DNA of 62,644 nucleotides from Oscillibacter sp. ER4 (GTDB taxonomy: Bacteria; Bacillota; Clostridia; Oscillospirales; Oscillospiraceae), in assembly GCF_000765235.1 (NCBI RefSeq), contig NZ_JPJG01000066.1:1-62644 (forward strand), in the 5' to 3' direction. The translations under genes and the position numbers were made by a program. Under the pieces are notes generated by a model. That model was not told where the DNA came from and searched no databases. It saw nothing but the letters and a program-made list of their open reading frames with translations. Of the stretch, positions 1 through 62,644 are shown one piece after another (the stretch's first letter is position 1; every line of letters begins with the position of its first letter).

Positions 1-1196
1 CTGTCCGCCGCGGCGGACAGGGCAAGCGCTTCGCGCCCGCGCAGGGTCTCGGCCTCGCTTGCGGCCTCGCCCGCGTTTTTCGACAGCTCCTCCGCCTGCT
101 TCAAAAGCTCGGAGAGCGCCGTTTCGACTTCGTTTTTGCTCTGTTCCAGCTCTTCGATACGCGCGCGCTGCTGCGCAATCTGCGCATCCATCGATCCCAC
201 GCGGTCAGACTGGCTTCTGAGTTCCTCCTCCACGCGCGCGATGTTCTCTTCGTTGTGCGCGATGCCCGTTTGCAGCACCGCGACGGCAGATTCCTGCTCT
301 TTAACCTGCGCGTCGAGCTCCGAGAGCTGCGCGCGCTTTTCCTCCTGCGCGATGTCGTTCTCGTGGATGCGCGCGGAGAACTGCTCGGACGCAGCGTACA
401 GCGCCTCTAAGTCCGCGTTCGCCTTTTTGAGCTCCTCGCGCGCGAGCGACAGGTCGGTGTCGAGCTTGATGGCGTTCGTCTTGAGCGTTTCCAGATTTTC
501 AAGCCACACGGAAATTTCCAAAAGGCGCAGTTCGTCGCGGTAGATAAGATACTGCTTCGCCGTCTCTGCCTGCGCACGCAGGGGTTCGACCTGCAATTCC
601 AGCTCGGCGATCTTGTCGTTGATGCGCACTAAGTTTTCTTCCGTGCGCTCCAATTTACGTTCCGTCTCCTCCTTGCGGTAGCGGAAGCGCGAAATGCCCG
701 CCGCCTCTTCAAAGATCTCGCGGCGGTCGCCGCTCTTCTGCGAGAGTATTTCGTCGATGCGGCCCTGACCGATGATGGAATAGCCCTCGCGGCCCATGCC
801 GGTGTCCATGAACAGCTCGTTCACATCGCGCAGGCGCACGGACTGCTTGTTGATATAGTATTCCGATTCGCCGCTGCGGTAGTACCGGCGCGTGACGGCG
901 ACCTCGGTCTCCTCCATGCTGGGGAAGATGTGCTCGGTGTTGTCGAGCACGAGCGTCACCTGCGCAAAGCCCATCTGATTGCGCGTTTCCGTGCCGCCGA
1001 AGATGACGTCCTCCATCTTCGCGCCGCGCAGCGACTTGCTCGACTGCTCGCCCATGACCCAGCGGATGGCGTCCGAAATATTCGATTTACCGCTTCCGTT
1101 CGGCCCGACGATGGCGGTGATGTCCTCACCGAAGTTGAGCACCGTCTTGTCCGGGAAGCTCTTGAACCCTTGGATCTCCAATGCCTTTAAGTACAC
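1..1196 (-). CDS. smc: Chromosome segregation protein SMC (N-terminal part, cut by window edge)
   Basis: SMC is the ATPase of bacterial condensin; with ScpA and ScpB it compacts and segregates the chromosome. About 398 residues are visible. The translation opens VYLKALEIQGFKSFPD, has a Walker A motif GPNGSGKSN near residue 33 and the conserved stretch SSKSLRG near residue 55. From about residue 170 it becomes a long Glu/Lys/Gln/Ala-rich coiled coil. The hinge and C-terminal head lie beyond the left edge. The GTG at 1196 is chosen as start because AGGAGG lies 9 bases upstream and family members begin at this point. A sigma-A-type promoter sits just upstream (1268-1296). Identification is very secure; only the 3' part is missing. 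Confidence 0.96.
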   Translation of the reverse strand, partial: MYLKALEIQGFKSFPDKTVLNFGEDITAIVGPNGSGKSNISDAIRWVMGEQSSKSLRGAKMEDVIFGGTETRNQMGFAQVTLVLDNTEHIFPSMEETEVAVTRRYYRSGESEYYINKQSVRLRDVNELFMDTGMGREGYSIIGQGRIDEILSQKSGDRREIFEEAAGISRFRYRKEETERKLERTEENLVRINDKIAELELQVEPLRAQAETAKQYLIYRDELRLLEISVWLENLETLKTNAIKLDTDLSLAREELKKANADLEALYAASEQFSARIHENDIAQEEKRAQLSELDAQVKEQESAVAVLQTGIAHNEENIARVEEELRSQSDRVGSMDAQIAQQRARIEELEQSKNEVETALSELLKQAEELSKNAGEAASEAETLRGREALALSAAAD

Positions 1197-1267
1197 GAGC
1201 GATATCCTCCTTGGAAAAAGGCGTCATCCCCCACGATAAGGGTATAATGACACATTTTGACTAATAC

Positions 1268-1296
1268 TATATACCATTTTTCCGCCGCCTTTTCAA
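1268..1296 (-). promoter_or_regulatory. Probable sigma-A promoter of smc
   Basis: Read leftward: -35 TTGAAA (1291-1296), 17-base spacer, -10 TATATA (1268-1273). It lies between the terminator of the upstream gene and the GTG start of smc, leaving a leader of about 65 bases. Confidence 0.6.
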
Positions 1297-1318
1297 GTGG
1301 ATTCGATAAACAAAGCGC

Positions 1319-1340
1319 AAAAAGACGCCCGAAGGCGTCT
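1319..1340 (-). terminator. Rho-independent terminator downstream of tepA
   Basis: Read leftward: a 7-bp stem AGACGCC/GGCGTCT closed by a TTCG tetraloop and followed by five T. It is the last of five consecutive inverted repeats between tepA and smc. Confidence 0.75.
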
Positions 1341-1345
1341 AAAAC

Positions 1346-1518
1346 TGTCGAAAAACCCCTAACGGGTTTTTCCGACAAACTTTTTCAGTCTGCTGCGCGC
1401 ACGAATTGTTCGCCTACGGCGAACAATTCGCACACTTGCAGCCTGAGTTGTATTTTCTGTCAGGTACACGCCCCGACAGAAAATGATTTAACTCTATTTG
1501 CCGACTTCCGTCGGCAAA
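1346..1518. repeat. Array of four further inverted repeats in the tepA-smc gap
   Basis: The 337-base gap 1197-1533 holds no convincing gene. Between the smc promoter and the tepA stop it contains, from left to right: TGTCG-AAAAACCC/GGGTTTTT-CGACA (1346-1376), a perfect 13-bp palindrome CGAATTGTTCGCC/GGCGAACAATTCG with a 3-base loop (1402-1430), ATTTTCTGTC/GACAGAAAAT (1452-1484) and TTTGCCGAC/GTCGGCAAA with a TTCC loop (1497-1518). With the terminator at 1319-1340 that makes five hairpins in 200 bases. Function unknown. Confidence 0.7.
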
Positions 1519-1533
1519 CTCTGCGAGGCTTTT

Positions 1534-2244
1534 TTACTTCTTCTTTTCGTCGATCAGCGCATACAGCGCGTCGAGCGCGTCGGAGAGGCTGCCGAGGCGC
1601 TGGATGAGGCCGCAGGCCACTGCTTCTTCCCCGTAGAGCACGCTGCCAACATCGGAGGCTAAGTCCTGCGTATCCATCATCAGGCGCAGAAACTCGTCGC
1701 GCCCGATGCGTGAGTTTTTCGTCACAAAGCGCACAATGCGCTCCTGCAAGCGCTCAAAATACTGGTACGTCTGGGGCGCGGCGATGATCGTGCCGCTCGT
1801 GCGCACGGGATGGATGGTCATCGACGCCGACGGCGCGATCATCGTCACCATCGGCGCGACAGCAAGCGGCACGCCGATGGAGTGTCCCCCGCCGAGCACG
1901 AGCGAGACCGTCGGCTTTTTCATCCCCGAGATCAGTTCGGCGATGGCAAGCCCCGCCTCCACATCGCCGCCGGCGGTGTTGAGCAGGAACAAAACGCCGT
2001 CGATTTCCTTGCTCTCCTCTAAATACGCCAGCAGCGGCAGCACGTGTTCGTATTTTGTCGCCTTCTGCGTGTTCGGCAGCAGCATGTGGCCCTCGATCTG
2101 TCCGGCGATCGTCAGGCAGTGGATGGCCGCGCGGCTATTTTTGATGACGACCGAGCCGAAGTCGATGACCGGCTGAATGGGCGGCAGCAGCGGCTCCTGC
2201 CCGTTTTTCTCCTCGTCCTGCGAGGGTTTCGTTTCGCTTCTCAT
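1534..2244 (-). CDS. tepA: ClpP-like serine peptidase of the TepA type
   Basis: A 236-residue member of the ClpP/crotonase-fold peptidases, closest in character to TepA (translocation-enhancing protein) of Firmicutes, a cytoplasmic ClpP paralogue. Visible features are LLNTAGGDVEAGLAIAELI (oxyanion and helix region), a nucleophile context GGGHSIGVPLA near residue 120 and a downstream histidine in MTIHPVRTSG, matching the order Ser then His of ClpP. The first 20 or so residues are charged and not conserved. The longest reading frame begins 19 codons earlier, but the ATG at 2244 is preceded by GGGAGGAC with good spacing, so it is preferred. The gene is monocistronic and ends before an unusual array of hairpins. 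Confidence 0.82.
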   Translation of the reverse strand: MRSETKPSQDEEKNGQEPLLPPIQPVIDFGSVVIKNSRAAIHCLTIAGQIEGHMLLPNTQKATKYEHVLPLLAYLEESKEIDGVLFLLNTAGGDVEAGLAIAELISGMKKPTVSLVLGGGHSIGVPLAVAPMVTMIAPSASMTIHPVRTSGTIIAAPQTYQYFERLQERIVRFVTKNSRIGRDEFLRLMMDTQDLASDVGSVLYGEEAVACGLIQRLGSLSDALDALYALIDEKKK

Positions 2245-2346
2245 GGCAAAGTCCTCCCGAAAGTCATTTCCGGTAGGATTTGCAGAAAGCGGGCAAAGCA
2301 TACCCTTTGTGCCGTCGGAAATACGAGCCTCAAACCGGGAAGCACT

Positions 2347-2775
2347 TTAATATCCCCAAGTCATCAGTTTCCATTCCCCGCCATCGCTGCGAGCCAACCA
2401 CCAGGACCATGTGTATTCCGTGTCCGGCTCCCAAGCTCCGCCGCCCTCTTTCGGAGAGCGAAAGCTGCTGTCGAACATGATGCATTGTGTAAAAACCAGA
2501 TCGTTGTCATTTGCCTTTTCCAAATCATTCATCCACGAAAGGTTCTTTTCATCCGTGCAGACGTCATCTGACGAATATGAAATGCTATGTAATTCGCAGC
2601 CTTCCCACGAACCGATCATCTCTTCGATCACCTTTATCGCATCATCCATATCCTGTTCTGTGTAGACAGCCGAATCGCCATAATCGACCGTTATGTTTGA
2701 CGTTTCCTTGCTGCCGCATCCAGCCAGCAGGGCAAAAAGCACTACGCAAATAACCGATAAGCTGTATTTTTTCAT
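2347..2775 (-). CDS. Small predicted lipoprotein, function unknown
   Basis: 142 residues. A Lys-start signal peptide with a hydrophobic core (residues 5-18) ends in the lipobox LAGC, so Cys20 should be lipid-modified and the protein anchored on the outer face of the membrane. The mature part is acidic, with many Asp/Glu and a Trp-rich C-terminus (YTWSWWLARSDGG, then LMTWGY). I do not recognise a named family. The ATG is preceded by GGAGG. It stands alone between tepA and a nitroreductase. Confidence 0.75.
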   Translation of the reverse strand: MKKYSLSVICVVLFALLAGCGSKETSNITVDYGDSAVYTEQDMDDAIKVIEEMIGSWEGCELHSISYSSDDVCTDEKNLSWMNDLEKANDNDLVFTQCIMFDSSFRSPKEGGGAWEPDTEYTWSWWLARSDGGEWKLMTWGY

Positions 2776-2852
2776 CTTATGGCCTCCATATCTCTCATTT
2801 TTCTATATTTTTATACTGCTTATTTTACCAGAAAGCATTGTCTGAATCCAGC

Positions 2853-2886
2853 AAAAAAGCGCCCGAGGGCGTTTTCCTCGGGCGCT
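2853..2886 (-). terminator. Terminator of the nitroreductase gene
   Basis: Read leftward: an 11-bp stem AGCGCCCGAGG/CCTCGGGCGCT with a short loop, followed by a run of T. Confidence 0.85.
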
Positions 2887-2895
2887 TACAGCTTT

Positions 2896-3438
2896 TTATT
2901 TGTACGTCAGCAAATCTTCCACGCTCTTGCGCTTCGGCGCGGCGGGCTCCTCATCGGGATAGCCAAGACCGATAACACAGCTGACCTTCTGATTCTCCGG
3001 CAGGTTCAAAAGTCTCGTGATCTTCTCTTCGTCGAAGTAGCCCGTGATGACCGTGCCGACGCCGCGCTCCCACGCGGCAAGACAAAATGTCTGCGCGGCG
3101 ATGCCCGCGTCGAACATCTCAAAGCCCGCCTCCTTCGGCGTCGAGAACGAGCCGTCGCGCTCGTAGCCCGAGCGGCCAGTCACATAGGTAAGCACCATAA
3201 CGGCGGGGCAGTTTTTGAGCGTCTTCTCGTTCAGCTTGAAATCAAGCACCATCTCCTCCGCCATTTTGTCGATCGTCGTGCGGTCCTCGACGAGCACATA
3301 GCGCGCGATCTGCGTATTCTTCCACGAGGGGGCGTAGGCCGCGTCGGCGACGATCTGCTCGATGACCTCGTGCGGGACGGGTTTTTGCTGGTACTTACGG
3401 ATGCTTCTTCTGCTTCTGATGGCCTGTATCGTTTCCAT
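2896..3438 (-). CDS. Nitroreductase-family FMN oxidoreductase
   Basis: 180 residues, the usual size for small NADH/NAD(P)H:FMN nitroreductases. The N-terminus METIQAIRSRRSIRKYQQKPV carries the FMN phosphate-binding Arg cluster (RRSIRKY). A later segment AWERGVGTVITGYFDEE and the C-terminal IGLGYPDEEP(A)APKRK are typical of the family. Members reduce nitroaromatics, quinones or flavins; the physiological substrate cannot be told from sequence. It has its own terminator and no operon partner, pointing to a stand-alone redox enzyme. Confidence 0.88.
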   Translation of the reverse strand: METIQAIRSRRSIRKYQQKPVPHEVIEQIVADAAYAPSWKNTQIARYVLVEDRTTIDKMAEEMVLDFKLNEKTLKNCPAVMVLTYVTGRSGYERDGSFSTPKEAGFEMFDAGIAAQTFCLAAWERGVGTVITGYFDEEKITRLLNLPENQKVSCVIGLGYPDEEPAAPKRKSVEDLLTYK

Positions 3439-3560
3439 ATTCGTTTCTCCTTTGCTGACGGTCTGATAAAATGCCGATCCATGGCGTTTCTTTGGCGTTT
3501 ATCATAACAGAAGCGTGTGCAAAAATCCAGTGGAAAAACAGCCGGTTCTGCCGATTCATC

Positions 3561-3878
3561 TTATTGCAGGCCCGTCAGCGGATTTTCCTGGCAAAATCCG
3601 TCGGTCAAACTATAGGACATGCCAAGCGTTCCAAACGGGAAATAGTGAACCGTATAATAAGCCCGTCCCGCTGAAAACTGCTCGATGGAAATGTAAATCG
3701 GCAGCAAGGGCACTTTCTTTGAGTAAACTCCCACCGACTGCGCGCGGATCTCAGCGACATACTCCTCCGGCACCTCGCACCTGCGTGAAACAAAAGGATG
3801 GGAAGAAATGCAGGCCAATATCATACCGAACAGGGCTACGATCAGCAGTGCGATCATCGCTTTTTTGTGTCTCTTCAT
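3561..3878 (-). CDS. Small membrane-anchored protein, function unknown
   Basis: 105 residues. One N-terminal hydrophobic helix (about residues 7-25) follows a basic start (MKRHKKAM), so it is either a signal anchor or a secreted protein. The rest is a Tyr/Phe-rich extracytoplasmic domain without recognisable motifs. Its ATG overlaps the stop of the upstream membrane-protein gene by 4 bases (ATGA), so the two form a translationally coupled pair. No family recognised. Confidence 0.6.
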   Translation of the reverse strand: MKRHKKAMIALLIVALFGMILACISSHPFVSRRCEVPEEYVAEIRAQSVGVYSKKVPLLPIYISIEQFSAGRAYYTVHYFPFGTLGMSYSLTDGFCQENPLTGLQ

Positions 3879-4255
3879 GTTCTGTCACACCCCTGTGCGT
3901 TCCTCTGCTTTCTGCCTCTTCTCCATACGATGATTGCATGGATGATGAGGGACGCGACCGATATCGCGACGATCAGAGAGTGGGATGTAAACAGCTTGCA
4001 GTACCATTCCATCGGGTCTAACCTCGACAGCTTTGCCGTCAAATAAGAAGAAATAAAGCTCAGTATATTTCCGATAAAAATGATCGGAACGTTGTCTGTT
4101 TTCAGCGCGCACCGGTACAAAATCACAAAGCTGACGATCATCACGCCGTAATACAGCATCGTCCCCGAAGTAATATCACCCTTCACAGAGAAAAACGCAA
4201 ACGGTACGCAATACGCGGTGAGCAGCAGCGCTCTGATGAGCCACGATTTTTTCAT
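3875..4255 (-). CDS. Four-helix integral membrane protein, function unknown
   Basis: 126 residues with four hydrophobic segments (about residues 5-22, 30-48, 57-75 and 92-112) and a basic C-terminal tail (WRRGRKQRN). The frame can be extended 8 codons upstream, but the ATG at 4255 is preceded by GGGAGGG at good spacing and gives a sensible start, MKKSWLIRA. It overlaps the following small gene by 4 bases. No family recognised; a small-pair envelope function is possible. Confidence 0.65.
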   Translation of the reverse strand: MKKSWLIRALLLTAYCVPFAFFSVKGDITSGTMLYYGVMIVSFVILYRCALKTDNVPIIFIGNILSFISSYLTAKLSRLDPMEWYCKLFTSHSLIVAISVASLIIHAIIVWRRGRKQRNAQGCDRT

Positions 4256-4329
4256 AAAGCCCTCCCATTTTTCTCTCAAAATCTCTCTTTTGTCATCATA
4301 TCAGACCTTTTGCGCAAAGTCTACCATAG

Positions 4330-4362
4330 AAAAAACCGCCCGAAAGTTTCCCTTCGGGCGGT
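4330..4362 (-). terminator. Terminator of degV
   Basis: Read leftward: ACCGCCCGAA/TTCGGGCGGT, a 10-bp stem with an 8-base loop, followed by six T. Confidence 0.88.
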
Positions 4363-4370
4363 CCCTGCAT

Positions 4371-5231
4371 TCACTTTTCTTTCCCGTAGAAGAACAGCGC
4401 GACCGTTCCCGGACCGACGTGGGCGCCGGTGACGGGCTCGTAGACCACGTTCAGGCATTCGCCGGTGAAGCCCCTCTCGCGCAGCAACGCGATGAGCGCC
4501 TGCGCGCCCTCTTCATTGTCTGCGTGGGCGATGCCGAGCATCTCACTCTTGTCGAGCGCGCGGCCGTCGTAATAATTCGCAAGCTCCTGATACGCGCGCT
4601 TCATGCCGCGCACCTTGCCGCAGGAGATGATGTGCCCCGTCTCGTCACCGCACAAAATCGGCTTGATGCTCAGCACCGTGCCGATCAGTGCCGTCGCGCT
4701 CGAAATGCGGCCGCCGCGCTTTAAGTACGCAAGGTCATCGACCGTGAAAAACTGGCACATATGCGGTCTTCTCGCGAGCAAATGCGCCTTGATCTCGTCT
4801 AAGCTCTTCCCCTCTTCGATCATGCGCGTGGCTTCGAGCACCTGTAACCCCTCGCCAAGGGAGGCAGCGTAGGTGTCGATCGTGACGATCTTCCGCGCGG
4901 GGTATTTTTCCGTCAGCTCGCCCGCGGCGATGACCGCGGCCTGCGCCGTGCCGCTGATGCCGCCGGACATGCCGACATAGAGCACATCGTCGCCCTGCGA
5001 GAGCGCACGTTCAAAGTAGTTCGCCATCAGGGCGGGATTGACCATCGACGTTTTGACGACCGCGCCGCGGCGCATCGCGCCGTAGAACGCCGCGCCGTCG
5101 AAATCCGCGTCATCGGGATAGTCCGTCTCCTTTCCATCCACCGTGTAGGAAAACGGCACGACGGTGATGTGGTGTTGTTTCGTCAGCGCGACCGGCAGGT
5201 TCGCGGACGTATCGGTGAATAACTGGAGCAT
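4371..5231 (-). CDS. DegV-family fatty-acid-binding protein
   Basis: 286 residues. DegV (FakB-like) proteins bind a fatty acid and, in organisms with FakA, present it for phosphorylation. The hallmark start LFTDTSANLP (variant of TDSxxDLP), a YVGMSGGISGT segment (variant of the SSGLSGT lipid-binding loop), the central KRGGRIS motif and the C-terminal HVGPGTVALFFYG (variant of HTGPGTxG) are all present. Start at 5231 is preferred over an ATG 10 codons upstream because GGAAGGG lies before it and the family begins here. No fakA gene is in the window. Confidence 0.93.
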   Translation of the reverse strand: MLQLFTDTSANLPVALTKQHHITVVPFSYTVDGKETDYPDDADFDGAAFYGAMRRGAVVKTSMVNPALMANYFERALSQGDDVLYVGMSGGISGTAQAAVIAAGELTEKYPARKIVTIDTYAASLGEGLQVLEATRMIEEGKSLDEIKAHLLARRPHMCQFFTVDDLAYLKRGGRISSATALIGTVLSIKPILCGDETGHIISCGKVRGMKRAYQELANYYDGRALDKSEMLGIAHADNEEGAQALIALLRERGFTGECLNVVYEPVTGAHVGPGTVALFFYGKEK

Positions 5232-5401
5232 GACTCTCTTCCCTTCCTGATCCTTTGGCATTTTGACAGCTTATCACGCCGCGCTCGCTTATGCAAGCAA
5301 AAGCGCAGGAAACTTTACACTTTGTTCACCATTGCATGATTCTGGACAGAAAACTCCCTCCCATTTGTGGGAGAGCGTTTTCGAAATCGCAGAATGTTTT
5401 C

Positions 5402-6796
5402 TTATGCCTGTTCGAAGATGGCCTTCATGCACTTGTAGGTCATGTAGCAGTCGAGCTTGGCGACCGTTTCATACGGTGCGTGCATCGAGAGCACGGGCAC
5501 ACCCGCGTCGAGCGTGTCGATGTTGCGCTGGGCCATGAACTTGGCGACCGTACCGCCGCCGCCGGCGTCGGTCTTGCCCATCTCGGCCATCTGCCAGAAG
5601 ACACCGTTGTCATTCATCAGCTTGCGTACCTTGCCAACGACCTCAGCGCTTGCGTCGCTCGCGCCGCCCTTGCCGCCGGAGCCGGTATACTTGCACAGCG
5701 CCACGCCGTAATTGACGAAGGCGGAGTTGCGCTTGTCGTACACGTCGGCAAAGTTCGGGTCGTAGGCCGCCGTCACATCTGCGCTCAGGCAGAAGGAGTT
5801 GGCAAAGCAGTCAGAAAGCGCGACGCCCTGCGTGCGGCACATGTCGCCCATGAACCACTCAAACGCCTGAGACAGCATACCGGACACGCCCTCGGAGCCG
5901 ATCTCCTCCTTGTCCGCGAAGATGCAGACCGCGGTCTTCTTCGGGGACACAGCGTCAAAAATACCTGCAAGCTCTGCATACGCGCAGACACGGTCGTCGT
6001 GACCGTAGGACGCGATGAAGCTGCGGTCAAAGCCGATGTCGCGCGCCTTGCCGGCGGGGACGACTTCGAGCTCGGCGGAGATGAAGTCCTCCTCCGTAAT
6101 GCCGTACTGCGCGTTCAAATACTGGAGAACGCCGAGCTTGAAACGGTCAGAGCAGTCCTTATCTTCAAACGGCTTTCCGCCGAGCAGCACGTTCAAGCTC
6201 TCGCTCGGGATGGCCTCGTTGAGCGGCTTTTTGCCCTGCTCGCGGCCAAGGTGCGGTAAAAGGTCGTTGATGATGAACTGGGGATCGTCCTCCTTGCCGC
6301 CGACGTGAACGTCGACCTTCGAGCCGTCGCGCAGCACGACCACGCCGTGCAGCTCAAGGGGGATCGTCACCCACTGGTACTTGCGGATGCCGCCGTAGTG
6401 GTGGGTCTTGAAGTAGGCCATCTCGGCCTCCTCGTAAAGCGGGCGGGGCTTTAAGTCGAGGCGCGGGGAGTCGGTATGCGCCGCGCCGATGTTCGCGCCG
6501 TGGCTCAAGTCCTCGCTGCCGATGACAGCGAGCATGATGCCCTTGCCGCGGTTATTGAAGTAGACCTTGTCGCCGGCGCTCAGCTTCATACCCGCTTCGT
6601 AGGCCTTGAAGCCCTTCTTTTCCGCCAGCTCGATGCAGTACTCCACGCAAAGGCGCTCGGTCTTGCCGTTGTTGAGGAACTTCTTGTAGTCCTCGCAATA
6701 GGCCTCCATCGCTTTTTCATCCTCTGCGCTCAGGCGGTCATAGCCATTCTTGGGGGCGTAGAGCAGTTTTTCAGCGAGCTTGTTCTTTTCACTCAT
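5402..6796 (-). CDS. M18-family metalloaminopeptidase
   Basis: 464 residues. M18 aminopeptidases are cytosolic dizinc enzymes that remove N-terminal residues, often acidic or hydrophobic ones. Metal and catalytic motifs are GAAHTDSPRLDLKP (His/Asp, about residue 105), HDDRVCAYAEL (about 266), DKEEIGSEG (about 296, catalytic Glu) and a C-terminal HAPYETVAKLD that should supply the last His ligand. The length fits the bacterial family. Last gene of the leftward ddl operon; its ATG overlaps the stop of the Sua5-CoaE gene by 4 bases, implying coupled translation. Confidence 0.93.
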   Translation of the reverse strand: MSEKNKLAEKLLYAPKNGYDRLSAEDEKAMEAYCEDYKKFLNNGKTERLCVEYCIELAEKKGFKAYEAGMKLSAGDKVYFNNRGKGIMLAVIGSEDLSHGANIGAAHTDSPRLDLKPRPLYEEAEMAYFKTHHYGGIRKYQWVTIPLELHGVVVLRDGSKVDVHVGGKEDDPQFIINDLLPHLGREQGKKPLNEAIPSESLNVLLGGKPFEDKDCSDRFKLGVLQYLNAQYGITEEDFISAELEVVPAGKARDIGFDRSFIASYGHDDRVCAYAELAGIFDAVSPKKTAVCIFADKEEIGSEGVSGMLSQAFEWFMGDMCRTQGVALSDCFANSFCLSADVTAAYDPNFADVYDKRNSAFVNYGVALCKYTGSGGKGGASDASAEVVGKVRKLMNDNGVFWQMAEMGKTDAGGGGTVAKFMAQRNIDTLDAGVPVLSMHAPYETVAKLDCYMTYKCMKAIFEQA

Positions 6797-8442
6797 CTCT
6801 CAGTTTCCTCCTTCAAATTGTTGATGATCGTGTTGATATAGACCTCTGCCGCGTGTTCCGCCTTTTCAGCGGTCGGCAGATCGTTCACAAATTCATAATC
6901 GCACTGCGCGCGGAAATAGTCCGCGTCCTTCTGTGCCGCAATGCGCGACCTTGCATACTCCTCGGTGATGCTGTCGCGCGCCATGATGCGCTTGACCCGC
7001 ACCTCTTCAGGCGCCGTTACGGCGACGGTCGCGTCGCAGATCGCGCCAAGGCCGCTCTCGATGAGCTTGATAGCATCGAGGCCGATGATCTCCGCGTTCG
7101 TCGCCGCCATTTTCTGCGCCAGCGCGCGCGGGATGCGCTCATGCACGATGGCGTCGAGCTCGGCGAGCTTTTTTCTGTCCTTGAAGACGATCAGGCCGAT
7201 GGCATGGACGTCCACGCTGCCGTCCTGCCGAAAAATGACATCGCCGAACGCCTCGCGCAGCGCGCGCAGCAGCGGCTCGTCATCTTTTAACATCTCGTGA
7301 TAGACCGCGTCGCAGTCGAGCACGCATGCGCCCTTTCTTTCAAGCGCGCGCAGAAGGCTCGTCTTCCCCGCGCCCGTGCCGCCGGTGATGCCGATGACGA
7401 TCTTGCCGTCGTCCGCGTCCTCCACATGGAAGCCCGCGGCCTTTTTGAGGCGGTTGCCGATGGCAAGGCCAAGGCCTTTACTGTCCGGACACTGTGCCCA
7501 GATCTCGCCCACATTCGTCTCGTCGAACGTCCGCAGCGCGTCGAAGACGTGCTGCGCCTGCGCGCGCTTATCGTCGCTCGCACCGAGGGGGTGGACGATG
7601 TGCCCGTCGAAGAGCCGCGTGAACTCGTCAAAGCAGATGATGCCGGACTTCTCGCCCGCGTGTGTGAGCAGATAACGTGCGCTCGCCTTCGCCCCGCCGG
7701 TCACGACCGTGACGGGGGCCTTAGGCGCATAGTGGCGGTACTTCATGCCCGGGGCGCGCGGCTTTTCGCCGTCATTCATCTTCTGCGTCACGGCCTTGTC
7801 GACCGTCACCTCGCCCAGCGCATCGCGCAGGCTCTCGAGCGGCAGTCCGCCCGGGCGCAACAGCTGCGGCGGCGTGACCGTCAGGTCGATGATCGTCGAC
7901 TCCACGCCCACCTGACAGGGGCCGCCGTCGACGATGCCGTCGATTTTCCCCCACATATCCTCGCGCACATGCTCCGCCGTTGTGCAGCTGGGGCGGCCCG
8001 AGGTGTTGGCGCTCGGCGCGGCGACCGGCACGCCGGATGCTTCGATGATGGCGCGCGTGACCGCATGGTCGGGACATCTCATGCCGACGGTCTCGAGCCC
8101 GCCCGTCGTGCGCAGCGGCACGCAGGGCTTTTTTTTCAGGATCATCGTCAGCGGGCCGGGCCAGAAGCGCTCGGCCAGCTTGTAGGCCGCGTCCGGTACA
8201 TCCTCGCAGTAGCGCGTGAGCCAGCTTGCGTCGGGAATATGCAGGATAAGGGGGTTGTCCTGCGGGCGGCCCTTGGCCTCGAAAATGTGCAGCACGGCGG
8301 TCTCGTCAAGGCCGTTTGCGCCAAGGCCGTAGACCGTCTCCGTCGGGATGGCCAGAAGCCCGCCGCGGCGCAGAATGTCCGCCGCCTGCGCGATGCTCTC
8401 TTTATCCTCCACCGTGCGGAGGGTAAACCATTTTGTCTCCAA
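6793..8442 (-). CDS. Fusion: Sua5-type threonylcarbamoyl-AMP synthase + dephospho-CoA kinase
   Basis: 549 residues with two enzymes in one chain. Residues 1 to about 200 form a YrdC domain (KGRPQDNPLI, WPGPLTMILKK, PSANTSGRPS) and about 215-345 the Sua5 C-terminal domain (APGMKYRHYAPKAPV onward); together they make threonylcarbamoyl-AMP for tRNA t6A synthesis. From about residue 352 a complete CoaE follows: Walker A GITGGTGAGKTS, DCDAVYHEML, and VTAPEEVRVKRIMARD, which phosphorylates dephospho-CoA in the last step of CoA synthesis. The reading frame is open across the junction. It lies in an operon 16 bases after prfA and overlaps the aminopeptidase start by 4 bases. Each domain is certain; the fusion is the unusual part. 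Confidence 0.93.
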   Translation of the reverse strand: METKWFTLRTVEDKESIAQAADILRRGGLLAIPTETVYGLGANGLDETAVLHIFEAKGRPQDNPLILHIPDASWLTRYCEDVPDAAYKLAERFWPGPLTMILKKKPCVPLRTTGGLETVGMRCPDHAVTRAIIEASGVPVAAPSANTSGRPSCTTAEHVREDMWGKIDGIVDGGPCQVGVESTIIDLTVTPPQLLRPGGLPLESLRDALGEVTVDKAVTQKMNDGEKPRAPGMKYRHYAPKAPVTVVTGGAKASARYLLTHAGEKSGIICFDEFTRLFDGHIVHPLGASDDKRAQAQHVFDALRTFDETNVGEIWAQCPDSKGLGLAIGNRLKKAAGFHVEDADDGKIVIGITGGTGAGKTSLLRALERKGACVLDCDAVYHEMLKDDEPLLRALREAFGDVIFRQDGSVDVHAIGLIVFKDRKKLAELDAIVHERIPRALAQKMAATNAEIIGLDAIKLIESGLGAICDATVAVTAPEEVRVKRIMARDSITEEYARSRIAAQKDADYFRAQCDYEFVNDLPTAEKAEHAAEVYINTIINNLKEETER

Positions 8443-8458
8443 TGTTCTCTCTTCTTTC

Positions 8459-9529
8459 TTAAGCCTCGGTGCTCTCGCGCAGCTTTTCGGCCTGCTCCTG
8501 CATCGTGAGCGCGTCTATGATGGGGTCTAAATCGCCGTTCATCACGGTGTCGATGTTGAAATTCTTGTTCTCGCCCGTCAGGCGGTGGTCAGTCACGCGG
8601 TTTTGCGGGAAGTTATAGGTGCGGATGCGCTCGTTGCGCATGCCGCTGCCGACCTGCGCGCGGCGCTCGCTCGTGATCGCACCCTCCACGCGCTCGCGCT
8701 CAGCCTCGTAGAGCTTGCTCGCGAGCATCGCCATACACTTGGCGCGGTTCTGGAGCTGGGAGCGCTCCTCCTGACACGAAACGACGGTGCCCGTCGGCTT
8801 ATGGATGAGGCGCACGGCGGAGCTCGTCTTGTTGACGTGCTGGCCACCCGCACCGGAAGCGCGGTAGACCTGCATCTCAATGTCTTCAGGCCGGAGGTCG
8901 ACGTCGACCTCCTCCATCTCCGGCAGCACCGCGACCGTCGCGGTCGAGGTGTGCACGCGCCCGCCGGACTCCGTCTCCGGCACGCGCTGGACGCGGTGGA
9001 CGCCGGATTCAAACTTGAATCTCGAATACGCCCCATCGCCGCTGACGATAAAGTCAGCTTCCTTAACACCGCCCAACTCCGTATCGTTGTAGTTGAGCAG
9101 CTCCACGCGGTACCCCCGCTTTTCCGCGTACATCGCATACATGCGGTAGAGGTCGGCGGCAAAAAGCGCGCTCTCCTCCCCGCCCACGCCGCCGCGGATC
9201 TCGACGATGACGTTTTTGTCGTCGTTCGGGTCGCGCGGCAGGAGCAGCACGCGCAGCTCGTCAAAAAGGCGCTCTTTTTCCGCCTTGGCAGTGTTCAATT
9301 CCTCCTGCGCCATGTCCTTGAGCTCGGGGTCGGATACAAGCTCCAGCGCCTGCACGATGTCGTCCTCGCACTTCTGGTACGCGCGGTAGGTCTCCACCAC
9401 GGCGGAAAGCTCCTTCTGCTCGCGCGTGAGCGCGCGCAGCTTCTTTGGGTCAGCGTAAATTTCCGGCACTTCGAGCAGCTCGCCGATCTCGTCATAGCGG
9501 CGCGCGAGCTGTTTGAGCTTTTCCCACAT
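8459..9529 (-). CDS. prfA: Peptide chain release factor 1
   Basis: 356 residues. RF1 recognises UAA/UAG in the ribosomal A site and triggers peptide release. The universal catalytic GGQ is seen in RASGAGGQHVNKTSSAVR near residue 232, the length matches RF1, and the domain order (helical domain 1, GGQ domain 3, C-terminal domain) is intact. The codon-recognition segment GGRVHTSTATVAVLPE includes the RF1-type P-A/V-T loop region. The ATG overlaps the stop of the flavodoxin-like gene by one base (TGATG). The GGQ glutamine is normally methylated by PrmC; no prmC is seen nearby. Confidence 0.97.
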   Translation of the reverse strand: MWEKLKQLARRYDEIGELLEVPEIYADPKKLRALTREQKELSAVVETYRAYQKCEDDIVQALELVSDPELKDMAQEELNTAKAEKERLFDELRVLLLPRDPNDDKNVIVEIRGGVGGEESALFAADLYRMYAMYAEKRGYRVELLNYNDTELGGVKEADFIVSGDGAYSRFKFESGVHRVQRVPETESGGRVHTSTATVAVLPEMEEVDVDLRPEDIEMQVYRASGAGGQHVNKTSSAVRLIHKPTGTVVSCQEERSQLQNRAKCMAMLASKLYEAERERVEGAITSERRAQVGSGMRNERIRTYNFPQNRVTDHRLTGENKNFNIDTVMNGDLDPIIDALTMQEQAEKLRESTEA

Positions 9530-10026
9530 CAGGCCTTGTCCTCCGCAATGAAGTCAGAGCAGGCCTTGACGAACTGGTCTCGCCAGAAGTGGTAGCCCGC
9601 GGAATCGGGGCAGAGCGAGACCTCCGCCACGTGCGGCGTCTGCAAATAGAGGTCCATCTGGCGGAAGACGTCCTTATAGTCCTGCTCGCTCTTGTGCGTG
9701 ATGAGATACGCCGCGTTCTGGATCTCATAGCCGCGGCGCTTCAAAAAGCCGCGAATCACGCTCGAACAGCGGCCCGCCCACACGGGCGTGCCGAGGATGA
9801 CGAGCTTGTAGTCCGACAGCGGCTTCTGGCATTTCGGGCGCGAAACCGCACTCGTGCGCTTGTGCATCGCGTCAAAGCAGCAGCGAAGGTAGCCCATCGT
9901 GCCGCTGCGATCGACCTTGTCGCGAATTTCGAAACATTCGCAGTCCAGCGCCTCGGCGACCTCCTCCATGGCTTTTTTCGTGTTTCCCGTGCGGGAATAG
10001 TAAAGGCATAAAATGTTATCGTTCAT
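9529..10026 (-). CDS. Flavodoxin-like protein
   Basis: 165 residues with a flavodoxin fold start MNDNILCLYYSRTGNTKKAM: the S-R-T-G-N-T loop is the FMN phosphate-binding motif. A second FMN-loop candidate is LVILGTPVWAGRCSS (about residue 82), which also fits the flavodoxin/NADPH:FMN reductase families. The partner redox protein is unknown. An upstream TTG would add 9 residues, but the ATG at 10026 with GAGAGG upstream is preferred. It sits inside the ddl-murF-prfA operon, 2 bases after ydcF and overlapping prfA by 1 base. Confidence 0.85.
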   Translation of the reverse strand: MNDNILCLYYSRTGNTKKAMEEVAEALDCECFEIRDKVDRSGTMGYLRCCFDAMHKRTSAVSRPKCQKPLSDYKLVILGTPVWAGRCSSVIRGFLKRRGYEIQNAAYLITHKSEQDYKDVFRQMDLYLQTPHVAEVSLCPDSAGYHFWRDQFVKACSDFIAEDKA

Positions 10027-10028
10027 AC

Positions 10029-10787
10029 TCAGTTTCCTCTCAGCAGGAGCCAACCGGTGGCAAAGGCCTCCCGCACATAGTAGTTGAGCTGTAAGGCATC
10101 GTAATAGGCGCTGCGCGGCAGCGTCGCCGCCACGCCGCAGGCCGCATCTGTTCCGGCGATGCGCCCCGCCCTAAAAATATGGTAGTCGTTCGTGACAAAG
10201 GCGAACGTGTCGCCCGCATCAAGCCCCAGCTCCGCCATGATCTCTTCGCTGTAAGCAAAGTTCTCCTGCGTACTGGTCGATCGATCCTCGCGGTAGATGC
10301 GGCTCTCGTCCACGCCGTGGGCGATGAGCCAGTCGGCCATGCAGTCGGCCTCGGAGATATCCTCCCCCGGCCCCTGACCGCCTGAGCAGATGATGGGGAT
10401 GTCCGGCTTGTCCGCGATGAAGTCAAGCGCCGCCTGCAGCCGCGACGAGAGCATCAGCGACGGCGTCGTGCCGTTCACGCCCGCGCCCAAAATAACCACG
10501 CACTGCGCGTCTTCCGCGCGCCCGTCCGTGTGCGCGCCGCGAATAACGAGCGATTCAAGATACCCGAATGCGACAAGGCCTAGGCACACGAGCGCGAGCA
10601 GAACGCGTTTTCCCCACTTCGCCCATGCATGCTCTTTGTACTGCTCGAGCATCGCAAAGACGATCAAAAGCGCCGTCAGGCACCAGAACAGGAGTCCTGC
10701 AAAGCGCACGCCGGGGACAGCCCGGCACGCCGCGCCGAGCACGGCACAGGCTGCTGCCGCCGTCCACAGTCTTTTCTGTCTCTTCAT
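10029..10787 (-). CDS. YdcF/SanA-family (DUF218) membrane protein
   Basis: 252 residues. Three hydrophobic segments lie in the first 90 residues (about 9-24, 28-46 and 60-80), followed by a DUF218 domain: VVILGAGVNGTTPS, ICSGGQGPGEDISEADCMADWL, EDRSTSTQENFAYS and FAFVTNDYHIFRAG. Members are envelope proteins linked to cell-wall or membrane metabolism, with no settled reaction. Its place in an operon with ddl and murF fits a wall-related role, but this is inference. Ten bases separate it from the ABC-F gene. Confidence 0.88.
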   Translation of the reverse strand: MKRQKRLWTAAAACAVLGAACRAVPGVRFAGLLFWCLTALLIVFAMLEQYKEHAWAKWGKRVLLALVCLGLVAFGYLESLVIRGAHTDGRAEDAQCVVILGAGVNGTTPSLMLSSRLQAALDFIADKPDIPIICSGGQGPGEDISEADCMADWLIAHGVDESRIYREDRSTSTQENFAYSEEIMAELGLDAGDTFAFVTNDYHIFRAGRIAGTDAACGVAATLPRSAYYDALQLNYYVREAFATGWLLLRGN

Positions 10788-10797
10788 GGTGTGTTCC

Positions 10798-12699
10798 TCA
10801 TTCGCCCGCCTGTTCGGCGAGCGTTTCCCACTTTTCCATCAGCTCGCCGAGCTTCTGCTCGGCGGCTTCCTTCTCCTTGTAGATTTCACTGTAACGCTCG
10901 TAGTCGCCGCCCGCTTCTTCAAGGCGCTGCTCGATCTCGGCAATGGCGGTCTCCTGCGCGGAAATTTCCTTTTCACAGATGGTGAGCTGCCGCCGCGCCT
11001 GCTGGGCAGAGCGGTTCGGCTTCGGTTTTTCTGTAACCGTCTTTTCCTTTACAGCCTTTGGCGTGTGGTCGATCTTGTTCTGTGCCTCCAGCGCCTTGAC
11101 CTGCCGGTAACGCGCAAAGCCCATCGGATAGTCGGTGATGACGCCGCCCTCCAGCTCCCACACGCGCGTTGCAAAGCGGTTGATGAAATAGCGGTCGTGG
11201 CTCACGAACAGGAGCGTCCCGTCGTAGCTCTCCACCGCCTCTTCGATCCACTCGCGCGACGCGATATCGAGGTGATTCGTCGGCTCGTCGAGAATAAGCA
11301 GGTTCACTTCCTCATCCATCAGGATGCAGAGCTTGAGGCGCGAAAGCTCACCGCCCGAGAGCACGCTGACACTCTTAAAAACGTCCTCGCCCGTGAAGTG
11401 GAACGCGGCCAGGCGGTTGCGCGCGCTCTGCGGCGTGATGTTGCGCTTAGAGTAGAGCATCGTGTCGACCAAGTTTCGTTCCGGCACGTCGAATTCGACG
11501 ATCTGCGGCAGGTACGCGATGCGCACCGACGGGCCGAACTTGATCTTGCCCTCGTCGGGATATTCCTCTTCCATCAGCATCTTGATGAGCGTCGACTTGC
11601 CCGTGCCGTTGTCGCCGATGAGCGCGATGCGCTCGCCGCCGCGCACCTGTAAATCCACGTCGTGGAACAGCACGCGGTCGCCAAAGCTCTTTTTAAGCTT
11701 TTTGAGCGCAAACACCTCGTCGCCGTAGAATTCCTGCGACTTGAACTGCGCACTCAGCGCCCGCTCCTTCGTCGGCTTGTCCGTCGTGCGCATGCGCTCG
11801 ATGCGCTTTTCCATCGACAGCGCGCGGCGGTACGTCTTGTCCATGCCCTTGAAGGCGAACATGCGCAGCTGCTCGGCGCTCTTTTCGAGCTGAGCGATCT
11901 TGGCCTGCTCCTTTTCGTATTGACGCATCTTTTCCAAATAGCGGCGCTCTTTTTCCACCGCGTAGAAGCTGTAGTTGCCGCTGTAAAACTCCGCCTTGCC
12001 GTCGAGCACCTCGATGACGCGCGTGATGGTACGGTCCAAAAAGTAGCGGTCATGCGAGATGGCAACGACCGTGCCCTTAAACGTTGACAAATACTGCTCC
12101 AGCCATTCGATGGCGTGCAGGTCCAGATGGTTCGTCGGCTCGTCGAGAAGCAGGATATCCGTATCCTCCAAAATGAGGCGGCCGAGGTTCACGCGCGTCT
12201 TTTCACCGCCCGAGAGTGTGTCGAACAACCGCTCGCGCATCTCCGGCGGGATGGAGAGGCCGTTGGCAACCTTGTTGATGGGCGTCTCGGTGTCGTAGCC
12301 GCCGAGACCCTCAAACTTGGCCGAAAGCTCGCCGTAGCGGCGCAGCGTCTCTTCGCTCTCGTCGCCGCTTGCCATCTGCTGGGAGAGGGCGTTCATCTCG
12401 TCCTCCATCCTCTGCATGCGCGAAAACGCGCTCTTGAGCACATCCTCGACCGTGTAGCCCTCGGGATACACAGGAATTTGTGAGATTAGGCCCAGCCTGC
12501 GGCCCGAGGCGATGCTCACCTCGCCCGCGTCGTAGTCGAGCTCGCCCGTCAGGATACGGAAGAGCGTCGTCTTGCCCGCGCCGTTTTTGCCGAGAAGGCC
12601 CACGCGCTCGCCCGTGTCGATCTGAAAGGTGATACCGTCCAGTATTTTCTTTTCGAGGTCAAAGGACTTGATGAGTCCCGTAACACTGATGTCGATCAT
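10798..12699 (-). CDS. ABC-F family ATPase (ribosome-associated)
   Basis: 633 residues with two ABC domains and no transmembrane part, as in ABC-F proteins, which bind the ribosomal E site and rescue or tune translation. First Walker A GLLGKNGAGKTTL (about residue 35), signature LSGGEKTR, Walker B DILLLDEPTNHLD. Linker with basic helices at about 245-320 (P-site tRNA interaction region). Second Walker A ALIGDNGTGKSTL (about 362), signature LSGGELSR, LLILDEPTNHLD. The C-terminus (about 555-633) is a coiled coil, as in Uup/YdiF-type members. Its ATG overlaps the murF stop by 4 bases. The type (Uup-like or antibiotic resistance) cannot be fixed; a housekeeping member is more likely given the operon. 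Confidence 0.93.
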   Translation of the reverse strand: MIDISVTGLIKSFDLEKKILDGITFQIDTGERVGLLGKNGAGKTTLFRILTGELDYDAGEVSIASGRRLGLISQIPVYPEGYTVEDVLKSAFSRMQRMEDEMNALSQQMASGDESEETLRRYGELSAKFEGLGGYDTETPINKVANGLSIPPEMRERLFDTLSGGEKTRVNLGRLILEDTDILLLDEPTNHLDLHAIEWLEQYLSTFKGTVVAISHDRYFLDRTITRVIEVLDGKAEFYSGNYSFYAVEKERRYLEKMRQYEKEQAKIAQLEKSAEQLRMFAFKGMDKTYRRALSMEKRIERMRTTDKPTKERALSAQFKSQEFYGDEVFALKKLKKSFGDRVLFHDVDLQVRGGERIALIGDNGTGKSTLIKMLMEEEYPDEGKIKFGPSVRIAYLPQIVEFDVPERNLVDTMLYSKRNITPQSARNRLAAFHFTGEDVFKSVSVLSGGELSRLKLCILMDEEVNLLILDEPTNHLDIASREWIEEAVESYDGTLLFVSHDRYFINRFATRVWELEGGVITDYPMGFARYRQVKALEAQNKIDHTPKAVKEKTVTEKPKPNRSAQQARRQLTICEKEISAQETAIAEIEQRLEEAGGDYERYSEIYKEKEAAEQKLGELMEKWETLAEQAGE

Positions 12700-14045
12700 G
12701 CTTTGGTCAGTTCCTCTACGATCTTCTCAAAGTGCATGGAGTGCGAGGCCTTGACGAGCATCGCCGTCTCCGCCGTGAACGCCGCCTTGACGGCGCCCAT
12801 CGCCTCGTCCACGCTCCCGAACCACTGCGCAGAGGGGTTCCCTTCTGTAAAGTATTTTGCCCGTGCACCGATTGCGATGACAGTGTCGATGCCGAGCTCT
12901 TGGGTGAGTTCTCCGATTTCCTTATGCGCACGCTCGGTGAGCTCTCCGAGCTCCGCCATATCGCCGATGACGGCGACCTTTTTGCCGCCGCTCGCGCCCA
13001 ATACGCGCAGCGACGCCGCCATCGACTGCGGACCCGCGTTGTAGCAGTCGTCGAGCAGGCGGCGGTTTTCAGAGAACGTGATGACGTGCATGCGTGAGCC
13101 CGCGGGCTCGTAGGCCGCAACGCCGCGCTCGATCTCCTCTTTGGTCTCGCCAAGGTATTCACCGATGGCCGCGGCCATCGCCGCGGAGTAGACCATGTGC
13201 TTTCCCGGCACGGGGATGGAGAGCGCGTAACGCTCCTTTGCCGTCGTCACGACGCAGCGAATGCCGTCGATGCCAAGGTCTTCGACCTCGCTGACGCGGA
13301 CATCGCAGTGCTCGGACAGGCCGCAGCGCAACGTTTTCTGCGGCAGAGAGACGGTGTTCAAAAGCTCGTCGTCGCCGTTTAAGACGGCGAGGCCGTCTTT
13401 TTTGAGGTTTTCAAAGATCTCGCACTTGGCCTTCAGAATGTTCTCGCGCGATCCGAGGTATTCAATGTGCATGTCGCCGACGTTCGTGATGACGGCGATA
13501 TCGGGCTTCACCATCTCGCCAAGATACCGGATCTGCCCCGCGCGGTCCATGCCCGTCTCGATCACCGCCGCCTGATGCGCGCGGGAGAGGCCCAGCAACG
13601 TCTGCGGCGTGCCGATCTCGTTATTATAGTTGGCCGCGGTCTTGAGCGTATGGAACTTCACGCCCAGTACCGAGGCGATCATTTCCTTTGTTGTCGTCTT
13701 GCCGACGCTGCCCGTCACCTGCACAAAGGGGATCGAAAACTGCGCACGGTACCACGCGGCCAAGTCCTTGAGCGCAAGCAGCGTGTCAGACACCTTGATG
13801 TAAAACTTTCCGGGCAGCAGCGTTTCCGGCACGCGGGCGCACAGACAGCCCTCCGCGCCCGCGGAAATCGCCTTTTCGATATAGTCATGCCCGTCGAAGC
13901 GCTCGCCGACGAGCGGCACGAAAACTTCGCCCGCTTTGACGGTGCGGCTGTCTGTGTTCACGCCGAGGATTTGCGCTGTCTCATCTCCCTGCAAGAGCTC
14001 GCCGTGCACCGCCGCGAGCAGCTCCTTTACCGTGATGGCCTCCAT
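12696..14045 (-). CDS. murF: UDP-N-acetylmuramoyl-tripeptide--D-alanyl-D-alanine ligase
   Basis: 449 residues. MurF adds the D-Ala-D-Ala dipeptide to UDP-MurNAc-tripeptide, the last cytoplasmic step of the peptidoglycan precursor. The N-terminal domain has the MurF-type NTDSRTVKAGEVFVPLVGERFDGH (residues about 29-53), the ATP site is TGSVGKTTTKEM (about 110), and the Mur ligase central and C-terminal domains follow (DCYNAGPQSMAASL about 318). It begins immediately after the ddl stop codon with no gap. That pairing is functional, since ddl makes its dipeptide substrate. Confidence 0.96.
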   Translation of the reverse strand: MEAITVKELLAAVHGELLQGDETAQILGVNTDSRTVKAGEVFVPLVGERFDGHDYIEKAISAGAEGCLCARVPETLLPGKFYIKVSDTLLALKDLAAWYRAQFSIPFVQVTGSVGKTTTKEMIASVLGVKFHTLKTAANYNNEIGTPQTLLGLSRAHQAAVIETGMDRAGQIRYLGEMVKPDIAVITNVGDMHIEYLGSRENILKAKCEIFENLKKDGLAVLNGDDELLNTVSLPQKTLRCGLSEHCDVRVSEVEDLGIDGIRCVVTTAKERYALSIPVPGKHMVYSAAMAAAIGEYLGETKEEIERGVAAYEPAGSRMHVITFSENRRLLDDCYNAGPQSMAASLRVLGASGGKKVAVIGDMAELGELTERAHKEIGELTQELGIDTVIAIGARAKYFTEGNPSAQWFGSVDEAMGAVKAAFTAETAMLVKASHSMHFEKIVEELTKA

Positions 14046-15098
14046 TTACAGCCCTCTTTTCTGCTTCAGCGACTCTTCGACGATCTTTTCACACAGTTCC
14101 TCGTAGCCGATGCCGACCGCCGCCGCCTCCTGCGGAAGAAGGCTCGTCTTCGTCATGCCGGGCAGCGTGTTGATCTCGAGGAAGTACGGCGTGCCGTCCG
14201 GCGTGACGATGAAGTCCGCGCGGGAGTAGACGCTCAGGCCGATCAGGCGGTAGACCGTCTCGGTCGCGGTGCGCACGCGCATCTCCCAGTCCTCGGGGAT
14301 TGGCGAGGGGCAGATCTCCTCCGCCGCGCCGGCCTGATACTTGTTCGCGTAGTCATAAAAGCCCGTCTTCGGGATAATTTCGATGGAGGGCAGTGCCTTG
14401 CCCGCGATGATACCAACCTGGATCTCGCGGCCGGAGATGTACTGTTCGAGCACGACCTGCGCGCCGAACTGTAAGCACTCTTCAAGCGCTTTTTTGAGCT
14501 CCGCGCCCGTATGCGCGATGGAGACGCCGACAGACGAGCCGTTGGCGACCGGCTTGACGACGCAAGGGAGCTTCGTTTCCGACACAAGGCGCGCGATGTC
14601 GCCCTCCGTGTAGCGCACGGTGCGCCACTGCGGCGTGATGACATATTCCGACACAAGACGCTTCGTCAGGTCCTTATCCATCGCGATGGCGCTCGAGAGG
14701 TAGCCTGCGCCGGTGTACGGAATGCCGAGCAGGTCGAACGCGGCCTGCACGCGGCCATCCTCGCCGCAGGTGCCGTGCAGCGCCAGAAATACGACGTCCG
14801 CCTTGGCGCACACATCGAGCACGCCGGGACCGAAAAGGCTCTTGCTCTGGTCCTTGCGGCTCGCGCGCACAGCGGCGAGGTCGGGCTTCGCCTCGGCGAC
14901 GGAATAGTCGCCGCAGAAGCCGTCCGGTGCGTCGAAAACATCTTCGAGCTTACCGTCGTAGTCCTCAAAGCCCATGAACATATCCACCAGAATGGCCTGA
15001 TGTCCGCGCGCTCTCAGCGCGCGGCATATCTTGTTGCCACTCGAGAGCGACACATTGCGCTCCATACTCAGCCCACCTGCTAAAACAACGATACGCAT
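14046..15098 (-). CDS. ddl: D-alanine--D-alanine ligase
   Basis: 350 residues, an ATP-grasp enzyme that joins two D-alanines for peptidoglycan. Seen are the N-terminal VVLAGGLSMERNVSLSSG (the G-G-x-S-x-E-x-x-V-S-x-x-S pattern), ALHGTCGEDGRVQ, the ATP-grasp segment LPCVVKPVANGSSVGVS (about residue 169) and the C-terminal metal-binding FLEINTLPGMTKTSLLPQ. First gene of a leftward operon of eight. The ATG has AAGGAGG upstream, and the AT-rich tract 15150-15175 probably holds the promoter (TATAGT/TATAAA, weak -35), though I could not place it firmly. Confidence 0.96.
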   Translation of the reverse strand: MRIVVLAGGLSMERNVSLSSGNKICRALRARGHQAILVDMFMGFEDYDGKLEDVFDAPDGFCGDYSVAEAKPDLAAVRASRKDQSKSLFGPGVLDVCAKADVVFLALHGTCGEDGRVQAAFDLLGIPYTGAGYLSSAIAMDKDLTKRLVSEYVITPQWRTVRYTEGDIARLVSETKLPCVVKPVANGSSVGVSIAHTGAELKKALEECLQFGAQVVLEQYISGREIQVGIIAGKALPSIEIIPKTGFYDYANKYQAGAAEEICPSPIPEDWEMRVRTATETVYRLIGLSVYSRADFIVTPDGTPYFLEINTLPGMTKTSLLPQEAAAVGIGYEELCEKIVEESLKQKRGL

Positions 15099-15196
15099 AC
15101 CGTTTTCCTCCTTATTTTTGAAAGGGACGTCGCCGCCCCCGTTTATCCATACTATACTAATTTATACTTTACCACAGCTTTTTCCCAAATACAAGC

Positions 15197-15228
15197 AAAA
15201 GAGAGCGGCGTGAAAACCGCTCTCTTTT
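15197..15228. terminator. Bidirectional-looking terminator after the SLH-protein gene
   Basis: A perfect 12-bp stem AAAAGAGAGCGG/CCGCTCTCTTTT with an 8-base loop, with T-rich sequence on both sides. It ends the leftward SLH gene just upstream of ddl. Confidence 0.85.
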
Positions 15229-15252
15229 GTTCGCTTTTCTCACTTTTTGCCC

Positions 15253-16257
15253 TTAGCCGAAAATGCCGGAGAGCAGTCCGCCCTTTCCCGCGCGTCCGTC
15301 CTTGAGCGTCATCGCCGCGCTGAGGATCTCTGCCGCCTGCGCACGTGTCACGCCCGAGCGCATCTCGTCAGTGGAAAAACGCCCACTCTCGATCACGCTG
15401 ACGGACTGCAAATTCGCCACCGCCTGTGCGCACCAGGCGTTGTCCGCGTCCTGCACGTCGTAGTCCGAGAGGTCCACGTCCGTCACGCGAAGCAGCCGGT
15501 TCAGCACGACCGCGGCCTCATTGAGCGTAATGGCGTCATTTGCGCGAAAGGCAACGCCCTCCGCCGTGCTGACGCCGGACACAACGCCCGCGTTCAGCGC
15601 GCTCACGGCGTAGCCCTTCGCCCAGGTCGGGATGCTCGCATCGTCGCAGAAGCCGGTCATCTGCACATCCTCCTCGCTCACGTCCATTGCCGCGAGCGCC
15701 ATCGCGACAAATTCACCGCGCGAGAGCGTGCGCTCGGGCTCAAAGAAATAGCTGTCCCCGATCTTTGCGCCCACAAACACGCCGTGCTCGGCAAGATCGA
15801 CCGCCGCCGTGTGCGCGCGATCACCGCCCATGTCGGCGTAGCAGACGCCGCTATTCGCCTTTTCAATCGTGATGCTCACCGTCGCGGGCAGCGAGGTGTT
15901 GCCGTAGGCATCGATTGCCGTGTAGGTGAAGCTGTCCGTCCCCAGCTTGCCGCCCGGCGTGTAGACAAAGCCGAGGCCGTCCTCCGTCAGCGCGACCGTG
16001 CCCTTTTTCGGCTCCTGCGTGATGGCAAACGTCACCTCGTCGCCCTCGTTGTCCACCGCGCGGAATTCACCCTCATACGCGACGCCGCGATAGACCTTGA
16101 TCTCCATGTTCTCCGCCACTGGCGCGCCGTCGGCGGCCTTGACCTCCTCCTTGCTCTTGCCGAACAGCGCCGATGCGCTCTGCGCCGGCACGAGGGTGAG
16201 CAGCAGCAGCGCCATCACAAACGGCAGCGCGCGCCACATCTCTTTTCGCTTTTCCAT
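15253..16257 (-). CDS. Secreted SLH-domain protein with an Ig/cadherin-like repeat
   Basis: 334 residues. Signal peptide MEKRKEMWRALPF... with a hydrophobic core to about residue 30 (cleavage near SASA). Residues about 45-132 form a bacterial Ig/cadherin-like repeat (VTFAITQEPKKGTV and GTDSFTYTAIDAYGNTS, a VCBS/tandem-repeat style motif). From about 138 to the end come three S-layer-homology units (YADMGGDRAHTAAVDLAEHG; FEPERTLSRGEFVAMALAAM; SVIESGRFSTDEMRSGVTRAQAAEIL). SLH domains attach proteins to secondary wall polymer. ATG at 16257 is preferred to a TTG seven codons upstream, since AAGGAG lies between them. Monocistronic. Confidence 0.85.
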   Translation of the reverse strand: MEKRKEMWRALPFVMALLLLTLVPAQSASALFGKSKEEVKAADGAPVAENMEIKVYRGVAYEGEFRAVDNEGDEVTFAITQEPKKGTVALTEDGLGFVYTPGGKLGTDSFTYTAIDAYGNTSLPATVSITIEKANSGVCYADMGGDRAHTAAVDLAEHGVFVGAKIGDSYFFEPERTLSRGEFVAMALAAMDVSEEDVQMTGFCDDASIPTWAKGYAVSALNAGVVSGVSTAEGVAFRANDAITLNEAAVVLNRLLRVTDVDLSDYDVQDADNAWCAQAVANLQSVSVIESGRFSTDEMRSGVTRAQAAEILSAAMTLKDGRAGKGGLLSGIFG

Positions 16258-16379
16258 ATTGAAATGCTCTCCTTCCAAATAAAACTTGCGGAGTTATTGT
16301 TTACCGCGCGGTGAAAAGTATGCAAAATTGCATGTTTTGCAGCACGACAGCGCTGCGTGGAAATTGCAGCGCCGCAAGT

Positions 16380-16906
16380 GCTGCACGTGATGCGACGCCC
16401 GTCCAAAAGAAAGGCGTTTCCCATTGCAGGCGAGCAGCTCGAAGAACTGCAATGCTTGCCGATTGTACTACCATGCGCGCGGCGTTGCCGCGTTAGCATT
16501 GCTATACGACTTGCCTCTGCTCCTATTATCCGCTGCCGCTCTGCTGATCTTGTAGGAGTGCAGCCTAATCGCCGTCTACCGATGGTGCGCATATCGCGGC
16601 GAGCACAGCAATGCCGCCTTGGCTGGCAACAACAGAATTGATAAAATCCAAAGTAGACGGAAATTGCGTAAGACCTCCGACACGCAGGCAAAGCGACAGC
16701 GAAGATAGAAGAAAGTAAAATCGTTTAGATACATCATCAAGCAGGCACCTGATTGCGCAGCGCGTGCAGTTCTTCAAGCTGCAATCTGACAATACAAAGT
16801 CTTTCTCTTGGGGTTCCAAAGGGGATATTCTCTTTTGCGAAAGAGAATATCCCCTTTGACCCGTGCAGCGCCTTTGGCGCTGCTTCCTCGCGGCACACGT
16901 GCCGCG
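16380..16906. repeat. Non-coding hairpin-rich repeat element, copy 1
   Basis: Most of the long gap 16258-17084 is filled by an element also found, inverted, at 56334-59517. Landmarks: a left inverted end with CCAAAAGAAAGG (about 16400-16460); a 49-bp core at 16496-16544 that matches 59281-59329 in reverse complement with two mismatches; a segment at 16740-16800 (GCAGTTCTTCAAGCTGC, CAATCTGACAATACAAAG); CTTTCTCTTGGGGTTCC; then three hairpins at 16817-16858, 16865-16883 and 16889-16906. The short reading frames inside are on both strands and look like shadows. The outer left border is uncertain. Confidence 0.75.
16817..16858. repeat. Main hairpin of repeat copy 1 (19-bp perfect stem, TGCG loop)
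   Basis: Arms 16817-16835 and 16840-16858 are fully complementary, and the loop is TGCG. The same hairpin with two compensatory base-pair changes is at 59426-59467, and a third variant is at 56358-56399. Two smaller hairpins follow at 16865-16883 (GCAGCGCC/GGCGCTGC) and 16889-16906 (CGCGGCAC/GTGCCGCG). Confidence 0.85.
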
Positions 16907-16956
16907 ACTCACTTTGCACCTGAGCAAAACCGCACAGAGAATTTTCCAAAAACCTA

Positions 16957-16985
16957 TTGACTTTTTCAAAGTCAGAAGTTATACT
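16957..16985 (+). promoter_or_regulatory. Promoter of the rplU operon
   Basis: -35 TTGACT (16957-16962), exactly 17 bases, -10 TATACT (16980-16985). It stands right after the repeat element and about 100 bases before rplU. Confidence 0.8.
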
Positions 16986-16991
16986 TGAACA

Positions 16992-17084
16992 GCCGCTTTG
17001 AATGGGCTTAAAGTTTCGGAAAGTTTCGAGACTTTTCGAACGCCCCCGACAGCGAGTCCGTAATTAAGGAAAGAGGTGCAAGTA
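16992..17084 (+). promoter_or_regulatory. Leader of rplU, possible L21 leader
   Basis: About 93 bases of untranslated leader between the predicted start of transcription and rplU, with a local inverted repeat CGGAAAGTTTCGAGACTTTTCG. Firmicute rplU genes often carry an autoregulatory L21 leader RNA. I see a hairpin but cannot confirm the consensus, so this is a candidate only. Confidence 0.3.
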
Positions 17085-17396
17085 ATGCAAGCGATCATCG
17101 TTACCGGCGGTAAGCAGTATGTTGTGAACGAGGGCGACACCCTGTTCATTGAGAAGCTCCCCGTTGAGGCGGGCGACGCCGTTACCTTCGATCAGGTTTT
17201 GGCGATCGTTGACGGCGAAAACACCAAGTTCGGCACTCCCGTGGTGGAGGGCGCGAAGGTGGAGGCCACTGTCGTTAAGAACGGCAAGGGCAAGAAGGTC
17301 CGTGTCTACAAGTACAAGGCCAAGAAGGGCTATCACAAGCGTCAGGGTCATCGTCAGCCTTATACCAAGGTTGAGATCGGCAAGATCTCCGTCTAA
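17085..17396 (+). CDS. rplU: Ribosomal protein bL21
   Basis: 103 residues from the ATG at 17085, the standard length for bL21, which sits in the 50S subunit and binds 23S r[23 protein letters not shown] at the start and [19 protein letters not shown] near the end are diagnostic. A GTG three codons upstream is possible, but AAGAGG is better spaced for the ATG. First gene of the rplU-prp-rpmA operon, three bases before prp. Confidence 0.97.
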
Positions 17397-17399
17397 GGC

Positions 17400-17729
17400 A
17401 TGACCACTGTTACATTCCTCACTGAGGGGAAGCGCATCATCGGTTTTGATGCTAAGGGCCACAGCGGTTACAGCGAAGAGGGCAGCGATATCGTCTGCGC
17501 GGCAGTCACAAGTGCGGTCCGCCTTGTGGAAAGCACCGTGAACGATGTTTTAGGCCTCGCCGCTTCCGTCAAGGTCCATGAACGCTCCGGCGCTGTGGAA
17601 TTCCGGCTCCCCGGCGGTCTGTCCGCCACGAACGAGAACACCTGTCAGGCTCTTTTAACGGGTTTGATGCTGCTCTTTTCCGAGCTGCACAGCGAATATC
17701 CGGACAATATCGAAGTCATGGAGGCGTAA
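17400..17729 (+). CDS. prp: Ribosomal-processing cysteine protease Prp
   Basis: 109 residues. Prp cuts the N-terminal extension from ribosomal protein L27 in Firmicutes that have one. Catalytic residues are seen as His in the [11 protein letters not shown] motif (residue about 20) and Cys in [13 protein letters not shown] (residue about 32), the conserved order of the family. It lies between rplU and rpmA, its invariant place in these bacteria, and the downstream rpmA does encode the cleavable extension. The start ATG follows the rplU stop by three bases. Confidence 0.95.
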
Positions 17730-17772
17730 GCCCCCTGTTCCGATCATCTTACAGAAAGGATGGCAAATCACC

Positions 17773-18054
17773 ATGCTGAACATCGGTCTTCAGTTTTTCG
17801 CCCACAAGAAGGGCGGCGGCTCCACGAAGAACGGCCGCGACTCTAACGCCAAGCGCCTTGGCCCCAAGCGCGCTGACGGTCAGTTCGTTCTCGCCGGCAA
17901 CATTCTTGTGCGCCAGCGCGGCACCCACATCCATCCGGGCGTCAACGTCGGTATCGGCTCTGACGATACTCTCTACGCCAAGGAGAGCGGCGTGCTCCGT
18001 TTTGAGCGTCTCGGCAAGGATCGTAAGCAGGCTTCTGTTTACCCCGCTGAGTAA
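17773..18054 (+). CDS. rpmA: Ribosomal protein bL27 with N-terminal extension
   Basis: 93 residues. The N-terminus [20 protein letters not shown] has the Firmicute prepeptide ending LQFFA, expected to be cut before HKKGG by Prp; the mature tail then reaches into the peptidyl-transferase centre. The body ([18 protein letters not shown], then [15 protein letters not shown]) is standard bL27. AGAAAGGA precedes the ATG. A terminator follows directly, closing the operon. Confidence 0.97.
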
Positions 18055-18064
18055 TTGCACAATG

Positions 18065-18099
18065 AAGAGCCTCGAGCGAATGCTCGGGGCTCTTTTCTT
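18065..18099 (+). terminator. Terminator of rplU-prp-rpmA
   Basis: Stem AAGAGCC-CGAGC/GCTCG-GGCTCTT with one G.T wobble and a GAAT loop, then TTCTTT. Confidence 0.8.
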
Positions 18100-18126
18100 T
18101 ATCTTTTCCGCAGGAGGTCACTTTTC

Positions 18127-18804
18127 ATGCTCAAGGCAGTTTTGATGGATATCGACGACACGCTGCTCGACTTCGGCAAATGCGCCGAGCAGGCCATGCG
18201 CATCGGCTTTGCCGAATGGGGTCTCCTCTATGACGATTCCACTTACGCGACGTTCACGCGCATCAATGACGGCCTCTGGCTCATGATCGAGCGCGGCGAG
18301 CTCACAACGCAGCAGCTTTTTGAATTCCGCTGGAACCGCATCTTCGAGGCCCTCGGCATCCAGGCCGACGGCGCCGCGTTTGAAAAGCGGTTTTTGGACC
18401 TCCTCTACGAGACGGCCATCCCAGTCGACGGCGCGGACGAGATCTGCCGCTACCTCAAGGAAAAATATATCCTCTGCGCGGCGAGCAACGCCTTCCACGA
18501 CCAGCAGCTCAACCGACTTGAAATGGCGGGACTTCTCCCCTATTTTGACCATGTGTTCGTTTCAGAGTCACTCGGCTACCGCAAGCCCGAAAAGGCGTTT
18601 TTCGATGCCTGCCGCGCTTTTCTTCCCGATGTTGCCGCGGACGAGTGCATGATGATTGGCGACTCGCTGACCGCCGACATCACCGGCGGCAAAAACGCGG
18701 GCATGAAAACGATCTGGTACAACCACACGCACCGCCCCGTTCCGGAGCGCTGCGAGGCCGACCAGATCGTCGATTCGCTGCTCAAATTAAAGAACCTGCT
18801 GTAA
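18127..18804 (+). CDS. HAD-family hydrolase, YjjG-like nucleotidase
   Basis: 225 residues. HAD motif I is DIDDTLLDF (residues about 8-16), the YjjG/PynA pattern of noncanonical pyrimidine nucleotidases. The helical cap follows (ERGELTTQQLFEFRWNRIFEALG), then motif II in ILCAASNAFHDQQ, motif III Lys in SLGYRKPEKAFF and motif IV in CMMIGDSLTADITGGKNAGM. The substrate is probably a nucleoside monophosphate, by family. The frame is open 24 codons further upstream into the terminator, but AGGAGG lies 9 bases before the ATG at 18127. It is convergent with the downstream lipoprotein gene. Confidence 0.9.
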   Translation: MLKAVLMDIDDTLLDFGKCAEQAMRIGFAEWGLLYDDSTYATFTRINDGLWLMIERGELTTQQLFEFRWNRIFEALGIQADGAAFEKRFLDLLYETAIPVDGADEICRYLKEKYILCAASNAFHDQQLNRLEMAGLLPYFDHVFVSESLGYRKPEKAFFDACRAFLPDVAADECMMIGDSLTADITGGKNAGMKTIWYNHTHRPVPERCEADQIVDSLLKLKNLL

Positions 18805-18805
18805 T

Positions 18806-19633
18806 TTAAGAGATCGCTTCCGCGCCGACGGTGTATTCCCAGCCATTATCGCCGCGGGAGGCCGTACACTTCGTAAAGTAATACGCGCCGAGCGGCGAGC
18901 GCCACTTTTCAGCGCTGAAGCAGACCACCGGCAGCGAAAAGCTCTCCCCCTCCGCGCTCTCATCGGGCGTGATGGTGAAGAGCAGACCGTTCGTGAACGA
19001 ATAAGCCGTGCTGCCGCCCTCCAGCTTTTCGCCCATGAGGTACCCCTCCTCGCGCAACTCGTCAAACGTCATCGTCAGGCCCTGCACGCCGTGCTTCTGC
19101 GCATAGATGTAGGCGACCGCCGCCTTTTCGCCCGCGGTCAGCCCGCCGGGTGCCTTGCTCAGATCGACGCTCACGACCTCCGCGCCGCCGTTGAGCCCGT
19201 CGTCCTCGTTCCACAGGTCCTCAAGCACCTGCAAGTAGAGGCCGCAGAGGTCATACTGCGCACTCTCCTCACGCGAGAGCGACACGGCCACCACCTGTGA
19301 AAACTTCGCAGGATATGTCTCCTGCACGCCGCCGGTGTACCAGACCTCGGCGCTCATGCCGCTTTCGATCTCGGAAGCGGACACACTGCCGCCGTCTAAG
19401 TACAGCGTCACGCCTTCGAGCGGCAGGGCGTAGACCTCCGTCTCTCCCGCTAAAATGAGCGTACCGTTTTCACCGTCGCCCACGACGCGCAGCGTCATCG
19501 TGTCCGCGCCGACGTACTGCGGCTCAGGATTGGGCGTGTCATTTTCGTCTTCGTTATCGCGCCCGCCCTTCGTGCAGGCCAAAAGTGCCGCCGTTACGGC
19601 GACGACCATCATCAATGCAAGCAGTCTTTTCAA
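18806..19633 (-). CDS. Predicted lipoprotein, function unknown (TTG start)
   Basis: 275 residues. The N-terminus read from TTG at 19633, MKRLLALMMVVAVTAALLAC, is a textbook lipoprotein signal with lipobox LLAC, followed by an acidic linker (GGRDNEDENDTPNPEPQ). The frame is open for 17 more codons upstream, but those codons are charged and would spoil the signal; AAGGA precedes the TTG. Residues about 45-120 look like a small beta domain (TLRVVGDGENGTLILAG) and the rest holds a region rich in alternating strands. No family recognised. The role is extracytoplasmic. Confidence 0.7.
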   Translation of the reverse strand: MKRLLALMMVVAVTAALLACTKGGRDNEDENDTPNPEPQYVGADTMTLRVVGDGENGTLILAGETEVYALPLEGVTLYLDGGSVSASEIESGMSAEVWYTGGVQETYPAKFSQVVAVSLSREESAQYDLCGLYLQVLEDLWNEDDGLNGGAEVVSVDLSKAPGGLTAGEKAAVAYIYAQKHGVQGLTMTFDELREEGYLMGEKLEGGSTAYSFTNGLLFTITPDESAEGESFSLPVVCFSAEKWRSPLGAYYFTKCTASRGDNGWEYTVGAEAIS

Positions 19634-19740
19634 GGTTTCCGCTTCCTTTCCCGTTGTGTCTTTTCCTTTGACGAAAGGGAGCACAAAAAAGTTCCCAACT
19701 TTTTTCGATTTTTTCTTTTTTGTGAAACGTTCCGTTTTTC

Positions 19741-19769
19741 TTGACGAATCGCCAAAAAACGGATAAACT
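19741..19769 (+). promoter_or_regulatory. Promoter of obgE
   Basis: -35 TTGACG (19741-19746), 17-base spacer, -10 TAAACT (19764-19769). AAGGAGG follows before the obgE ATG. Confidence 0.75.
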
Positions 19770-19808
19770 ATTTGTTTAGGAATAACAAGAATTCAAGGAG
19801 GTGCCAAC

Positions 19809-21089
19809 ATGGCAGCATCTTTTATTGATAAGGCGCGCATCTTCTGCCGCGCGGGCAAGGGCGGCAATGGCGCGGTGGCGTTCCACCGCGAAAAGTACGT
19901 CTCCGCAGGCGGCCCCGACGGCGGAGACGGCGGCAACGGCGGCAACATCGTCCTCGTTGTCGACGACAACATGTCCACGCTGATGGACTTTCGCTACAAG
20001 CGCAAATACGTCGCCGACAACGGCATGGACGGTCAGGGCGCGCGCAAGTTCGGCAAGCAGGGCAAGGATCTCACGATCCGCGTGCCGCGCGGCACCGTCG
20101 TGCGCGACGCGGAATCGAACGAGATCATCAAGGATATGTCCGACTCCGAGCCGTTCATCCTCTGCCGCGGCGGCAAGGGCGGCTGGGGCAACGCGCATTT
20201 CGCAACGCCGACGCGTCAGGCGCCCCGTTTTGCCAAATCGGGCCTTGAGGGCGAGGAGCACGATGTCGTGCTCGAGCTGAAGCTGCTGGCCGACGTCGGC
20301 CTCATCGGCTTCCCGAATGTCGGCAAGTCGACGCTTCTTTCCGTTGTGTCGAAGGCGCGCCCCAAGATTGCAAACTACCACTTCACCACGCTCTACCCCA
20401 ACCTCGGCGTCGTGTACGTCGACGAGGGCGTTTCGTTCGTCATGGCCGACATCCCCGGCATCATCGAGGGCGCAGCCGAGGGCGCGGGCCTTGGTCACGA
20501 CTTCCTGCGCCATATCGACCGCTGCCGTCTGCTCGTTCATGTCGTCGACGTGTCGGGCAGCGAGGGCCGCGACCCGGTCGAGGACTTTGACGCCATCAAC
20601 GCAGAGCTCTCGCAGTATTCCCCCGACCTTGCCACCCGCCCGCAGATCGTCGTCGCGAACAAGACCGACATCATGGAGGACGAGAGCCTGCTCGAAAAGC
20701 TGCGCGCGCATGTCGAGCCGCTCGGCTATCCCCTCTTCGCCCTGTCCGCCGCGTCGCACACCGGCACGCGCGAGCTCGTGCTCAAGATCGCCGAAAAGCT
20801 CTCCACACTCCCGCCCGTCACGGTCTACGAGCCCGAGTACGTTCCCAAGCCCGTGAAGATCGACGCGAGCGAGCCGCTCAAGATCACCATCGAGGACAAC
20901 ACCTACATTATCGAGGGCAAGTGGCTTGAACGCCTTATGAGCAACATCAACTTCGGTGACTACGAGAGCCGGATGTTCTTTGATAAGATGCTGCGAGAAA
21001 ACGGCGTTTTCCAGCAGCTTGAGGACCTTGGCATCAAGGACGGCGACATCGTCAGCATGTACGAGCTCGAATTCGAGTATCAGCACTAA
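19809..21089 (+). CDS. obgE: GTPase Obg/CgtA
   Basis: 426 residues. Obg is an essential ribosome-assembly GTPase also tied to stress and sporulation. Domain order: glycine-rich Obg fold (1 to about 158, with RAGKGGNGAVAFHREKY, GGDGGNGG and CRGGKGGWGNAHFATPTRQ), GTPase domain (G1 GFPNVGKST about 168, DIPGIIEGA, NKTDI about 285), and the C-terminal OCT domain (from about 345) found in Gram-positive Obg. Strong AAGGAGG 7 bases upstream. Followed 21 bases later by a small DUF6472-like gene. Confidence 0.97.
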   Translation: MAASFIDKARIFCRAGKGGNGAVAFHREKYVSAGGPDGGDGGNGGNIVLVVDDNMSTLMDFRYKRKYVADNGMDGQGARKFGKQGKDLTIRVPRGTVVRDAESNEIIKDMSDSEPFILCRGGKGGWGNAHFATPTRQAPRFAKSGLEGEEHDVVLELKLLADVGLIGFPNVGKSTLLSVVSKARPKIANYHFTTLYPNLGVVYVDEGVSFVMADIPGIIEGAAEGAGLGHDFLRHIDRCRLLVHVVDVSGSEGRDPVEDFDAINAELSQYSPDLATRPQIVVANKTDIMEDESLLEKLRAHVEPLGYPLFALSAASHTGTRELVLKIAEKLSTLPPVTVYEPEYVPKPVKIDASEPLKITIEDNTYIIEGKWLERLMSNINFGDYESRMFFDKMLRENGVFQQLEDLGIKDGDIVSMYELEFEYQH

Positions 21090-21110
21090 TTTCTTTCGGG
21101 AGATGATCTC

Positions 21111-21290
21111 ATGTCCATCAGCCTGTGCGAGGACTGCGTTTATTACAGCTACGATGAAGAGTCCGACAGCTACTACTGTGACGAGCAACTCGATGAGGAC
21201 GAGATGGCGTCGTTCCTGCGCGGCAAGCTGACCGCCTGTCCGTTCTACCATCCGGGCCAAAGCGACTACTACCTCGCGGGAAAGCAATAA
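21111..21290 (+). CDS. Small cysteine-rich protein, DUF6472-like
   Basis: 59 residues. It starts MSISLCEDCVYYSYDEESDS and ends in SDYYLAGKQ. Four Cys (C6, C9 in a CxxC; C24; C44 in ACPFYHPG) suggest a metal-binding or disulfide knuckle, and the middle is very acidic and Tyr-rich. The ATG at 21111 has GGGAG upstream, the frame ends at TAA just before a strong terminator, and it follows obgE by 21 bases. I recall such proteins downstream of obgE in Oscillospiraceae as DUF6472, but the function is unknown. Confidence 0.75.
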   Translation: MSISLCEDCVYYSYDEESDSYYCDEQLDEDEMASFLRGKLTACPFYHPGQSDYYLAGKQ

Positions 21291-21297
21291 AAATCGC

Positions 21298-21331
21298 AAA
21301 AAGGGAGCACGCGCAAGCGTGCTCCCTTTTT
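21298..21331. terminator. Strong bidirectional terminator between obgE operon and GNAT gene
   Basis: A perfect 15-bp stem (arms 21298-21312 and 21317-21331) with a GCAA tetraloop and T runs on both strands. It serves the two convergent operons. Confidence 0.92.
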
Positions 21332-21344
21332 CTGTCAGTCTCGA

Positions 21345-21830
21345 TCAAAATGTGATGCGCATCTGGTGCCAGACAACGCCGCCGTGCACGGACTTGTCTG
21401 TCACGCCCTCGTCGACAAAGCAGAACTTCGCGTAGTAGTCGACGAGCCGCTGTTTGCAGGTCAGGACTGCACCCTTTCTCCCCTGCTTTCTCGCATCCTC
21501 AACGGCACGGTGGAGCAGTTCGCCCGCGCAGCCGTTTTTCCGGTACTCCGGCAAGGTGTTCAGACCGAAGAGCATCTGCCACGCACCATTTTCGTCGTGC
21601 ATGGATGCTTTCGCGTACATTTCGTCGGTCAGGTCGGGCTCGTCCGTCACAAAGCCGTCAAGAAACGCGATGAGCTTGTCGCCCTCGAACATCAGCCAGA
21701 AGTGGTCGCCGTAATATTTGATTCGCTCGGCGAATTCCTCTTTTGTCGCTGCCTCGGCCACGGGAAAGCACTCGGCTTCCACTGCCGCGACCGCGTCCAG
21801 ATCGTTCATCGTTGCTGTTCTGATCTCCAT
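21345..21830 (-). CDS. GNAT-family N-acetyltransferase
   Basis: 161 residues. MEIRTATMNDLDAVAAVEAECFP is a typical GNAT start, and the acetyl-CoA pyrophosphate loop is seen as LPEYRKNGCAGELLHRAVEDARKQG (a variant of Q/RxxGxG/A, about residue 103). The late segment VDYYAKFCFVDEGV matches the family's fourth motif. The substrate is unknown. The start at 21830 (AGAGAGGG upstream) is preferred over a start nine codons earlier. It is the last gene of the leftward hflX operon. Confidence 0.88.
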   Translation of the reverse strand: MEIRTATMNDLDAVAAVEAECFPVAEAATKEEFAERIKYYGDHFWLMFEGDKLIAFLDGFVTDEPDLTDEMYAKASMHDENGAWQMLFGLNTLPEYRKNGCAGELLHRAVEDARKQGRKGAVLTCKQRLVDYYAKFCFVDEGVTDKSVHGGVVWHQMRITF

Positions 21831-21847
21831 GGTTCTGCCCTCTCTAT

Positions 21848-22564
21848 TTAGTCCCACTTTTCACGGCTGAGCTCGCGCATGTAGCCAGCCGTAATGATAC
21901 CGGTGGGCAGCGCAACGATGGCGATTCCCATGAACGACGACGTCATGCTCACGATGCGGCCGATCTCGCTCGTCGGATAGATGTCGCCATAGCCGACGGT
22001 CGTCAGCGTGACGACCGCCCAGTAGATGGCGTCGAAAAACGTGTCAAAGCTGTCGGGCTCCACCTGAAACATGATGAGCGCCGACAGCGCGATATACCCG
22101 CCCGCCAGCACGCACACTGCCGCGAGCGCTCGTTTCTCGCGCTTGATGACATTCAAAATAAGTTCAAAGCTGTGCGAGTAGCGCAGGAATTTGAGCGCCT
22201 TGAGCGCTTTGTTGAGGCGGAAAAGCCTAAACAGCTTGAACCCCGACGACAGCATCGTCAGCGACGGCAGGATGGACAGCAGGTCTACAATACCGAAAAA
22301 GCTGAACGGATAGCGCAAAAACGCCCATTTCCCGCTCTTTTCGTACTTTAGGTCCGCCGTCCACCAGCGCAGCAGATAGTCCACGATGAACACCGTGACC
22401 GTTGCGCGGTCGAGCCATATAAACAGCGCATTCGTCTCCTTGAAGCACAGCGGCACAATACTCGCCGCGATGCACACGAGCATGAAGCGGTCGTAAATGA
22501 GACTGTCGCGGTCGTCCTTGTCCGCGACCTCGATGACCTCGTAGATTTTTCTTCGCAAACTCAT
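21848..22564 (-). CDS. Six-helix voltage-gated-type potassium channel
   Basis: 238 residues. The selectivity-filter motif TLTTVGYGDIYP lies near residue 195 between the last two helices, and about six hydrophobic segments are visible. An S4-like helix with spaced basic residues (FKLFRLFRLNKALKALKFLRY, about 120-140) suggests a voltage sensor. There is no RCK/TrkA domain, unlike many bacterial K+ channels. It is four bases after yigZ in the leftward operon, so it is presumably cotranscribed with hflX. Ion identity is inferred from the GYGD filter. Confidence 0.9.
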   Translation of the reverse strand: MSLRRKIYEVIEVADKDDRDSLIYDRFMLVCIAASIVPLCFKETNALFIWLDRATVTVFIVDYLLRWWTADLKYEKSGKWAFLRYPFSFFGIVDLLSILPSLTMLSSGFKLFRLFRLNKALKALKFLRYSHSFELILNVIKREKRALAAVCVLAGGYIALSALIMFQVEPDSFDTFFDAIYWAVVTLTTVGYGDIYPTSEIGRIVSMTSSFMGIAIVALPTGIITAGYMRELSREKWD

Positions 22565-22568
22565 GCCG

Positions 22569-23195
22569 TCACTCCCTTGCGCCGGGCAGAAAGCGCTGCT
22601 CGACCTCTTCCGCGCTCATCTGCCCGCCGGAGAGCTCCGTGAGCGCGGCGGAAAAGTCCGCCACCTTCTGCACAGGCAGAAGAAACGTGAGCGTCACGGC
22701 CGCGCCGTAGTCGCTCGACTCGATCCTGCCCTCGTGTCCCTCGATCAGCAGCTTTATGCGCTCGAACATCGGGTACGGGCATTCGAGCAGCAGCACGGAA
22801 AACGGCTGCATCCGCGCCTTGCCCGCATTGTCAAGTGCGTCCTTCGCCGCCTTGGCGTAGGCGCGCGTCAGCCCGCCCGCGCCAAGCAGAATCCCGCCGA
22901 AGTAGCGCGTGACAATGCACACCACATTCTCCACACCCTCGCGCTGGAAGACGTTCAGCATCGGCTGGCCTGCCGTGCCCTGCGGCTCGCCATCGTCGCC
23001 GTAGCGAACGGTGCCGTCGTGCAGGATGAAGCACCAGCAATTGTGGCGCGCGTCGTAGTATTTCTTTTTCATCTCGTCGATGCGCGCGCGGGCCTCCGCC
23101 TCGGTCTCCACAAGGAAAACGTGGCTGATGAAGCGCGAGCGCTTTTCTTCAAACTCGCTCTCCGCGCTCTCGTATGGGACAAGGTACTCTGTCAT
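22569..23195 (-). CDS. YigZ/IMPACT-family protein (UPF0029)
   Basis: 208 residues from the ATG at 23195. The N-terminal UPF0029 domain is plain: SRFISHVFLVETEAEARA, KYYDARHNCWCFIL, GDDGEPQGTAGQPMLNV and VVCIVTRYFGGILLGAGGLTRAY. The C-terminal half is the DUF1949 domain. The family is related to eukaryotic IMPACT, a regulator of Gcn2; the bacterial role is not settled. The frame extends 34 codons upstream into the neighbouring GNAT gene, but AAAGGA precedes the chosen ATG and homology begins here. Confidence 0.9.
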   Translation of the reverse strand: MTEYLVPYESAESEFEEKRSRFISHVFLVETEAEARARIDEMKKKYYDARHNCWCFILHDGTVRYGDDGEPQGTAGQPMLNVFQREGVENVVCIVTRYFGGILLGAGGLTRAYAKAAKDALDNAGKARMQPFSVLLLECPYPMFERIKLLIEGHEGRIESSDYGAAVTLTFLLPVQKVADFSAALTELSGGQMSAEEVEQRFLPGARE

Positions 23196-23211
23196 GGTTT
23201 CAATGTTCCTT

Positions 23212-23745
23212 TCAGCGGGTTTTCTCCCACTTTTCTTTCGTAAGGGCGTAAAAAAGCGTCGGCCGCAGCGCATCGTCCACAAGCGCCGGCCTTTCACAGG
23301 TCAGCTGTAAAGAAAAGCCACACTTTTCGATCACGCGCTTTGACTTTTCATTGCCGGCATAGTGCGAACACCAGACCCGCTGTGCGCCTTTATCCTCAAA
23401 GCAGTACCTCAACAGCTCTCGCACGGCTTCGGGGATAAGCCCCTGACCCCAGAACGGGCGGCCGATCCAATAGCCGATTTCCGGCTCACTCCCGATTTCT
23501 GGCGCTTCCGTCGGAAACACGCCGATGGAGCCGACAGGCTCGTCTGGCCGTTCCTTCAAAATGACTGCAAACGTGTCCGGCTCCGAGAGGACGGTTCGGA
23601 TGATCTCGCGGGAGTTCTCCACGCTCGTATGCGCCGGCCAGCCTGCGGCGGGGCCGACAAACGGATCCCTCGCGTATCGATAGCAGCTCTCCGCGTCGCT
23701 CTCGCACCACGGACGCAGGAGAAGGCGCGTCGTTTCAAACGTCAT
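23212..23745 (-). CDS. RimJ/RimL-type N-acetyltransferase
   Basis: 177 residues. MTFETTRLLLRPWCESDAES is the standard RimJ/RimL opening, followed by GSEPEIGYWIGRPFWGQGLIPEAVRELL, which contains the acetyl-CoA loop, and HYAGNEKSKRVIEKCGFSLQ, the C-terminal acceptor motif. These enzymes acetylate ribosomal proteins, antibiotics or small amines; the substrate is unknown here. The start overlaps the hflX stop by 4 bases, so translation is coupled. 16 bases separate it from yigZ. Confidence 0.9.
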   Translation of the reverse strand: MTFETTRLLLRPWCESDAESCYRYARDPFVGPAAGWPAHTSVENSREIIRTVLSEPDTFAVILKERPDEPVGSIGVFPTEAPEIGSEPEIGYWIGRPFWGQGLIPEAVRELLRYCFEDKGAQRVWCSHYAGNEKSKRVIEKCGFSLQLTCERPALVDDALRPTLFYALTKEKWEKTR

Positions 23746-25049
23746 TCCTCCCAGTCCTCCTTCGGCTCGCGGTAGCCCTCGATATAGTCCTTGACCTGGC
23801 CGATGACGCGCGGCACGCAGGTGGCCACGATGTCGATGGTCTCGCCATATTCGACGGATTCGACCTTCGCCTCGCGGTAGAGCATATCGAGAAGCCCGCC
23901 CTTGTCATAGGGCAGGTGGATCGTCACGCGGCGCGTTCCCTTGTCGAGGAGCTTATCGATGCGCGCAAGCAGCTCATCGATCCCCTCGCCCGTCTTGGCG
24001 CTGATGTTGACGCTGTCCTCTCCGTGCGGGCGGATATCGCCGAAGTAGAGGTCGGACTTGTTGTAAACGCGCAGGCAGGGAATTTGCTGCGCGCCGAGCT
24101 CTTCGATCAGCTCGTCCACGATCTGCGCCTGCTCGAGCCAGTGCGGGTCGGAAATGTCGATGACGTGCAGAAGAAGATCGGCGTATTCGAGCTCTTCAAG
24201 CGTTGCCTTGAACGCCTCGACCAGCTGGTGCGGCAGCTTTCGAATGAAGCCGACCGTGTCGGAGATCACGACATCCAGCGTGTCGGACACCGTGAGAAGG
24301 CGCGTCGTCGTATCCAGCGTGTCAAACAGGCGGTTATTCGCGGGAATGCCCGCGCCGGTCAGCGCGTTCAGGAGCGTTGACTTGCCCGCGTTTGTGTAGC
24401 CGACGATGGCGACGGCCGGGATCTCATTCTTGCTGCGGCGGTCGCGCTGCGTCGCGCGCACGCGGCGCACCTCCTCAAGATCGGATTTGAGCTTGTCGAT
24501 CTTGCGGTGGATGTGGCGGCGGTCGGTCTCAAGCTGGGTTTCGCCGGGGCCCTTCGAGCCGATGGGGCCCTTGCCCGACGTGCCCGCCTGACGCTCCAGA
24601 TGCGTCCACATACCGATCAGGCGCGGCAGCAGGTATTGATACTGCGCAAGCTCGACCTGAAGCCGGCCCTCTTTTGTCTTCGCCCGCTGGGCGAAGATAT
24701 CGAGAATGAGGCCGCTGCGATCGAGCACCTGCACGCCGAACTCTTCGCTCAGAACGCGCATCTGCGAGGGCGAGAGGTCATTGTCGAAGATGACCATTGT
24801 CGCCTCCTGCGACTTTACCAGCTCGCGGATCTCGTCCACCTTGCCCTCGCCGATGAATGTGTGCGGGTTCGGCGACGGCAGCGTTTGTAAAACCACGCCG
24901 ACGCTGACGCCGCCCGCCGTTTCGACGAGCGCACCGAGCTCTTCAAGGCTCTCCTCGTCCGCGTTTTCTTTTTTATCGAGCCGCGGCGACGAAAGGCCGA
25001 CTAAAATCGCCCTGTCGCGCGGCGCGTTGTTCTCTTTCAATTCTTCCAT
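23742..25049 (-). CDS. hflX: Ribosome-associated GTPase HflX
   Basis: 435 residues. HflX splits stalled or hibernating 70S ribosomes after stress. The N-terminal HflX domain includes TFIGEGKVDEI (about residue 64) and FDNDLSPSQ (about 92), followed by the conserved GPGETQLETDRR linker (about 172) and the GTPase domain with G1 GYTNAGKST (about 214), DTVGFIRKLPHQLVEAF and NKSD. First gene of a leftward operon hflX-GNAT-yigZ-channel-GNAT. Confidence 0.96.
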   Translation of the reverse strand: MEELKENNAPRDRAILVGLSSPRLDKKENADEESLEELGALVETAGGVSVGVVLQTLPSPNPHTFIGEGKVDEIRELVKSQEATMVIFDNDLSPSQMRVLSEEFGVQVLDRSGLILDIFAQRAKTKEGRLQVELAQYQYLLPRLIGMWTHLERQAGTSGKGPIGSKGPGETQLETDRRHIHRKIDKLKSDLEEVRRVRATQRDRRSKNEIPAVAIVGYTNAGKSTLLNALTGAGIPANNRLFDTLDTTTRLLTVSDTLDVVISDTVGFIRKLPHQLVEAFKATLEELEYADLLLHVIDISDPHWLEQAQIVDELIEELGAQQIPCLRVYNKSDLYFGDIRPHGEDSVNISAKTGEGIDELLARIDKLLDKGTRRVTIHLPYDKGGLLDMLYREAKVESVEYGETIDIVATCVPRVIGQVKDYIEGYREPKEDWEE

Positions 25050-25095
25050 AGATTCTCCTTATCGCGCCGAAATCTGCGCTGTACAAATCATTTTT

Positions 25096-25124
25096 ATTAT
25101 AGTGTATTTTCCGCCAAAAGAAAA
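25096..25124 (-). promoter_or_regulatory. Possible hflX promoter
   Basis: Read leftward: a perfect -10 TATAAT (25096-25101) with a weak -35 TTTTCT at 17 bases. An AAGGAG site precedes the hflX ATG. Confidence 0.45.
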
Positions 25125-25310
25125 GGCAAAAACGCTTTTCATTGACATTTCCGCCCCTTTCATGTGAAAATAGGGTGGACGCAACCTCAGGTTGACAAAA
25201 AGAAACGCCCGGTTGGTGGTGTTTTCTCCCGTTTTCCTGCTATGCTTTTCCTGCAAAGGCGCAGTGCACGGCGTCGAACGCAGCAACATTTCCCCAAGGA
25301 GGAACCTTTC

Positions 25311-26654
25311 ATGGAACTATATGAAAAGCTCTACGAACTGCGCCGCGCGAGCGGCATGTCGCAGGAGGAGCTGGCGGAGAAGCTCGGTGTCTCGCGCCAA
25401 GCCGTCTCCAAATGGGAGAGCGGCGCCACGCAACCGGAGCTTAGCAAGCTCATCGAACTCTCTAAGCTCTACTCCGTTTCCGTCGACGAGCTGCTCAGTC
25501 TGGAGCATGCCAAACTCGAGCAGGATGCCGCCGAATCGCCGGTTCAAAGCAACGCCGAAAAAGCTCCCGCGGAAAAGCTGAGCTTCCGCGATTTCTGCAT
25601 ACAGCACAAGAAGATCGTCGGCGGCGCGGCTGTAGCGCTCGCCGCGCTCATCGCCGTCGGCGCGCACTACAATAACCGCATCAATACGCTCAGCATGCAA
25701 GTGAATGACCTTCGCAGCCAGATCTACAGCGTGCAGAACAACCTCTCCAGCCAGATCGACGGCATCAGCAATAACGTCTCGGACATTTTGACGCGCGAGT
25801 CGAGCCTGATCTCGCAGTATAATTACGAGATCACAAACGTCGATCTTAAAAGGCAGGAATGCACCATCGCATTTTCCCTGCTGCCAAAGACAATCAGCGA
25901 GGGAACGACTGTCATCATCGGCGTGACCGACCATGGCAATTCCTCGCCGCTGGATAGCTATCGGCCGGGCTACTCTGCCGACCTTACGCAGGATGGCTTC
26001 GGGTATCTGCACGGTAGTGTAACCGTCCCTCTGAGCGACGAGCTCGGCGTTGGTGTCAACTTCAAGCACGACGGTGAGACACAGTCAGAGGAGCTCGACA
26101 CGATCTATGATCTCAAATCCCGCTATCAGCCGCAGCTCAAAAGCTTTCTCGCCCTCATCTCCTACGAGCGTCAGGCCGGCAGCAAATGGCAGTACCAGTT
26201 CACGCCGGGCAATGCCGGCATCCCGCTCGGCACCATCTCGCTCGGCGCGCTGTCCGATGTGTCCATCCGCAGCGCGTGTCTTGAATACACGCGCGCCAAT
26301 CAGTTGCTCAGGCGCGTGCCGCTCGAAGCATCGTACAGCGATGGCAGCGCCGTCACCTATGTCGGCGATGACAGCGCCGAAGCCGTGGGCGCATCCGTCA
26401 TAGAGGGCGTGTCGTACTATGACCTCGCCTATGCCTCCAGCAGCGAATCGGAGGCTTTCACGCTCCCGCTCGGGGCAACGCCGCTCGTCTGCGAGCTTGT
26501 CGTCAACCTTGCGGACGACACAGTACTGCGCGTCCGCCTCTTCCAGGTGCGCGCCATTGCAGGCGGCGACAGCTACGAGGAGATAAACTACCTCGACCAA
26601 AGTCTCAGTGAGCCGCTCCCCTTCATCGTCGAATATCCCGACGGGCAAAACTGA
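25311..26654 (+). CDS. Membrane-anchored XRE-type HTH regulator with extracytoplasmic domain
   Basis: 447 residues. Residues 1-65 are a Cro/C1-type HTH ([20 protein letters not shown]). A linker follows, then one transmembrane helix at about 105-122 ([17 protein letters not shown]), a short coiled coil ([19 protein letters not shown]) and a large outer domain of about 300 residues in beta-rich style. The layout suggests a one-component sensor that binds DNA inside and reads an external signal. AAGGAGG precedes the ATG at 25311; the frame is open 49 codons further upstream but without a ribosome site. A TTGACA hexamer at about 25143 may be part of its promoter. Confidence 0.85.
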
Positions 26655-26674
26655 GCGTTCCAAAAAAGCAGAAA

Positions 26675-26706
26675 AAAGCAGCTCTGCCGTAGCAGAGCTG
26701 CTTTTG
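26675..26706. terminator. Bidirectional terminator between HTH gene and rpmE
   Basis: A perfect 14-bp stem AAAAGCAGCTCTGC/GCAGAGCTGCTTTT with loop CGTA. A and T runs on both sides let it serve both convergent genes. Confidence 0.9.
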
Positions 26707-26714
26707 TGATTGAA

Positions 26715-26915
26715 TTAGTTCAGGCCGAACTTCTTGTTGAACTTGGCAACGCGGCCGCCGGTATCGACCAGCTTCTGCTTACCAGTGAAGAAGGGGTGAC
26801 ACTTAGAGCACACTTCCACCTTGATATTCTGCTTGGTGGAACCTGTCTCAATCACATTACCGCAGGCGCAAGTAATAGTAGTCTGCTGATAATTGGGATG
26901 GATTCCTTCCTTCAT
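26715..26915 (-). CDS. rpmE: Ribosomal protein bL31 (zinc-containing type)
   Basis: 66 residues. [19 protein letters not shown] starts the protein. Cys at 16, 18, 36 and 39 (CAC ... CSKC) form the zinc site of the C+ form, and the C-terminal [15 protein letters not shown] fits. A well-spaced ribosome site precedes it (GAAAGAGG). Monocistronic with its own promoter and terminator. Confidence 0.97.
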
Positions 26916-26963
26916 TGCTCGTGTTCACCTCTTTCTGATCCAAATGTACTTTTCTAAAAAAGC

Positions 26964-26993
26964 CATATAGGATATTACCACGCTTTGTGTCAA
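26964..26993 (-). promoter_or_regulatory. Promoter of rpmE
   Basis: Read leftward: -35 TTGACA (26988-26993), 18-base spacer, -10 TATATG (26964-26969). Confidence 0.6.
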
Positions 26994-27093
26994 ATTGCAA
27001 GAGAAATTTTTGATCCTCTCCGTGCTTTTCTCTTCCTTAGCACTTTTTCCTAATTTCATCGTCAATTTTTTAACGCTCGTTATGCAATTTCTC

Positions 27094-27122
27094 TTTACTT
27101 CTGCCGTTTTCAGTCGTATAAT
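27094..27122 (+). promoter_or_regulatory. Promoter of azlCD
   Basis: -35 TTTACT (27094-27099), 17-base spacer, -10 TATAAT (27117-27122), about 50 bases before azlC. Confidence 0.7.
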
Positions 27123-27175
27123 GGCATTTACGCGCCTTGCGCACGGATGATTGGAAGTAAAGGAACATCAGAATT

Positions 27176-27886
27176 ATGTCAAAAAAACATTTCCTGCGGG
27201 GACTGCGCGACGGCATCCCCATTGGGCTTGGTTATTTTGCTGTCAGCTTCGGCATCGGCATCAGCGCGCACAACGCGCACCTGAGCATTTTTCAGGGTTT
27301 TTTGCTGAGCTTTTTGAACAACGCCTCGTCGGGTGAATACGGCGGCATCACCATCATCGCCGCCGACTCCGGCCTCTGGGCCATAGCGCTGATGATGCTG
27401 GTCGTCAACGCGCGCTATCTTCTGATGAGCTGTGCGCTCAGCCAGCGTCTCTCGCCCGATACGCCGCTTCCCTGGCGGCTCCTCATCGCCTATGACCTGA
27501 CGGATGAGATCTTCGGCCTCGCCATCGCGCAGCCTGGGTATCTTGAGGTGTGGTATTACTTCGGCACCATGTGCGCGGCCATGCCGGGCTGGAGCATCGG
27601 CACCGTGCTCGGCGTGCTGATGGGGAATCTCATGCCCGTCTGGGCCGTCAGCGGTTGCTCCGTGATGCTGTTCGGCATGTTTCTCGCCATCATCATCCCC
27701 GTCGGCAAGCAGAACCGCATCGTGCTCGGCTGCATCGGCGTGAGCTTTCTCTGCTCGCTTCTTGCAAGCGTTTTGCCGTTCACGCGCGAGCTGTCCGAGG
27801 GCATGCGTATCCTGGTCTTGACCATCGTGATCTCTGCTGCCGCCGCCATTCTGTTCCCGCACAAGGAGGATGATCTCGTCGCATGA
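27176..27886 (+). CDS. azlC: AzlC-family branched-chain amino acid exporter, large subunit
   Basis: 236 residues with seven to eight hydrophobic segments. The family start RGLRDGIPIGLGYFAVSFGIGI (conserved G-x-x-P-I-x-x-G-Y) and the segment MLVVNARYLLMSCALSQRL are diagnostic. AzlC with AzlD exports branched-chain amino acids and their analogues such as 4-azaleucine. Its stop overlaps the azlD ATG by 4 bases. Confidence 0.92.
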   Translation: MSKKHFLRGLRDGIPIGLGYFAVSFGIGISAHNAHLSIFQGFLLSFLNNASSGEYGGITIIAADSGLWAIALMMLVVNARYLLMSCALSQRLSPDTPLPWRLLIAYDLTDEIFGLAIAQPGYLEVWYYFGTMCAAMPGWSIGTVLGVLMGNLMPVWAVSGCSVMLFGMFLAIIIPVGKQNRIVLGCIGVSFLCSLLASVLPFTRELSEGMRILVLTIVISAAAAILFPHKEDDLVA

Positions 27887-28185
27887 AAACGTATTTATAT
27901 CTTTTCGTCATGGCGGCCACGACCTATCTTATCCGCGTCCTGCCGCTCACGCTGATCCGCAAGCCGATCCAGAATCCCTTCCTGCGCTCGTTTCTCTTCT
28001 ACGTGCCCTACGTCACGCTCGCGGTGATGACGTTCCCCGCCATCATGAACGCCACGCAGTCGCCCATCGCGGGCGCGGCGGCCATGGTCATCGGCATCGT
28101 CGCCGCCTGGTGCGGACTGGGACTTCTCCCCGTCTCGCTCGTCTGCTGCGCGACAGTGCTGATCTTAGAGCATTTTATCGTGTGA
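27883..28185 (+). CDS. azlD: AzlD-family branched-chain amino acid exporter, small subunit
   Basis: 100 residues, three to four helices. ATTYLIRVLPLTLIRKPIQN at the start and VPYVTLAVMTFPAIM in the middle match AzlD, which pairs with AzlC in the membrane. The overlapping ATGA with azlC makes coupled translation likely. A shared terminator follows. Confidence 0.92.
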   Translation: MKTYLYLFVMAATTYLIRVLPLTLIRKPIQNPFLRSFLFYVPYVTLAVMTFPAIMNATQSPIAGAAAMVIGIVAAWCGLGLLPVSLVCCATVLILEHFIV

Positions 28186-28199
28186 GCAAATCTTGTAAA

Positions 28200-28230
28200 A
28201 CACCCTCCGCGGATTTCCCGCGGAGGGTGT
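28200..28230. terminator. Bidirectional terminator between azlD and addA
   Basis: A perfect 13-bp stem ACACCCTCCGCGG/CCGCGGAGGGTGT, with A run before and T run after, between convergent operons. Confidence 0.92.
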
Positions 28231-28240
28231 TTTTATGTAT

Positions 28241-31200
28241 TCACAGCACCTTTTCTTCGCCGACCGAGAAGAAATACAGCACCTTTTCCCTGACCTTTTT
28301 GCCCATCACGCGCATAAGGGCCATGGAGTATGCCTCGAGCTGAGGGCGGTAGTGCTCAGCTCGTTCTTCGATCTGTGTTCTTCCGATGCGGTCAGTCTTG
28401 AAGTCCACGACCACAAGCTCGCCGTCCTCTTCAAAAAAGCAGTCTACCACGCCCTGCAGCAGCACCGCGTCGTCGGCGTCCAGCGTGGCAAAGTCCCGCA
28501 CCGGCCGCAGCAGCGAGAAGCGGTACTCGCGCCGCACCGTCTGCGCATTCTTGCGAATGCGCGCGGCAAGATCACTTCGCAAAAATCGGACGATCGCGCG
28601 CACATCGACGGCGCTTGCCTGCTCGTCGGTCAGCTTGCGCTGCGCTCTGAGCTTTTCGACCTGCTCACGCACGCTCTGCTCGCTTGCTTCGCAGAAAAAG
28701 TCAAGGTCCTGCATCACAAGGTGCAGCGCCGTGCCCCGCTCCGCACCCGTGAGCGTCGTTTCGCCCGCAAGGAATTTTGGTTTATATAGGCTGCGCAGCC
28801 GCGGTGGGAGCGTTGTATTTTCGGATATCTCCTCGTCCAGCGCGCGGCCCTTGAGCTGCGTGGCCGTCAGCTTGGCGGGAAAGGCCGTCTGCCCCGCGTA
28901 GGGGTAGCGGTACGACAGCGCAGCAAAATCCACCGGCAGCTCATCCCTCGGCGGCGCGGCATCCACTGGCGCGTCATCGGGCCGCTGCTGCGGCGTCACA
29001 AAGCTCAAACCGTCGTGCACGCGCACCGTCCACGGCGTTTCGTCAGCATAGAAGCGTCCCTCGCCGCTCTGCCCCGCAAGCTCGCGCAGGGACGCCGCTT
29101 CGCTGCGCTGCAAAAGCGGCAGCATGATCCAGTCGCCCATGCACTTGCCGCTGTCCACAGCCTCTGGCAGCACAGGACAATCGCTCAGCGCCAGAAGGTC
29201 GGCGACGCGGCTTTTCGCGTTTGCCTGCGTGTGCACCATGACGAGCTTTTCCTTCGCGCGCGTCATCGCAACGTACAGCACACGCAGCTCCTCGGCCTTC
29301 GCCTCGCGCCGCAGCGTGCGCTCGAGCGCCTGCCGTGCGACCGTCGGGTACTGGATGTGCCTTTGCGTGTCCACGCACACCGGCCCCAGCCCGAGCTGCG
29401 GGTGCACGAGCACCGAACTCAAAAAGTCCATATTGCTGAAGCGACGCGCGAGGTCCGAGAGGATCACGACCGGAAATTCGAGGCCCTTCGACTTGTGGAT
29501 CGACATGATGCGAACGCCTGATGATGCGTGCGCGGTCTGCATCGAACCCGCCTCGCCTTCGGCAAGCTGCTCGCGCAGCGTGCGCACAAAGTCGAAAAGG
29601 CCTTGCCGCCCCGAGCGCGCGTAGTCCTCGCTGAGCTCCAAAAACGCGAGCAGATTTTCCTTGCGCTCCGCCCCACGGCGCATCGCGCCGAAGATGCCGA
29701 GCACATTGCACCGGCGGTAGATTTCGCTCAGCAGCTCGCGCACGCTCAGGTGCGCCGCGCTGTTGCGCAAAGCGTCCAGCGTATCGAGAAATTCTCTGCT
29801 GTGGATGTCCTCACTCAAAAGCAGCGCATCGTAGAAGTCACCCGTGCGCTGCCGCGCGCGGATCGCCGCGAGCTCATCGGGTGTAAAGCCGAAGAGCGGA
29901 GAGCGCAGCACGGCAATGAGCGGCACGTCCTGCCGCGGATTGTCGATGACCTGCAAGAGTGCGAACAGCACTGCGATCTCCATCGAGGCAAAAAAGTCCT
30001 CGCCCGCGTCAGCGGCGCAGTGGAGGCCGCGCGCTTCCAGCGCGCGGCGATAGTCCAAAAGGCGCGTGCTCGGCGAGCGCATCAATATGACGATGTCCTC
30101 CTCGCACACGGGACGCAGCTCTTTTGTTTTGTCATCCTGTATAGGAAATTCACTTGTCAGCATATTGCTGATATAGTCCGCGACGAACGCGGCCTCAGCC
30201 TCGCTCGCGCGCACGCGCTGCTCGCCCGTCTGCGTCGGCAGATCGAGCAGATGGAACTCCGCGCCGCACGCGCTCGATTCGACATAATTCGCGCCGAGGC
30301 GCAGCATTTCATCCGCGCCGTAGTCGAGCTCACCCATTTCCTCGGAAAGAATATTGCAGAAGATAAAATTCGTCGCGTCCAGCACTTCCTTGCGCGAACG
30401 GAAGTTGCGCGAGAGCAGCAGCTTCGCGCTGTCGTGCTCCTCTGCGTCCTCAAGCGGTGGCCAGGTGTTATAATGCTGCAAAAAAATACGCGGGTCGGCC
30501 AGGCGGAAGCGATAGATGCTCTGCTTGACATCGCCAACAGTGAAAAGGTTTTCTCCTTTACAAGAAATTGCGTCAAAAATGCGGTTCTGCACCTCGTTGG
30601 TGTCCTGATACTCGTCCACCATGATCTCGCGGTAGCGCGCGCTGACGATACGCGCAAGCTCTGTCGGCGCACCGTCCTCTCCGATGAGAAGGCGGATGGC
30701 CTCGTGCTCCTGATCGGAGAAGTCAGCAGAATTCCGCCGCCGTTTTTCCTCGTTGTACCGGCGGGAAAAGTCCGCCGTCAGGTCGATGAGCGCGAGCATT
30801 GCGCTCGCCATCGTGCGCAGGTCCTCCACCGCCTCGTCGGACGAGGCGGAAAAAATCTCGGCAAAGCCCTTGACGGTCTCCTTGCAGTTGTCCCACAGGC
30901 TTTTCATGCGCGCTTTCATCTCGCCGCCGTCGCTGTCCTTCACCGCGGCGAGGCGCGGAAACGCGATGGTCACGCCGCGCGCGGCGTCCCAGCCCTCTGC
31001 GGTCTTCCCCTCCAGCGCTTCGAGCTGGTAGGACGCGTCGAGGAACGCGGGCGCATACTTCTGGTTCAGCGCGTCATTCGCGCACATCTCCTGCGCCGCG
31101 CGCTGCAAAAGGTTTTTGCAGTGGCGCGCCTTGCGCCGCACCTCATTGAGCAGAATTTTTCCATAGGGCGTGTCCTCGATCTTATCCGGCACGGCGCGCC

Positions 31201-31810
31201 AAAACGCGCGCTGCGCCTCGAGCCATTTGTCCTCATACGGCTGCGCCTGCAATTTTGCGTGCAGCTCGAGCACTAAGTCCTCAAGCGCGCTGTCGTCGCG
31301 CCCCGCGCCGAGCGTGTCGGCGAGCAGTGTGCCTCCGGGCGTCAGACAGTCGTAAAAATCGTCCAGCGTGCGCGCGAGCACGCGCTCGCGCAGCACCTGC
31401 GCCTCGTTCTCGTCCAGCACGCGGAAATCGGGCCGCAGCGCGTGGCCGCGCGCATCCTCGCCGAGCAGATGGCAGTTTTCGCGCAAAAGCGCGGTGCAGA
31501 ACGCGTCCACCGTCTTGATGTCCGCACGGTAGACGCACAGCATCTGCTGCCGCAGGTGGTAGTTGCCAGGGTCGCGCTCCATGCGCTCGGTGAGCGCCTT
31601 CGCGATCTTGCCGCGCAGCTCGCTCGCCGCGGCGCGCGTGTAGGTAATGATGAGGAAATCGTCGAGATTCGCCCCTTCGCGCTCCACGTAGGAAAAGAGC
31701 CTCTCGACGAGCACCTTCGTCTTGCCCGAGCCCGCCGCCGCGGAGACGAGCAGACTGCGCTCGCGGCTGTCCACCGCCGCTTGCTGTTCGTTTGTCAGCT
31801 TTTCAGCCAT
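28241..31810 (-). CDS. addA: ATP-dependent helicase/nuclease subunit A
   Basis: 1,189 residues. AddA is the UvrD-like helicase and one of two nucleases of AddAB, which processes double-strand ends for RecA-dependent repair, the Firmicute counterpart of RecBCD. Walker A VSAAAGSGKTKVLVERLF lies at about residue 21, helicase motif II MVDEYQDTNEVQ at about 405, motif III VGDVKQSIYRFRLADP, motif VI LYVAMTRAKEKLVM, and the C-terminal RecB nuclease core VVVDFKTDRI at about 1136. Its ATG overlaps the addB gene by 8 bases. Confidence 0.97.
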   Translation of the reverse strand: MAEKLTNEQQAAVDSRERSLLVSAAAGSGKTKVLVERLFSYVEREGANLDDFLIITYTRAAASELRGKIAKALTERMERDPGNYHLRQQMLCVYRADIKTVDAFCTALLRENCHLLGEDARGHALRPDFRVLDENEAQVLRERVLARTLDDFYDCLTPGGTLLADTLGAGRDDSALEDLVLELHAKLQAQPYEDKWLEAQRAFWRAVPDKIEDTPYGKILLNEVRRKARHCKNLLQRAAQEMCANDALNQKYAPAFLDASYQLEALEGKTAEGWDAARGVTIAFPRLAAVKDSDGGEMKARMKSLWDNCKETVKGFAEIFSASSDEAVEDLRTMASAMLALIDLTADFSRRYNEEKRRRNSADFSDQEHEAIRLLIGEDGAPTELARIVSARYREIMVDEYQDTNEVQNRIFDAISCKGENLFTVGDVKQSIYRFRLADPRIFLQHYNTWPPLEDAEEHDSAKLLLSRNFRSRKEVLDATNFIFCNILSEEMGELDYGADEMLRLGANYVESSACGAEFHLLDLPTQTGEQRVRASEAEAAFVADYISNMLTSEFPIQDDKTKELRPVCEEDIVILMRSPSTRLLDYRRALEARGLHCAADAGEDFFASMEIAVLFALLQVIDNPRQDVPLIAVLRSPLFGFTPDELAAIRARQRTGDFYDALLLSEDIHSREFLDTLDALRNSAAHLSVRELLSEIYRRCNVLGIFGAMRRGAERKENLLAFLELSEDYARSGRQGLFDFVRTLREQLAEGEAGSMQTAHASSGVRIMSIHKSKGLEFPVVILSDLARRFSNMDFLSSVLVHPQLGLGPVCVDTQRHIQYPTVARQALERTLRREAKAEELRVLYVAMTRAKEKLVMVHTQANAKSRVADLLALSDCPVLPEAVDSGKCMGDWIMLPLLQRSEAASLRELAGQSGEGRFYADETPWTVRVHDGLSFVTPQQRPDDAPVDAAPPRDELPVDFAALSYRYPYAGQTAFPAKLTATQLKGRALDEEISENTTLPPRLRSLYKPKFLAGETTLTGAERGTALHLVMQDLDFFCEASEQSVREQVEKLRAQRKLTDEQASAVDVRAIVRFLRSDLAARIRKNAQTVRREYRFSLLRPVRDFATLDADDAVLLQGVVDCFFEEDGELVVVDFKTDRIGRTQIEERAEHYRPQLEAYSMALMRVMGKKVREKVLYFFSVGEEKVL

Positions 31811-34800
31811 TTTCGTGCGCCCCCTCTCCGTTCACCTCGTCGATGTACTGCCAGAATTCGTCGTTTTTCGTCGCCTTGATGTATTCCATACGGTCACTGC
31901 CGCAGCCGTTTTCAAAGTGGCACGCGCTCGCGAACTCGCAGTATGTGCAGGCCGACTGCTGCGGCGTGCGCGCGTAGGGGTCGGCGTCGATGTTGCCTGC
32001 GAAGACCTCCTGCGTGATTTCATGTAAAATATGGTCGACGTATTTCGAGAGCTTTCCGAGCTGCTCGGCAGAAGCAAGGCTTCCCGTCACCGCGCCGTCC
32101 CTTTTCACCGCGATGGGCAGGTAGCACGGCGATTCGAGCGCGCTGTGCTCCATCGCCTGCAGGACCGCCGGGTCCTCGAGCACCATGCCGCTGCGGCGCA
32201 GCTCCTTTTTGAGTGCTTTTTCGATCTTTTCGGGCTCCGTGTCGCGCGCGCAGCGCAGCATCGGCTCGCGCGCGGGCGTATAGAGAACTCCTGCGGGAAC
32301 GATCTCGTGTCCGCCGAAAAGCATCTGTCCCTCTTCTTTAAGCGTAAAGAGGTAGAGCAGCATTTGGAGCCCCAGCCCGTAGCGCAGCTCGGCGAGGTCG
32401 AAGCTCTTCTTGCCCGTCTTGTAGTCCACGACGCGCAAATATAGCTTGCCGTCGTGCAGCCAGCCGTCCACACGGTCGACCTTGCCGACAACGCGCGCCG
32501 TGCCGTTTTCCTCGCGGATCGTGATGGCGGGCAGCTGCCCGTCCGCACCAAATTCCAGCTCAAATGCCAGCGGCTCAAAGTCGGAGCTTTGCAGCTCCTC
32601 GCTCACCTCGTCCATGATGCGCTCGACCGTCGCACACAGGCGGTTGAACAGATAACGGAAGCGCGCGCTTTTTTCGCACAAGTCCGGCAGCACGCGGTCG
32701 ATGTATTCCTCGATCGACGCGCGCACGAGCGCGTGCAGCTTGTCCTTCGATAGCGTATGCAGTCCGCCGCACTCCTTCGCCTGCCGCAGCGTATGCTCCA
32801 TCACATCGTGCACGAACGTGCCGATCTGCGGCGCGTCAAAGCCCGCGCCCGTGCGCTCCCTGGCTTTCAGGCCGTAGCGCATGAAATAGGCAAAGTGACA
32901 TGAACGCGCCATGTCCATGCGCGAGGCGGACAGTGTCACCGCGCCGCCGTAGAGCGCGTGCACCGCGTCGCGCGACAGATGCCCGCGCGTATAGCGCGAA
33001 GCGTCCTTCATCGCGGCAAGCGCACGCTCCGCGTCGCCCTGTCCTTCAAAATACTGCCACAGCGCGCCGCCGATATGCTCGCCCGCATACTCGAGCGCCG
33101 TCGACTTTGCTGACAGGCGATATTCCTTGTCAGCGCTCTCTGTTTCGACGCTGATCAACGGCAGCAGACGCGCGATGCGCCCGATGACGAACGATGGCCG
33201 CTTCTCCGCGCCCTTTCCGTCCGAGACGGGATAGGACACCGTCAGCTTTTCCGTCGGCTGGGCCAGCGCGGCGTAAAGATTCTGAATTTCCAGATGAAAC
33301 TGCTCCATCCCGTGCGGCGCGAGGAAGATTTGCTGCCTCTCGAGCGCCTCGCGGTCCTCGTCGCGCAGCACGCCGCCGCGGTTCTCCGCCGCAGGCAGCA
33401 CGCCGTCGTTCGCGCCGAGCAGGAACAGCGCGCGCACCGTGTGGCGGTCGTTTCGCGTCATTTCGCACAGGTTCACCGCGTCGAGCGTCACGGGGATCGT
33501 GCCCACGCTGTACTGCGTCAGCACAAGGCGCATCAGACTCGCAAACTCCTCGGCGTCGAGGATCGCGTCGCCCAGGATTTCCACAAACTGGTCGAGCACA
33601 CCGCAAAGAATGCCCCACAGCTGTGCCGTTTCCTCGGCGCGCTGGGCCTCGCCCGCGGCGAAAAGCTGCTCGGTCTGCGTCTGCAAGACCTCCGGCAGTT
33701 TGATCTCCTCCAAATAGCCGTACAGCGCGCGCACCTTCTGCTCGGCCTCACCGCTGCCGCCCACACCTTTTTTTAGGCGCGCAAACGGCCCCTGCACGCG
33801 CTCGCGCAGTGCGTTGACCGTCTTGAGCCGCGCCCTTGCCTCGTCCGTCCAGTCTTCGCCGTAGCCGTCGGGATGCGCCGACCAAGGCGTCTCGCGCGTC
33901 CACATCGCGCCGCGGATCTCCCACTTGAGCGCATAATTTTCCAGAATGTCGCATTCCGCCATGCTGAGGCCGGCGAGGCCGGTCTTGAGACAGCGGAACA
34001 CATCCTCATACTCAAAGCCTCCGCTCGCGGCGTCGAGCGCGCCGAGCAGCAGCGTCAGCACGGGACTTTTCAAAATATCGCTGCGGTGGGCATAATAAAG
34101 CGGAATACCGTAGCGGGCAAACACGTTTTCGATTGCGCCCGCGTAGGAGTCGAGATCGCGCGCCGTGACGGTGATCTCGCGATAGCGGTAGCCCTGCTCA
34201 CGCACTAATTTCAAAATCTGCGACGCAACCCACTCGCATTCACTGTACGCGCTGCCCGCCTCGTAGAGCGCAACGGCATCAGTCGGCTGGGTAAATTCGT
34301 CCGCTGCGCCGAAAAAGCAGCGCTCAATATGGTCGAGCGCGCCGCGCACCTCGCCCTGCGGAAGAATTTTCTCCTCGCATGCGACGCCGGCATCGCGCGC
34401 GAGCGCGTACAGCCGCTCGCGCACGCGCAGGCTCTCGGAAAAGAGCTCGCGGTCCTGCGTGTCGCCAAGGAGCGTGACGGTCACGCTCTTCGCGCGCCGC
34501 AGCAGGATACGCAGAATGCGCAGCTCACGCCCCGTAAAATACGAAAAACCGTCGAGGAAAATGTCTTTATTTTCAATATATCCCGACGCTTCGAGGTTTT
34601 CCTCCAGCTTTTCAAGCACATCGCGCGCGTCGTGCCCCGGTGCGTGGAGCTTGCTGAGGTAAATGCCGTAGATAAGAGAAAGGTCGCGCAGCTTGTCGCC
34701 GCTCTCGCCCTCGATCTGCGCTACGCTCTCGGATAGCTGCTCGGGCGATACGGCGTAGGCCTGCAATTCCTCCATCACGGCGAGCAGGCTCTCCAAAAAT

Positions 34801-35138
34801 GCCGCGCGCTGCGACGGGCGCTTGTAGACCTTGAGCACCGGCGCAAGCTCCGTGAGCGTACGCTGGAGCGTCAGGAGCTTTCCGCCCGAATCGAGCGTCA
34901 CGTCCGCGCTGCCGCCGCAGATGCCCAGCACGCGCGAGGCGAGCAGCTTGAACGTCAAGGCCTCGGCATGGCGCGACGCGGTGTCGCCGCAAACACGGCA
35001 CAGGTCCATCTCCGCCACATGCGAGGCGTGCTCCGGCACGAGCAGGATTTGCTGCGACGAGTCCCCCAGCGCGGCGATCCTTTGCAGCACGCGCTCGGAT
35101 TTGCCCGTGCGCGCGCGTCCCATCAGTATGTGCAGCAA
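31803..35138 (-). CDS. addB: ATP-dependent helicase/nuclease subunit B
   Basis: 1,111 residues from a TTG at 35138. AddB carries an inactivated-helicase fold that recognises Chi and a RecB-type nuclease. HILMGRARTGKSERV at the start is its Walker A. The nuclease motif RVVDYKTGKKSFD is near 960. The iron-sulfur cysteines that close the nuclease domain are seen in SACTYCEFASACHFENGCG near the end, with a partner Cys upstream in MARSCHFAYFMRYG. The longest frame starts 22 codons earlier, but AGGGGAAGGG fits the TTG and AddB proteins begin at LHILMGR. Cotranscribed with addA. Confidence 0.95.
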   Translation of the reverse strand: MLHILMGRARTGKSERVLQRIAALGDSSQQILLVPEHASHVAEMDLCRVCGDTASRHAEALTFKLLASRVLGICGGSADVTLDSGGKLLTLQRTLTELAPVLKVYKRPSQRAAFLESLLAVMEELQAYAVSPEQLSESVAQIEGESGDKLRDLSLIYGIYLSKLHAPGHDARDVLEKLEENLEASGYIENKDIFLDGFSYFTGRELRILRILLRRAKSVTVTLLGDTQDRELFSESLRVRERLYALARDAGVACEEKILPQGEVRGALDHIERCFFGAADEFTQPTDAVALYEAGSAYSECEWVASQILKLVREQGYRYREITVTARDLDSYAGAIENVFARYGIPLYYAHRSDILKSPVLTLLLGALDAASGGFEYEDVFRCLKTGLAGLSMAECDILENYALKWEIRGAMWTRETPWSAHPDGYGEDWTDEARARLKTVNALRERVQGPFARLKKGVGGSGEAEQKVRALYGYLEEIKLPEVLQTQTEQLFAAGEAQRAEETAQLWGILCGVLDQFVEILGDAILDAEEFASLMRLVLTQYSVGTIPVTLDAVNLCEMTRNDRHTVRALFLLGANDGVLPAAENRGGVLRDEDREALERQQIFLAPHGMEQFHLEIQNLYAALAQPTEKLTVSYPVSDGKGAEKRPSFVIGRIARLLPLISVETESADKEYRLSAKSTALEYAGEHIGGALWQYFEGQGDAERALAAMKDASRYTRGHLSRDAVHALYGGAVTLSASRMDMARSCHFAYFMRYGLKARERTGAGFDAPQIGTFVHDVMEHTLRQAKECGGLHTLSKDKLHALVRASIEEYIDRVLPDLCEKSARFRYLFNRLCATVERIMDEVSEELQSSDFEPLAFELEFGADGQLPAITIREENGTARVVGKVDRVDGWLHDGKLYLRVVDYKTGKKSFDLAELRYGLGLQMLLYLFTLKEEGQMLFGGHEIVPAGVLYTPAREPMLRCARDTEPEKIEKALKKELRRSGMVLEDPAVLQAMEHSALESPCYLPIAVKRDGAVTGSLASAEQLGKLSKYVDHILHEITQEVFAGNIDADPYARTPQQSACTYCEFASACHFENGCGSDRMEYIKATKNDEFWQYIDEVNGEGAHENG

Positions 35139-35175
35139 GCGCCCTTCCCCCTTTGTTCCGACTGGATTTTTGAAA

Positions 35176-35204
35176 ATTTTATCACATTTTATGCCTTTCG
35201 GCAA
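35176..35204 (-). promoter_or_regulatory. Promoter of addBA
   Basis: Read leftward: -35 TTGCCG (35199-35204), 17 bases, -10 TAAAAT (35176-35181), about 40 bases before the TTG start; this also supports that start over the longer frame. Confidence 0.6.
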
Positions 35205-35307
35205 TGCGGATTATACCGTCCGGTAATGAAGAAGCACTGCGTGCATATTTTCGCCCATCACGGGAAGACTACCGAAGACCAAACCATCTTTTTAAGGAGG
35301 GAACCTC

Positions 35308-35526
35308 ATGGTCATCGACAAAATCGCGCTGACGCTTGCTATCATCGGCGCGCTCAACTGGGGCAGCGTGGGCCTTTTCGGCTTTGACTGCGTCGCCTTT
35401 CTCTTCGGCGGACAGATCGGTATGCTCAGCCGCGTGATCTACACGCTCGTAGGCCTTGCCGGCATCTGGTGTATCACGATGCTGTTCCGCGAGAAAGAGC
35501 CGATGGAAAGCGGCGGCCAGGCGTAA
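35308..35526 (+). CDS. DUF378 small membrane protein
   Basis: 72 residues, two hydrophobic helices (about 4-26 and 38-58). The segment IGALNWGSVGLFGFD is the DUF378 signature (LxxIGAxNWGLVGLF), and the second helix begins SRVIYTLVGLAGIW, again typical. Function unknown; the family is widespread in bacteria. AAGGAGGG precedes the ATG. It is alone between addBA and MATE, with a strong shared terminator. Confidence 0.93.
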   Translation: MVIDKIALTLAIIGALNWGSVGLFGFDCVAFLFGGQIGMLSRVIYTLVGLAGIWCITMLFREKEPMESGGQA

Positions 35527-35565
35527 AAAATAAAAGGAGAGGGAGTTCCCTCTCCTTTTATTTTT
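35526..35565. terminator. Bidirectional terminator between DUF378 and MATE genes
   Basis: An 18-bp stem (arms 35526-35543 and 35548-35565) with an AGTT loop and symmetric A/T ends. Confidence 0.92.
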
Positions 35566-35581
35566 GCGTTAAAAATTTTCT

Positions 35582-36976
35582 TTACCGCTCCCCAGTCGCT
35601 TCCGCACCTTCCAGCTCGTGCATCGAGCGGCGGAACTGGCGGTAGAACGTGAAGCTCGTCAGCGCCACCGCGCCGAAATCTGCCACGGGCTCGGCCAGGA
35701 ACACCGCGAACGCCTTGTCCGCGAAAAAGTGCGGCAGAATATAGATGAGCGGGATGAGCAGGATGATCTTGCGCCACACGGCGAGGAAGAGCGACGTCTT
35801 CGCGTTGCCGAGCGCCACAAACGTCTGCTGGCAGGCGATCTGGATGCCGAAAATACCGCTGCACCCCATGTAGATGCGCACGGCCCACGCCGCGTATTCG
35901 ACCAGCGCGGGGTCATTATTGAAAATCAGGATGAACGCGCGCGGGAAGAGCTCGACCAGAAGCCAGATGGCCATTGAATAAGTAAAGCACGCGCGCAGCA
36001 GGCAGAAGTAGGCATCGCGCACGCGCTGGGCGTTCTTTGCGCCGAAGTTGTAGCTCACGATGGGCTGTGCGCCCTGTGTCAAGCCCTGAAGCGGCATGTT
36101 CGAAAACTGCATGATGCTCGTCAGCACTGTCATCGTGCCGACGGCCATGTCGCCGCCGTAGCGCAGGAGAGATGAGTTGAAGCAGATGGCGATGAGGCTC
36201 TCCGTCGACTGCATCACAAACGGGGAAAGTCCCAGCGCGATACACGGCAGCACGATCTTCGCGTCCACGCGCAGGTTCTCGCGCTTTAAGTGCCAGCGCG
36301 TCTTCTTTCCCGTGAGGAACGTCATCACCCACACGGCCGACACTGCCTGCGAGATCACCGTCGCCAGCGCCGCGCCGCGCACGCCGAGACCGAGCACGAA
36401 GATGAACAGCGGGTCGAGAGCCGTATTTAAGAGCGCGCCGATGAGCACTGTCTTCATGCTCACGGTGGCGAAGCCCTGTGCCGTGATGTAGGCGTTCATG
36501 CCAAGTGTCAGCTGCACGAAGATCGTGCCGAGGGCGTAGATTCGCATATAGTCGAGCGCGTAACCGATGGTGTTCTCGCTCGCGCCGAACATCAGTAAAA
36601 GCGGCTCGGCAAAGGACTCGAACAGCACCGTCAGCACCAGCGCCGTGATGAGGAGCATCGTCAGACAGTTTCCCATGATGCGCTCGGATTTTTCGCTCTC
36701 GCCTGCGCCCTCGGCGATCGAGGCGCGCGGCGCGCCGCCGATGGCCATGAGCGACGCGAACGCCGAGATGACCATGATGATCGGCAGGCATACGCCAACG
36801 CCTGTGAGCGCGAGTTTTCCGACGGTCTCGGCGGGCTGCATGTGGCCGATGAACACGCGGTCGACCAGATTGTAGAGCATGTTGACGATCTGCGAGGTGA
36901 TCGTCGGCACGGAGAGCGAAAAGAGCAGCTTTTTGACGTCCCCGTGTCCCAAATCTGCGCGCTTATCCAAAATCAT
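35582..36976 (-). CDS. MATE-family multidrug/metabolite efflux transporter
   Basis: 464 residues, about 12 transmembrane helices. The N-terminal pattern LLFSLSVPTITSQIVNMLYN followed by LVDRVFIGHM is the MATE signature, and a second half-repeat begins around CIALGLSPFVMQSTES. These pumps use Na+ or H+ gradients to export cationic compounds. The frame can start at a GTG one codon earlier; the ATG at 36976 is taken. No regulator is adjacent, so the substrate cannot be inferred. Confidence 0.93.
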   Translation of the reverse strand: MILDKRADLGHGDVKKLLFSLSVPTITSQIVNMLYNLVDRVFIGHMQPAETVGKLALTGVGVCLPIIMVISAFASLMAIGGAPRASIAEGAGESEKSERIMGNCLTMLLITALVLTVLFESFAEPLLLMFGASENTIGYALDYMRIYALGTIFVQLTLGMNAYITAQGFATVSMKTVLIGALLNTALDPLFIFVLGLGVRGAALATVISQAVSAVWVMTFLTGKKTRWHLKRENLRVDAKIVLPCIALGLSPFVMQSTESLIAICFNSSLLRYGGDMAVGTMTVLTSIMQFSNMPLQGLTQGAQPIVSYNFGAKNAQRVRDAYFCLLRACFTYSMAIWLLVELFPRAFILIFNNDPALVEYAAWAVRIYMGCSGIFGIQIACQQTFVALGNAKTSLFLAVWRKIILLIPLIYILPHFFADKAFAVFLAEPVADFGAVALTSFTFYRQFRRSMHELEGAEATGER

Positions 36977-37113
36977 CACCTGAATCTTTCGTATTTTTCC
37001 GCATAGGTTGTCAGAATATCATGCCGCGGGGCGTTCGTCAAGCAAGCGGGCCGCGAAGCGCTCTATCATGGCATTTCCATAAAGCGCTTTTGGACATTTT
37101 TTCACTTTCTCCA

Positions 37114-37143
37114 TTGCTTTTTCCGCGTGGGCTATTGTATAAT
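37114..37143 (+). promoter_or_regulatory. Promoter of the DUF1015 gene
   Basis: -35 TTGCTT (37114-37119), 18 bases, perfect -10 TATAAT (37138-37143), about 62 bases before the start. Confidence 0.65.
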
Positions 37144-37211
37144 TTGTTTTACAATCGCACCAGCGGAGCGCCCCGCGTTCCGCTTATCAAACAAATAACG
37201 GAGGAATCACC

Positions 37212-38495
37212 ATGAACGAAAAGTTTTCCAAGCTTGGCTTTTATCCTTCCGACATTCTGCTGCCCAAGAAGGATGTCGATATGAGCAAGTGGGCGGTCGT
37301 CGCATGCGACCAGTTCACCTCTGAGCCCGAGTACTGGGAGCGCGTGGAGAAGACCGTCGGCGACGCGCCTTCCACCCTGCGCCTCATCCTGCCCGAGGCC
37401 AACCTGAAGGCCCCCAACGTCGACGAGTTCATCGCCGACATCAACGCCTCGATGAGCAAGTACCTCGAAGAGGGCATCTTCGAGACGCTCAAGGACTCCC
37501 TCATCTACATCGAGCGCGGCCAGAGCGACGGTAAGATCCGTCACGGCCTCATTGGTATGGTCGACCTCGACCAGTACGACTTCACCCCCGGCTCCGGCGC
37601 GCTGATCCGCGCGACTGAGGGCACCGTGCTCGACCGTATCCCCCCGCGCGCCCGCGTGCGCCGCAACGCCCCCATCGAGCTGCCCCACGTCATGCTGCTC
37701 ATTGACGACCCCGAGAAGACCGTCATCGAGCCCCTGACCGCCGCGGCCGACAAGATGGAGAGCGTCTATGACTTCGACCTGATGGAAAACGGCGGCCACA
37801 TCAAGGGCTACAAGCTCTCCGCTGCGCAGATCGACGCAGTCGCCGACGCGCTGACCGGCCTCACGACCGACGAGGCGATGAAGAGCAAGTACGGCGTCTC
37901 CGGCGTCGCGCCCCTGCTGTTCGCCGTCGGCGACGGCAACCACTCCCTCGCCACCGCCAAGGCCTGCTATGAAGAGCAGAAGAAGGGCAAGACTCCCGAG
38001 GAATACCTCGCGCTGCCCTCCCGCTACGCACTTGTCGAGGTCGTGAACAACCACGACGATGCGCTCCAGTTCGAGCCCATCCACCGCGTGCTCTTCGGCG
38101 TCGACCATGAGAAGTTCATGGACGAGTTCAAGAAGTTCTACCCCAACGCCCACGAGGGCAAGGGCGAGGGCCATGTCATCGAGGTCTGCTGGAACGGCCA
38201 CGACGATTTCGTCACCGTCCCCGACCCGAAGGTCCAGCTCGCCGTCGGCACGCTGCAGACCTTCATCGACGAGTACCTCAAGCAGTTCGGCGGCGAGGTC
38301 GACTACATCCACGGCGATGAGGTCACCCGCGAGCTTGGCTCCAAGGAGGGCAACATGGGCTTCCTGCTTCCCGCGATGGGCAAGGAGCAGCTCTTCAAGA
38401 CCGTCATGGCCGACGGCGTTCTGCCGCGCAAGACCTTCTCCATGGGTCACGCGCAGGACAAGCGCTACTACGTCGAGGCACGCAAGATCCGCTAA
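37212..38495 (+). CDS. DUF1015 family protein
   Basis: 427 residues, the normal length for DUF1015. The start SKLGFYPSDILLPKKDVDM with WAVVACDQFTSEPEYW, and the later motifs FAVGDGNHSLATAK and VEVVNNHDDALQFEPIHRVLF, are characteristic. Some relatives (archaeal SerK, staphylococcal SbnI) are serine kinases; whether this one is cannot be told. Codon choice is strikingly biased to C-ending codons, and almost all Lys are AAG, more than in its neighbours, which suggests strong expression. It has its own promoter, a GGAGG site and a terminator. Confidence 0.9.
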   Translation: MNEKFSKLGFYPSDILLPKKDVDMSKWAVVACDQFTSEPEYWERVEKTVGDAPSTLRLILPEANLKAPNVDEFIADINASMSKYLEEGIFETLKDSLIYIERGQSDGKIRHGLIGMVDLDQYDFTPGSGALIRATEGTVLDRIPPRARVRRNAPIELPHVMLLIDDPEKTVIEPLTAAADKMESVYDFDLMENGGHIKGYKLSAAQIDAVADALTGLTTDEAMKSKYGVSGVAPLLFAVGDGNHSLATAKACYEEQKKGKTPEEYLALPSRYALVEVVNNHDDALQFEPIHRVLFGVDHEKFMDEFKKFYPNAHEGKGEGHVIEVCWNGHDDFVTVPDPKVQLAVGTLQTFIDEYLKQFGGEVDYIHGDEVTRELGSKEGNMGFLLPAMGKEQLFKTVMADGVLPRKTFSMGHAQDKRYYVEARKIR

Positions 38496-38512
38496 CCTAA
38501 TGTAACCATTGC

Positions 38513-38541
38513 AGAAAAGCGCCGCCTTGCGGCGCTTTTCT
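38513..38541. terminator. Terminator of the DUF1015 gene
   Basis: A perfect 13-bp stem AGAAAAGCGCCGC/GCGGCGCTTTTCT with a CTT loop. Confidence 0.88.
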
Positions 38542-38558
38542 CATCAGGAGGATTCTCT

Positions 38559-38846
38559 ATGGATTTGAAAACAGCCAGGATCTGGCAGGACGTATTGCTC
38601 TGGGGCGGCGCAGTGGTCTCCTTCGTCGGCGCATGGGGCTTTCAAAACACCGTCACCGCGCTCGTCGGTCTCATGATGATGGGCGCTTCGCTCATCGTCT
38701 GGTGGCGCTTTTACCGCTGCCCCAAGTGCGGCGAGCACCTCGGCCGCGGCAATCCCAAGCGCTGCCCGAAATGCGGCGCGTGGATCGCCGACGAGCCGGA
38801 GCCCGAGGAGAAGAAAAAGATCCAGCACAAGAAAAAGAAGCACTGA
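38559..38846 (+). CDS. Two-helix membrane protein with C-terminal zinc ribbon
   Basis: 95 residues. Two hydrophobic helices (about 13-28 and 31-49) are followed by a zinc ribbon with two CxxC knuckles (YRCPKCGEHLGR and RCPKCGAW) and a Lys-rich tail (EEKKKIQHKKKKH). AGGAGG precedes the ATG. The next gene starts 18 bases later with a module of the same design, so the two look like a tandem duplication. Function unknown; a membrane-proximal metal-binding role is all the sequence supports. Confidence 0.75.
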   Translation: MDLKTARIWQDVLLWGGAVVSFVGAWGFQNTVTALVGLMMMGASLIVWWRFYRCPKCGEHLGRGNPKRCPKCGAWIADEPEPEEKKKIQHKKKKH

Positions 38847-38864
38847 GCGCACAAGGAGGCCGCG

Positions 38865-39992
38865 ATGAACGACAAAAAGCCCCTGATGGACTATCGCAGG
38901 GTCCAAAAGCTCCAAACACCGCTGCTTCTTACCGGCGCGCTGCTCAGCGGCGTCGGCACAAGCGTCAGCGTACCGCTTGTTATTCTCGGTATCGCGATCA
39001 TGCTCTTTGCCATCGTGATTGGGGTTCTTTACTACCGCTGTCCGCACTGCGGCAGACCGCTCGGACGCATAGGTGAAGGCGGTGCCTACTGCCCCCACTG
39101 CGGCAAGGCGCTGAATGCGCCGGTCGAGGAGCCCGTGCGCAGCATAACTGTCCCCGCCTATGCTAAGCTCAACCTGACGCTTGACATTCTTGGCAAGCGC
39201 GATGACGGCTACCACGAGATGCAGATGGTCATGCAGACCGTTTCGCTCCACGACGATGTGACCGTCACGCTCACAGACGGCAAAGGCATCACCTGCCGCG
39301 TCGACGGCGCGGCGCTTCCCTGCGATGAGCGCAACCTCGCCGTCAAGTCGGCAAAGGTCTTCTGCGAGGCCATGGACTACCGCGGCGGCATTGACATCGC
39401 GCTCACCAAGCGCATCCCGTCCGAAGCCGGTATGGCTGGCGGCAGCGCGGACGCCGCGGCGGTGCTGCGCGCACTGCGCGATCTTGTCTCCCCCGCGCTC
39501 ACGGACGAGCGGCTCGAGCAGATCAGCGCAAGCGTCGGCAGTGATGTTCCCTTCTGCATCCGCGGCGGCACGCAGCTGGCCGAGGGCCGCGGCGAAAAGC
39601 TGACCGTCCTCAAGCCCGCGCCGCGCTTCTTCGTCGCCGTCTGCAAGCCGGACTTCCCGATCTCCACACCCGCGCTCTTCGCGCGCGTAGACGGTGTAAC
39701 GATCACCGACCGTCCTGATACGGACGCGATGCTCGTCGCCATTGAGCACGGCGACGCGGACACGCTGTGTGCAAACGTGCGCAACGTCTTTGAGCAGGCG
39801 CTCGAGGGCGAGCAGAGGGACTGCATCGAAAAAATCAAGCATACTCTCCTGCTGCACGGTGCCAAAGCCGCAGCCATGACCGGCTCAGGCAGCGTGGTGT
39901 TCGGTCTTTTTTCCGATGAGACCTCCTGCCGCGCAGCCTGTGACGCGCTGCAAAGCAGCAGCATTCAAACTTTTTGCACGGAATTTGTTTAA
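38865..39992 (+). CDS. ispE: IspE kinase with an N-terminal two-helix/zinc-ribbon extension
   Basis: 375 residues. From about residue 92 it is a full 4-diphosphocytidyl-2-C-methyl-D-erythritol kinase of the MEP isoprenoid pathway: VPAYAKLNLTLDILGKRDDGYHEM, the GHMP ATP loop IPSEAGMAGGSADAAAVLRAL (about 186-206) and the C-terminal MTGSGSVVFGLF. The first 90 residues are foreign to the family: two helices (about 18-36 and 38-56) and a zinc ribbon YRCPHCGRPLGR / YCPHCGKAL, paralogous to the upstream gene product. No stop codon separates the parts. A GTG at codon 91 with GAGGAG just before it could be an internal start giving normal-length IspE. AAGGAGG precedes the upstream ATG. Confidence 0.9.
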   Translation: MNDKKPLMDYRRVQKLQTPLLLTGALLSGVGTSVSVPLVILGIAIMLFAIVIGVLYYRCPHCGRPLGRIGEGGAYCPHCGKALNAPVEEPVRSITVPAYAKLNLTLDILGKRDDGYHEMQMVMQTVSLHDDVTVTLTDGKGITCRVDGAALPCDERNLAVKSAKVFCEAMDYRGGIDIALTKRIPSEAGMAGGSADAAAVLRALRDLVSPALTDERLEQISASVGSDVPFCIRGGTQLAEGRGEKLTVLKPAPRFFVAVCKPDFPISTPALFARVDGVTITDRPDTDAMLVAIEHGDADTLCANVRNVFEQALEGEQRDCIEKIKHTLLLHGAKAAAMTGSGSVVFGLFSDETSCRAACDALQSSSIQTFCTEFV

Positions 39993-39998
39993 GAAGCG

Positions 39999-40046
39999 AA
40001 AAAGCCGTCCATACTCGAAGCAAATTCTTTGAGATGGGCGGTTTTT
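39999..40046 (+). terminator. Probable terminator of ispE
   Basis: AAAAAGCCGTCCAT pairs with ATGGGCGGTTTTT across a 21-base loop, with two wobble pairs, just after the ispE stop. Confidence 0.6.
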
Positions 40047-40048
40047 CG

Positions 40049-40261
40049 ATGAAATGGACGAAATGGGAGCTTTCCCTTGCCGTTGGCCTCGTAGTCATGC
40101 TGCTTTTCTGCGCCGCGCGCGGCACTAATACCCTCCAGTGGTGGAGCGCAGCGTTCTCCCCGCTGTGCGACGGCATCCTGACGCAGAGCGCCGCAAGCGG
40201 TGATGCCGTAGTGAAGTCGAAGCTTGCAGAGCTGCTGGCTCTGCTGATGGGCGGAAAATGA
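40049..40261 (+). CDS. Possible small membrane or secreted protein
   Basis: 70 residues from the ATG at 40049: MKWTKWELSLAVGLVVMLLF gives a signal-like hydrophobic helix, then a short Ala/Ser/Trp-containing tail ending LLALLMGGK. No family recognised. The ATG lies directly after a terminator-like hairpin and has only a weak ribosome site, so expression is doubtful, but the frame has clear signal-peptide character and ends just before a shared terminator. Confidence 0.45.
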   Translation: MKWTKWELSLAVGLVVMLLFCAARGTNTLQWWSAAFSPLCDGILTQSAASGDAVVKSKLAELLALLMGGK

Positions 40262-40288
40262 CATGCTATGCCTGCCATTTGAGCGAGG

Positions 40289-40325
40289 AAAAGGGAGTCG
40301 GCACTTTTTACACCGGCTCCCCTTT
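40289..40325. terminator. Bidirectional terminator before lplA
   Basis: AAAAGGGAGTCGG and CCGGCTCCCCTTT form a stem with one mismatch; the loop is 11 bases. It ends the leftward lplA gene and the small rightward frame. Confidence 0.75.
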
Positions 40326-40328
40326 CTA

Positions 40329-41327
40329 TTATCCCTCGCACAGGATGTCGATCAGCTCATCCTTCTGCAAGCCTGCGAAGTAGCGCGAAACGTCCACATC
40401 GCCGAGCGCCTTTTCATAGCCCGCGCGGTACGGCGTGCAGCCAACAAAGTGCGCCGCCAGCTCGTCCGGTTCCGAGGCGCTGAAGAAGTCGCCCTTGAAT
40501 GTCAGGGCCGCGATCTTTCCGTGCTCCACGGTGATGTAGGCCTCGGTCAGGCCGCAGCCGTCCACGCGGCGGCGGCGCAGCATCGTGCACGCCGGAGAGA
40601 AACCGTAGTTCCAATCCCATGTGGCGTAACGTTCCGCGCGCAGCTTTTCCACCGCCGCAAGGTCGTCCTGCGTCAGCGGGTAGGCCTCGCCCGGATTCTC
40701 CTTCAGGATGTTTTCCAGCAGGATGCGGCGGAATTCCGGCAGCGTGACCTTTTCCGGCAGATGCTCGGCAACGTTCGTCACGCGGCTGCGCACCGAGCGG
40801 ATGCCCTTGGTCTGGATCTTTGTCGGGTCGACGCGCAGCGCCTCGCTGGCGACAGAGAGGTCCGAATCGAACATGATCGTGCCGTGGTGCATCACGCGTC
40901 CCTGGCGGATGTACTGCGAGTTGCCGGAAAACTTCTTTCCGTCGATCGTGATGTCGTTGCGGCCGTTGACCTCCGCCTTCACGCCGAGCGTCGCCAGCGT
41001 GCGCACGACCGGTTCGCAGAAGAGCTTGAGGTCCAGCGCATTGCTCTCGCCGACATCTGTAATGAACGTGAAGTTCAGGTTGCCCATGTCGTGATAGACC
41101 GCACCGCCGCCGGAAAGTCTGCGCACCACGCGAATGCCGCGCTCGCGCACGGCCTCTTCGTTGATCTCAGCGATCGTGTTCTGATACTTTCCGACAATGA
41201 TCGCGTTGTCATTCTGCCAGAGCATGAAATACATGCGGTCGCGCGGGAGGCAGTCGAACACGTACTGCTCCATCGCCAGATTGTAGCTTGGATCGGTTGT
41301 CATCAGGTCCAGATATGATAGCTTCAT
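40329..41327 (-). CDS. lplA: Lipoate--protein ligase
   Basis: 332 residues. LplA activates lipoate with ATP and attaches it to lipoyl domains of dehydrogenase or glycine-cleavage proteins. YLDLMTTDPSYNLAMEQYVF at the start, the RRLSGGGAVYHDMGNLNFTF motif (about residue 76, R-R-x-S-G-G-G-A-V-x-H-D) and the C-terminal accessory domain (WDWNYGFSPA onward) are diagnostic. Size matches full-length LplA with its C-terminal domain. No lipoyl protein gene is near. Convergent with the ispE cluster. Confidence 0.94.
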   Translation of the reverse strand: MKLSYLDLMTTDPSYNLAMEQYVFDCLPRDRMYFMLWQNDNAIIVGKYQNTIAEINEEAVRERGIRVVRRLSGGGAVYHDMGNLNFTFITDVGESNALDLKLFCEPVVRTLATLGVKAEVNGRNDITIDGKKFSGNSQYIRQGRVMHHGTIMFDSDLSVASEALRVDPTKIQTKGIRSVRSRVTNVAEHLPEKVTLPEFRRILLENILKENPGEAYPLTQDDLAAVEKLRAERYATWDWNYGFSPACTMLRRRRVDGCGLTEAYITVEHGKIAALTFKGDFFSASEPDELAAHFVGCTPYRAGYEKALGDVDVSRYFAGLQKDELIDILCEG

Positions 41328-41381
41328 GGTCGTGGTCTCCTTCTATCAGGGTCGTTGATTTTCAAGCCTTTTTCAGGGCTG

Positions 41382-41984
41382 TTATCCTTGTCTTTTCAGC
41401 TGCGCGCTCAGCCGCCGCGCCATCAAGCGGTGTCCCTCCGGCGTCGGGTGCAGACCGTCGAGCAGCAGCTCCGAGCGGGTCGATCCGTCTGGCGACAGAA
41501 AATCCGCGCAGAAGTCGATATACGGCACGCCAAACGCCGTGCAGTACCGCTTGAGCCATGCGCAGTACCCTTTCATCGTCCGCTCCGCCGCTTCAAAATC
41601 GACCGCGGCCGCCCACGCCCACGGCGCATGCGGTGCATCCGCCGGAAGCGGGATACCAACCATCGGCAGCACGCCCACGGAAAAGAGCTGGTGGATCATC
41701 GCGCCCATATTTCCCCGCGCCGCAGCGTCGGAGCCAGAGTAGAACACATCGTTTCTCCCGCCCATCAGCAGCACATAGGGCCGGTCGGCGCCAAGGCCGC
41801 CCTCGCGCAGCTCCGCAAGCACCCCGCCCTGCATGCGCGCCAGCATGCCGCCGGTCGTGTCGCCGTTGATGCCCTCATTGACAAGCTCCCAGCCCGTCTC
41901 CTGTGCGCACAGCCGCGTCCACCGCTGAGACAGATGCACGCCGTATCCAAAGGTCAGGCTGTCACCGATGCAGATCAGTTTCAT
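41382..41984 (-). CDS. SGNH/GDSL hydrolase
   Basis: 200 residues. The four family blocks are seen: GDSLTFGYG (nucleophile Ser, residue about 8), the Gly block NGDTTGGML, GGRNDV (Asn) and DGLHPTPEGHRLMA (catalytic Asp/His). No signal peptide, so probably a cytoplasmic esterase or thioesterase of the TesA type; substrate unknown. It lies 54 bases upstream of lplA on the same strand and may be cotranscribed. Confidence 0.9.
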   Translation of the reverse strand: MKLICIGDSLTFGYGVHLSQRWTRLCAQETGWELVNEGINGDTTGGMLARMQGGVLAELREGGLGADRPYVLLMGGRNDVFYSGSDAAARGNMGAMIHQLFSVGVLPMVGIPLPADAPHAPWAWAAAVDFEAAERTMKGYCAWLKRYCTAFGVPYIDFCADFLSPDGSTRSELLLDGLHPTPEGHRLMARRLSAQLKRQG

Positions 41985-42024
41985 GTTCTTTCCACCCGCG
42001 TTTCTTTCGGATCGATGGTAAGCA

Positions 42025-42060
42025 AAAAAGCCTTGAAAGTTTACACTTTCAAGGCTTTTT
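42025..42060 (-). terminator. Terminator downstream of tRNA-Ala
   Basis: A perfect 16-bp stem (arms 42025-42040 and 42045-42060) with loop TTAC, ending in a T run in the leftward direction, right after the tRNA CCA. Confidence 0.9.
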
Positions 42061-42062
42061 CT

Positions 42063-42138
42063 TGGTGGAGATAAGCGGGATCGAACCGCTGACCTCTTGA
42101 CTGCCAGTCAAGCGCTCTCCCAGCTGAGCTATACCCCC
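42063..42138 (-). tRNA. tRNA-Ala (anticodon GGC)
   Basis: 76 bases with encoded CCA. Cloverleaf by eye: acceptor GGGGGTA/TATCTCC, D-stem GCTC/GAGC, anticodon stem CTTGA/TCAAG with loop CTGGCAG (anticodon GGC), T-arm AGCGG/CCGCT with TTCGATC. The third acceptor pair is G.U, the identity element of tRNA-Ala. Single gene with its own promoter and terminator. Confidence 0.95.
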
Positions 42139-42183
42139 ATGCCGTTTTGCTTTTACCATTCCGTTCGGCTCGGAACAAGTGAT

Positions 42184-42212
42184 AATATAGCACAGAGAGT
42201 AGAACCTGTCAA
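42184..42212 (-). promoter_or_regulatory. Promoter of tRNA-Ala
   Basis: Read leftward: -35 TTGACA (42207-42212), 17 bases, -10 TATATT (42184-42189), about 45 bases before the tRNA. Confidence 0.85.
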
Positions 42213-42244
42213 CACTTTTTTGAAGAAATTTTTGCTTTTTTGAA

Positions 42245-42395
42245 AGGTCCTCCTTTCACTAGAGCATTTCCCCCGATTTGAGAGGCTTTCTCCTTGGTCT
42301 CCGGATGCCGCCAAAGCCTCTTTCTCCCGTCAGATGCCAAGGGGGTGTGACCGCATGGATCAGGAGCGCGGTCAAAGCGGTACCCCCTCTAATTT
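42245..42395. repeat. Structured non-coding stretch upstream of the tRNA promoter
   Basis: The gap 42213-42464 has no convincing gene. It contains GAGGCTTT/AAAGCCTC (42280-42320), and a larger nested hairpin at about 42342-42387 in which GGGGGT pairs with ACCCCC and TGACCGC with GCGGTCA. It may be a further intergenic repeat; no second copy is in this window. Confidence 0.45.
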
Positions 42396-42415
42396 TGCTT
42401 AGCGCGTCAAAGCCG

Positions 42416-42460
42416 CAAAAAAAGCAGGGCCCTTCCGCGCTCAAAAAAGGCCCTGCTTTT
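42416..42460 (-). terminator. Terminator of the 507-residue lipoprotein gene
   Basis: Read leftward: AAAAGCAGGGCC/GGCCCTGCTTTT, 12 bp, 17-base loop, then a T run. Confidence 0.82.
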
Positions 42461-42464
42461 CTTT

Positions 42465-43988
42465 TTACCCTCTCGCAAACACTGTGTAGCGTCCGCTCGG
42501 CGCGTCGAAGAAGTTTTCGCCTGCGACGGATTTGACGTGCAGGCCGTCGCTGCCGCGCAGCAGCGTGAACGCGCCGTAGCGCACCGTGCCTGCATTCTCG
42601 TTCAAGTGGTAGCCGAAGACCATGCCCTCGCCGTTCGTGCCAAGGTAGTTGAGCTGGCCGGTGTACTCAAAGTAAATCCCAACCTCGCTGTTGATGTCCT
42701 GCACCGTGAGGCCGCCGCCATCGGTCAGCGTCAGGATGTAGTCGCTGTCGTAGCTGCCCTGCTCAGCCGTGTCGTGCGTCACGGTCGCCGTCCACTCGCC
42801 GAGAAATTCCGACGGGATCGTGTAGTCCGCGTCGCTGACCGCACCGGAGAGATCGTGTTTCTCCCCTGATGCGTCGACGGCGAACACCGTCTGATACGTG
42901 CCATAGTCCTCCTCGACCTCGCCGGACTCGAACGAAACGATGTCCTTCACGCCGCCGAGCGGCCCGCCGTCGCAGAGGAAGCCCGCCGTCAGGCCCTCGA
43001 GCAGGTTCACATACTCCACCGCCCCCTCGCTCGTCAGCAGGAAGATGTACGGGAAGTACCCCTGCCCCACCGAGCCGACGAACACATCCGTGTAGTCGGA
43101 ATACAAACCCTCCACCGGGTAGACGGTCTCGTAGTCAAAGCGGAAATTCTCCGCGTACCACGCGGAGTCCGCCGTCTTTTCAAAGCTGACGGTCAAATCG
43201 CCGCCCGAGAGCGCGGCCTTGACAAAGCTGTCCTGCGCCGTCTTCTCGACCGTCTCGCGCGCGGAGAGGTCGAGCGCAAGGTCAGCGTCGTAGCTCTCCG
43301 CCCCGGCGAACGAGCCGATGGGCACGATCATGTGCAGCGCGCCGCTGTCGAGATAGAGCCGCATTTCCGCGTTGATGTTCTCGTCCGAGAGTGTCCACGC
43401 GCGGCGCTCGGCGTAGGACGCGATGAAGTCCGCGCCGCCCATGCTGCCGCTGAGCGCGTCGCGGTACATCTCGTCAAAGTAATTTGCCGCGGTGCGGCGC
43501 GCCGCCGTGATGAAGTCCTGCGTTGAAAGCTCGCAGCGCGCCAGCAGATCCTCGCTCATCAGCCGCTTGCCGCCGAAAAAGTCGTAGCTGTACGTCTCCG
43601 TCATGCTTGTGTCGCCGTCCATCTCCGCACGCACCACGAGGCAGAGCAGGCTGTCGTTCCAGTAGCTTGTCCACGTGACGGAAATGCATGTGAGCGAAAC
43701 GCGGGAGGCCATCATGTTCTTCTGCTCCTGCACGAGCGCGCCGAATTGATCGGCGATCTCGTCGTTCAGCGCGGCGGCGACCGCCGTTTCCGACACGATT
43801 CTTGGCACATGGTAGCTGTATGCGAGCGTGTTGTTCTCGGCGTCCGTGTACTCGCCCTCCTCGCTGTAAAGCTCGGAAATGAGCGAATTGTCGTAGCCGG
43901 ACGGGGTGTCGTCCGGCTCCTTTTCGCCGCAGGCGGCAAGGTTCAGCAGCAAAAGCGCCGTGAGCAGCGCGGTGGTCAGTTTTTTCAT
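42465..43988 (-). CDS. Large predicted lipoprotein, DUF4163/DUF3298-like
   Basis: 507 residues. MKKLTTALLTALLLLNLAAC is a lipoprotein signal with lipobox LAAC. Residues about 50-250 (NTLAYSYHVPRIVSETAVAAALN through SYDFFGGKRLMSEDLL) resemble the DUF4163/DUF3298 domains found in PdaC and RsiV-type extracytoplasmic proteins. The rest (about 260-507) is a beta-rich domain with no named match, ending GRYTVFARG. Function unknown. It is divergent from mrnC. Confidence 0.78.
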   Translation of the reverse strand: MKKLTTALLTALLLLNLAACGEKEPDDTPSGYDNSLISELYSEEGEYTDAENNTLAYSYHVPRIVSETAVAAALNDEIADQFGALVQEQKNMMASRVSLTCISVTWTSYWNDSLLCLVVRAEMDGDTSMTETYSYDFFGGKRLMSEDLLARCELSTQDFITAARRTAANYFDEMYRDALSGSMGGADFIASYAERRAWTLSDENINAEMRLYLDSGALHMIVPIGSFAGAESYDADLALDLSARETVEKTAQDSFVKAALSGGDLTVSFEKTADSAWYAENFRFDYETVYPVEGLYSDYTDVFVGSVGQGYFPYIFLLTSEGAVEYVNLLEGLTAGFLCDGGPLGGVKDIVSFESGEVEEDYGTYQTVFAVDASGEKHDLSGAVSDADYTIPSEFLGEWTATVTHDTAEQGSYDSDYILTLTDGGGLTVQDINSEVGIYFEYTGQLNYLGTNGEGMVFGYHLNENAGTVRYGAFTLLRGSDGLHVKSVAGENFFDAPSGRYTVFARG

Positions 43989-44030
43989 AGGCTTCTCTTC
44001 TCCGATCTCAAAGGTCTTGTCTTTTCTGCC

Positions 44031-44058
44031 ATTATAGCGGATTTTTGCAAAAGCGCAA
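44031..44058 (-). promoter_or_regulatory. Promoter of the lipoprotein gene
   Basis: Read leftward: -35 TTGCGC (44053-44058), 16 bases, -10 TATAAT (44031-44036). Confidence 0.5.
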
Positions 44059-44088
44059 CGGCTTTTCGCGCGCGGCGGCGCGCGCCGA

Positions 44089-44117
44089 TTGACAGAATTC
44101 CGACAAGGTTATAGAAT
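44089..44117 (+). promoter_or_regulatory. Promoter of mrnC-rqcH
   Basis: -35 TTGACA (44089-44094), 17 bases, -10 TAGAAT (44112-44117), about 30 bases before mrnC. Confidence 0.75.
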
Positions 44118-44146
44118 ATGTGTACTTTCGAACTTCAGGAGTCTTT

Positions 44147-44560
44147 ATGTACGATTATACGCAAGCCAAAATGAACGACGACGCCATCCGCGCCATCAGC
44201 TCCATCGGCCTCGCCCACTTGGGCGACGCGGTGTACGAGCTGCTTGTGCGCACGTATCTGTGCGTGCACGGCAAGGCGACGGGCAAGGGGCTGCACCGCG
44301 CGACGGTCGAGCTCGTCTGCGCGCCGCAGCAGGCGCGCTTTGCCGAAAAGCTCTTACCCCTTTTGACGGAGGACGAGGCCTCTGTGTTCCGCCGCGGGCG
44401 CAACGCGAATGTCCATTCCATCCCCCACCACGCCGACCGTGCGGACTATCAGAAGGCCACAGGCCTCGAGGCGCTGTTCGGCTGGCTGTATCTGCGCGAC
44501 GATCACGCGCGCATCAACGAGCTTTTCAACCGGATGATGGAGGACGACAATGCCACTTGA
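44147..44560 (+). CDS. mrnC: Mini-ribonuclease III
   Basis: 137 residues. Mini-III is a dsRNA-binding-domain-free RNase III that matures 23S rRNA in Firmicutes. The RNase III signature is IGLAHLGDAVYELLVRTYL (acidic active-site residues near 26-31), with a second acidic set in LEALFGWLYL (about 112). The ATG at 44147 has AGGAG upstream; nine more codons are open but lack a site. It overlaps the next gene by 11 bases. Its usual neighbour cysS is not here. Confidence 0.95.
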   Translation: MYDYTQAKMNDDAIRAISSIGLAHLGDAVYELLVRTYLCVHGKATGKGLHRATVELVCAPQQARFAEKLLPLLTEDEASVFRRGRNANVHSIPHHADRADYQKATGLEALFGWLYLRDDHARINELFNRMMEDDNAT

Positions 44561-46295
44561 CGCGATCTGCCTGCGGGCAGTTTTACACGAGCTGAGACCT
44601 CAGCTCATCGGCGCGCGCATCGACAAGGTGCAGCAGCCCGCGCGCGACCAGATCGTTCTGCTGCTGCGCGGCAATCTGCGGCTGCTGCTTAACGCGGGCG
44701 CGAACCAGCCGCGCATCCAGCTCACAAACATCCTGCGCAACAACCCTGCCCAGCCGCCGATGTTCTGCATGCTGCTGCGCAAGCACTTAGTCGGCGCGCG
44801 CGTGCTGTCCATCGAGCAGCCGGACCTTGAACGCATGGTGATTTTAACGCTCCAGTGCACGGACGAATTCGGCGAGATCAGCCAAAAGCAGCTCGTGCTC
44901 GAATGCATGGGCCGGCGCTCGAACCTCATTTTGCTCGACGCGCAGGGGCGCATCGTCGAATGTCTGCGCCGCGTGGATGCAGACCTTTCCGCCACGCGCC
45001 AACTGCTGCCCGGCCTTTTCTACCACCTGCCAACGCCGCTCGACAAGCTGTCGCTTTTATCGCAGGAGGAGGACTCCCTCGCCCTCGCGCAGCGCGGCGG
45101 CGACGCGGAGCAGCCTGTCGACAAGTGGGTGCTCGACCATTACACCGGCATTTCGCCGCTGATCGCGCGTGAATTCGCTTTCCGCGCGGGACACGAGACC
45201 GACGTGCGCTTCGGCGCGCTGAACGATGCGCAGCGCGGGGCGCTGGTGCAGGAATTTTCCGATACAGCCAACGCTGTAAAGGAAGATAACTATATGCCCG
45301 TCATCCTCTACCGCGACGGCAAGCCCGTGGATTTCACCTACCGTTCCATCGCGCAGTACAGCGCGGAAACGCAGGTCGAGACGCGTGAGAGCTTCTCGCA
45401 AATGCTCGACGAGTTCTACGACGCGCGTGAGCGGCAGGAGCTCTCCGCCCGCCGCGGCCGCGAGCTGACGCACGCGGTCACGGTCGCGCGCGACCGCATG
45501 GCGCGCAAGGCTGAAAATCTGAAGCGCGACTACGCCGCGACGCAGAAGCGCGACGAATTCCGCCTTCGCGGCGACCTCATCACCGCAAACCTGTACCGCA
45601 TGAAGAGCGGAGAAAAAGTCTTGCATGCGGAAAACTACTATGAGGACGACTGCCCGACCATCGACATCCCGCTCGACCCGCTGCTCTCCCCCCAGCAGAA
45701 CGCCGCGAAAAACTACAAGCAGTACAACAAGCTCAAGACCGCCGAATCCCACCTGCGCGAGCAGATCGAAAAGGCGGAAAACGAACGCGCGTACTTGGAA
45801 AGCGTCCTGCAGGAGCTTGCGCAGGCGGAGACTGAGCAGGAATTCAATGAGATCCGCCGCGAATTGCAGGAGACGAACTATATCCGAAAGTCGAGCGGCA
45901 AAAAGGAGCTCAAGCGCGCCTTCGCCCCGCGCACATTCAAAACGTCGAGCGGGCTCGAGGTCCTCGTCGGCCGCAGCAACGTGCAGAACGATCAGCTGAC
46001 GAAAAAGGCCGACAAGCGCGACTACTGGTTCCACACCCAGCACATTCACGGCTCGCACGTCATCCTGCGCTGCGCGGGACTCACGCCGAGCGACGATGAT
46101 CTGCGCGAGGCCGCAATGCTCGCATCCTACTTCTCGCAGGCGAAGGAGAGCAGCAGCGTCCCCGTCGACTACTGCCCCGTGAAGTTCGTCAAAAAGCCCG
46201 CGGGCGCACGCCCCGGCATGGTGACCTACGACAATTACCGCACACTCTATGTCACGCCCGAAGAAGGGCTTGTCAAAAAGCTCTTTCTCAGGTAA
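44550..46295 (+). CDS. rqcH: NFACT family protein, RqcH homologue
   Basis: 581 residues. RqcH binds obstructed 50S subunits and recruits tRNA-Ala to add C-terminal alanine tails, the bacterial ribosome quality control pathway. NFACT-N is seen from the start (ICLRAVLHELRPQLIGARIDKVQQP, then LGARVLSIEQPDLER style blocks), a coiled coil at about 370-440 (AESHLREQIEKAENERAYLE) and the NFACT-R domain at the end (GLEVLVGRSNVQNDQLTKKA, then DYWFHTQHIHGSHVIL). Older names are fibronectin-binding protein A/FbpA. Coupled to mrnC. Confidence 0.95.
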   Translation: MPLDAICLRAVLHELRPQLIGARIDKVQQPARDQIVLLLRGNLRLLLNAGANQPRIQLTNILRNNPAQPPMFCMLLRKHLVGARVLSIEQPDLERMVILTLQCTDEFGEISQKQLVLECMGRRSNLILLDAQGRIVECLRRVDADLSATRQLLPGLFYHLPTPLDKLSLLSQEEDSLALAQRGGDAEQPVDKWVLDHYTGISPLIAREFAFRAGHETDVRFGALNDAQRGALVQEFSDTANAVKEDNYMPVILYRDGKPVDFTYRSIAQYSAETQVETRESFSQMLDEFYDARERQELSARRGRELTHAVTVARDRMARKAENLKRDYAATQKRDEFRLRGDLITANLYRMKSGEKVLHAENYYEDDCPTIDIPLDPLLSPQQNAAKNYKQYNKLKTAESHLREQIEKAENERAYLESVLQELAQAETEQEFNEIRRELQETNYIRKSSGKKELKRAFAPRTFKTSSGLEVLVGRSNVQNDQLTKKADKRDYWFHTQHIHGSHVILRCAGLTPSDDDLREAAMLASYFSQAKESSSVPVDYCPVKFVKKPAGARPGMVTYDNYRTLYVTPEEGLVKKLFLR

Positions 46296-46367
46296 ACTAT
46301 CGAAAAGCGATTCCCCTCTCCCCTGTTGGACGACAAAAGCAAGTTTGATGTTGGAAAGGAGAACCCC

Positions 46368-46871
46368 ATGGATAAAAAGAGAAAAACCGTGCTCATCGCC
46401 GTCGCCGCGATGCTGCTCGTCGTGGCTATCTTTTTGCTGCCGCGCCGTGCGCAGCCGCTCGGCGAGCTGATCCCCGCACCTGAGGCCGCCCGCGTCGACG
46501 GACTCTTCTGCATTTCGACCATTGTTCCCACGCCGGACGGCTACGGCACGTTCGACACCGGCGACTGCCGAGTAGAGGATGACAGTGAGGCCGCCGCAGC
46601 TCTGCGCAGCGCCATGTCCGAAATTTCGGTGCAGCGCTATTATCGTTTGCCCACGTCGCTTCTCTCCCGCTTCACGCAGAACGAGAACTATGTCACCGTC
46701 TGGTGGATCCCCGAAGACGGACAGAAGCACGACCTATACCTCAACTGGGACGAGGGCTTCATCTACGATGACGCCCACCCCGCCGTCGCCTACAAGATCG
46801 ACGGCGACGCGCAGCAGGCGTTCAGTCAACTCTGCGCCATCATCAGCGAGTACGGCGCGTACACCCGATAA
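46368..46871 (+). CDS. Membrane-anchored protein, function unknown
   Basis: 167 residues from the ATG at 46368, which has AAAGGAG upstream. A basic N-terminus (MDKKRKT) and one hydrophobic helix (about 8-24) put the rest outside the membrane or in the wall. The outer part (about 130 residues) has no recognised motif; it contains YRLPTSLLSRFTQNENYVTVW and a C-terminal Gln/Ala helix. It follows rqcH by 72 bases and may share its transcript. Confidence 0.7.
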   Translation: MDKKRKTVLIAVAAMLLVVAIFLLPRRAQPLGELIPAPEAARVDGLFCISTIVPTPDGYGTFDTGDCRVEDDSEAAAALRSAMSEISVQRYYRLPTSLLSRFTQNENYVTVWWIPEDGQKHDLYLNWDEGFIYDDAHPAVAYKIDGDAQQAFSQLCAIISEYGAYTR

Positions 46872-46882
46872 AATTCAGCAAT

Positions 46883-46920
46883 AAAAAACTCCGTATGAGA
46901 AATCTCATACGGAGTTTTTT
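46883..46920. terminator. Bidirectional terminator between rqcH operon and hydrogenase genes
   Basis: A perfect 17-bp stem (arms 46883-46899 and 46904-46920) with an AAAT loop and A/T ends, between convergent operons. Confidence 0.93.
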
Positions 46921-46927
46921 TGCGTCC

Positions 46928-48676
46928 TTACAGCATTTTCTGCGGCATCTGCCACGCGTTGTGGTCGGTGTGCAGCAGGTGGTGCGACTTTTCGCCAAGC
47001 GGCGCGCCGAGGTAGTCCTTGTAGAGCGCCTTGACATCCGGATTCTCGTGTGAGAAGCGCAGAAGCTCACCCTGATCGAGCCGCCAGAGCACGTTGCCGC
47101 GCTCCTCGGCAAGCTCGGTACCGTCGTGGATGGGCTGGCCGCCGCCGCCCGCGCAGCCGCCGGGACAGGCCATGACCTCGACAAAGTCATACGCTGCGTC
47201 GCCGCGCTTGACAGCCTCAATGAGCTTGCGGGCTTTCCCGAGCGAGCTCACGACCGCGACGCGCACGTCGCCCGCGCCGGGGATGTTGAACGTCGCCTCC
47301 TTCCACCCGTCCATGCCGCGCACGGCGGTGAAAGCGTCAGGGTCAGGATTCTTGCCCGTGATGAGGAAGTACGCCGAACGCAGCGCCGCGTCCATCACGC
47401 CGCCGGTCGTGCCGAAGACGACCGCCGCGCCGGTCGCGGAGCCGAGCGGGCTGTCGAACTCCTCCTCGGGCAGGTACTTGGGTTCAATGTGATTCGCGCG
47501 CATCATAATGTTCAGCTCGCGCGTCGTGATGCTCACGTCGACATCGGGGTCGCCCGCGTCGTTTTTCATCGTCGGCAGCGCGCATTCGCTCTTTTTCGAC
47601 ACGCACGGCATGATCGAGACGACGAAAAGGCGCTTGGGGTCGATGCCGACCTTTTCGGCAAAGTAGCTCTTCGCCACCGCACCGAACATCTGCTGGGGCG
47701 ACTTGGCCGTGGAGAGATTGTCCGTCAGTTCGGGGTACTGGGACTTCACAAAGCGAACCCAGCCCGGGCAGCAGGACGTGAACATCGGCCACTGATACTG
47801 GTCCTTGTGGGTGAAGCGCTCGATAAACTCGCTGCCTTCCTCCATGATCGTGAGGTCGGCGGCAAAGTCGGTGTCGAACACATAGTTGAAGCCCAGCTCG
47901 CGCAGCGCCGCGACCATGCGCTTGGGCGTTGCGAACTCGCTGTCGAGCCCGAACTGCTCGGCCCACGCCGCGCGCACCGCGGGCGCGACCTGTGCCACGG
48001 TGACGGTATTCGGATCGTCGATCGCGTCGAAGACGAGACCCGTGTCGTCGCGCTCGCGCAGCGCCGCCGTCGGGCAGTGGGTGATGCACTGGCCGCAGTA
48101 GGTGCACTCGGTGTCCTGAATGCGGCGGTTGTACGACGCGTCCACGACCGTGCGCGAGCCCGTGCCGAGAAGGTCCCAGATCTTCACGCTCTGCACGTTT
48201 TCGCACACCTGGATGCAGCGCAGGCACTGCACGCACTTGTCGTTTTCGCGAATGAGCGGCGTGGAATAATCCACCGCCTCATGACGCAGCTTTTTGGGGA
48301 AGTGCGTGCCGCGCATGTTGAAGTCGTTCGCCAGCTGCTGCAAGGTGCAGTTGCCGCTTCGCGTGCAGTTCGTGCATGACGTATCGTGGTGTGAGAGGAT
48401 GAGGCGCAGGTTTATGCGGCGCGCCTCGCGTGCCTTGGCGCTGTTCGTGAAGACGACCATGCCGTCCGCCACCACATTGTCGCACGCGGGGACAAGGCGC
48501 TCCATGCCCTCGACCTCCACGCAGCAGATGCGGCACGCGCCGATCTCGTTGATGTCCTTTAAGTAGCACAGCGTCGGGATATTGATATTGACCGAGCGCG
48601 CGGCCTCCAAGATCGTGGTATTCTCGGGCACGGTGACGCTCTTGTGGTCGATGGTCAGTGTAATGTTTCTTACCAT
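46928..48676 (-). CDS. [FeFe] hydrogenase catalytic subunit, HndD/HydA type
   Basis: 582 residues. N-terminal 2Fe-2S ferredoxin domain (LCYLKDINEIGACRICCVEV), a His-ligated 4Fe-4S motif (HHDTSCTNCTRSGNC, about residue 96), two 4Fe-4S ferredoxin motifs (CVQCLRCIQVCE, about 148; CTYCGQCITHCP, about 191), then the H-cluster domain with L1 TSCCPGWVRF (about 302), L2 MPCVSKKSEC (about 357) and L3 MACPGGCAGGGGQP (about 498), and a C-terminal small-subunit-like end. This reversibly makes H2 from protons. It overlaps the upstream GltD-like gene by 7 bases, so the two are coupled. H-cluster maturation genes (hydEFG) are not in the window. Confidence 0.96.
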   Translation of the reverse strand: MVRNITLTIDHKSVTVPENTTILEAARSVNINIPTLCYLKDINEIGACRICCVEVEGMERLVPACDNVVADGMVVFTNSAKAREARRINLRLILSHHDTSCTNCTRSGNCTLQQLANDFNMRGTHFPKKLRHEAVDYSTPLIRENDKCVQCLRCIQVCENVQSVKIWDLLGTGSRTVVDASYNRRIQDTECTYCGQCITHCPTAALRERDDTGLVFDAIDDPNTVTVAQVAPAVRAAWAEQFGLDSEFATPKRMVAALRELGFNYVFDTDFAADLTIMEEGSEFIERFTHKDQYQWPMFTSCCPGWVRFVKSQYPELTDNLSTAKSPQQMFGAVAKSYFAEKVGIDPKRLFVVSIMPCVSKKSECALPTMKNDAGDPDVDVSITTRELNIMMRANHIEPKYLPEEEFDSPLGSATGAAVVFGTTGGVMDAALRSAYFLITGKNPDPDAFTAVRGMDGWKEATFNIPGAGDVRVAVVSSLGKARKLIEAVKRGDAAYDFVEVMACPGGCAGGGGQPIHDGTELAEERGNVLWRLDQGELLRFSHENPDVKALYKDYLGAPLGEKSHHLLHTDHNAWQMPQKML

Positions 48677-50505
48677 TTGCCTTTCCTCCCTCCGCGGAAG
48701 ATGCCGTAGCCGAAGTGGTCGCAGCGCAGGCAGCGCGACGCCTCGGAGTACGCCTCTTCATCGGTGAGGCCGCACTCGATGCACTTGAAGTCGTGCTTGC
48801 GTTCGCCTGCCTCGCGCTCGGTGGTGTCGATACGGCCGTGGGGCGGCTTGTTGTTCAGCCGCGCCGTGGGGATCTCGACGCCGGGGTCGATCTCGTGGTG
48901 GAAGCCGAGGTATTCGTCGATATTCGCCGCGGCGACCTTGCCGGCCGCGATGGCGCGGATGACGGTCGCAGGGCCGGTGACGCAGTCGCCGCCGGCGAAG
49001 ACGCCGTCCATATTGTCGATCTGGCCGCTGGCCTCGGCGACGAACGCGCCGCGCTTGATGGCGATCTTCGTCTGCTCAAAGCCGTGGGTCTCCACGCCCT
49101 GACCGATGGCGACAACGACAACGTCCGCCGCGATGCGCTTTTCGCTGCGCTTGGCCTTTTCGGGCGCGGGGCGGCCCTTTTTATCCATCTCGCCGATGAT
49201 CTGCGGCTGTGTCCACAGCGCGACGGCGTGACCGTTCGCATCGGTCTCGATGCGGACAGGTGCCTGAAGCGTCACGAGCTCCACGCCCTCGGCAACGGCG
49301 CCCTCCACTTCCTCGGGAAGGGCCGTCATGTCCTCCTGGCGGCGGCGGTAGACGCAGCTCACTTTGCGCGCGCCGAGACGAACCGCGCTGCGGCAGACAT
49401 CCATCGCGACGTTGCCGCCGCCGATGACGACGATGTCCTTGTTGCGGAAGTCCGGCATGTAATCGTCGCCGATCTCGCGCAGCATCTCGACCGCGGAGAT
49501 GACGCCCTCGGCGTCCTCGCCCTCGATGCCGGTCTTTTTATCCGTGTGCGCGCCGAGCGCGATGTAGAGCGCGTCGTTCTGCTGGCGCAGCTCGTCGAAC
49601 GTCACATCGTCGCCGACATTGACGTTGACATGCACATCGATGCCAAGCGCCAGCATCGACGCGATCTCCGCGTCGAGCACTTCGCGCGGCAGGCGGTAGT
49701 TGGGGATGCCGTAGCGCAGCATGCCGCCGAGCTTCGCGCGCTTTTCATACACGGTGACCTTGTGGCCCATCAGGGCTAAGTAATACGCCGCGGAAAGGCC
49801 ACTCGGGCCGCCGCCGATGACGGCGACCTTCTTGCCTGTGGGCTCGGCACAGTCAGGCTGCGGCACGTAGCCCGCGTTATCCACCGCGTAGCGCTTGAGG
49901 CCGCGGATGTTGACCGCGTCGTCGATCATGTTTCTTCGGCAGCGCGCCTCGCACGGATGCTCGCAGATGTACGCGCAGGCCGAGGGGAATGGGTTATCCT
50001 TGCGGATCAGGCGCACGGCGTCGGCGTAGCGGCCGTACTTGATGAGCACGAGGTAGCCCGGGATATCCACGCCCGCAGGGCACAGTGCCACGCAGGGAAC
50101 GGGCTCGCGCATGCCGCCAAGGCAGCGGTGGCGCAGGATGTGCTCTTCATAGTCGTCGCGGAAGCCCTGCACGCCGTCAAGCACCAGGCGCGCCGCATCG
50201 CGGCCAATGGCGCAGTCGGCGCTGTTGACGATCACGCGCGCCACGCGCTCGATGATCGAGATGGTCTCCATCGTGGCTTCGCCCTCGAGCACCTGCTCCA
50301 TCAGCTCAGAGAGCTGGCCGAGGCCGATACGGCAGGGAACGCACTTGCCGCACGTCTGCGCATGGCAGAGGTCCAGAAAGCTCTTGGCCAGGTCCACCGG
50401 ACACAGTCCCGGAGGGCTTGCGGCGATACGCCGCTCCACATCGCGGTACAGCCCGTCGATGACGGTCTGGGCATGGGAGGGCGTCATAATATCGAGTCTT
50501 GACAC
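48670..50505 (-). CDS. Hydrogenase partner: NuoF-type 4Fe-4S domain fused to a GltD/NfnB-type flavoprotein
   Basis: 611 residues. Residues about 45-120 match the C-terminal iron-sulfur domain of NuoF/HndC (TCGKCVPCRIGLGQL, later DCAIGRDAARLVLDG). From about 135 the GltD-type iron-sulfur helical domain follows (CVALCPAGVDIPGYL, CAYICEHPCEARCRR), then an FAD site VAVIGGGPSGLSAAYYLAL (about 232) and an NAD(P) site VVIGGGNVAMDVCRSAVRLGA (about 365). The C-terminal tail adds a Cys-rich KCIECGLTDEEAYSEASRCLRC. This layout is seen in hydrogenases classed with glutamate-synthase-like partners (HydDB group A2). The NuoF flavin/NADH domain and a NuoE subunit are absent, so electrons must enter through the GltD-like FAD site. 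NADH or NADPH cannot be decided. Confidence 0.9.
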   Translation of the reverse strand: MSRLDIMTPSHAQTVIDGLYRDVERRIAASPPGLCPVDLAKSFLDLCHAQTCGKCVPCRIGLGQLSELMEQVLEGEATMETISIIERVARVIVNSADCAIGRDAARLVLDGVQGFRDDYEEHILRHRCLGGMREPVPCVALCPAGVDIPGYLVLIKYGRYADAVRLIRKDNPFPSACAYICEHPCEARCRRNMIDDAVNIRGLKRYAVDNAGYVPQPDCAEPTGKKVAVIGGGPSGLSAAYYLALMGHKVTVYEKRAKLGGMLRYGIPNYRLPREVLDAEIASMLALGIDVHVNVNVGDDVTFDELRQQNDALYIALGAHTDKKTGIEGEDAEGVISAVEMLREIGDDYMPDFRNKDIVVIGGGNVAMDVCRSAVRLGARKVSCVYRRRQEDMTALPEEVEGAVAEGVELVTLQAPVRIETDANGHAVALWTQPQIIGEMDKKGRPAPEKAKRSEKRIAADVVVVAIGQGVETHGFEQTKIAIKRGAFVAEASGQIDNMDGVFAGGDCVTGPATVIRAIAAGKVAAANIDEYLGFHHEIDPGVEIPTARLNNKPPHGRIDTTEREAGERKHDFKCIECGLTDEEAYSEASRCLRCDHFGYGIFRGGRKGKW

Positions 50506-50597
50506 TGCTGTTTTCTCCTTTCACTGCTTGCCATCAGTGTAGTATCGGCCGGCAGGACAAATGCACGTATCCCGCCGCCTGATGTCAGCATCCATAA

Positions 50598-50612
50598 ATA
50601 GATGTTATCTAT
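50598..50612. promoter_or_regulatory. Candidate operator overlapping the hydrogenase promoter
   Basis: The perfect inverted repeat ATAGAT-GTT-ATCTAT overlaps the -10 of the hydrogenase promoter. It does not match the Rex consensus. The regulator is unknown. Confidence 0.4.
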
Positions 50613-50639
50613 AATAAACGTTAGTCATTCCATTTTCAA
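50611..50639 (-). promoter_or_regulatory. Promoter of the hydrogenase operon
   Basis: Read leftward: -35 TTGAAA (50634-50639), 17 bases, -10 TATTAT (50611-50616). It leaves a leader of about 100 bases before the first gene. Confidence 0.65.
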
Positions 50640-50693
50640 TAGTCAATGCGGATTTTTTGTCATATTTTTCCATTTCACTCCATTTGGCTAACA

Positions 50694-50720
50694 AAGAAAA
50701 GCGAGGGCCGCAGCCCTCGC
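50694..50720 (-). terminator. Terminator of the symporter gene
   Basis: Read leftward: GCGAGGGC/GCCCTCGC stem, TGCG loop, then TTTTCTTTG. Confidence 0.85.
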
Positions 50721-50733
50721 CTGTTCTTCCCTT

Positions 50734-52272
50734 TTATTTGCCACAGATCTCGTCAAAGGTATCGGTGACGGCCTTCTCCGGCGCGGGCGTCGCGAGCGAT
50801 ACGATCACGATCGCAATGCACGCCGCAAGGAACGCGGGAAGCAGCTCGTAGATGGCCCACGCGCCGCCCATCGGCGCGATGAGATACTTCCAGATGAAGA
50901 CCACCGCGCCGCCAGTGATCATGCCCGCGAGCGCACCCTGTTTGTTCGCGCGCTTCCAGAAGAGCGAGAAGAGCATCACGGGGCCGAACGCCGCGCCAAA
51001 GCCCGCCCACGCGAACGAAACGACACGGAACACGGAGCTGTTGGGGTCCCAGGCAAGCACCATGCCGATGATGGCGATGCAGATGACCGTGGTGCGCGCG
51101 GCGAGCATCGTCGTGCGCTGATTCATCTTCATGCCGAACGAGTGCTGCATGAGATCCTGCGACACGCTGGACGCCGCGGCCAAGAGCTGCGAGTCCGCGG
51201 TCGACATCGTTGCGGCCAGAATGCCCGAGAGGATGATGCCCGCCATGACGGCGAGCAGCACACCGTGGCGGCTCATCAGATCTGCAAGCTTGATGATAAT
51301 GGTCTCAGACTCCGCGCTCGTCGTCAGGAAAGGCACCTTGCCCGCGGCGGACACGCTGTAGCCGATGACGCCGATGCACACGGCGATGAACATTGAGATG
51401 ACAACCCAGATCGTCGCGATGCGGCGGGACTGGTTGAGCTCCTTTTCCTCGCGGATGGCCATAAAGCGCAGCAGGATGTGCGGCATGCCAAAGTAGCCGA
51501 GGCCCCATGCGAGCGTGGAGACGATGCTCAGAGCGCTGTACGTCGAGGCCGTGCCGGTCGCGGCGTCGTAGCCCTGCGTCATGTTGAGATAGCCCGGCAG
51601 CGCGCTGGCGTTGTCGATGACCGTGTCCAGTCCGCCCGCCTGCTGCACGCCGAAGCACACAATGACGATGAGCGCGATCGTCATGAAGATAGACTGGATC
51701 AGGTCGGTGAACGAAACGGCCATGAAGCCGCCCATCACCGTGTACAGCACGACCACAATGCCGCCGACGATCATCGCCGTGTGGTACTCCACGCCAAAAA
51801 GGCTATTGAAGAGCGTGCCGATGGCCTTGAAGCCGGACGCCGTGTAGGGAATAAAGAAAATGAGGATCACGACCGCCGCGATGCAGGAGAGCAGATGCTT
51901 CTTATCGCCATAGCGGCGGGCGAAAAAGTCGGGGATCGTGATGGCGCCGAGTTTGGCCGAATACCGGCGCAGGCGGCGCGCGACGATCAGCCAGTTGAGA
52001 TACGTGCCGATGGCCAGACCGATGGCCGTCCACGTCACCTCCGGCAGTCCGCAGAGGTAGGCAAGGCCAGGCAGACCCATCAAAAGATAGCTGCTCATAT
52101 CGCTCGCCTCGGCGCTCATGGCCGTGACGATGGGGCCCATCTTGCGGCCGCCGAGGTAGAAATCGTCCGAGCTGCTGCCGCTGCACTTTTTGCCAAAATA
52201 CACGCCGACGAATACCATCGCGGCGAGATAGAGAACGATGGTCACTACAATAATGATCTGTGCGCTTGTCAT
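50734..52272 (-). CDS. Sodium/solute symporter, PutP-like
   Basis: 512 residues, about 13 helices. It fits the SSS family: VYFGKKCSGSSSDDFYLGGRKM near the start, AMSAEASDMSSYLLMGLPGLAYLCGL (PutP-type helix 2) and later helices with GIILSGILAATMSTADSQLLAAASSVSQD, the SSS signature (about 335). Proline is the likely substrate by family, but others are possible. The ATG at 52272 has AAAGGAG upstream; the frame runs 16 codons further without a site. A TetR gene lies upstream on the same strand. Confidence 0.92.
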   Translation of the reverse strand: MTSAQIIIVVTIVLYLAAMVFVGVYFGKKCSGSSSDDFYLGGRKMGPIVTAMSAEASDMSSYLLMGLPGLAYLCGLPEVTWTAIGLAIGTYLNWLIVARRLRRYSAKLGAITIPDFFARRYGDKKHLLSCIAAVVILIFFIPYTASGFKAIGTLFNSLFGVEYHTAMIVGGIVVVLYTVMGGFMAVSFTDLIQSIFMTIALIVIVCFGVQQAGGLDTVIDNASALPGYLNMTQGYDAATGTASTYSALSIVSTLAWGLGYFGMPHILLRFMAIREEKELNQSRRIATIWVVISMFIAVCIGVIGYSVSAAGKVPFLTTSAESETIIIKLADLMSRHGVLLAVMAGIILSGILAATMSTADSQLLAAASSVSQDLMQHSFGMKMNQRTTMLAARTTVICIAIIGMVLAWDPNSSVFRVVSFAWAGFGAAFGPVMLFSLFWKRANKQGALAGMITGGAVVFIWKYLIAPMGGAWAIYELLPAFLAACIAIVIVSLATPAPEKAVTDTFDEICGK

Positions 52273-52308
52273 GTGATTTTCTCCTTTAGTTTTCGTTAAG
52301 ACGAGCAC

Positions 52309-52337
52309 AATATAGCACAAAAGAAAGTAGACGTAAA
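52309..52337 (-). promoter_or_regulatory. Promoter of the symporter gene
   Basis: Read leftward: -35 TTTACG (52332-52337), 17 bases, -10 TATATT (52309-52314). Confidence 0.65.
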
Positions 52338-52344
52338 TACAGAA

Positions 52345-52372
52345 TGCCGTACAGAATAATTCCTGTACGGCA
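52345..52372. promoter_or_regulatory. Palindrome just upstream of the symporter promoter, candidate operator
   Basis: Arms TGCCGTACAG and CTGTACGGCA (10 bp, 8-base gap) lie 7 bases upstream of the -35. No T run follows in the leftward direction, so it is not a good terminator; the adjacent TetR protein is a plausible binder. Confidence 0.5.
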
Positions 52373-52450
52373 CTGCAAAATTCTGATTTTTTGATTGATT
52401 TTACTACATTTTCTGCAAGACGATTTAGTAGACTGTTTTTGAAACAAGTT

Positions 52451-53038
52451 TTATTTTTTGCGAAAGCCGTCTAAAAATAGCGGCATCATCTGCCGCGCAT
52501 ACTGCACAAGCGCATATTCCCCGCCCGAAAGGCACCAGTCATACATCAGCCCGCGCTCGAACATCGCGTAGGCCTTGACGATCTCGCTCACGGTACGCGT
52601 GTCGGTCAGTTCCCCGCGCTCCTGCCCCTGAGAGACGATTTGGCGCAAAAGACGATAGTACGTGCGTTTGCGGTCGAGCAGGTGCTTTTCTCCCTTGGTC
52701 ACGAGCTGGGAGGAAAAAAGCCGCGCCAGAAGCTCGATGGAGACCGTGTTCTCGATCGTCGTGAACAACTCCTGATTGAGCCAGCATAAGAGCTCGATGC
52801 AGTCCATCTCGTCGTGGGGCTGCTGCATCAGCTCCTCATACCGCTCGTCAAACAGCACTGAGAGGGACGAGAGCAGTGCGTCCTTGCCGTCAAAATAGTG
52901 GTAGAACGAGCCCTTCGACGTCTCCGACTCGAAGATGATCTCCTCCACCGTCGTCTCCTCATAGCCCTGCTCGTAAAAGAGCTTCCACGCCGCCGAGACG
53001 ATGCGCGCCTTGGTGTTGCGGCTCGATTTTTTTGCCAT
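52451..53038 (-). CDS. TetR/AcrR-family transcriptional regulator
   Basis: 195 residues. The N-terminal HTH is clear: KARIVSAAWKLFYEQGYEETTVEEIIFESETSKGSFYHYFDGKDALL. The C-terminal ligand domain is not one I can match. GGAGG-like site (AGGGGAGG) upstream of the ATG. It lies 178 bases upstream of the symporter gene on the same strand. Since a palindrome sits at that gene's promoter, control of the symporter is plausible but not shown. Confidence 0.9.
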   Translation of the reverse strand: MAKKSSRNTKARIVSAAWKLFYEQGYEETTVEEIIFESETSKGSFYHYFDGKDALLSSLSVLFDERYEELMQQPHDEMDCIELLCWLNQELFTTIENTVSIELLARLFSSQLVTKGEKHLLDRKRTYYRLLRQIVSQGQERGELTDTRTVSEIVKAYAMFERGLMYDWCLSGGEYALVQYARQMMPLFLDGFRKK

Positions 53039-53104
53039 GTGCTCCCCTCCCCTGTTTTTATTGATTGTATCACAGTGCGTTGCCCGCTGCCAAGCGTTTT
53101 GCGC

Positions 53105-54055
53105 TCACCCAAGGTTTTTCCGCAGGAATGTGCGAGCATTTTCAAAGAAAATGCCGTCTGCGTCCTGCTGCGATACGCCGCGCGAAAGCAGATACTCGTA
53201 AAAATCCGCCGCCTTCTCCGGCGAATCAAGGCACGGCGGCAGCACCGCGCCGTCGAAGTCCGAGCCGAGGGCGAGGTTTTTGCGCGCGCCGAGGTCGAAA
53301 AAGTGCGCCACATGGCGATAGACGTCGTCTAAGCTCCTGACCGCTCCCCCGTCGCGCAGGAATGGCCCGTAGTAGTTGAGGCCGATCAGGCAGCCGCGAC
53401 GCACCATCTCCTTGATCTGCACATCCGTCAGGTTGCGCTTGTGCGCGCAAATTGCGCGGGCGTTGGAGTGCGTGGCGAGAAACGGCCTTTCCGCCGTCTC
53501 GAACACGTCCGCGAGCCCCGCGTCGTTCAGGTGCGAGATGTCGATCAAAATGCCGCAGCGCTCCATTTCGCGCACGGCGGCGCGGCCAAAGTCCGTCAGG
53601 CCGCGGTCCGTCACATTGCCCGAGCCGAGCTCGTTTTCCCCATTCCACGTCAGCGTCACGGCGCAGACGCCCTGACGCTTCGTCTTCCCGATGCGCGACA
53701 GGTCGCCAGCAAACGCGCTGCCATTTTCCACGCTCAGAAAGGCCGCGGTCTTCCCCGCCGCCCACGCGCGCTCCATATCGGCAACATTGCGGCAGGGCGA
53801 CACACGATCTGCGAATTTTCGCATCTGGCGGTCGAAATTCGCGCAGGCGGCATCAAAAAAGCGGATGGCCTTCTCCCCGCGCAGCTCATCGGGCACGAAC
53901 ACGGCGAAAAACTGCGCCCAGTGGATGTCCTTCGGAATACTTGTGAGCGACAGCGTGCGCGCGGGATCGTCGAGTGTGTCGATGATGTTCGATCCTGCGT
54001 ACATGCAGTCGGTCAACGTGTCGCAGTGGAGGTCGATGAGGGCGTAAGGGCGCAT
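53105..54055 (-). CDS. Membrane dipeptidase, peptidase family M19
   Basis: 316 residues. The zinc-binding DLHCDTLTD (residues about 8-16) opens the family, and further metal/active-site blocks are LSVENGSAF (about 117), ILIDISHLNDAG and FLATHSNARAICAHKRNLTD (about 205). M19 enzymes hydrolyse dipeptides including D-amino-acid dipeptides. Despite the name there is no signal peptide here, so it is cytoplasmic. AAAAGGAAG precedes the ATG. Upstream of the TetR gene on the same strand. Confidence 0.93.
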   Translation of the reverse strand: MRPYALIDLHCDTLTDCMYAGSNIIDTLDDPARTLSLTSIPKDIHWAQFFAVFVPDELRGEKAIRFFDAACANFDRQMRKFADRVSPCRNVADMERAWAAGKTAAFLSVENGSAFAGDLSRIGKTKRQGVCAVTLTWNGENELGSGNVTDRGLTDFGRAAVREMERCGILIDISHLNDAGLADVFETAERPFLATHSNARAICAHKRNLTDVQIKEMVRRGCLIGLNYYGPFLRDGGAVRSLDDVYRHVAHFFDLGARKNLALGSDFDGAVLPPCLDSPEKAADFYEYLLSRGVSQQDADGIFFENARTFLRKNLG

Positions 54056-54159
54056 GCGGGCACTTCCTTTTCAAAAAAGATCACGCTGCATTATACGCTC
54101 TTTCCGCCCGTTTCTCAACCGGCAAAGTTTAAGGAATTCTGAGGAATCTTAGCGTGCTC

Positions 54160-54189
54160 TTTACAAAGGCGCGGCAACACTGATATACT
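54160..54189 (+). promoter_or_regulatory. Promoter of mscS-acyltransferase
   Basis: -35 TTTACA (54160-54165), 18 bases, -10 TATACT (54184-54189), about 25 bases before the channel gene. Confidence 0.65.
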
Positions 54190-54213
54190 GGGCATCGAAA
54201 GGGGCGAAACGCC

Positions 54214-55041
54214 ATGGACAATATTTCCCAGATCATCTCCCGCTCGATCGGTGGCTACAGCATCGGCAGCATCCTTTCCGCGCTGCTGACGTTCCTCATC
54301 TGCCTGATTGTCGTGCGGCTCGTGCTCAAGCTCTGTTCGCGGCTGCTCTCGCGCGCGAACCGCCTGAACGAGCGGCTGCAAAAGGTCATCCTCACAAGCC
54401 TCAAAACGCTTCTGTATCTGCTTACCATCATCATCACAGCCGAGGCGCTCGGCATCAACACCTCGTCGCTCACCGCCATCATGTCGGTGCTGACGTTGGG
54501 CGTCACGCTGGCCGCCGAGGACATTCTCGGCAACGTCGCCGGCGGGCTCGTCATTCTCTTCTCGCATCCGTTCTCGCTCGGCGACGAGATCGAAGTCGGC
54601 GGCACGACCGGCACGGTGCGTGAAATTTCACTGACGCACACGAAGATCGAAACGCCGGACGGACAGATCGTGCTCCAGCCCAACCGCGAAATGTCCAGCT
54701 CGAAGATCATCAACTTCACCGTCCTGGGCCGCCGCCGCATCGTCTACAAGGTCACAGCATCCTACGACGCGCCGACGGACGAGGTGAAGCAGGCCTGCAT
54801 GGACGCCGTTCTCGCCTTCCCCGCCGTGCTGAAAGAACCCACGCCGACGGTGTATCTCTCGAATTACGGTGCCAGCTCCATCGAATACACCATCCGCTGC
54901 TGGACGGCGGCAGACGCCTACTGGGACACTTATTTTAAGATGTACGAGCGCCTGCGCAACACCTTTGCAAAGCACAACGTGGAGATGTCCTACGATCATC
55001 TGAACGTCCACGTCGTGCCGGAGAAACAGAATGAAAATTAA
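54214..55041 (+). CDS. Small-conductance mechanosensitive channel, MscS family
   Basis: 275 residues. Three helices in the first 110 residues, then the pore-lining TM3 with Ala/Gly spacing (LTLGVTLAAEDILGNVAGGLVILFSHPFSLGDEIEVGG, split here at about residue 90-128) and the beta and alpha/beta cytoplasmic domains (SLTHTKIETPDGQIVLQPNREM). It opens under membrane tension to protect against hypo-osmotic shock. It overlaps the following acyltransferase gene by 11 bases. Confidence 0.95.
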   Translation: MDNISQIISRSIGGYSIGSILSALLTFLICLIVVRLVLKLCSRLLSRANRLNERLQKVILTSLKTLLYLLTIIITAEALGINTSSLTAIMSVLTLGVTLAAEDILGNVAGGLVILFSHPFSLGDEIEVGGTTGTVREISLTHTKIETPDGQIVLQPNREMSSSKIINFTVLGRRRIVYKVTASYDAPTDEVKQACMDAVLAFPAVLKEPTPTVYLSNYGASSIEYTIRCWTAADAYWDTYFKMYERLRNTFAKHNVEMSYDHLNVHVVPEKQNEN

Positions 55042-56308
55042 AGTCGTCGATATGACATATGAACAGGCGCTTGCCCAGCCGCCGCAGGTGCACAAAAAGC
55101 CGAAAAAGCCGTCGCTCCTGTTCCGGACGGTCCTGCGCGCAGCCTCCGCGCCCGACCTTCTGGCGACGCATTTCCACTGCGAGAAGATCGGCATGGCGCA
55201 GATCAAAAGCGATGAGCCCTGCCTTGTCCTGATGAACCACTCGTGCTTTCTCGACCTCAAAATCGCGGAGGCGGTGCTGTACCCGCGCCCGTTCAACATC
55301 GTCTGCACGTCGGACGGCTTTGTCGGCAAGGAGTGGCTGATGCGCAGCGTCGGCTGCATCCCCACGCGCAAGTTCTGCTCGGACACGACGCTCGTGCGCG
55401 ATATGCTCTACTGCGTGCGGACGCTCAAAACGTCTGTGCTGCTCTACCCCGAGGCGAGCTACAGCTTCGACGGCACGGCCACACCGCTGCCGGAGAGCAT
55501 CGGCAAGTGCGTCAAGGCACTGAATGTGCCGGTCGTGATGATCCGCACCTACGGCGCGTTCGCGCGTGACCCGCTCTACAACGGGCTGCAAAAGCGGCGC
55601 GCGAAGGTCTCAGCGCAGATGCAGTGCCTGCTCTCGTCCAGCGACGTTGCAGAAAGGAACGTCGCCGAGATCAATGAGCGCATCTTTTCCGCCTTCCGCT
55701 TCGACAATTTCCGCTGGCAGGAGGAAAACGGCGTCTCCGTCAGCGAGCCGTTCCGCGCCGACGGACTCAACCGCGTGCTCTACAAGTGCCCGCACTGCCT
55801 CGCCGAGGGGAAAATGGAGGGCAAGGGCACATCTCTCATTTGCCGAAGCTGTAACAAGGAATACCGCTTGACAGAGATTGGTACGCTGGAATGTTTGAAC
55901 GGCGAGGCCGCGTTCACCCACGTGCCGGACTGGTACACCTGGGAGCGGCAGTGCGTGCGCGAGGAGCTGGAAAGCGGCGCATATCAGCTTGATATTCCCG
56001 TGCAGATCTGCATGATGGTCAACATGCGCGAGATCTGCCGCGTGGGCGAAGGCCGGCTGCACCACGATGAAAACGGCTTCCACCTGACCGGCTGCGGCGG
56101 GAAACTGGACTATTTCCAAAAGCCTGAGGCCTCGTACAGCCTGTACGCCGACTATTTCTGGTACGAGATCGGCGATATGCTGTGCATCGGCGACCACAAA
56201 GCGTTGTATTACTGCTTTCCGCAAGGCGGCGGGGATGTGGTCGCCAAGACGCGGCTGGCTGCCGAAGAGCTCTATAAATTAAAGCGCGCCGCTAAGGCGC
56301 GGGGGTGA
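55031..56308 (+). CDS. PlsC-type lysophospholipid acyltransferase with an inserted zinc ribbon
   Basis: 425 residues. The acyltransferase core has the catalytic NHSCFLDLKIA (NHxxxxD, about residue 68), GKEWLMRSVGCIPT (about 100-113) and the glycerol-phosphate block LLYPEASYSF (about 140). Unusually, from about 248 there is a zinc ribbon YKCPHCLAEGKMEG / ICRSCNKEYRL, and then about 130 residues of unrecognised C-terminal domain (SGAYQLDIPVQICMMVNMREI onward). Start ATG has GGAGA upstream and overlaps the MscS gene. Role: probably phosphatidic acid synthesis or another acyl transfer; the extra domains are unexplained. Confidence 0.87.
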   Translation: MKIKVVDMTYEQALAQPPQVHKKPKKPSLLFRTVLRAASAPDLLATHFHCEKIGMAQIKSDEPCLVLMNHSCFLDLKIAEAVLYPRPFNIVCTSDGFVGKEWLMRSVGCIPTRKFCSDTTLVRDMLYCVRTLKTSVLLYPEASYSFDGTATPLPESIGKCVKALNVPVVMIRTYGAFARDPLYNGLQKRRAKVSAQMQCLLSSSDVAERNVAEINERIFSAFRFDNFRWQEENGVSVSEPFRADGLNRVLYKCPHCLAEGKMEGKGTSLICRSCNKEYRLTEIGTLECLNGEAAFTHVPDWYTWERQCVREELESGAYQLDIPVQICMMVNMREICRVGEGRLHHDENGFHLTGCGGKLDYFQKPEASYSLYADYFWYEIGDMLCIGDHKALYYCFPQGGGDVVAKTRLAAEELYKLKRAAKARG

Positions 56309-56309
56309 T

Positions 56310-56331
56310 GCAGCGCGGCAGCGCTGCTTTT
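56310..56331 (+). terminator. Terminator after the acyltransferase gene
   Basis: GCAGCGC/GCGCTGC stem, GGCA loop, then TTTTGT, two bases after the stop codon. It also forms the outermost hairpin of the repeat element. Confidence 0.65.
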
Positions 56332-56357
56332 GTCCCTGCACCGTGCAGGGGGTGCGT

Positions 56358-56399
56358 TAAAGGGGGCCATTCTCTCACGTGAGAGAATGGCCCCCTTTA
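56358..56399. repeat. Left main hairpin of repeat copy 2 (42-bp perfect palindrome)
   Basis: Arms 56358-56378 and 56379-56399 are fully complementary with ACGT at the centre. It shares GGCCATTCTCT with the hairpin at 59426-59467 but has one more G in the run and a different tip. Confidence 0.88.
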
Positions 56400-56462
56400 G
56401 ATCCCCCAAGAGAACGCAAGGGGCCTTGCCCCTTGACCCCGCACATTGGCAGTCTGTAGGTT

Positions 56463-56470
56463 GAAGAGCT
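56463..56470. repeat. IS66 target-site duplication, left copy
   Basis: GAAGAGCT directly precedes the left IS end; the identical 8 bases follow the right end at 59065-59072. Eight bases is the IS66-family duplication length. Confidence 0.93.
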
Positions 56471-56493
56471 GTAAGCGTAAAACGAAGCCGCGT
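56471..56493 (+). repeat. IS66 left terminal inverted repeat
   Basis: GTAAGCGTAAAACGAAGC and onward; its partner is at 59042-59064 on the other strand with a few mismatches. Confidence 0.88.
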
Positions 56494-56533
56494 AAAAAGG
56501 GCGCCATCTCAGCTTTTGCTCACCGAGATGGCG
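56494..56533 (-). terminator. Terminator of tnpC inside the IS
   Basis: Read leftward: CGCCATCTC/GAGATGGCG, 14-base loop, then CCCTTTTTA. Confidence 0.75.
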
Positions 56534-56538
56534 GTCTT

Positions 56539-58200
56539 TTATTTATGAGTCATATAGCATTCTTTCGGGGCATTTGCGGGAAGCAGCTTTTCAGCCCATG
56601 CTTCATCAGTTTCGCTCAGTTGCGGCGCGTTTCGCAGAACCCACAGCAGATAACGGTACGGATCAAGGCCATTCTCCTTCGCCGTTTCATTCAGGCTGTA
56701 GATCACGCTGCTGGCCTGTGCGCCGCCCGGCGTATTGGCAAACAACCAGTTCTTCCTGCCCATCACAAAGGGCTTAATGCTGCGCTCGGCACGGTTGTTG
56801 CTCAGCTCCAGACGGCCATCCTCCAGATACCTTGTCAGGTATGGCCACTGCTCCAGCAGATAGTGGATGGCCCTGCCCAACGCGGATTTCGGCGCAGCCC
56901 TCGCCTGCATATCATTTGCCCATGACAACAACGCGTCTAAAACAGGTTTCTCCTGTTCCAGCCGCTTTTCATATCGTTCCTCCGGCGTCAGCTCTGCAAA
57001 CGCCTGCTCCAGATTGAAAAGCCGGGAGCAATAGCATTCGCCAATCGCTGCCGGCGAGTCCTTTTGCATCTCCTTGGGCAGCGTTTGCAGAGCCTCATCA
57101 AATTTTCGCCGCGCGTGGGCCCAGCACCCAACCACCCGGATATTCTCAGGAAGTTTGTGGTAGCCCTGGTATCCATCCGCGTGCAGCCAGCCCGAGAAGC
57201 CTTGCAGGAAGGCCTCCGCGTGCTCCGCTTTTCGGGTGGGCTGGTACTCATACAGCACAACCGCCTGTTTCGCACAGCCACTGGTCCGGTACAGCCACAT
57301 ATAGGACTTGCTGGTGGCCATGCGTCCCGATTCTTTCAGCACCTGCAAGGTCGTCTCGTCGGCGTGCAGCACCGGCTCCTTACAAAGCTGCTCGCGCAGC
57401 GTATCGTAGACCGGCCGCAGCCACTTCTCCGAAGTGTTCAGCAGCCAGTTGGCCATGGTCTGCCGGGACAGCTTCAGACCCTGACGCTCAAACTCCTGCT
57501 GCAACCGGTACAGCGGCGAGTACATGACGAATTTTTGCGTTGCCAGATAAGCCACTGCCTCCGCAGAGGCAAAGCTGCCAGGCAGCAGCGCAGGTTCTTT
57601 CGCCGCCTTCACAATGTTGGCTTCACCGGTCTCTTGCTCACAATTCTTGCAGGCGTAGGTGTAGTACACGTCCTCGCGCACCCAGAACTCTGCCGGCTTC
57701 ATCTGCAGTGTTCTGCGAACCTCTTTGCCGATCTCAACCATCTGGCTGCCACAGGCAGAACAAGTCAGTTCGTTCTCCGGCAGGCGGTGCTCCACCACCT
57801 CGGTGGGAGTACCCTCCGGAACGACATCCAGCACATTGCCGGACTGCCGTTTGCACTCGTGCGCCTTCACAGCGACGGGAGCTTTCCCAGCGGAATTCAT
57901 GCCGAAGATGTAAGCCCCCACCTCGTTCATGGTCAGGCTCAGCTGGTCCATGACCAGCTGAGCCGCCTGCTCTGAAGAACGGCCAAACAACTTCTTTTTG
58001 GACAGCTTCAGCTGCTCCAGCAGCCACTCATTTTGCAGCGTCAGGCTGGTGATGACCTGCGCCTGTTCCTGTTCACGGGCAGCAAGCTTTGCTTCCAGCT
58101 TTGCATTCCGTGCTTTTTCCTGCTGCAAACGCTCATATTCCGCACGGGAAATGGTCACCATTTCTTCCGTGTTACTTGTCCGCATTTCTCTGTTTTCCAT
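56539..58200 (-). CDS. tnpC: IS66 transposase TnpC
   Basis: 553 residues, DDE transposase of IS66. It has an N-terminal coiled coil (EYERLQQEKARNAKLEAKLAA), the IS66 N-terminal domain with KKLFGRSSEQ, a zinc-binding segment (LTCSACGSQMVEIG, then CKNCEQETGEA), then the catalytic core VLHADETTLQVL (first Asp), LHADGYQGYHKL (second Asp), WAHARRKFDEAL and a C-terminal LELSNNRAERSIKPFVMGRKNW (Glu in NNRAE). The reading frame is intact. The ATG at 58200 lacks a good ribosome site; a TTG 15 codons upstream is the alternative. Confidence 0.95.
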   Translation of the reverse strand: MENREMRTSNTEEMVTISRAEYERLQQEKARNAKLEAKLAAREQEQAQVITSLTLQNEWLLEQLKLSKKKLFGRSSEQAAQLVMDQLSLTMNEVGAYIFGMNSAGKAPVAVKAHECKRQSGNVLDVVPEGTPTEVVEHRLPENELTCSACGSQMVEIGKEVRRTLQMKPAEFWVREDVYYTYACKNCEQETGEANIVKAAKEPALLPGSFASAEAVAYLATQKFVMYSPLYRLQQEFERQGLKLSRQTMANWLLNTSEKWLRPVYDTLREQLCKEPVLHADETTLQVLKESGRMATSKSYMWLYRTSGCAKQAVVLYEYQPTRKAEHAEAFLQGFSGWLHADGYQGYHKLPENIRVVGCWAHARRKFDEALQTLPKEMQKDSPAAIGECYCSRLFNLEQAFAELTPEERYEKRLEQEKPVLDALLSWANDMQARAAPKSALGRAIHYLLEQWPYLTRYLEDGRLELSNNRAERSIKPFVMGRKNWLFANTPGGAQASSVIYSLNETAKENGLDPYRYLLWVLRNAPQLSETDEAWAEKLLPANAPKECYMTHK

Positions 58201-58269
58201 GAGGAAATTATACCACAAGGCAGAGAGAAAAGCCAGTATTTTCAATGGTTTTTGGACATTCTTCCTTGC

Positions 58270-58626
58270 TCAGACTGCGCTCAATCCTGTCACCGGACGG
58301 TGGGCTTTCGGCTGTTCGATCTGCAACCCCTCCATGAGCCAGCGGTACTGCTGCGGCGTTAAAGTCTTCACCTCAGATTCTGAGCGCGGCCATTGGTACG
58401 CGCCCTGCTCCAGTCGCTTGTACAGCAGGATGAAGCCATCTTTTTCCCAGTACAAGCCCTTGATACGGTCTCACCGCCGTCCGCAAAACAGGAACAGTGT
58501 GTTGGTAAATGGATCCAGTTCAAACTGCTGCTGGACGAGCCGCGCCAGACCATCTATGCCCTTGCGCAGATCCGTGTAGCCGCAGGCGATATAGACTTGA
58601 TCTGCACCGGTGAAATCGTTCAGCAT
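58270..58626 (-). pseudogene. tnpB: IS66 accessory gene tnpB, interrupted by an in-frame TGA
   Basis: A 118-codon frame matching IS66 TnpB from MLNDFTGADQVYIACGYTDL through FTNTLFLFCGRR, then TGA at 58471-58473, then DRIKGLYWEKDGFILLYKRL to the normal end. Both halves are in one frame with no indel, so a single base change is enough to explain it (for example CGA to TGA in the usual GRRRDRIK context). The ATG overlaps the tnpA stop. TnpB is needed for transposition in IS66 systems studied, so this copy may be immobile unless read through or complemented. Confidence 0.88.
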
Positions 58627-58967
58627 AGGCGCAGAAGCTCCACCAGCAGTCTCAGCTGTTCCGCGTCACAACCGGGGTAAATGTTCAGACTGGCCTTCCC
58701 AATATGCAGTGTGGCGCAACGTTCCGAAACGTTGCAAGACATTTTCTTCGGTTCCGGCAGCTCCGCAAAGGTCACGGCCGGCACACCGGAGCACGGCGAT
58801 TGGTTGGCAGCAGTTAACAGCTCCCGTTCCCAGCGGTAATAGGTGGATGCGTTGATTCCTTCTTGTTTGCACCACGCCCGCACCGGCAGACCACTGCTGC
58901 GGCAATCCTGTATCCGCGCCGACCACTCCTGCAGCTTCGCACGGTGTTTCAACTCTGCGCTTGTCAC
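58620..58967 (-). CDS. tnpA: IS66 accessory protein TnpA
   Basis: 115 residues from a GTG at 58967. The start VTSAELKHRAKLQEWSARIQ and the HTH-like SGLPVRAWCKQEGINASTYYRWERELL are typical of IS66 Orf1. The end AEQLRLLVELLRLC overlaps the tnpB start by 7 bases. An upstream TTG (59009) lies in a hairpin and is less likely; GGGGG and AGG precede the GTG. Confidence 0.85.
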   Translation of the reverse strand: MTSAELKHRAKLQEWSARIQDCRSSGLPVRAWCKQEGINASTYYRWERELLTAANQSPCSGVPAVTFAELPEPKKMSCNVSERCATLHIGKASLNIYPGCDAEQLRLLVELLRLC

Positions 58968-58984
58968 CCTGACACCCCCACAAT

Positions 58985-59026
58985 ACAATAGTAGCGGAAC
59001 GTTTCGCAACGTTCCGCTACTATTGT
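58985..59026. promoter_or_regulatory. Perfect 19-bp hairpin upstream of tnpA
   Basis: Arms 58985-59003 and 59008-59026 with loop TCGC, between the right IS end and tnpA. It could damp read-through transcription from outside or sequester the start region, as seen in other insertion sequences; this is inference. Confidence 0.6.
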
Positions 59027-59041
59027 CTCATGCCTGTCCAG

Positions 59042-59064
59042 CCGCTGCTTGCTTTTACGGTTAC
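59042..59064 (-). repeat. IS66 right terminal inverted repeat
   Basis: Read leftward it begins GTAACCGTAAAAGCAAGC, matching the left end. Confidence 0.88.
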
Positions 59065-59072
59065 GAAGAGCT
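59065..59072. repeat. IS66 target-site duplication, right copy
   Basis: GAAGAGCT, identical to 56463-56470. Confidence 0.93.
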
Positions 59073-59425
59073 GCACGTGCTACGCAATCAGGTGCGGTAT
59101 ACATGGCTTCGCCATGAATCCCTGCGATTCGTTTCCGTTTTGCAACCGCGCCTTACTATCGTGAGGCGCGAGTGACGTTAGGCTGGCGGCAGACTGCGTA
59201 CGGAATGTGGCATTGCTAACGCTCGCCTCATTGAGTAGTGTCTCGATAGACGGAAATTACTGCACACTTCTACAAGATGGGCAGAGCGGCAGCGGATGAT
59301 AGGAGCAGAGGCAAATCGTATAGCAATGCTAAACGCGGCTTCGCCGCGCGCAGGCAGTTGCATTCCGGAGGCATCAAAGTAGTTCAAACCCGAGACTGCC
59401 AAGCAAAGCCTTTCTCTTGGGGTTC

Positions 59426-59467
59426 CAAAGGGGCCATTCTCTTTTGCGAAAGAGAATGGCCCCTTTG
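59426..59467. repeat. Right main hairpin of repeat copy 2
   Basis: Arms 59426-59444 and 59449-59467, 19 bp perfect, loop TGCG. It differs from 16817-16858 at two adjacent base pairs, both changed on both strands. Followed by stems at 59472-59496 (11 bp) and 59501-59517 (8 bp); these may also end transcription of the leftward gene next door. Confidence 0.88.
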
Positions 59468-59524
59468 ACTCGCTTCCCTGCGCGGCGCAGGGAAGCCCCC
59501 GACGGCCTCAGGCCGTCATAATTT

Positions 59525-60547
59525 TCAAGCGCTTTGCCCATCAAAGCCCTTGAGCGACTTCTTCTCCTCGCGGAGAAACACGATCACGCTCAGAAGGAAC
59601 GGGAAGAAATACGTCGCCACGCGATAAAGTACCAGCGCCGACGAGGCGATTGCCGTGTCCGCCCACGGGGCGAAGAGCAGCAAAAATGCAAACTCCATCG
59701 GGCCCACGCCTGCGACGTTCGGCAGCGCGCTTGTGATGAGCAGCATCAGCGAGGCAAGCATCTGCGCCTGCGCGAAGTTAAGCGCCGTGCAGCCCACGAG
59801 CCGCAGCGCGGCATAGGGGATGGAATAGAGCACGAAGAGCTTCACAAGCCTCACGGCGATACCTTTGACGCGGATTGACGGAACGAGCAGCACCTTTTTC
59901 GCCTCGCGGTTGAGCTCGGTGAGACTATTCGCCCACTTTTCGCGGCGTTCGTCCCACTTCGGCGTGTGCGGGAGCTTGCCGAGCAGCATCAGCACTAACT
60001 TCAGCACCTTATCCCAGGTGTAGAGCAGCGTGAGCGCGATCACGATGAGCGCGCCGATGACATAGCCGATCAGAAGATAGCGGGCAAGGCCGCTGGCGCT
60101 CTGCTCCAGCCAGTCGCTGCCGAGCAGCAACGCGACCGTCGCGTAGATCAGCACGGATATCTTGTGCAGCACGTATTCGCTCGCCATGATGCCAAGACCG
60201 CTGCCCGCGTCCAGACCTCGCCTGTAAAGGTAAAAGCTTTGCATCGGCAGCGTGCCCGCACCCAGCGTCGCGATATTGCCGAACACGCCGAGGAATGTCA
60301 CGCGCAGCGCGTCAATAAACGTGCAGTCCGGCTTTTTGTGGTGGATGATGACGAGGCACAGCACGGATTCCATCGCCTCGTAGGCAAAGCCGAGTGCGAG
60401 CAGGAGCAGCACACCCCAGAACGGCACAGTACTCAGGTCCTTGACGATATCGGGCATCACGTCGCGGAAAACAAGGATGATGGCAACAAAGATCAGCGCC
60501 AGCGTGAGACCGCTGACGAGATAGGTTCTGCTCCGTTTGCTTTTCAA
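59525..60547 (-). CDS. Flippase-like integral membrane protein (LPG synthase TM / UPF0104 family)
   Basis: 340 residues, about eight helices. The pattern LGVFGNIATLGAGTLPMQSFYLYRRG (about 90-115) and the late TSALPNVAGVGPMEFAFLLLF match the lysylphosphatidylglycerol synthetase transmembrane domain family, also called UPF0104. There is no C-terminal synthetase domain, so it is not a full MprF; lipid or glycolipid transfer across the membrane is a guess. A basic start (MKSKRSRTY) gives the orientation. It lies 30 bases downstream of metK. Confidence 0.87.
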   Translation of the reverse strand: MKSKRSRTYLVSGLTLALIFVAIILVFRDVMPDIVKDLSTVPFWGVLLLLALGFAYEAMESVLCLVIIHHKKPDCTFIDALRVTFLGVFGNIATLGAGTLPMQSFYLYRRGLDAGSGLGIMASEYVLHKISVLIYATVALLLGSDWLEQSASGLARYLLIGYVIGALIVIALTLLYTWDKVLKLVLMLLGKLPHTPKWDERREKWANSLTELNREAKKVLLVPSIRVKGIAVRLVKLFVLYSIPYAALRLVGCTALNFAQAQMLASLMLLITSALPNVAGVGPMEFAFLLLFAPWADTAIASSALVLYRVATYFFPFLLSVIVFLREEKKSLKGFDGQSA

Positions 60548-60577
60548 TGCTGTTCCTCCCCGCCTTCGCAGATGATG

Positions 60578-61732
60578 TTATGATAAAATTTCCTTTTGCA
60601 GCACCTCGGCGATGTCGGTCCACTCCCACGGAAGACCCACGGCATTTTCGCCGAAGTGTCCGCCGCAGGAGACGCGGCGATAGATCGGGCGGCGCAGTTC
60701 AAAGCGTGCCGTGATGCTGCCTGGGCGCATGTCGATATGCTCCATAAGCCAGCTCGCGATCTTTTCGTCGCTCACGCGCCCCGTGCCAAACGTGTCGACC
60801 ATCACGCTCACAGGGTCGGCGAGGCCGATGGCATAGGCAAGCTCGATCTCGCAGCGGTCGGCCAGCTCCGCGGCTACAATGTTCTTGGCGAGATAGCGCG
60901 CCATGTAAGCGCCCGTGCGGTCGACCTTGCTCGGGTCCTTGCCCGAGAACGCCCCGCCGCCGTGGCGCGCCATGCCGCCATAGGTGTCGGCGATGATCTT
61001 GCGGCCGGTAAGGCCGCTGTCGCCCGCGGGCCCGCCAACGACAAATCGTCCCGTCGGGTTGATGAAATACTCTGTGTGCTCGTCGAGCAGTTCCGGCGGC
61101 AGCACAGGGAAAATGACCTGTTCTAAGATCGCATCGCGCAGCGCGTCGATGCCGACCTCCGCGCTGTGCTGCGCGGAGACGACGACGGCGGAAATGCGTT
61201 TGGGCTTGCCGTCCTCGTATTCGACGCTGACCTGCGCCTTGCCGTCCGGCAGAAGATAGGGCAGCAGCTTTTCGCGCCGCACCTGTTCGAGTCTTCTCGT
61301 CAGGCGGTTCGCAAGCGTGATGGGCAGCGGCATCAGCGCATCGGTCTCGCGGCAGGCGTAGCCGAACATCATACCCTGATCGCCCGCGCCGGCTTCTTCC
61401 GGCGCGCCGCGGTCAACCCCGCGCGCGATGTCCGGCGACTGGGTGTGGATGCTGACGCGGATGCGCACGTTTTCGGCGTCAAAGCCGACGACGGGCACGG
61501 TATAGCCGATCTCGGCGATGACCTTGCGCGCAATGGCTTCATAGTCCGGCACATAGGATGAGGTGATCTCGCCCATCAGGTGAACTTCGCCGGTGCAGGC
61601 CGTCACCTCGCAGGCGACGTGTGCGTCGGGATCGTTGGCAAGGATGTCATCGAGCACCGCGTCGGCGATCTGGTCGCAGACTTTATCGGGATGTCCGCAC
61701 GTGACGGACTCAGAGGTGAAATAGGTTTTCAT
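60578..61732 (-). CDS. metK: S-adenosylmethionine synthetase
   Basis: 384 residues, standard length. It makes AdoMet from methionine and ATP. Motifs: SVTCGHPDKVCDQIADAVLD (N-terminus), GAGDQGMMFGYACRET (about residue 113, the GAGDQG loop) and GGGAFSGKDPSKVDR (about 255). The frame continues 39 codons upstream, but AAGGAAG precedes the ATG at 61732 and family members start here. No SAM riboswitch consensus is seen in the leader. Divergent from a TetR gene. Confidence 0.97.
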   Translation of the reverse strand: MKTYFTSESVTCGHPDKVCDQIADAVLDDILANDPDAHVACEVTACTGEVHLMGEITSSYVPDYEAIARKVIAEIGYTVPVVGFDAENVRIRVSIHTQSPDIARGVDRGAPEEAGAGDQGMMFGYACRETDALMPLPITLANRLTRRLEQVRREKLLPYLLPDGKAQVSVEYEDGKPKRISAVVVSAQHSAEVGIDALRDAILEQVIFPVLPPELLDEHTEYFINPTGRFVVGGPAGDSGLTGRKIIADTYGGMARHGGGAFSGKDPSKVDRTGAYMARYLAKNIVAAELADRCEIELAYAIGLADPVSVMVDTFGTGRVSDEKIASWLMEHIDMRPGSITARFELRRPIYRRVSCGGHFGENAVGLPWEWTDIAEVLQKEILS

Positions 61733-61860
61733 CGCTTTCGCTTCCTTTCTGCTCGTTCGCATGGGGAAAGAGCGCTGTCTCAGTTTTTGACAGTCTGATG
61801 ATAGCGGGAATATGAAAGCGGGAAAAGTGGCAAAGTCCGCAAGGCGCACAAAGTTTTCAC

Positions 61861-61903
61861 ACTCCCGCCGCGCTGACCAAGTTTCCGACAGGAAGCGGCG
61901 AGT
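61861..61903. promoter_or_regulatory. Imperfect palindrome in the metK-tetR gap
   Basis: ACTC-CC-GCCGC pairs with GCGGC-GAGT across about 23 bases. It could be a leader hairpin of metK or an operator for the divergent TetR gene. Weak evidence. Confidence 0.35.
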
Positions 61904-61943
61904 ATAGTGTAAAGATTTCGTTAAATGTTCACGATTTTGTCAC

Positions 61944-61972
61944 TTGCAAGTTCTTCCCATATCAGATATAAT
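61944..61972 (+). promoter_or_regulatory. Promoter of the TetR gene
   Basis: -35 TTGCAA (61944-61949), 17 bases, perfect -10 TATAAT (61967-61972), about 37 bases before the start. Confidence 0.75.
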
Positions 61973-62008
61973 GAATATTATCGAATCGAGAAAGGGAGGA
62001 ACCTACCC

Positions 62009-62575
62009 ATGGCTCTGCGCACCAAAAACGCCATCCGCCGCAGCTTCATCGAGCTTCTGGCAGAGCGTCCCTTTGACAAGATCTCCGTCCGCGACATCGC
62101 AGAGAGAAGCGAGGTCACGCGGAACACTTTTTATTATTACTACACTGACATCTACGCGCTGGCCGAGGACGTGTTCGAGTCGGAGATTGAAAAGCTCTCC
62201 GAGCGCGTGGAGGGCTATGAATCGTGGCAGAAGGCATTTTTGACCGCCACATCCTTCGCCGCGGAGAACAAGCGCATGATCCTGCACCTGCACAACTCCG
62301 CCCACAGCGATATTCTGGCAAGATATTACCACAAAACGATCCTGACGACAATGCTTTCTTACGTCCGCAAGGAGGCTGAGGGCCTGAACGTCAGCGAAAG
62401 CCAGATCATGGCGCTCGCGCGCTTCTACACGGCAGCGCTCGCAGGGCTGACGCTTGAATGGATCGGCAGCGGCATGAAGGGCGAGCCGGATTCGTTCATC
62501 GATGATCTCGGCGGAATGCTCGACGGCAACATCCGCCGCTCTCTCGAGCGCGGATGTGCGCACGCGGCACAGTAA
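62009..62575 (+). CDS. TetR-family transcriptional regulator
   Basis: 188 residues. N-terminal HTH: AIRRSFIELLAERPFDKISVRDIAERSEVTRNTFYYYYTDIYAL (split over residues about 9-52). The C-terminal half resembles the TetR_C_8/DhaS-like domain with its NSAHSDILARYYHK region. AAGGGAGG precedes the ATG at 62009; 28 further codons are open upstream but include the promoter. Divergent from metK; target genes unknown. Confidence 0.92.
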   Translation: MALRTKNAIRRSFIELLAERPFDKISVRDIAERSEVTRNTFYYYYTDIYALAEDVFESEIEKLSERVEGYESWQKAFLTATSFAAENKRMILHLHNSAHSDILARYYHKTILTTMLSYVRKEAEGLNVSESQIMALARFYTAALAGLTLEWIGSGMKGEPDSFIDDLGGMLDGNIRRSLERGCAHAAQ

Positions 62576-62587
62576 ATAATATGCATT

Positions 62588-62633
62588 AAAAATGGGAAAG
62601 CGGCGGGATGGTTTGACCATTCCGCTGTTTTCG
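62588..62633 (+). terminator. Probable terminator of the TetR gene
   Basis: AAAGCGGCGGGATGG pairs imperfectly with CCATTCCGCTGTTTT across a TTTGA loop, about 15 bases after the stop. Confidence 0.6.
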
Positions 62634-62644
62634 TCCACGTCGGG

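Follow-up and report, generated by a model that had tools for sequence, protein, structure and literature searches.

A high-copy repeat family with hairpin-flanked, mirror-related ends and a two-gene cargo in Oscillibacter sp. ER4

Structured repeats in bacterial genomes

MITEs, including the mosaic TIMEs, are short, non-autonomous elements with inverted ends, and some members carry passenger genes. REPIN/RAYT systems comprise paired inverted hairpins in intergenic DNA, and a REPIN is far shorter than the body of the element described below. The BOX, RUP and SPRITE elements of pneumococci are described as structured interspersed repeats, with some large BOX members carrying reading frames (PMC3049150). 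Triplex-capable bacterial repeats have been discussed since the 1990s and 2000, and one account of them treats their role as still open (PMC4666352). The PIT motif of Escherichia coli is presented there with no association with mobile elements and no transposases nearby, and the ITxF search limited PIT motifs to loops of 1 to 6 nt (Holder et al. 2015, PMC4666352).

The repeat family analysed here has two copies in a 62,644-nucleotide stretch of the Oscillibacter sp. ER4 genome (the window). It has the terminal inverted repeats, short length, lack of a transposase gene and many copies of a MITE, from which it differs in its structural ends and long modular arms and in that no parent transposase or target duplication was found. 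Long arms and cargo likewise separate it from REPIN/RAYT systems, as does the failure to find a Y1 transposase. High copy number in one species and near absence from relatives recall BOX, RUP and SPRITE, which as described differ from this family with its two-gene cassette and mirror-related ends (PMC3049150). With the PIT, BoxC and TM motifs, as characterized in the account cited above, the family shares an intergenic, high-copy distribution and a hairpin plus third tract oriented as in an intrastrand triple helix, the orientation being that of PIT class II on one strand and class IV on the other (PMC4666352). A hairpin with a tract in mirror register, which defines PIT, was found at these ends, only partly (6 of 7 letters) in the commonest right-hand type. 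Unlike PIT as reported, the motif here bounds the members of a repeated family able to carry genes, and its second loop, by eye ∼18 nt with lower stem and linker together, falls outside the limit of 1 to 6 nt (PMC4666352). Within the scope of our literature search, no description recognizable as this element family was found; what appears to be new is that a motif with a triple-helix signature bounds a family which, judged from its sequences, looks mobile.

The two window copies and their family

A sequence-only reading of the window had proposed two inverted copies of one element, and both are real. The 49-bp core at 16496-16544 differs from the reverse complement of 59281-59329 at exactly two positions, end motifs were found at 16401-16414, 16801-16813, 56403-56414 and 59410-59422, and 42-nt palindromes lie outside three of the four ends (16817-16858, 56358-56399 and 59426-59467). 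The parts of both copies, with the basis for each, are as follows.

16401-16414, + strand: copy 1 left end, second type GTCCAAAAGAAAGG, hairpin missing (sequence letters)
16415-16495, + strand: copy 1 left arm, outer part, with short internal stems (alignment; nhmmer match 16399-16627)
16496-16575, + strand: copy 1 X module including the 49-bp core (X pattern place C106:16523; sequence letters)
16595-16618, no strand: copy 1 central palindrome, the meeting point of the two arms (sequence, alignment)
16637-16800, − strand: copy 1 right arm, an inverted X arm (opposite-strand nhmmer match 16637-16860)
16801-16813, + strand: copy 1 right end tract CTTTCTCTTGGGG (letters; mirrors the adjacent hairpin arm over 8 letters)
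16817-16858, no strand: copy 1 outer palindrome, hp1, 19-bp stem (hairpin search, folding)
16865-16883, no strand: copy 1 next hairpin outward of hp1 (read from sequence)
56310-56327, no strand: copy 2 third hairpin outward, window-left (read from sequence)
56334-56350, no strand: copy 2 second hairpin outward, window-left (read from sequence)
56358-56399, no strand: copy 2 outer palindrome hp1, window-left (19-bp stem; folding)
56403-56414, + strand: copy 2 end CCCCCAAGAGAA, window-left (sequence letters)
56417-56435, no strand: copy 2 inner end hairpin CAAGGGGC..GCCCCTTG (sequence; recurs in the 26-copy alignment)
56471-59064, − strand: IS66-family insertion inside copy 2, a later event (Pfam IS66 transposase, E value 3e−94)
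59073-59250, − strand: copy 2 Y arm, with CTCACGATAGTAAGGCGCGGTTG at 59143-59165 (internal pattern match)
59253-59340, − strand: copy 2 X module including the 49-bp core (internal pattern match, letters)
59410-59422, + strand: copy 2 end CTTTCTCTTGGGG, window-right (mirror match of 8, direct match also 8)
59426-59467, no strand: copy 2 outer palindrome hp1, window-right (19-bp stem; folding)
59472-59496, no strand: copy 2 second hairpin outward, window-right (hairpin search)

The IS66 element is flanked by an 8-bp duplication, GAAGAGCT, at 56463-56470 and 59065-59072. Folded as single-stranded DNA, each of the three hp1 palindromes with its end tract was 6.9 to 8.9 standard deviations better than shuffled sequences. 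The left end of copy 1 had been described as degraded; rather than a decayed CTTTCTCTTGGGG, it represents a second kind of end, GTCCAAAAGAAAGG, found repeatedly in the family. By eye, seven other aligned copies carry this sequence, or a form lacking one A, and keep a hairpin of their own there, so the copy 1 end was read as the second type minus its hairpin.

The family occupies ∼72 places in the 2.73-Mb genome, a figure obtained by merging 66 of 74 end places with 12 places from BLASTN matches. A BLASTN search of the genome with copy 1 gave 138 matches at E values up to 1, and copy 2 gave 43 at E values up to 0.001. Two internal patterns were found at 52 and 44 places, versus none for the backward controls; given these numbers, the repeats are not due to chance. 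Across 60 genomes, BLASTN detected the family in two, its own and G005 (one of 59 relatives, with one weak match), and a sister family with a different end sequence was present in 6 of 17 congeners. An exact-pattern search of a genome contig collection for the X core returned no match, and searches of viral contigs for the X core, the end with its hairpin and the small cargo protein gave none that was confirmed.

The match extends beyond the 49-bp core to the whole body of the element: 42 copies could be aligned over arms and ends and 26 complete ones from end to end. Of the other 16, 5 have two X arms (window copy 1 among them), 3 hold an additional insertion, 2 are broken and 5 truncated where a contig ends, and the last is window copy 2, which is split by the IS66 element; neither window copy is therefore in the 26-copy alignment. 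Arms are of three types that occur in several combinations and, by eye, variable blocks in that alignment reappear in combinations that differ from copy to copy, and one-armed members exist. Several hairpins lie outward of each end, and conservation across the 26 copies drops to background ∼30 bp outside hp1. Copies are apparently intergenic, and no conserved reading frame was seen on inspection of the empty ones, which speaks against a decayed protein gene. The initial description as MITE-like holds for a short, non-coding element with inverted ends, ∼72 apparently intergenic places and a BLASTN match in only one of 59 relatives; it misses the cargo-bearing siblings and the mirror relation of ends to hairpins. 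The other suggestion, a mobile structured RNA, was not supported, as Rfam at gathering scores returned only a tRNA across the whole window; no known Rfam family matched the element.

Cargo genes and candidate movers

Most copies are empty. Six siblings in the same genome (C47, C87, C98, C52, C46 and C111) carry a divergent gene pair between inverted arms with the same kind of ends. The pair encodes a 49- to 68-amino-acid protein and an interchangeable small DNA-binding protein, and it sits at the same central point in all six though the DNA-binding genes differ; by eye, this point is equivalent to the central palindrome of copy 1. Six of the seven small-protein genes found in this genome are inside such elements and the seventh is just outside an empty one, the sole such gene found in G005 is also inside an element of this kind, and in the congener sister family the small protein was found inward of the end at 4 of 30 loci inspected, out of 34 places. 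By eye, several members have a terminator-like hairpin between a cargo gene and the arm. Comparison of the small protein with Pfam, NCBIfam, PHROGs and PADLOC gave no convincing family match, toxin families included; a lone CDC37_C match (E value, 0.0006) was seen in one of 20 members. A type II toxin-antitoxin cassette is therefore not supported by family matches, although the small protein may be a toxin of an undescribed family. Among 281 matches to solved structures at E values up to 1, the best (E value, 0.0002) was a designed protein, and the best 60 were mostly cytochrome b562 or fusions, taken as a likeness in helical composition. Across Oscillospirales, interchangeable DNA-binding genes stand beside one small-protein family, and the pair itself may be an addiction or control module.

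No transposase of the element's own was seen, and five of the six cargo members contain none at all. The sixth, C111, contains two neighboring frames of a DDE transposase (DDE_Tnp_1, E value 1.6e−13; DUF772, E value 3e−8), with short inverted ends of its own and a 9-letter flank word that is shared, and relatives of this transposase in G005 and G006 have no element ends around them. Because it has its own ends, is absent from the other five members and has relatives that stand alone, it was read as a separate IS. It could still act as a helper, since it is single copy here and the genomes in which it occurs (3 of 18 searched) all have element families. Pfam Y1_Tnp (PF01797) had no matches in this genome (98% complete) or in 11 congeners. 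Direct repeats flanking the 26 copies showed no excess over shuffled sequence (8.0 versus 8.0), a comparison too coarse for duplications of 2 to 5 bp. No empty site was found; upstream of rplU in 13 congeners (up to 620 bases) no element was seen by eye, and the upstream gene there is not syntenic. Contig ends interrupt several of the Z-type members, which may conceal an autonomous one.

Mirror-related ends and possible modes of spread

In most end types, the purine tract reads as a mirror image, rather than a complement, of the purine strand in the palindrome next to it. Over 79 pairs (the unique rows of 103 found), the mirror match between cognate tract and hairpin averaged 8.86, compared with 7.18 for swapped partners and at most 7.42 in each of 200 shuffles; with gaps allowed, the values were 20.57 and 16.92. 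The result of a separate control is in part built in, since sequence motifs had been used to select the hp1 flanks. Direct matching also rises, from 6.67 to 7.27. The mirror match was the longer in 33 of 54 pairs from this genome and 20 of 25 from relatives, and the shorter in none, the rest being ties. By type (n = 38), 23 favored the mirror, 1 the direct match and 14 were tied, in a count that keeps six rows from three types, the sole direct-favoring one included, with the wrong purine run as tract. All of these statistics are to be read with the low complexity of purine tracts and the non-independence of related copies in mind. Among congener ends, the final base of the tract agreed with the hairpin in 24 of 26 rows (p = 0.0005, rising to 0.002 minus one locus with a broken hairpin), counted by hand from 27 rows with one row carrying T in the hairpin left out. 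In GAGAGAA, the most frequent right-hand type, the mirror covers only 6 of 7 letters and does not improve on the direct comparison, and in congener type L283 it covers only 6 of 11. A direct repeat between end and hairpin, equivalent to Watson-Crick exchange with the 5′ arm, was also considered and fits worse than the mirror. Tract and hairpin change together across several end types. Such covariation is characteristic of a PIT-like intrastrand triple helix, here a putative one read from sequence.

The two window segments lack cargo and probably belong to a mobile cassette family, whose folded ends, we propose, are recognized by a recombinase acting in trans. A full member would run hp1, end tract, long structured arm, two-gene cassette, inverted arm, end tract, hp1; loss of the cassette at the center would leave the arm-to-arm form, which would then have multiplied in MITE fashion, so that empty copies would descend from full ones. 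With a perfect palindrome and a purine tract mirroring its purine strand at each end, the tract could fold back on one DNA strand and form the third strand in the hairpin's major groove, in the purine motif on one strand and the pyrimidine motif on the other. An outside enzyme would recognize this folded end on single-stranded DNA and move the element, leaving no long target duplication. The observed copy number, arms, cargo, compensatory changes in the outer hairpins and mirror covariation speak for this reading. DNA-end recognition would give triplex-capable motifs at the ends of a gene-carrying element a concrete, testable function. More tentatively, these elements may represent a class of mobile element with intrastrand triple-helix ends, in which hairpin and mirror tract coevolve for a single-strand recombinase and solitary PIT or BoxC motifs are remnants or relatives.

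An ordinary MITE, moved through its terminal inverted repeats by a DDE transposase in trans, would need no triple helix: the hairpins would be bidirectional terminators that reduce cost to the host and the mirror a by-product of purine-rich low complexity. Inverted ends, high copy number, non-coding and apparently intergenic copies, the short T runs that by eye end hp1, and the presence of DDE transposases (IS66 and the one inside C111) are all compatible with this. However, no autonomous copy with the same ends was seen, the 26 copies lack a target-duplication signal, though one of 2 to 5 bp is possible, and mirror matching is specific to cognate pairs; we hold this explanation to be rather doubtful. 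Equally doubtful is a family of modular interspersed palindromes, BIME- or BOX-like, that multiplied chiefly through recombination, gene conversion and replication slippage and without a transposase, with the gene pair captured once. The mixing of three arm types, blocks recurring in new combinations, one-armed members and multiple outward hairpins speak for it, but six members hold cargo at one central point with different DNA-binding genes, and conservation ends at background so close to hp1.

The REPIN/RAYT reading, in which a Y1 tyrosine transposase would move paired inverted hairpins, is disfavored; many apparently intergenic copies with such hairpins would suit it, but the absence of PF01797 matches from this genome and the 11 congeners and a body much exceeding a REPIN in length make it very improbable. 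An RNA element, in which departing transcripts would end in tract plus hairpin and a pyrimidine-motif triple helix would stabilize or terminate the RNA, is unlikely, if less so. The lack of an Rfam match and the terminator-like hairpins that precede the arm in several members weigh against it. In its favor, the two cargo genes are directed away from each other toward the ends, and a transcript from either would therefore run into a CUUUCUCUU-like tract and then hp1, and the hairpins show compensatory pairs: in 22 of 108 predicted pairs (a count without shuffle control) both sides had changed in a sequence, and 17 of these 22 fall in the two outer hairpins.

Architecture of the window copies and their relatives

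Both inverted copies described in the sequence-only reading were present, as were the 49-bp core common to them, with two differing positions, and the IS66 splitting copy 2, which is accompanied by an 8-bp duplication. Three of the four ends are each flanked by a 42-nt palindrome with a 19-bp stem. The left end of copy 1, previously considered degraded, constitutes a second end type: seven further copies in the alignment have it together with a hairpin of its own (CCCATTTTCTTTC..GAAAGAAAA-type), which copy 1 itself lacks. A third end type combines the end CCCTCCCAGAGAAAA with the hairpin AAGGGAGGG..ATCTCTTTT. An L21 ribosomal protein gene lies downstream of copy 1, and copy 2 is flanked by an acyltransferase-like and a lysylphosphatidylglycerol synthase-like gene. 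Copy 1 is built from two X arms, a kind that by eye made up 5 of the 42 aligned copies, and copy 2 from one X and one Y arm.

From the 42 aligned copies, a subset of 26, all full length and each combining an X with a Y arm, was aligned again (A2). The order from outside to inside was variable-stem hairpins, the outer palindrome (hp1), a short linker, the purine-rich end tract, a multi-stem arm, a central palindrome, and the inverted arm. Among 108 predicted consensus pairs, 22 included a sequence changed on both sides with pairing kept, and the two outer hairpins held 17 of these. Conservation dropped off ∼30 bp beyond hp1, and comparing the two sides of the element in the 26 copies gave no direct-repeat excess. 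All hp1-class palindromes in 733 kb of own-genome sequence sat at elements, a coincidence partly built in, as the search model includes hp1. Some X arms (L029, L021, L017, L252, and L254) carried an extra block of ∼56 bp within the most conserved stretch; X arms without it may be derived by deletion.

The closest biological parallels are BOX-type repeats (PMC3049150) and MITEs. The element was filed as a non-autonomous mobile element outside any named family.

Mirror relation between end tract and hairpin

For most end types, reversing the purine tract, without complementing it, gives the sequence of the hairpin purine strand.

Mirror pairs of end tract and hairpin purine strand
GAAAGAGAA with AAGAGAAAG
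GGAAAGAGAA with AAGAGAAAGGG
GAAAGAAAA with AAAAGAAAG
AAAAGAGA with AGAGAAAA
GAAAGAGAAAA with AAAAGAGAAAG
AAAAGAGAAGAAA with AGAAGAGAAAA
AAAAGGAAGAAA with AGAAGGAAAAAG

Two exceptions were found: GAGAGAA with AAGAGAA mirrors at 6 of 7 positions, with an equally good direct match, and one congener pair mirrors at 6 of 11. For the 79 unique pairs, the mean length of the longest mirror match was 8.86 with cognate versus 7.18 with swapped partners (highest of 200 shuffles, 7.42); for direct matches the means were 7.27 versus 6.67. The mirror match exceeded the direct one in 33 of 54 own-genome pairs and 20 of 25 pairs from relatives, and was never the shorter; counted per type (n = 38), mirror was longer in 23, direct in 1, and the two were equal in 14. 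Gapped arm comparison gave 20.57 versus 16.92 for mirror (highest of 30 shuffles, 17.41) and 15.20 versus 14.21 for direct, with no clear difference in two complement controls. In the 733 kb, mirror averages were 7.57 for 28 hp1 flanks versus 4.09 (maximum, 6) for 128 flanks of other palindromes, a contrast partly built in because hp1 flanks were picked by motif. Within the congener family, 24 of 26 rows had the same base at the loop side of the hairpin tract (G or A) and at the mirrored position of the end (P = 0.0005, and 0.002 once a broken-hairpin locus was excluded; both values ignore relatedness).

No copying process known to us produces mirror repeats. Mirror register is required for a third strand to occupy the major groove. 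In the main types a stem of ∼11 bp lies beneath the tract, and 7 to 8 nt link its foot to the third strand, a linker that, judged from these lengths, could span the stem. Holder et al. (2015, PMC4666352) describe intrastrand triplex motifs as abundant in bacteria and report that the E. coli motif is intergenic, without mobile-element association; the finder described there permits loops of 1 to 6 nt, so ends like those of the element would be missed.

Copy number and the cargo gene pair

Within the own genome (2.73 Mb in 130 contigs, the window being contig C106), BLASTN returned at least 138 matches for copy 1 and at least 43 for copy 2. Pattern searches located 52 Y-module, 44 X-module, and 74 end places, with none for backward controls. 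Merging the listed positions gave 73 clusters, two of which are the halves of copy 2, leaving 72 places, some of them half elements at contig breaks. Across 60 genomes, BLASTN matched two, the own genome and the relative G005 (a single weak match); the end pattern likewise matched two, with nine places in G005. All four neighbor-gene orientations were found, both neighbors being callable for 25 of 26 copies with a crude gene call. Assembly contigs broke in Z-type ends, near hp1 (L124, L128, L130, L131, and L133); recent copies may be concealed in short-read genomes of the genus.

Members on contigs C47, C87, C98, C52, C46, and C111 carried two divergent genes between the inverted arms. One encodes a small protein of 49 to 68 amino acids, for which Pfam, NCBIfam, and PHROGs searches gave no convincing match, nor did PADLOC in the two members tested. 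The other encodes a small DNA-binding protein that differs from member to member, with either a Cro/C1-type HTH (Pfam) or a ribbon-helix-helix (RHH)-like class, the two RHH-like assignments being weak (one under the Pfam cutoff, E value 0.006; the other without a match, by eye). Elements enclose six of the own genome's seven small-protein genes; the seventh, with an HTH-like partner, is just outside an empty element on contig C2. The element around the sole small-protein gene found in G005 has arms of its own and the CCCCAAGAGAG end.

The small protein was present in 53 of 149 genomes searched, own included. By eye, a DNA-binding gene adjoined it at 19 of 41 loci (XRE or RHH at 11 of 28; XRE or TetR at 8 of 13), and the gene pair therefore seems older and more widespread than the element. 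Near-identical XRE proteins were encoded beside clearly different small-protein versions in different families (L123, XRE at 1427-1642, + strand; L162; L163), so the two genes appear to undergo exchange. By eye, a TetR-like gene rather than XRE adjoined the small protein at L311 to L314 (Oscillibacter and Oscillospiraceae genomes), and at the congener loci L172 and L176 a long palindrome, GCGACACAA..TTGTGTCGC, preceded the small-protein gene in place of the HTH gene.

Sister families, proposed history, and nearby insertions

The end GACTTCCCCAAAAGAGAAA (≤1 mismatch) was identified in 6 of 17 congeners, at 2 to 9 places per genome. Nearly all of 30 congener loci examined had a hairpin like CTGACACCGCC TTTTCTCTTTC..GAAAGAGAAAA CGCGGTTTCAG, and at four of them the motif used placed the small protein on the inner side of the end. 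Some loci had long inverted arms (L290, 104 bp, 96%; L295, 214 columns, 81%), and some had variant ends and hairpins. A second, inverted occurrence of the exact end was found at none of the 30 loci, and thus many members may be one-armed or have dissimilar ends. At L282/L287 (G007:C39:39443 and 39650), a left end occurs twice in the same direction with a spacing of 207 bp, as if an arm had been tandemly duplicated.

The most economical history would start from a transposon-like unit bearing the cassette, which would then be lost at the center, and the empty form would spread. The C52 member, in which an X arm and a Y arm enclose the cargo, fits the type of parent to be expected for empty forms. 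The proposed mover would be a single-strand recombinase; no Y1 transposases were found in the own genome or 11 congeners, and none of the members seen carried an enzyme that looks its own, several Z-type members being cut by contig ends and only three of that type seen whole or nearly so.

The C111 member additionally carries a DDE transposase in two frames.

L157 (G000:C111), 946-2177: DDE_Tnp_1/DUF772 transposase; relatives at L323 and L324

Inverted ends of its own and a shared 9-letter flank word accompany this transposase, and the relatives found in G005 and G006 lack element ends; the transposase was therefore taken as an inserted IS. Both of those genomes also hold element families, a co-occurrence that may be due to chance. 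At L171 (G013:C224), an element with cargo is followed, immediately after its right arm, by what looks like a group II intron 3′ end (∼1795-1870). At L153 (G005:C12, 8113-9384), an element-like arm and end separate, by eye, two pieces of a tyrosine integrase-like gene, possibly through an insertion with loss of the middle; a tRNA-like gene lies nearby.
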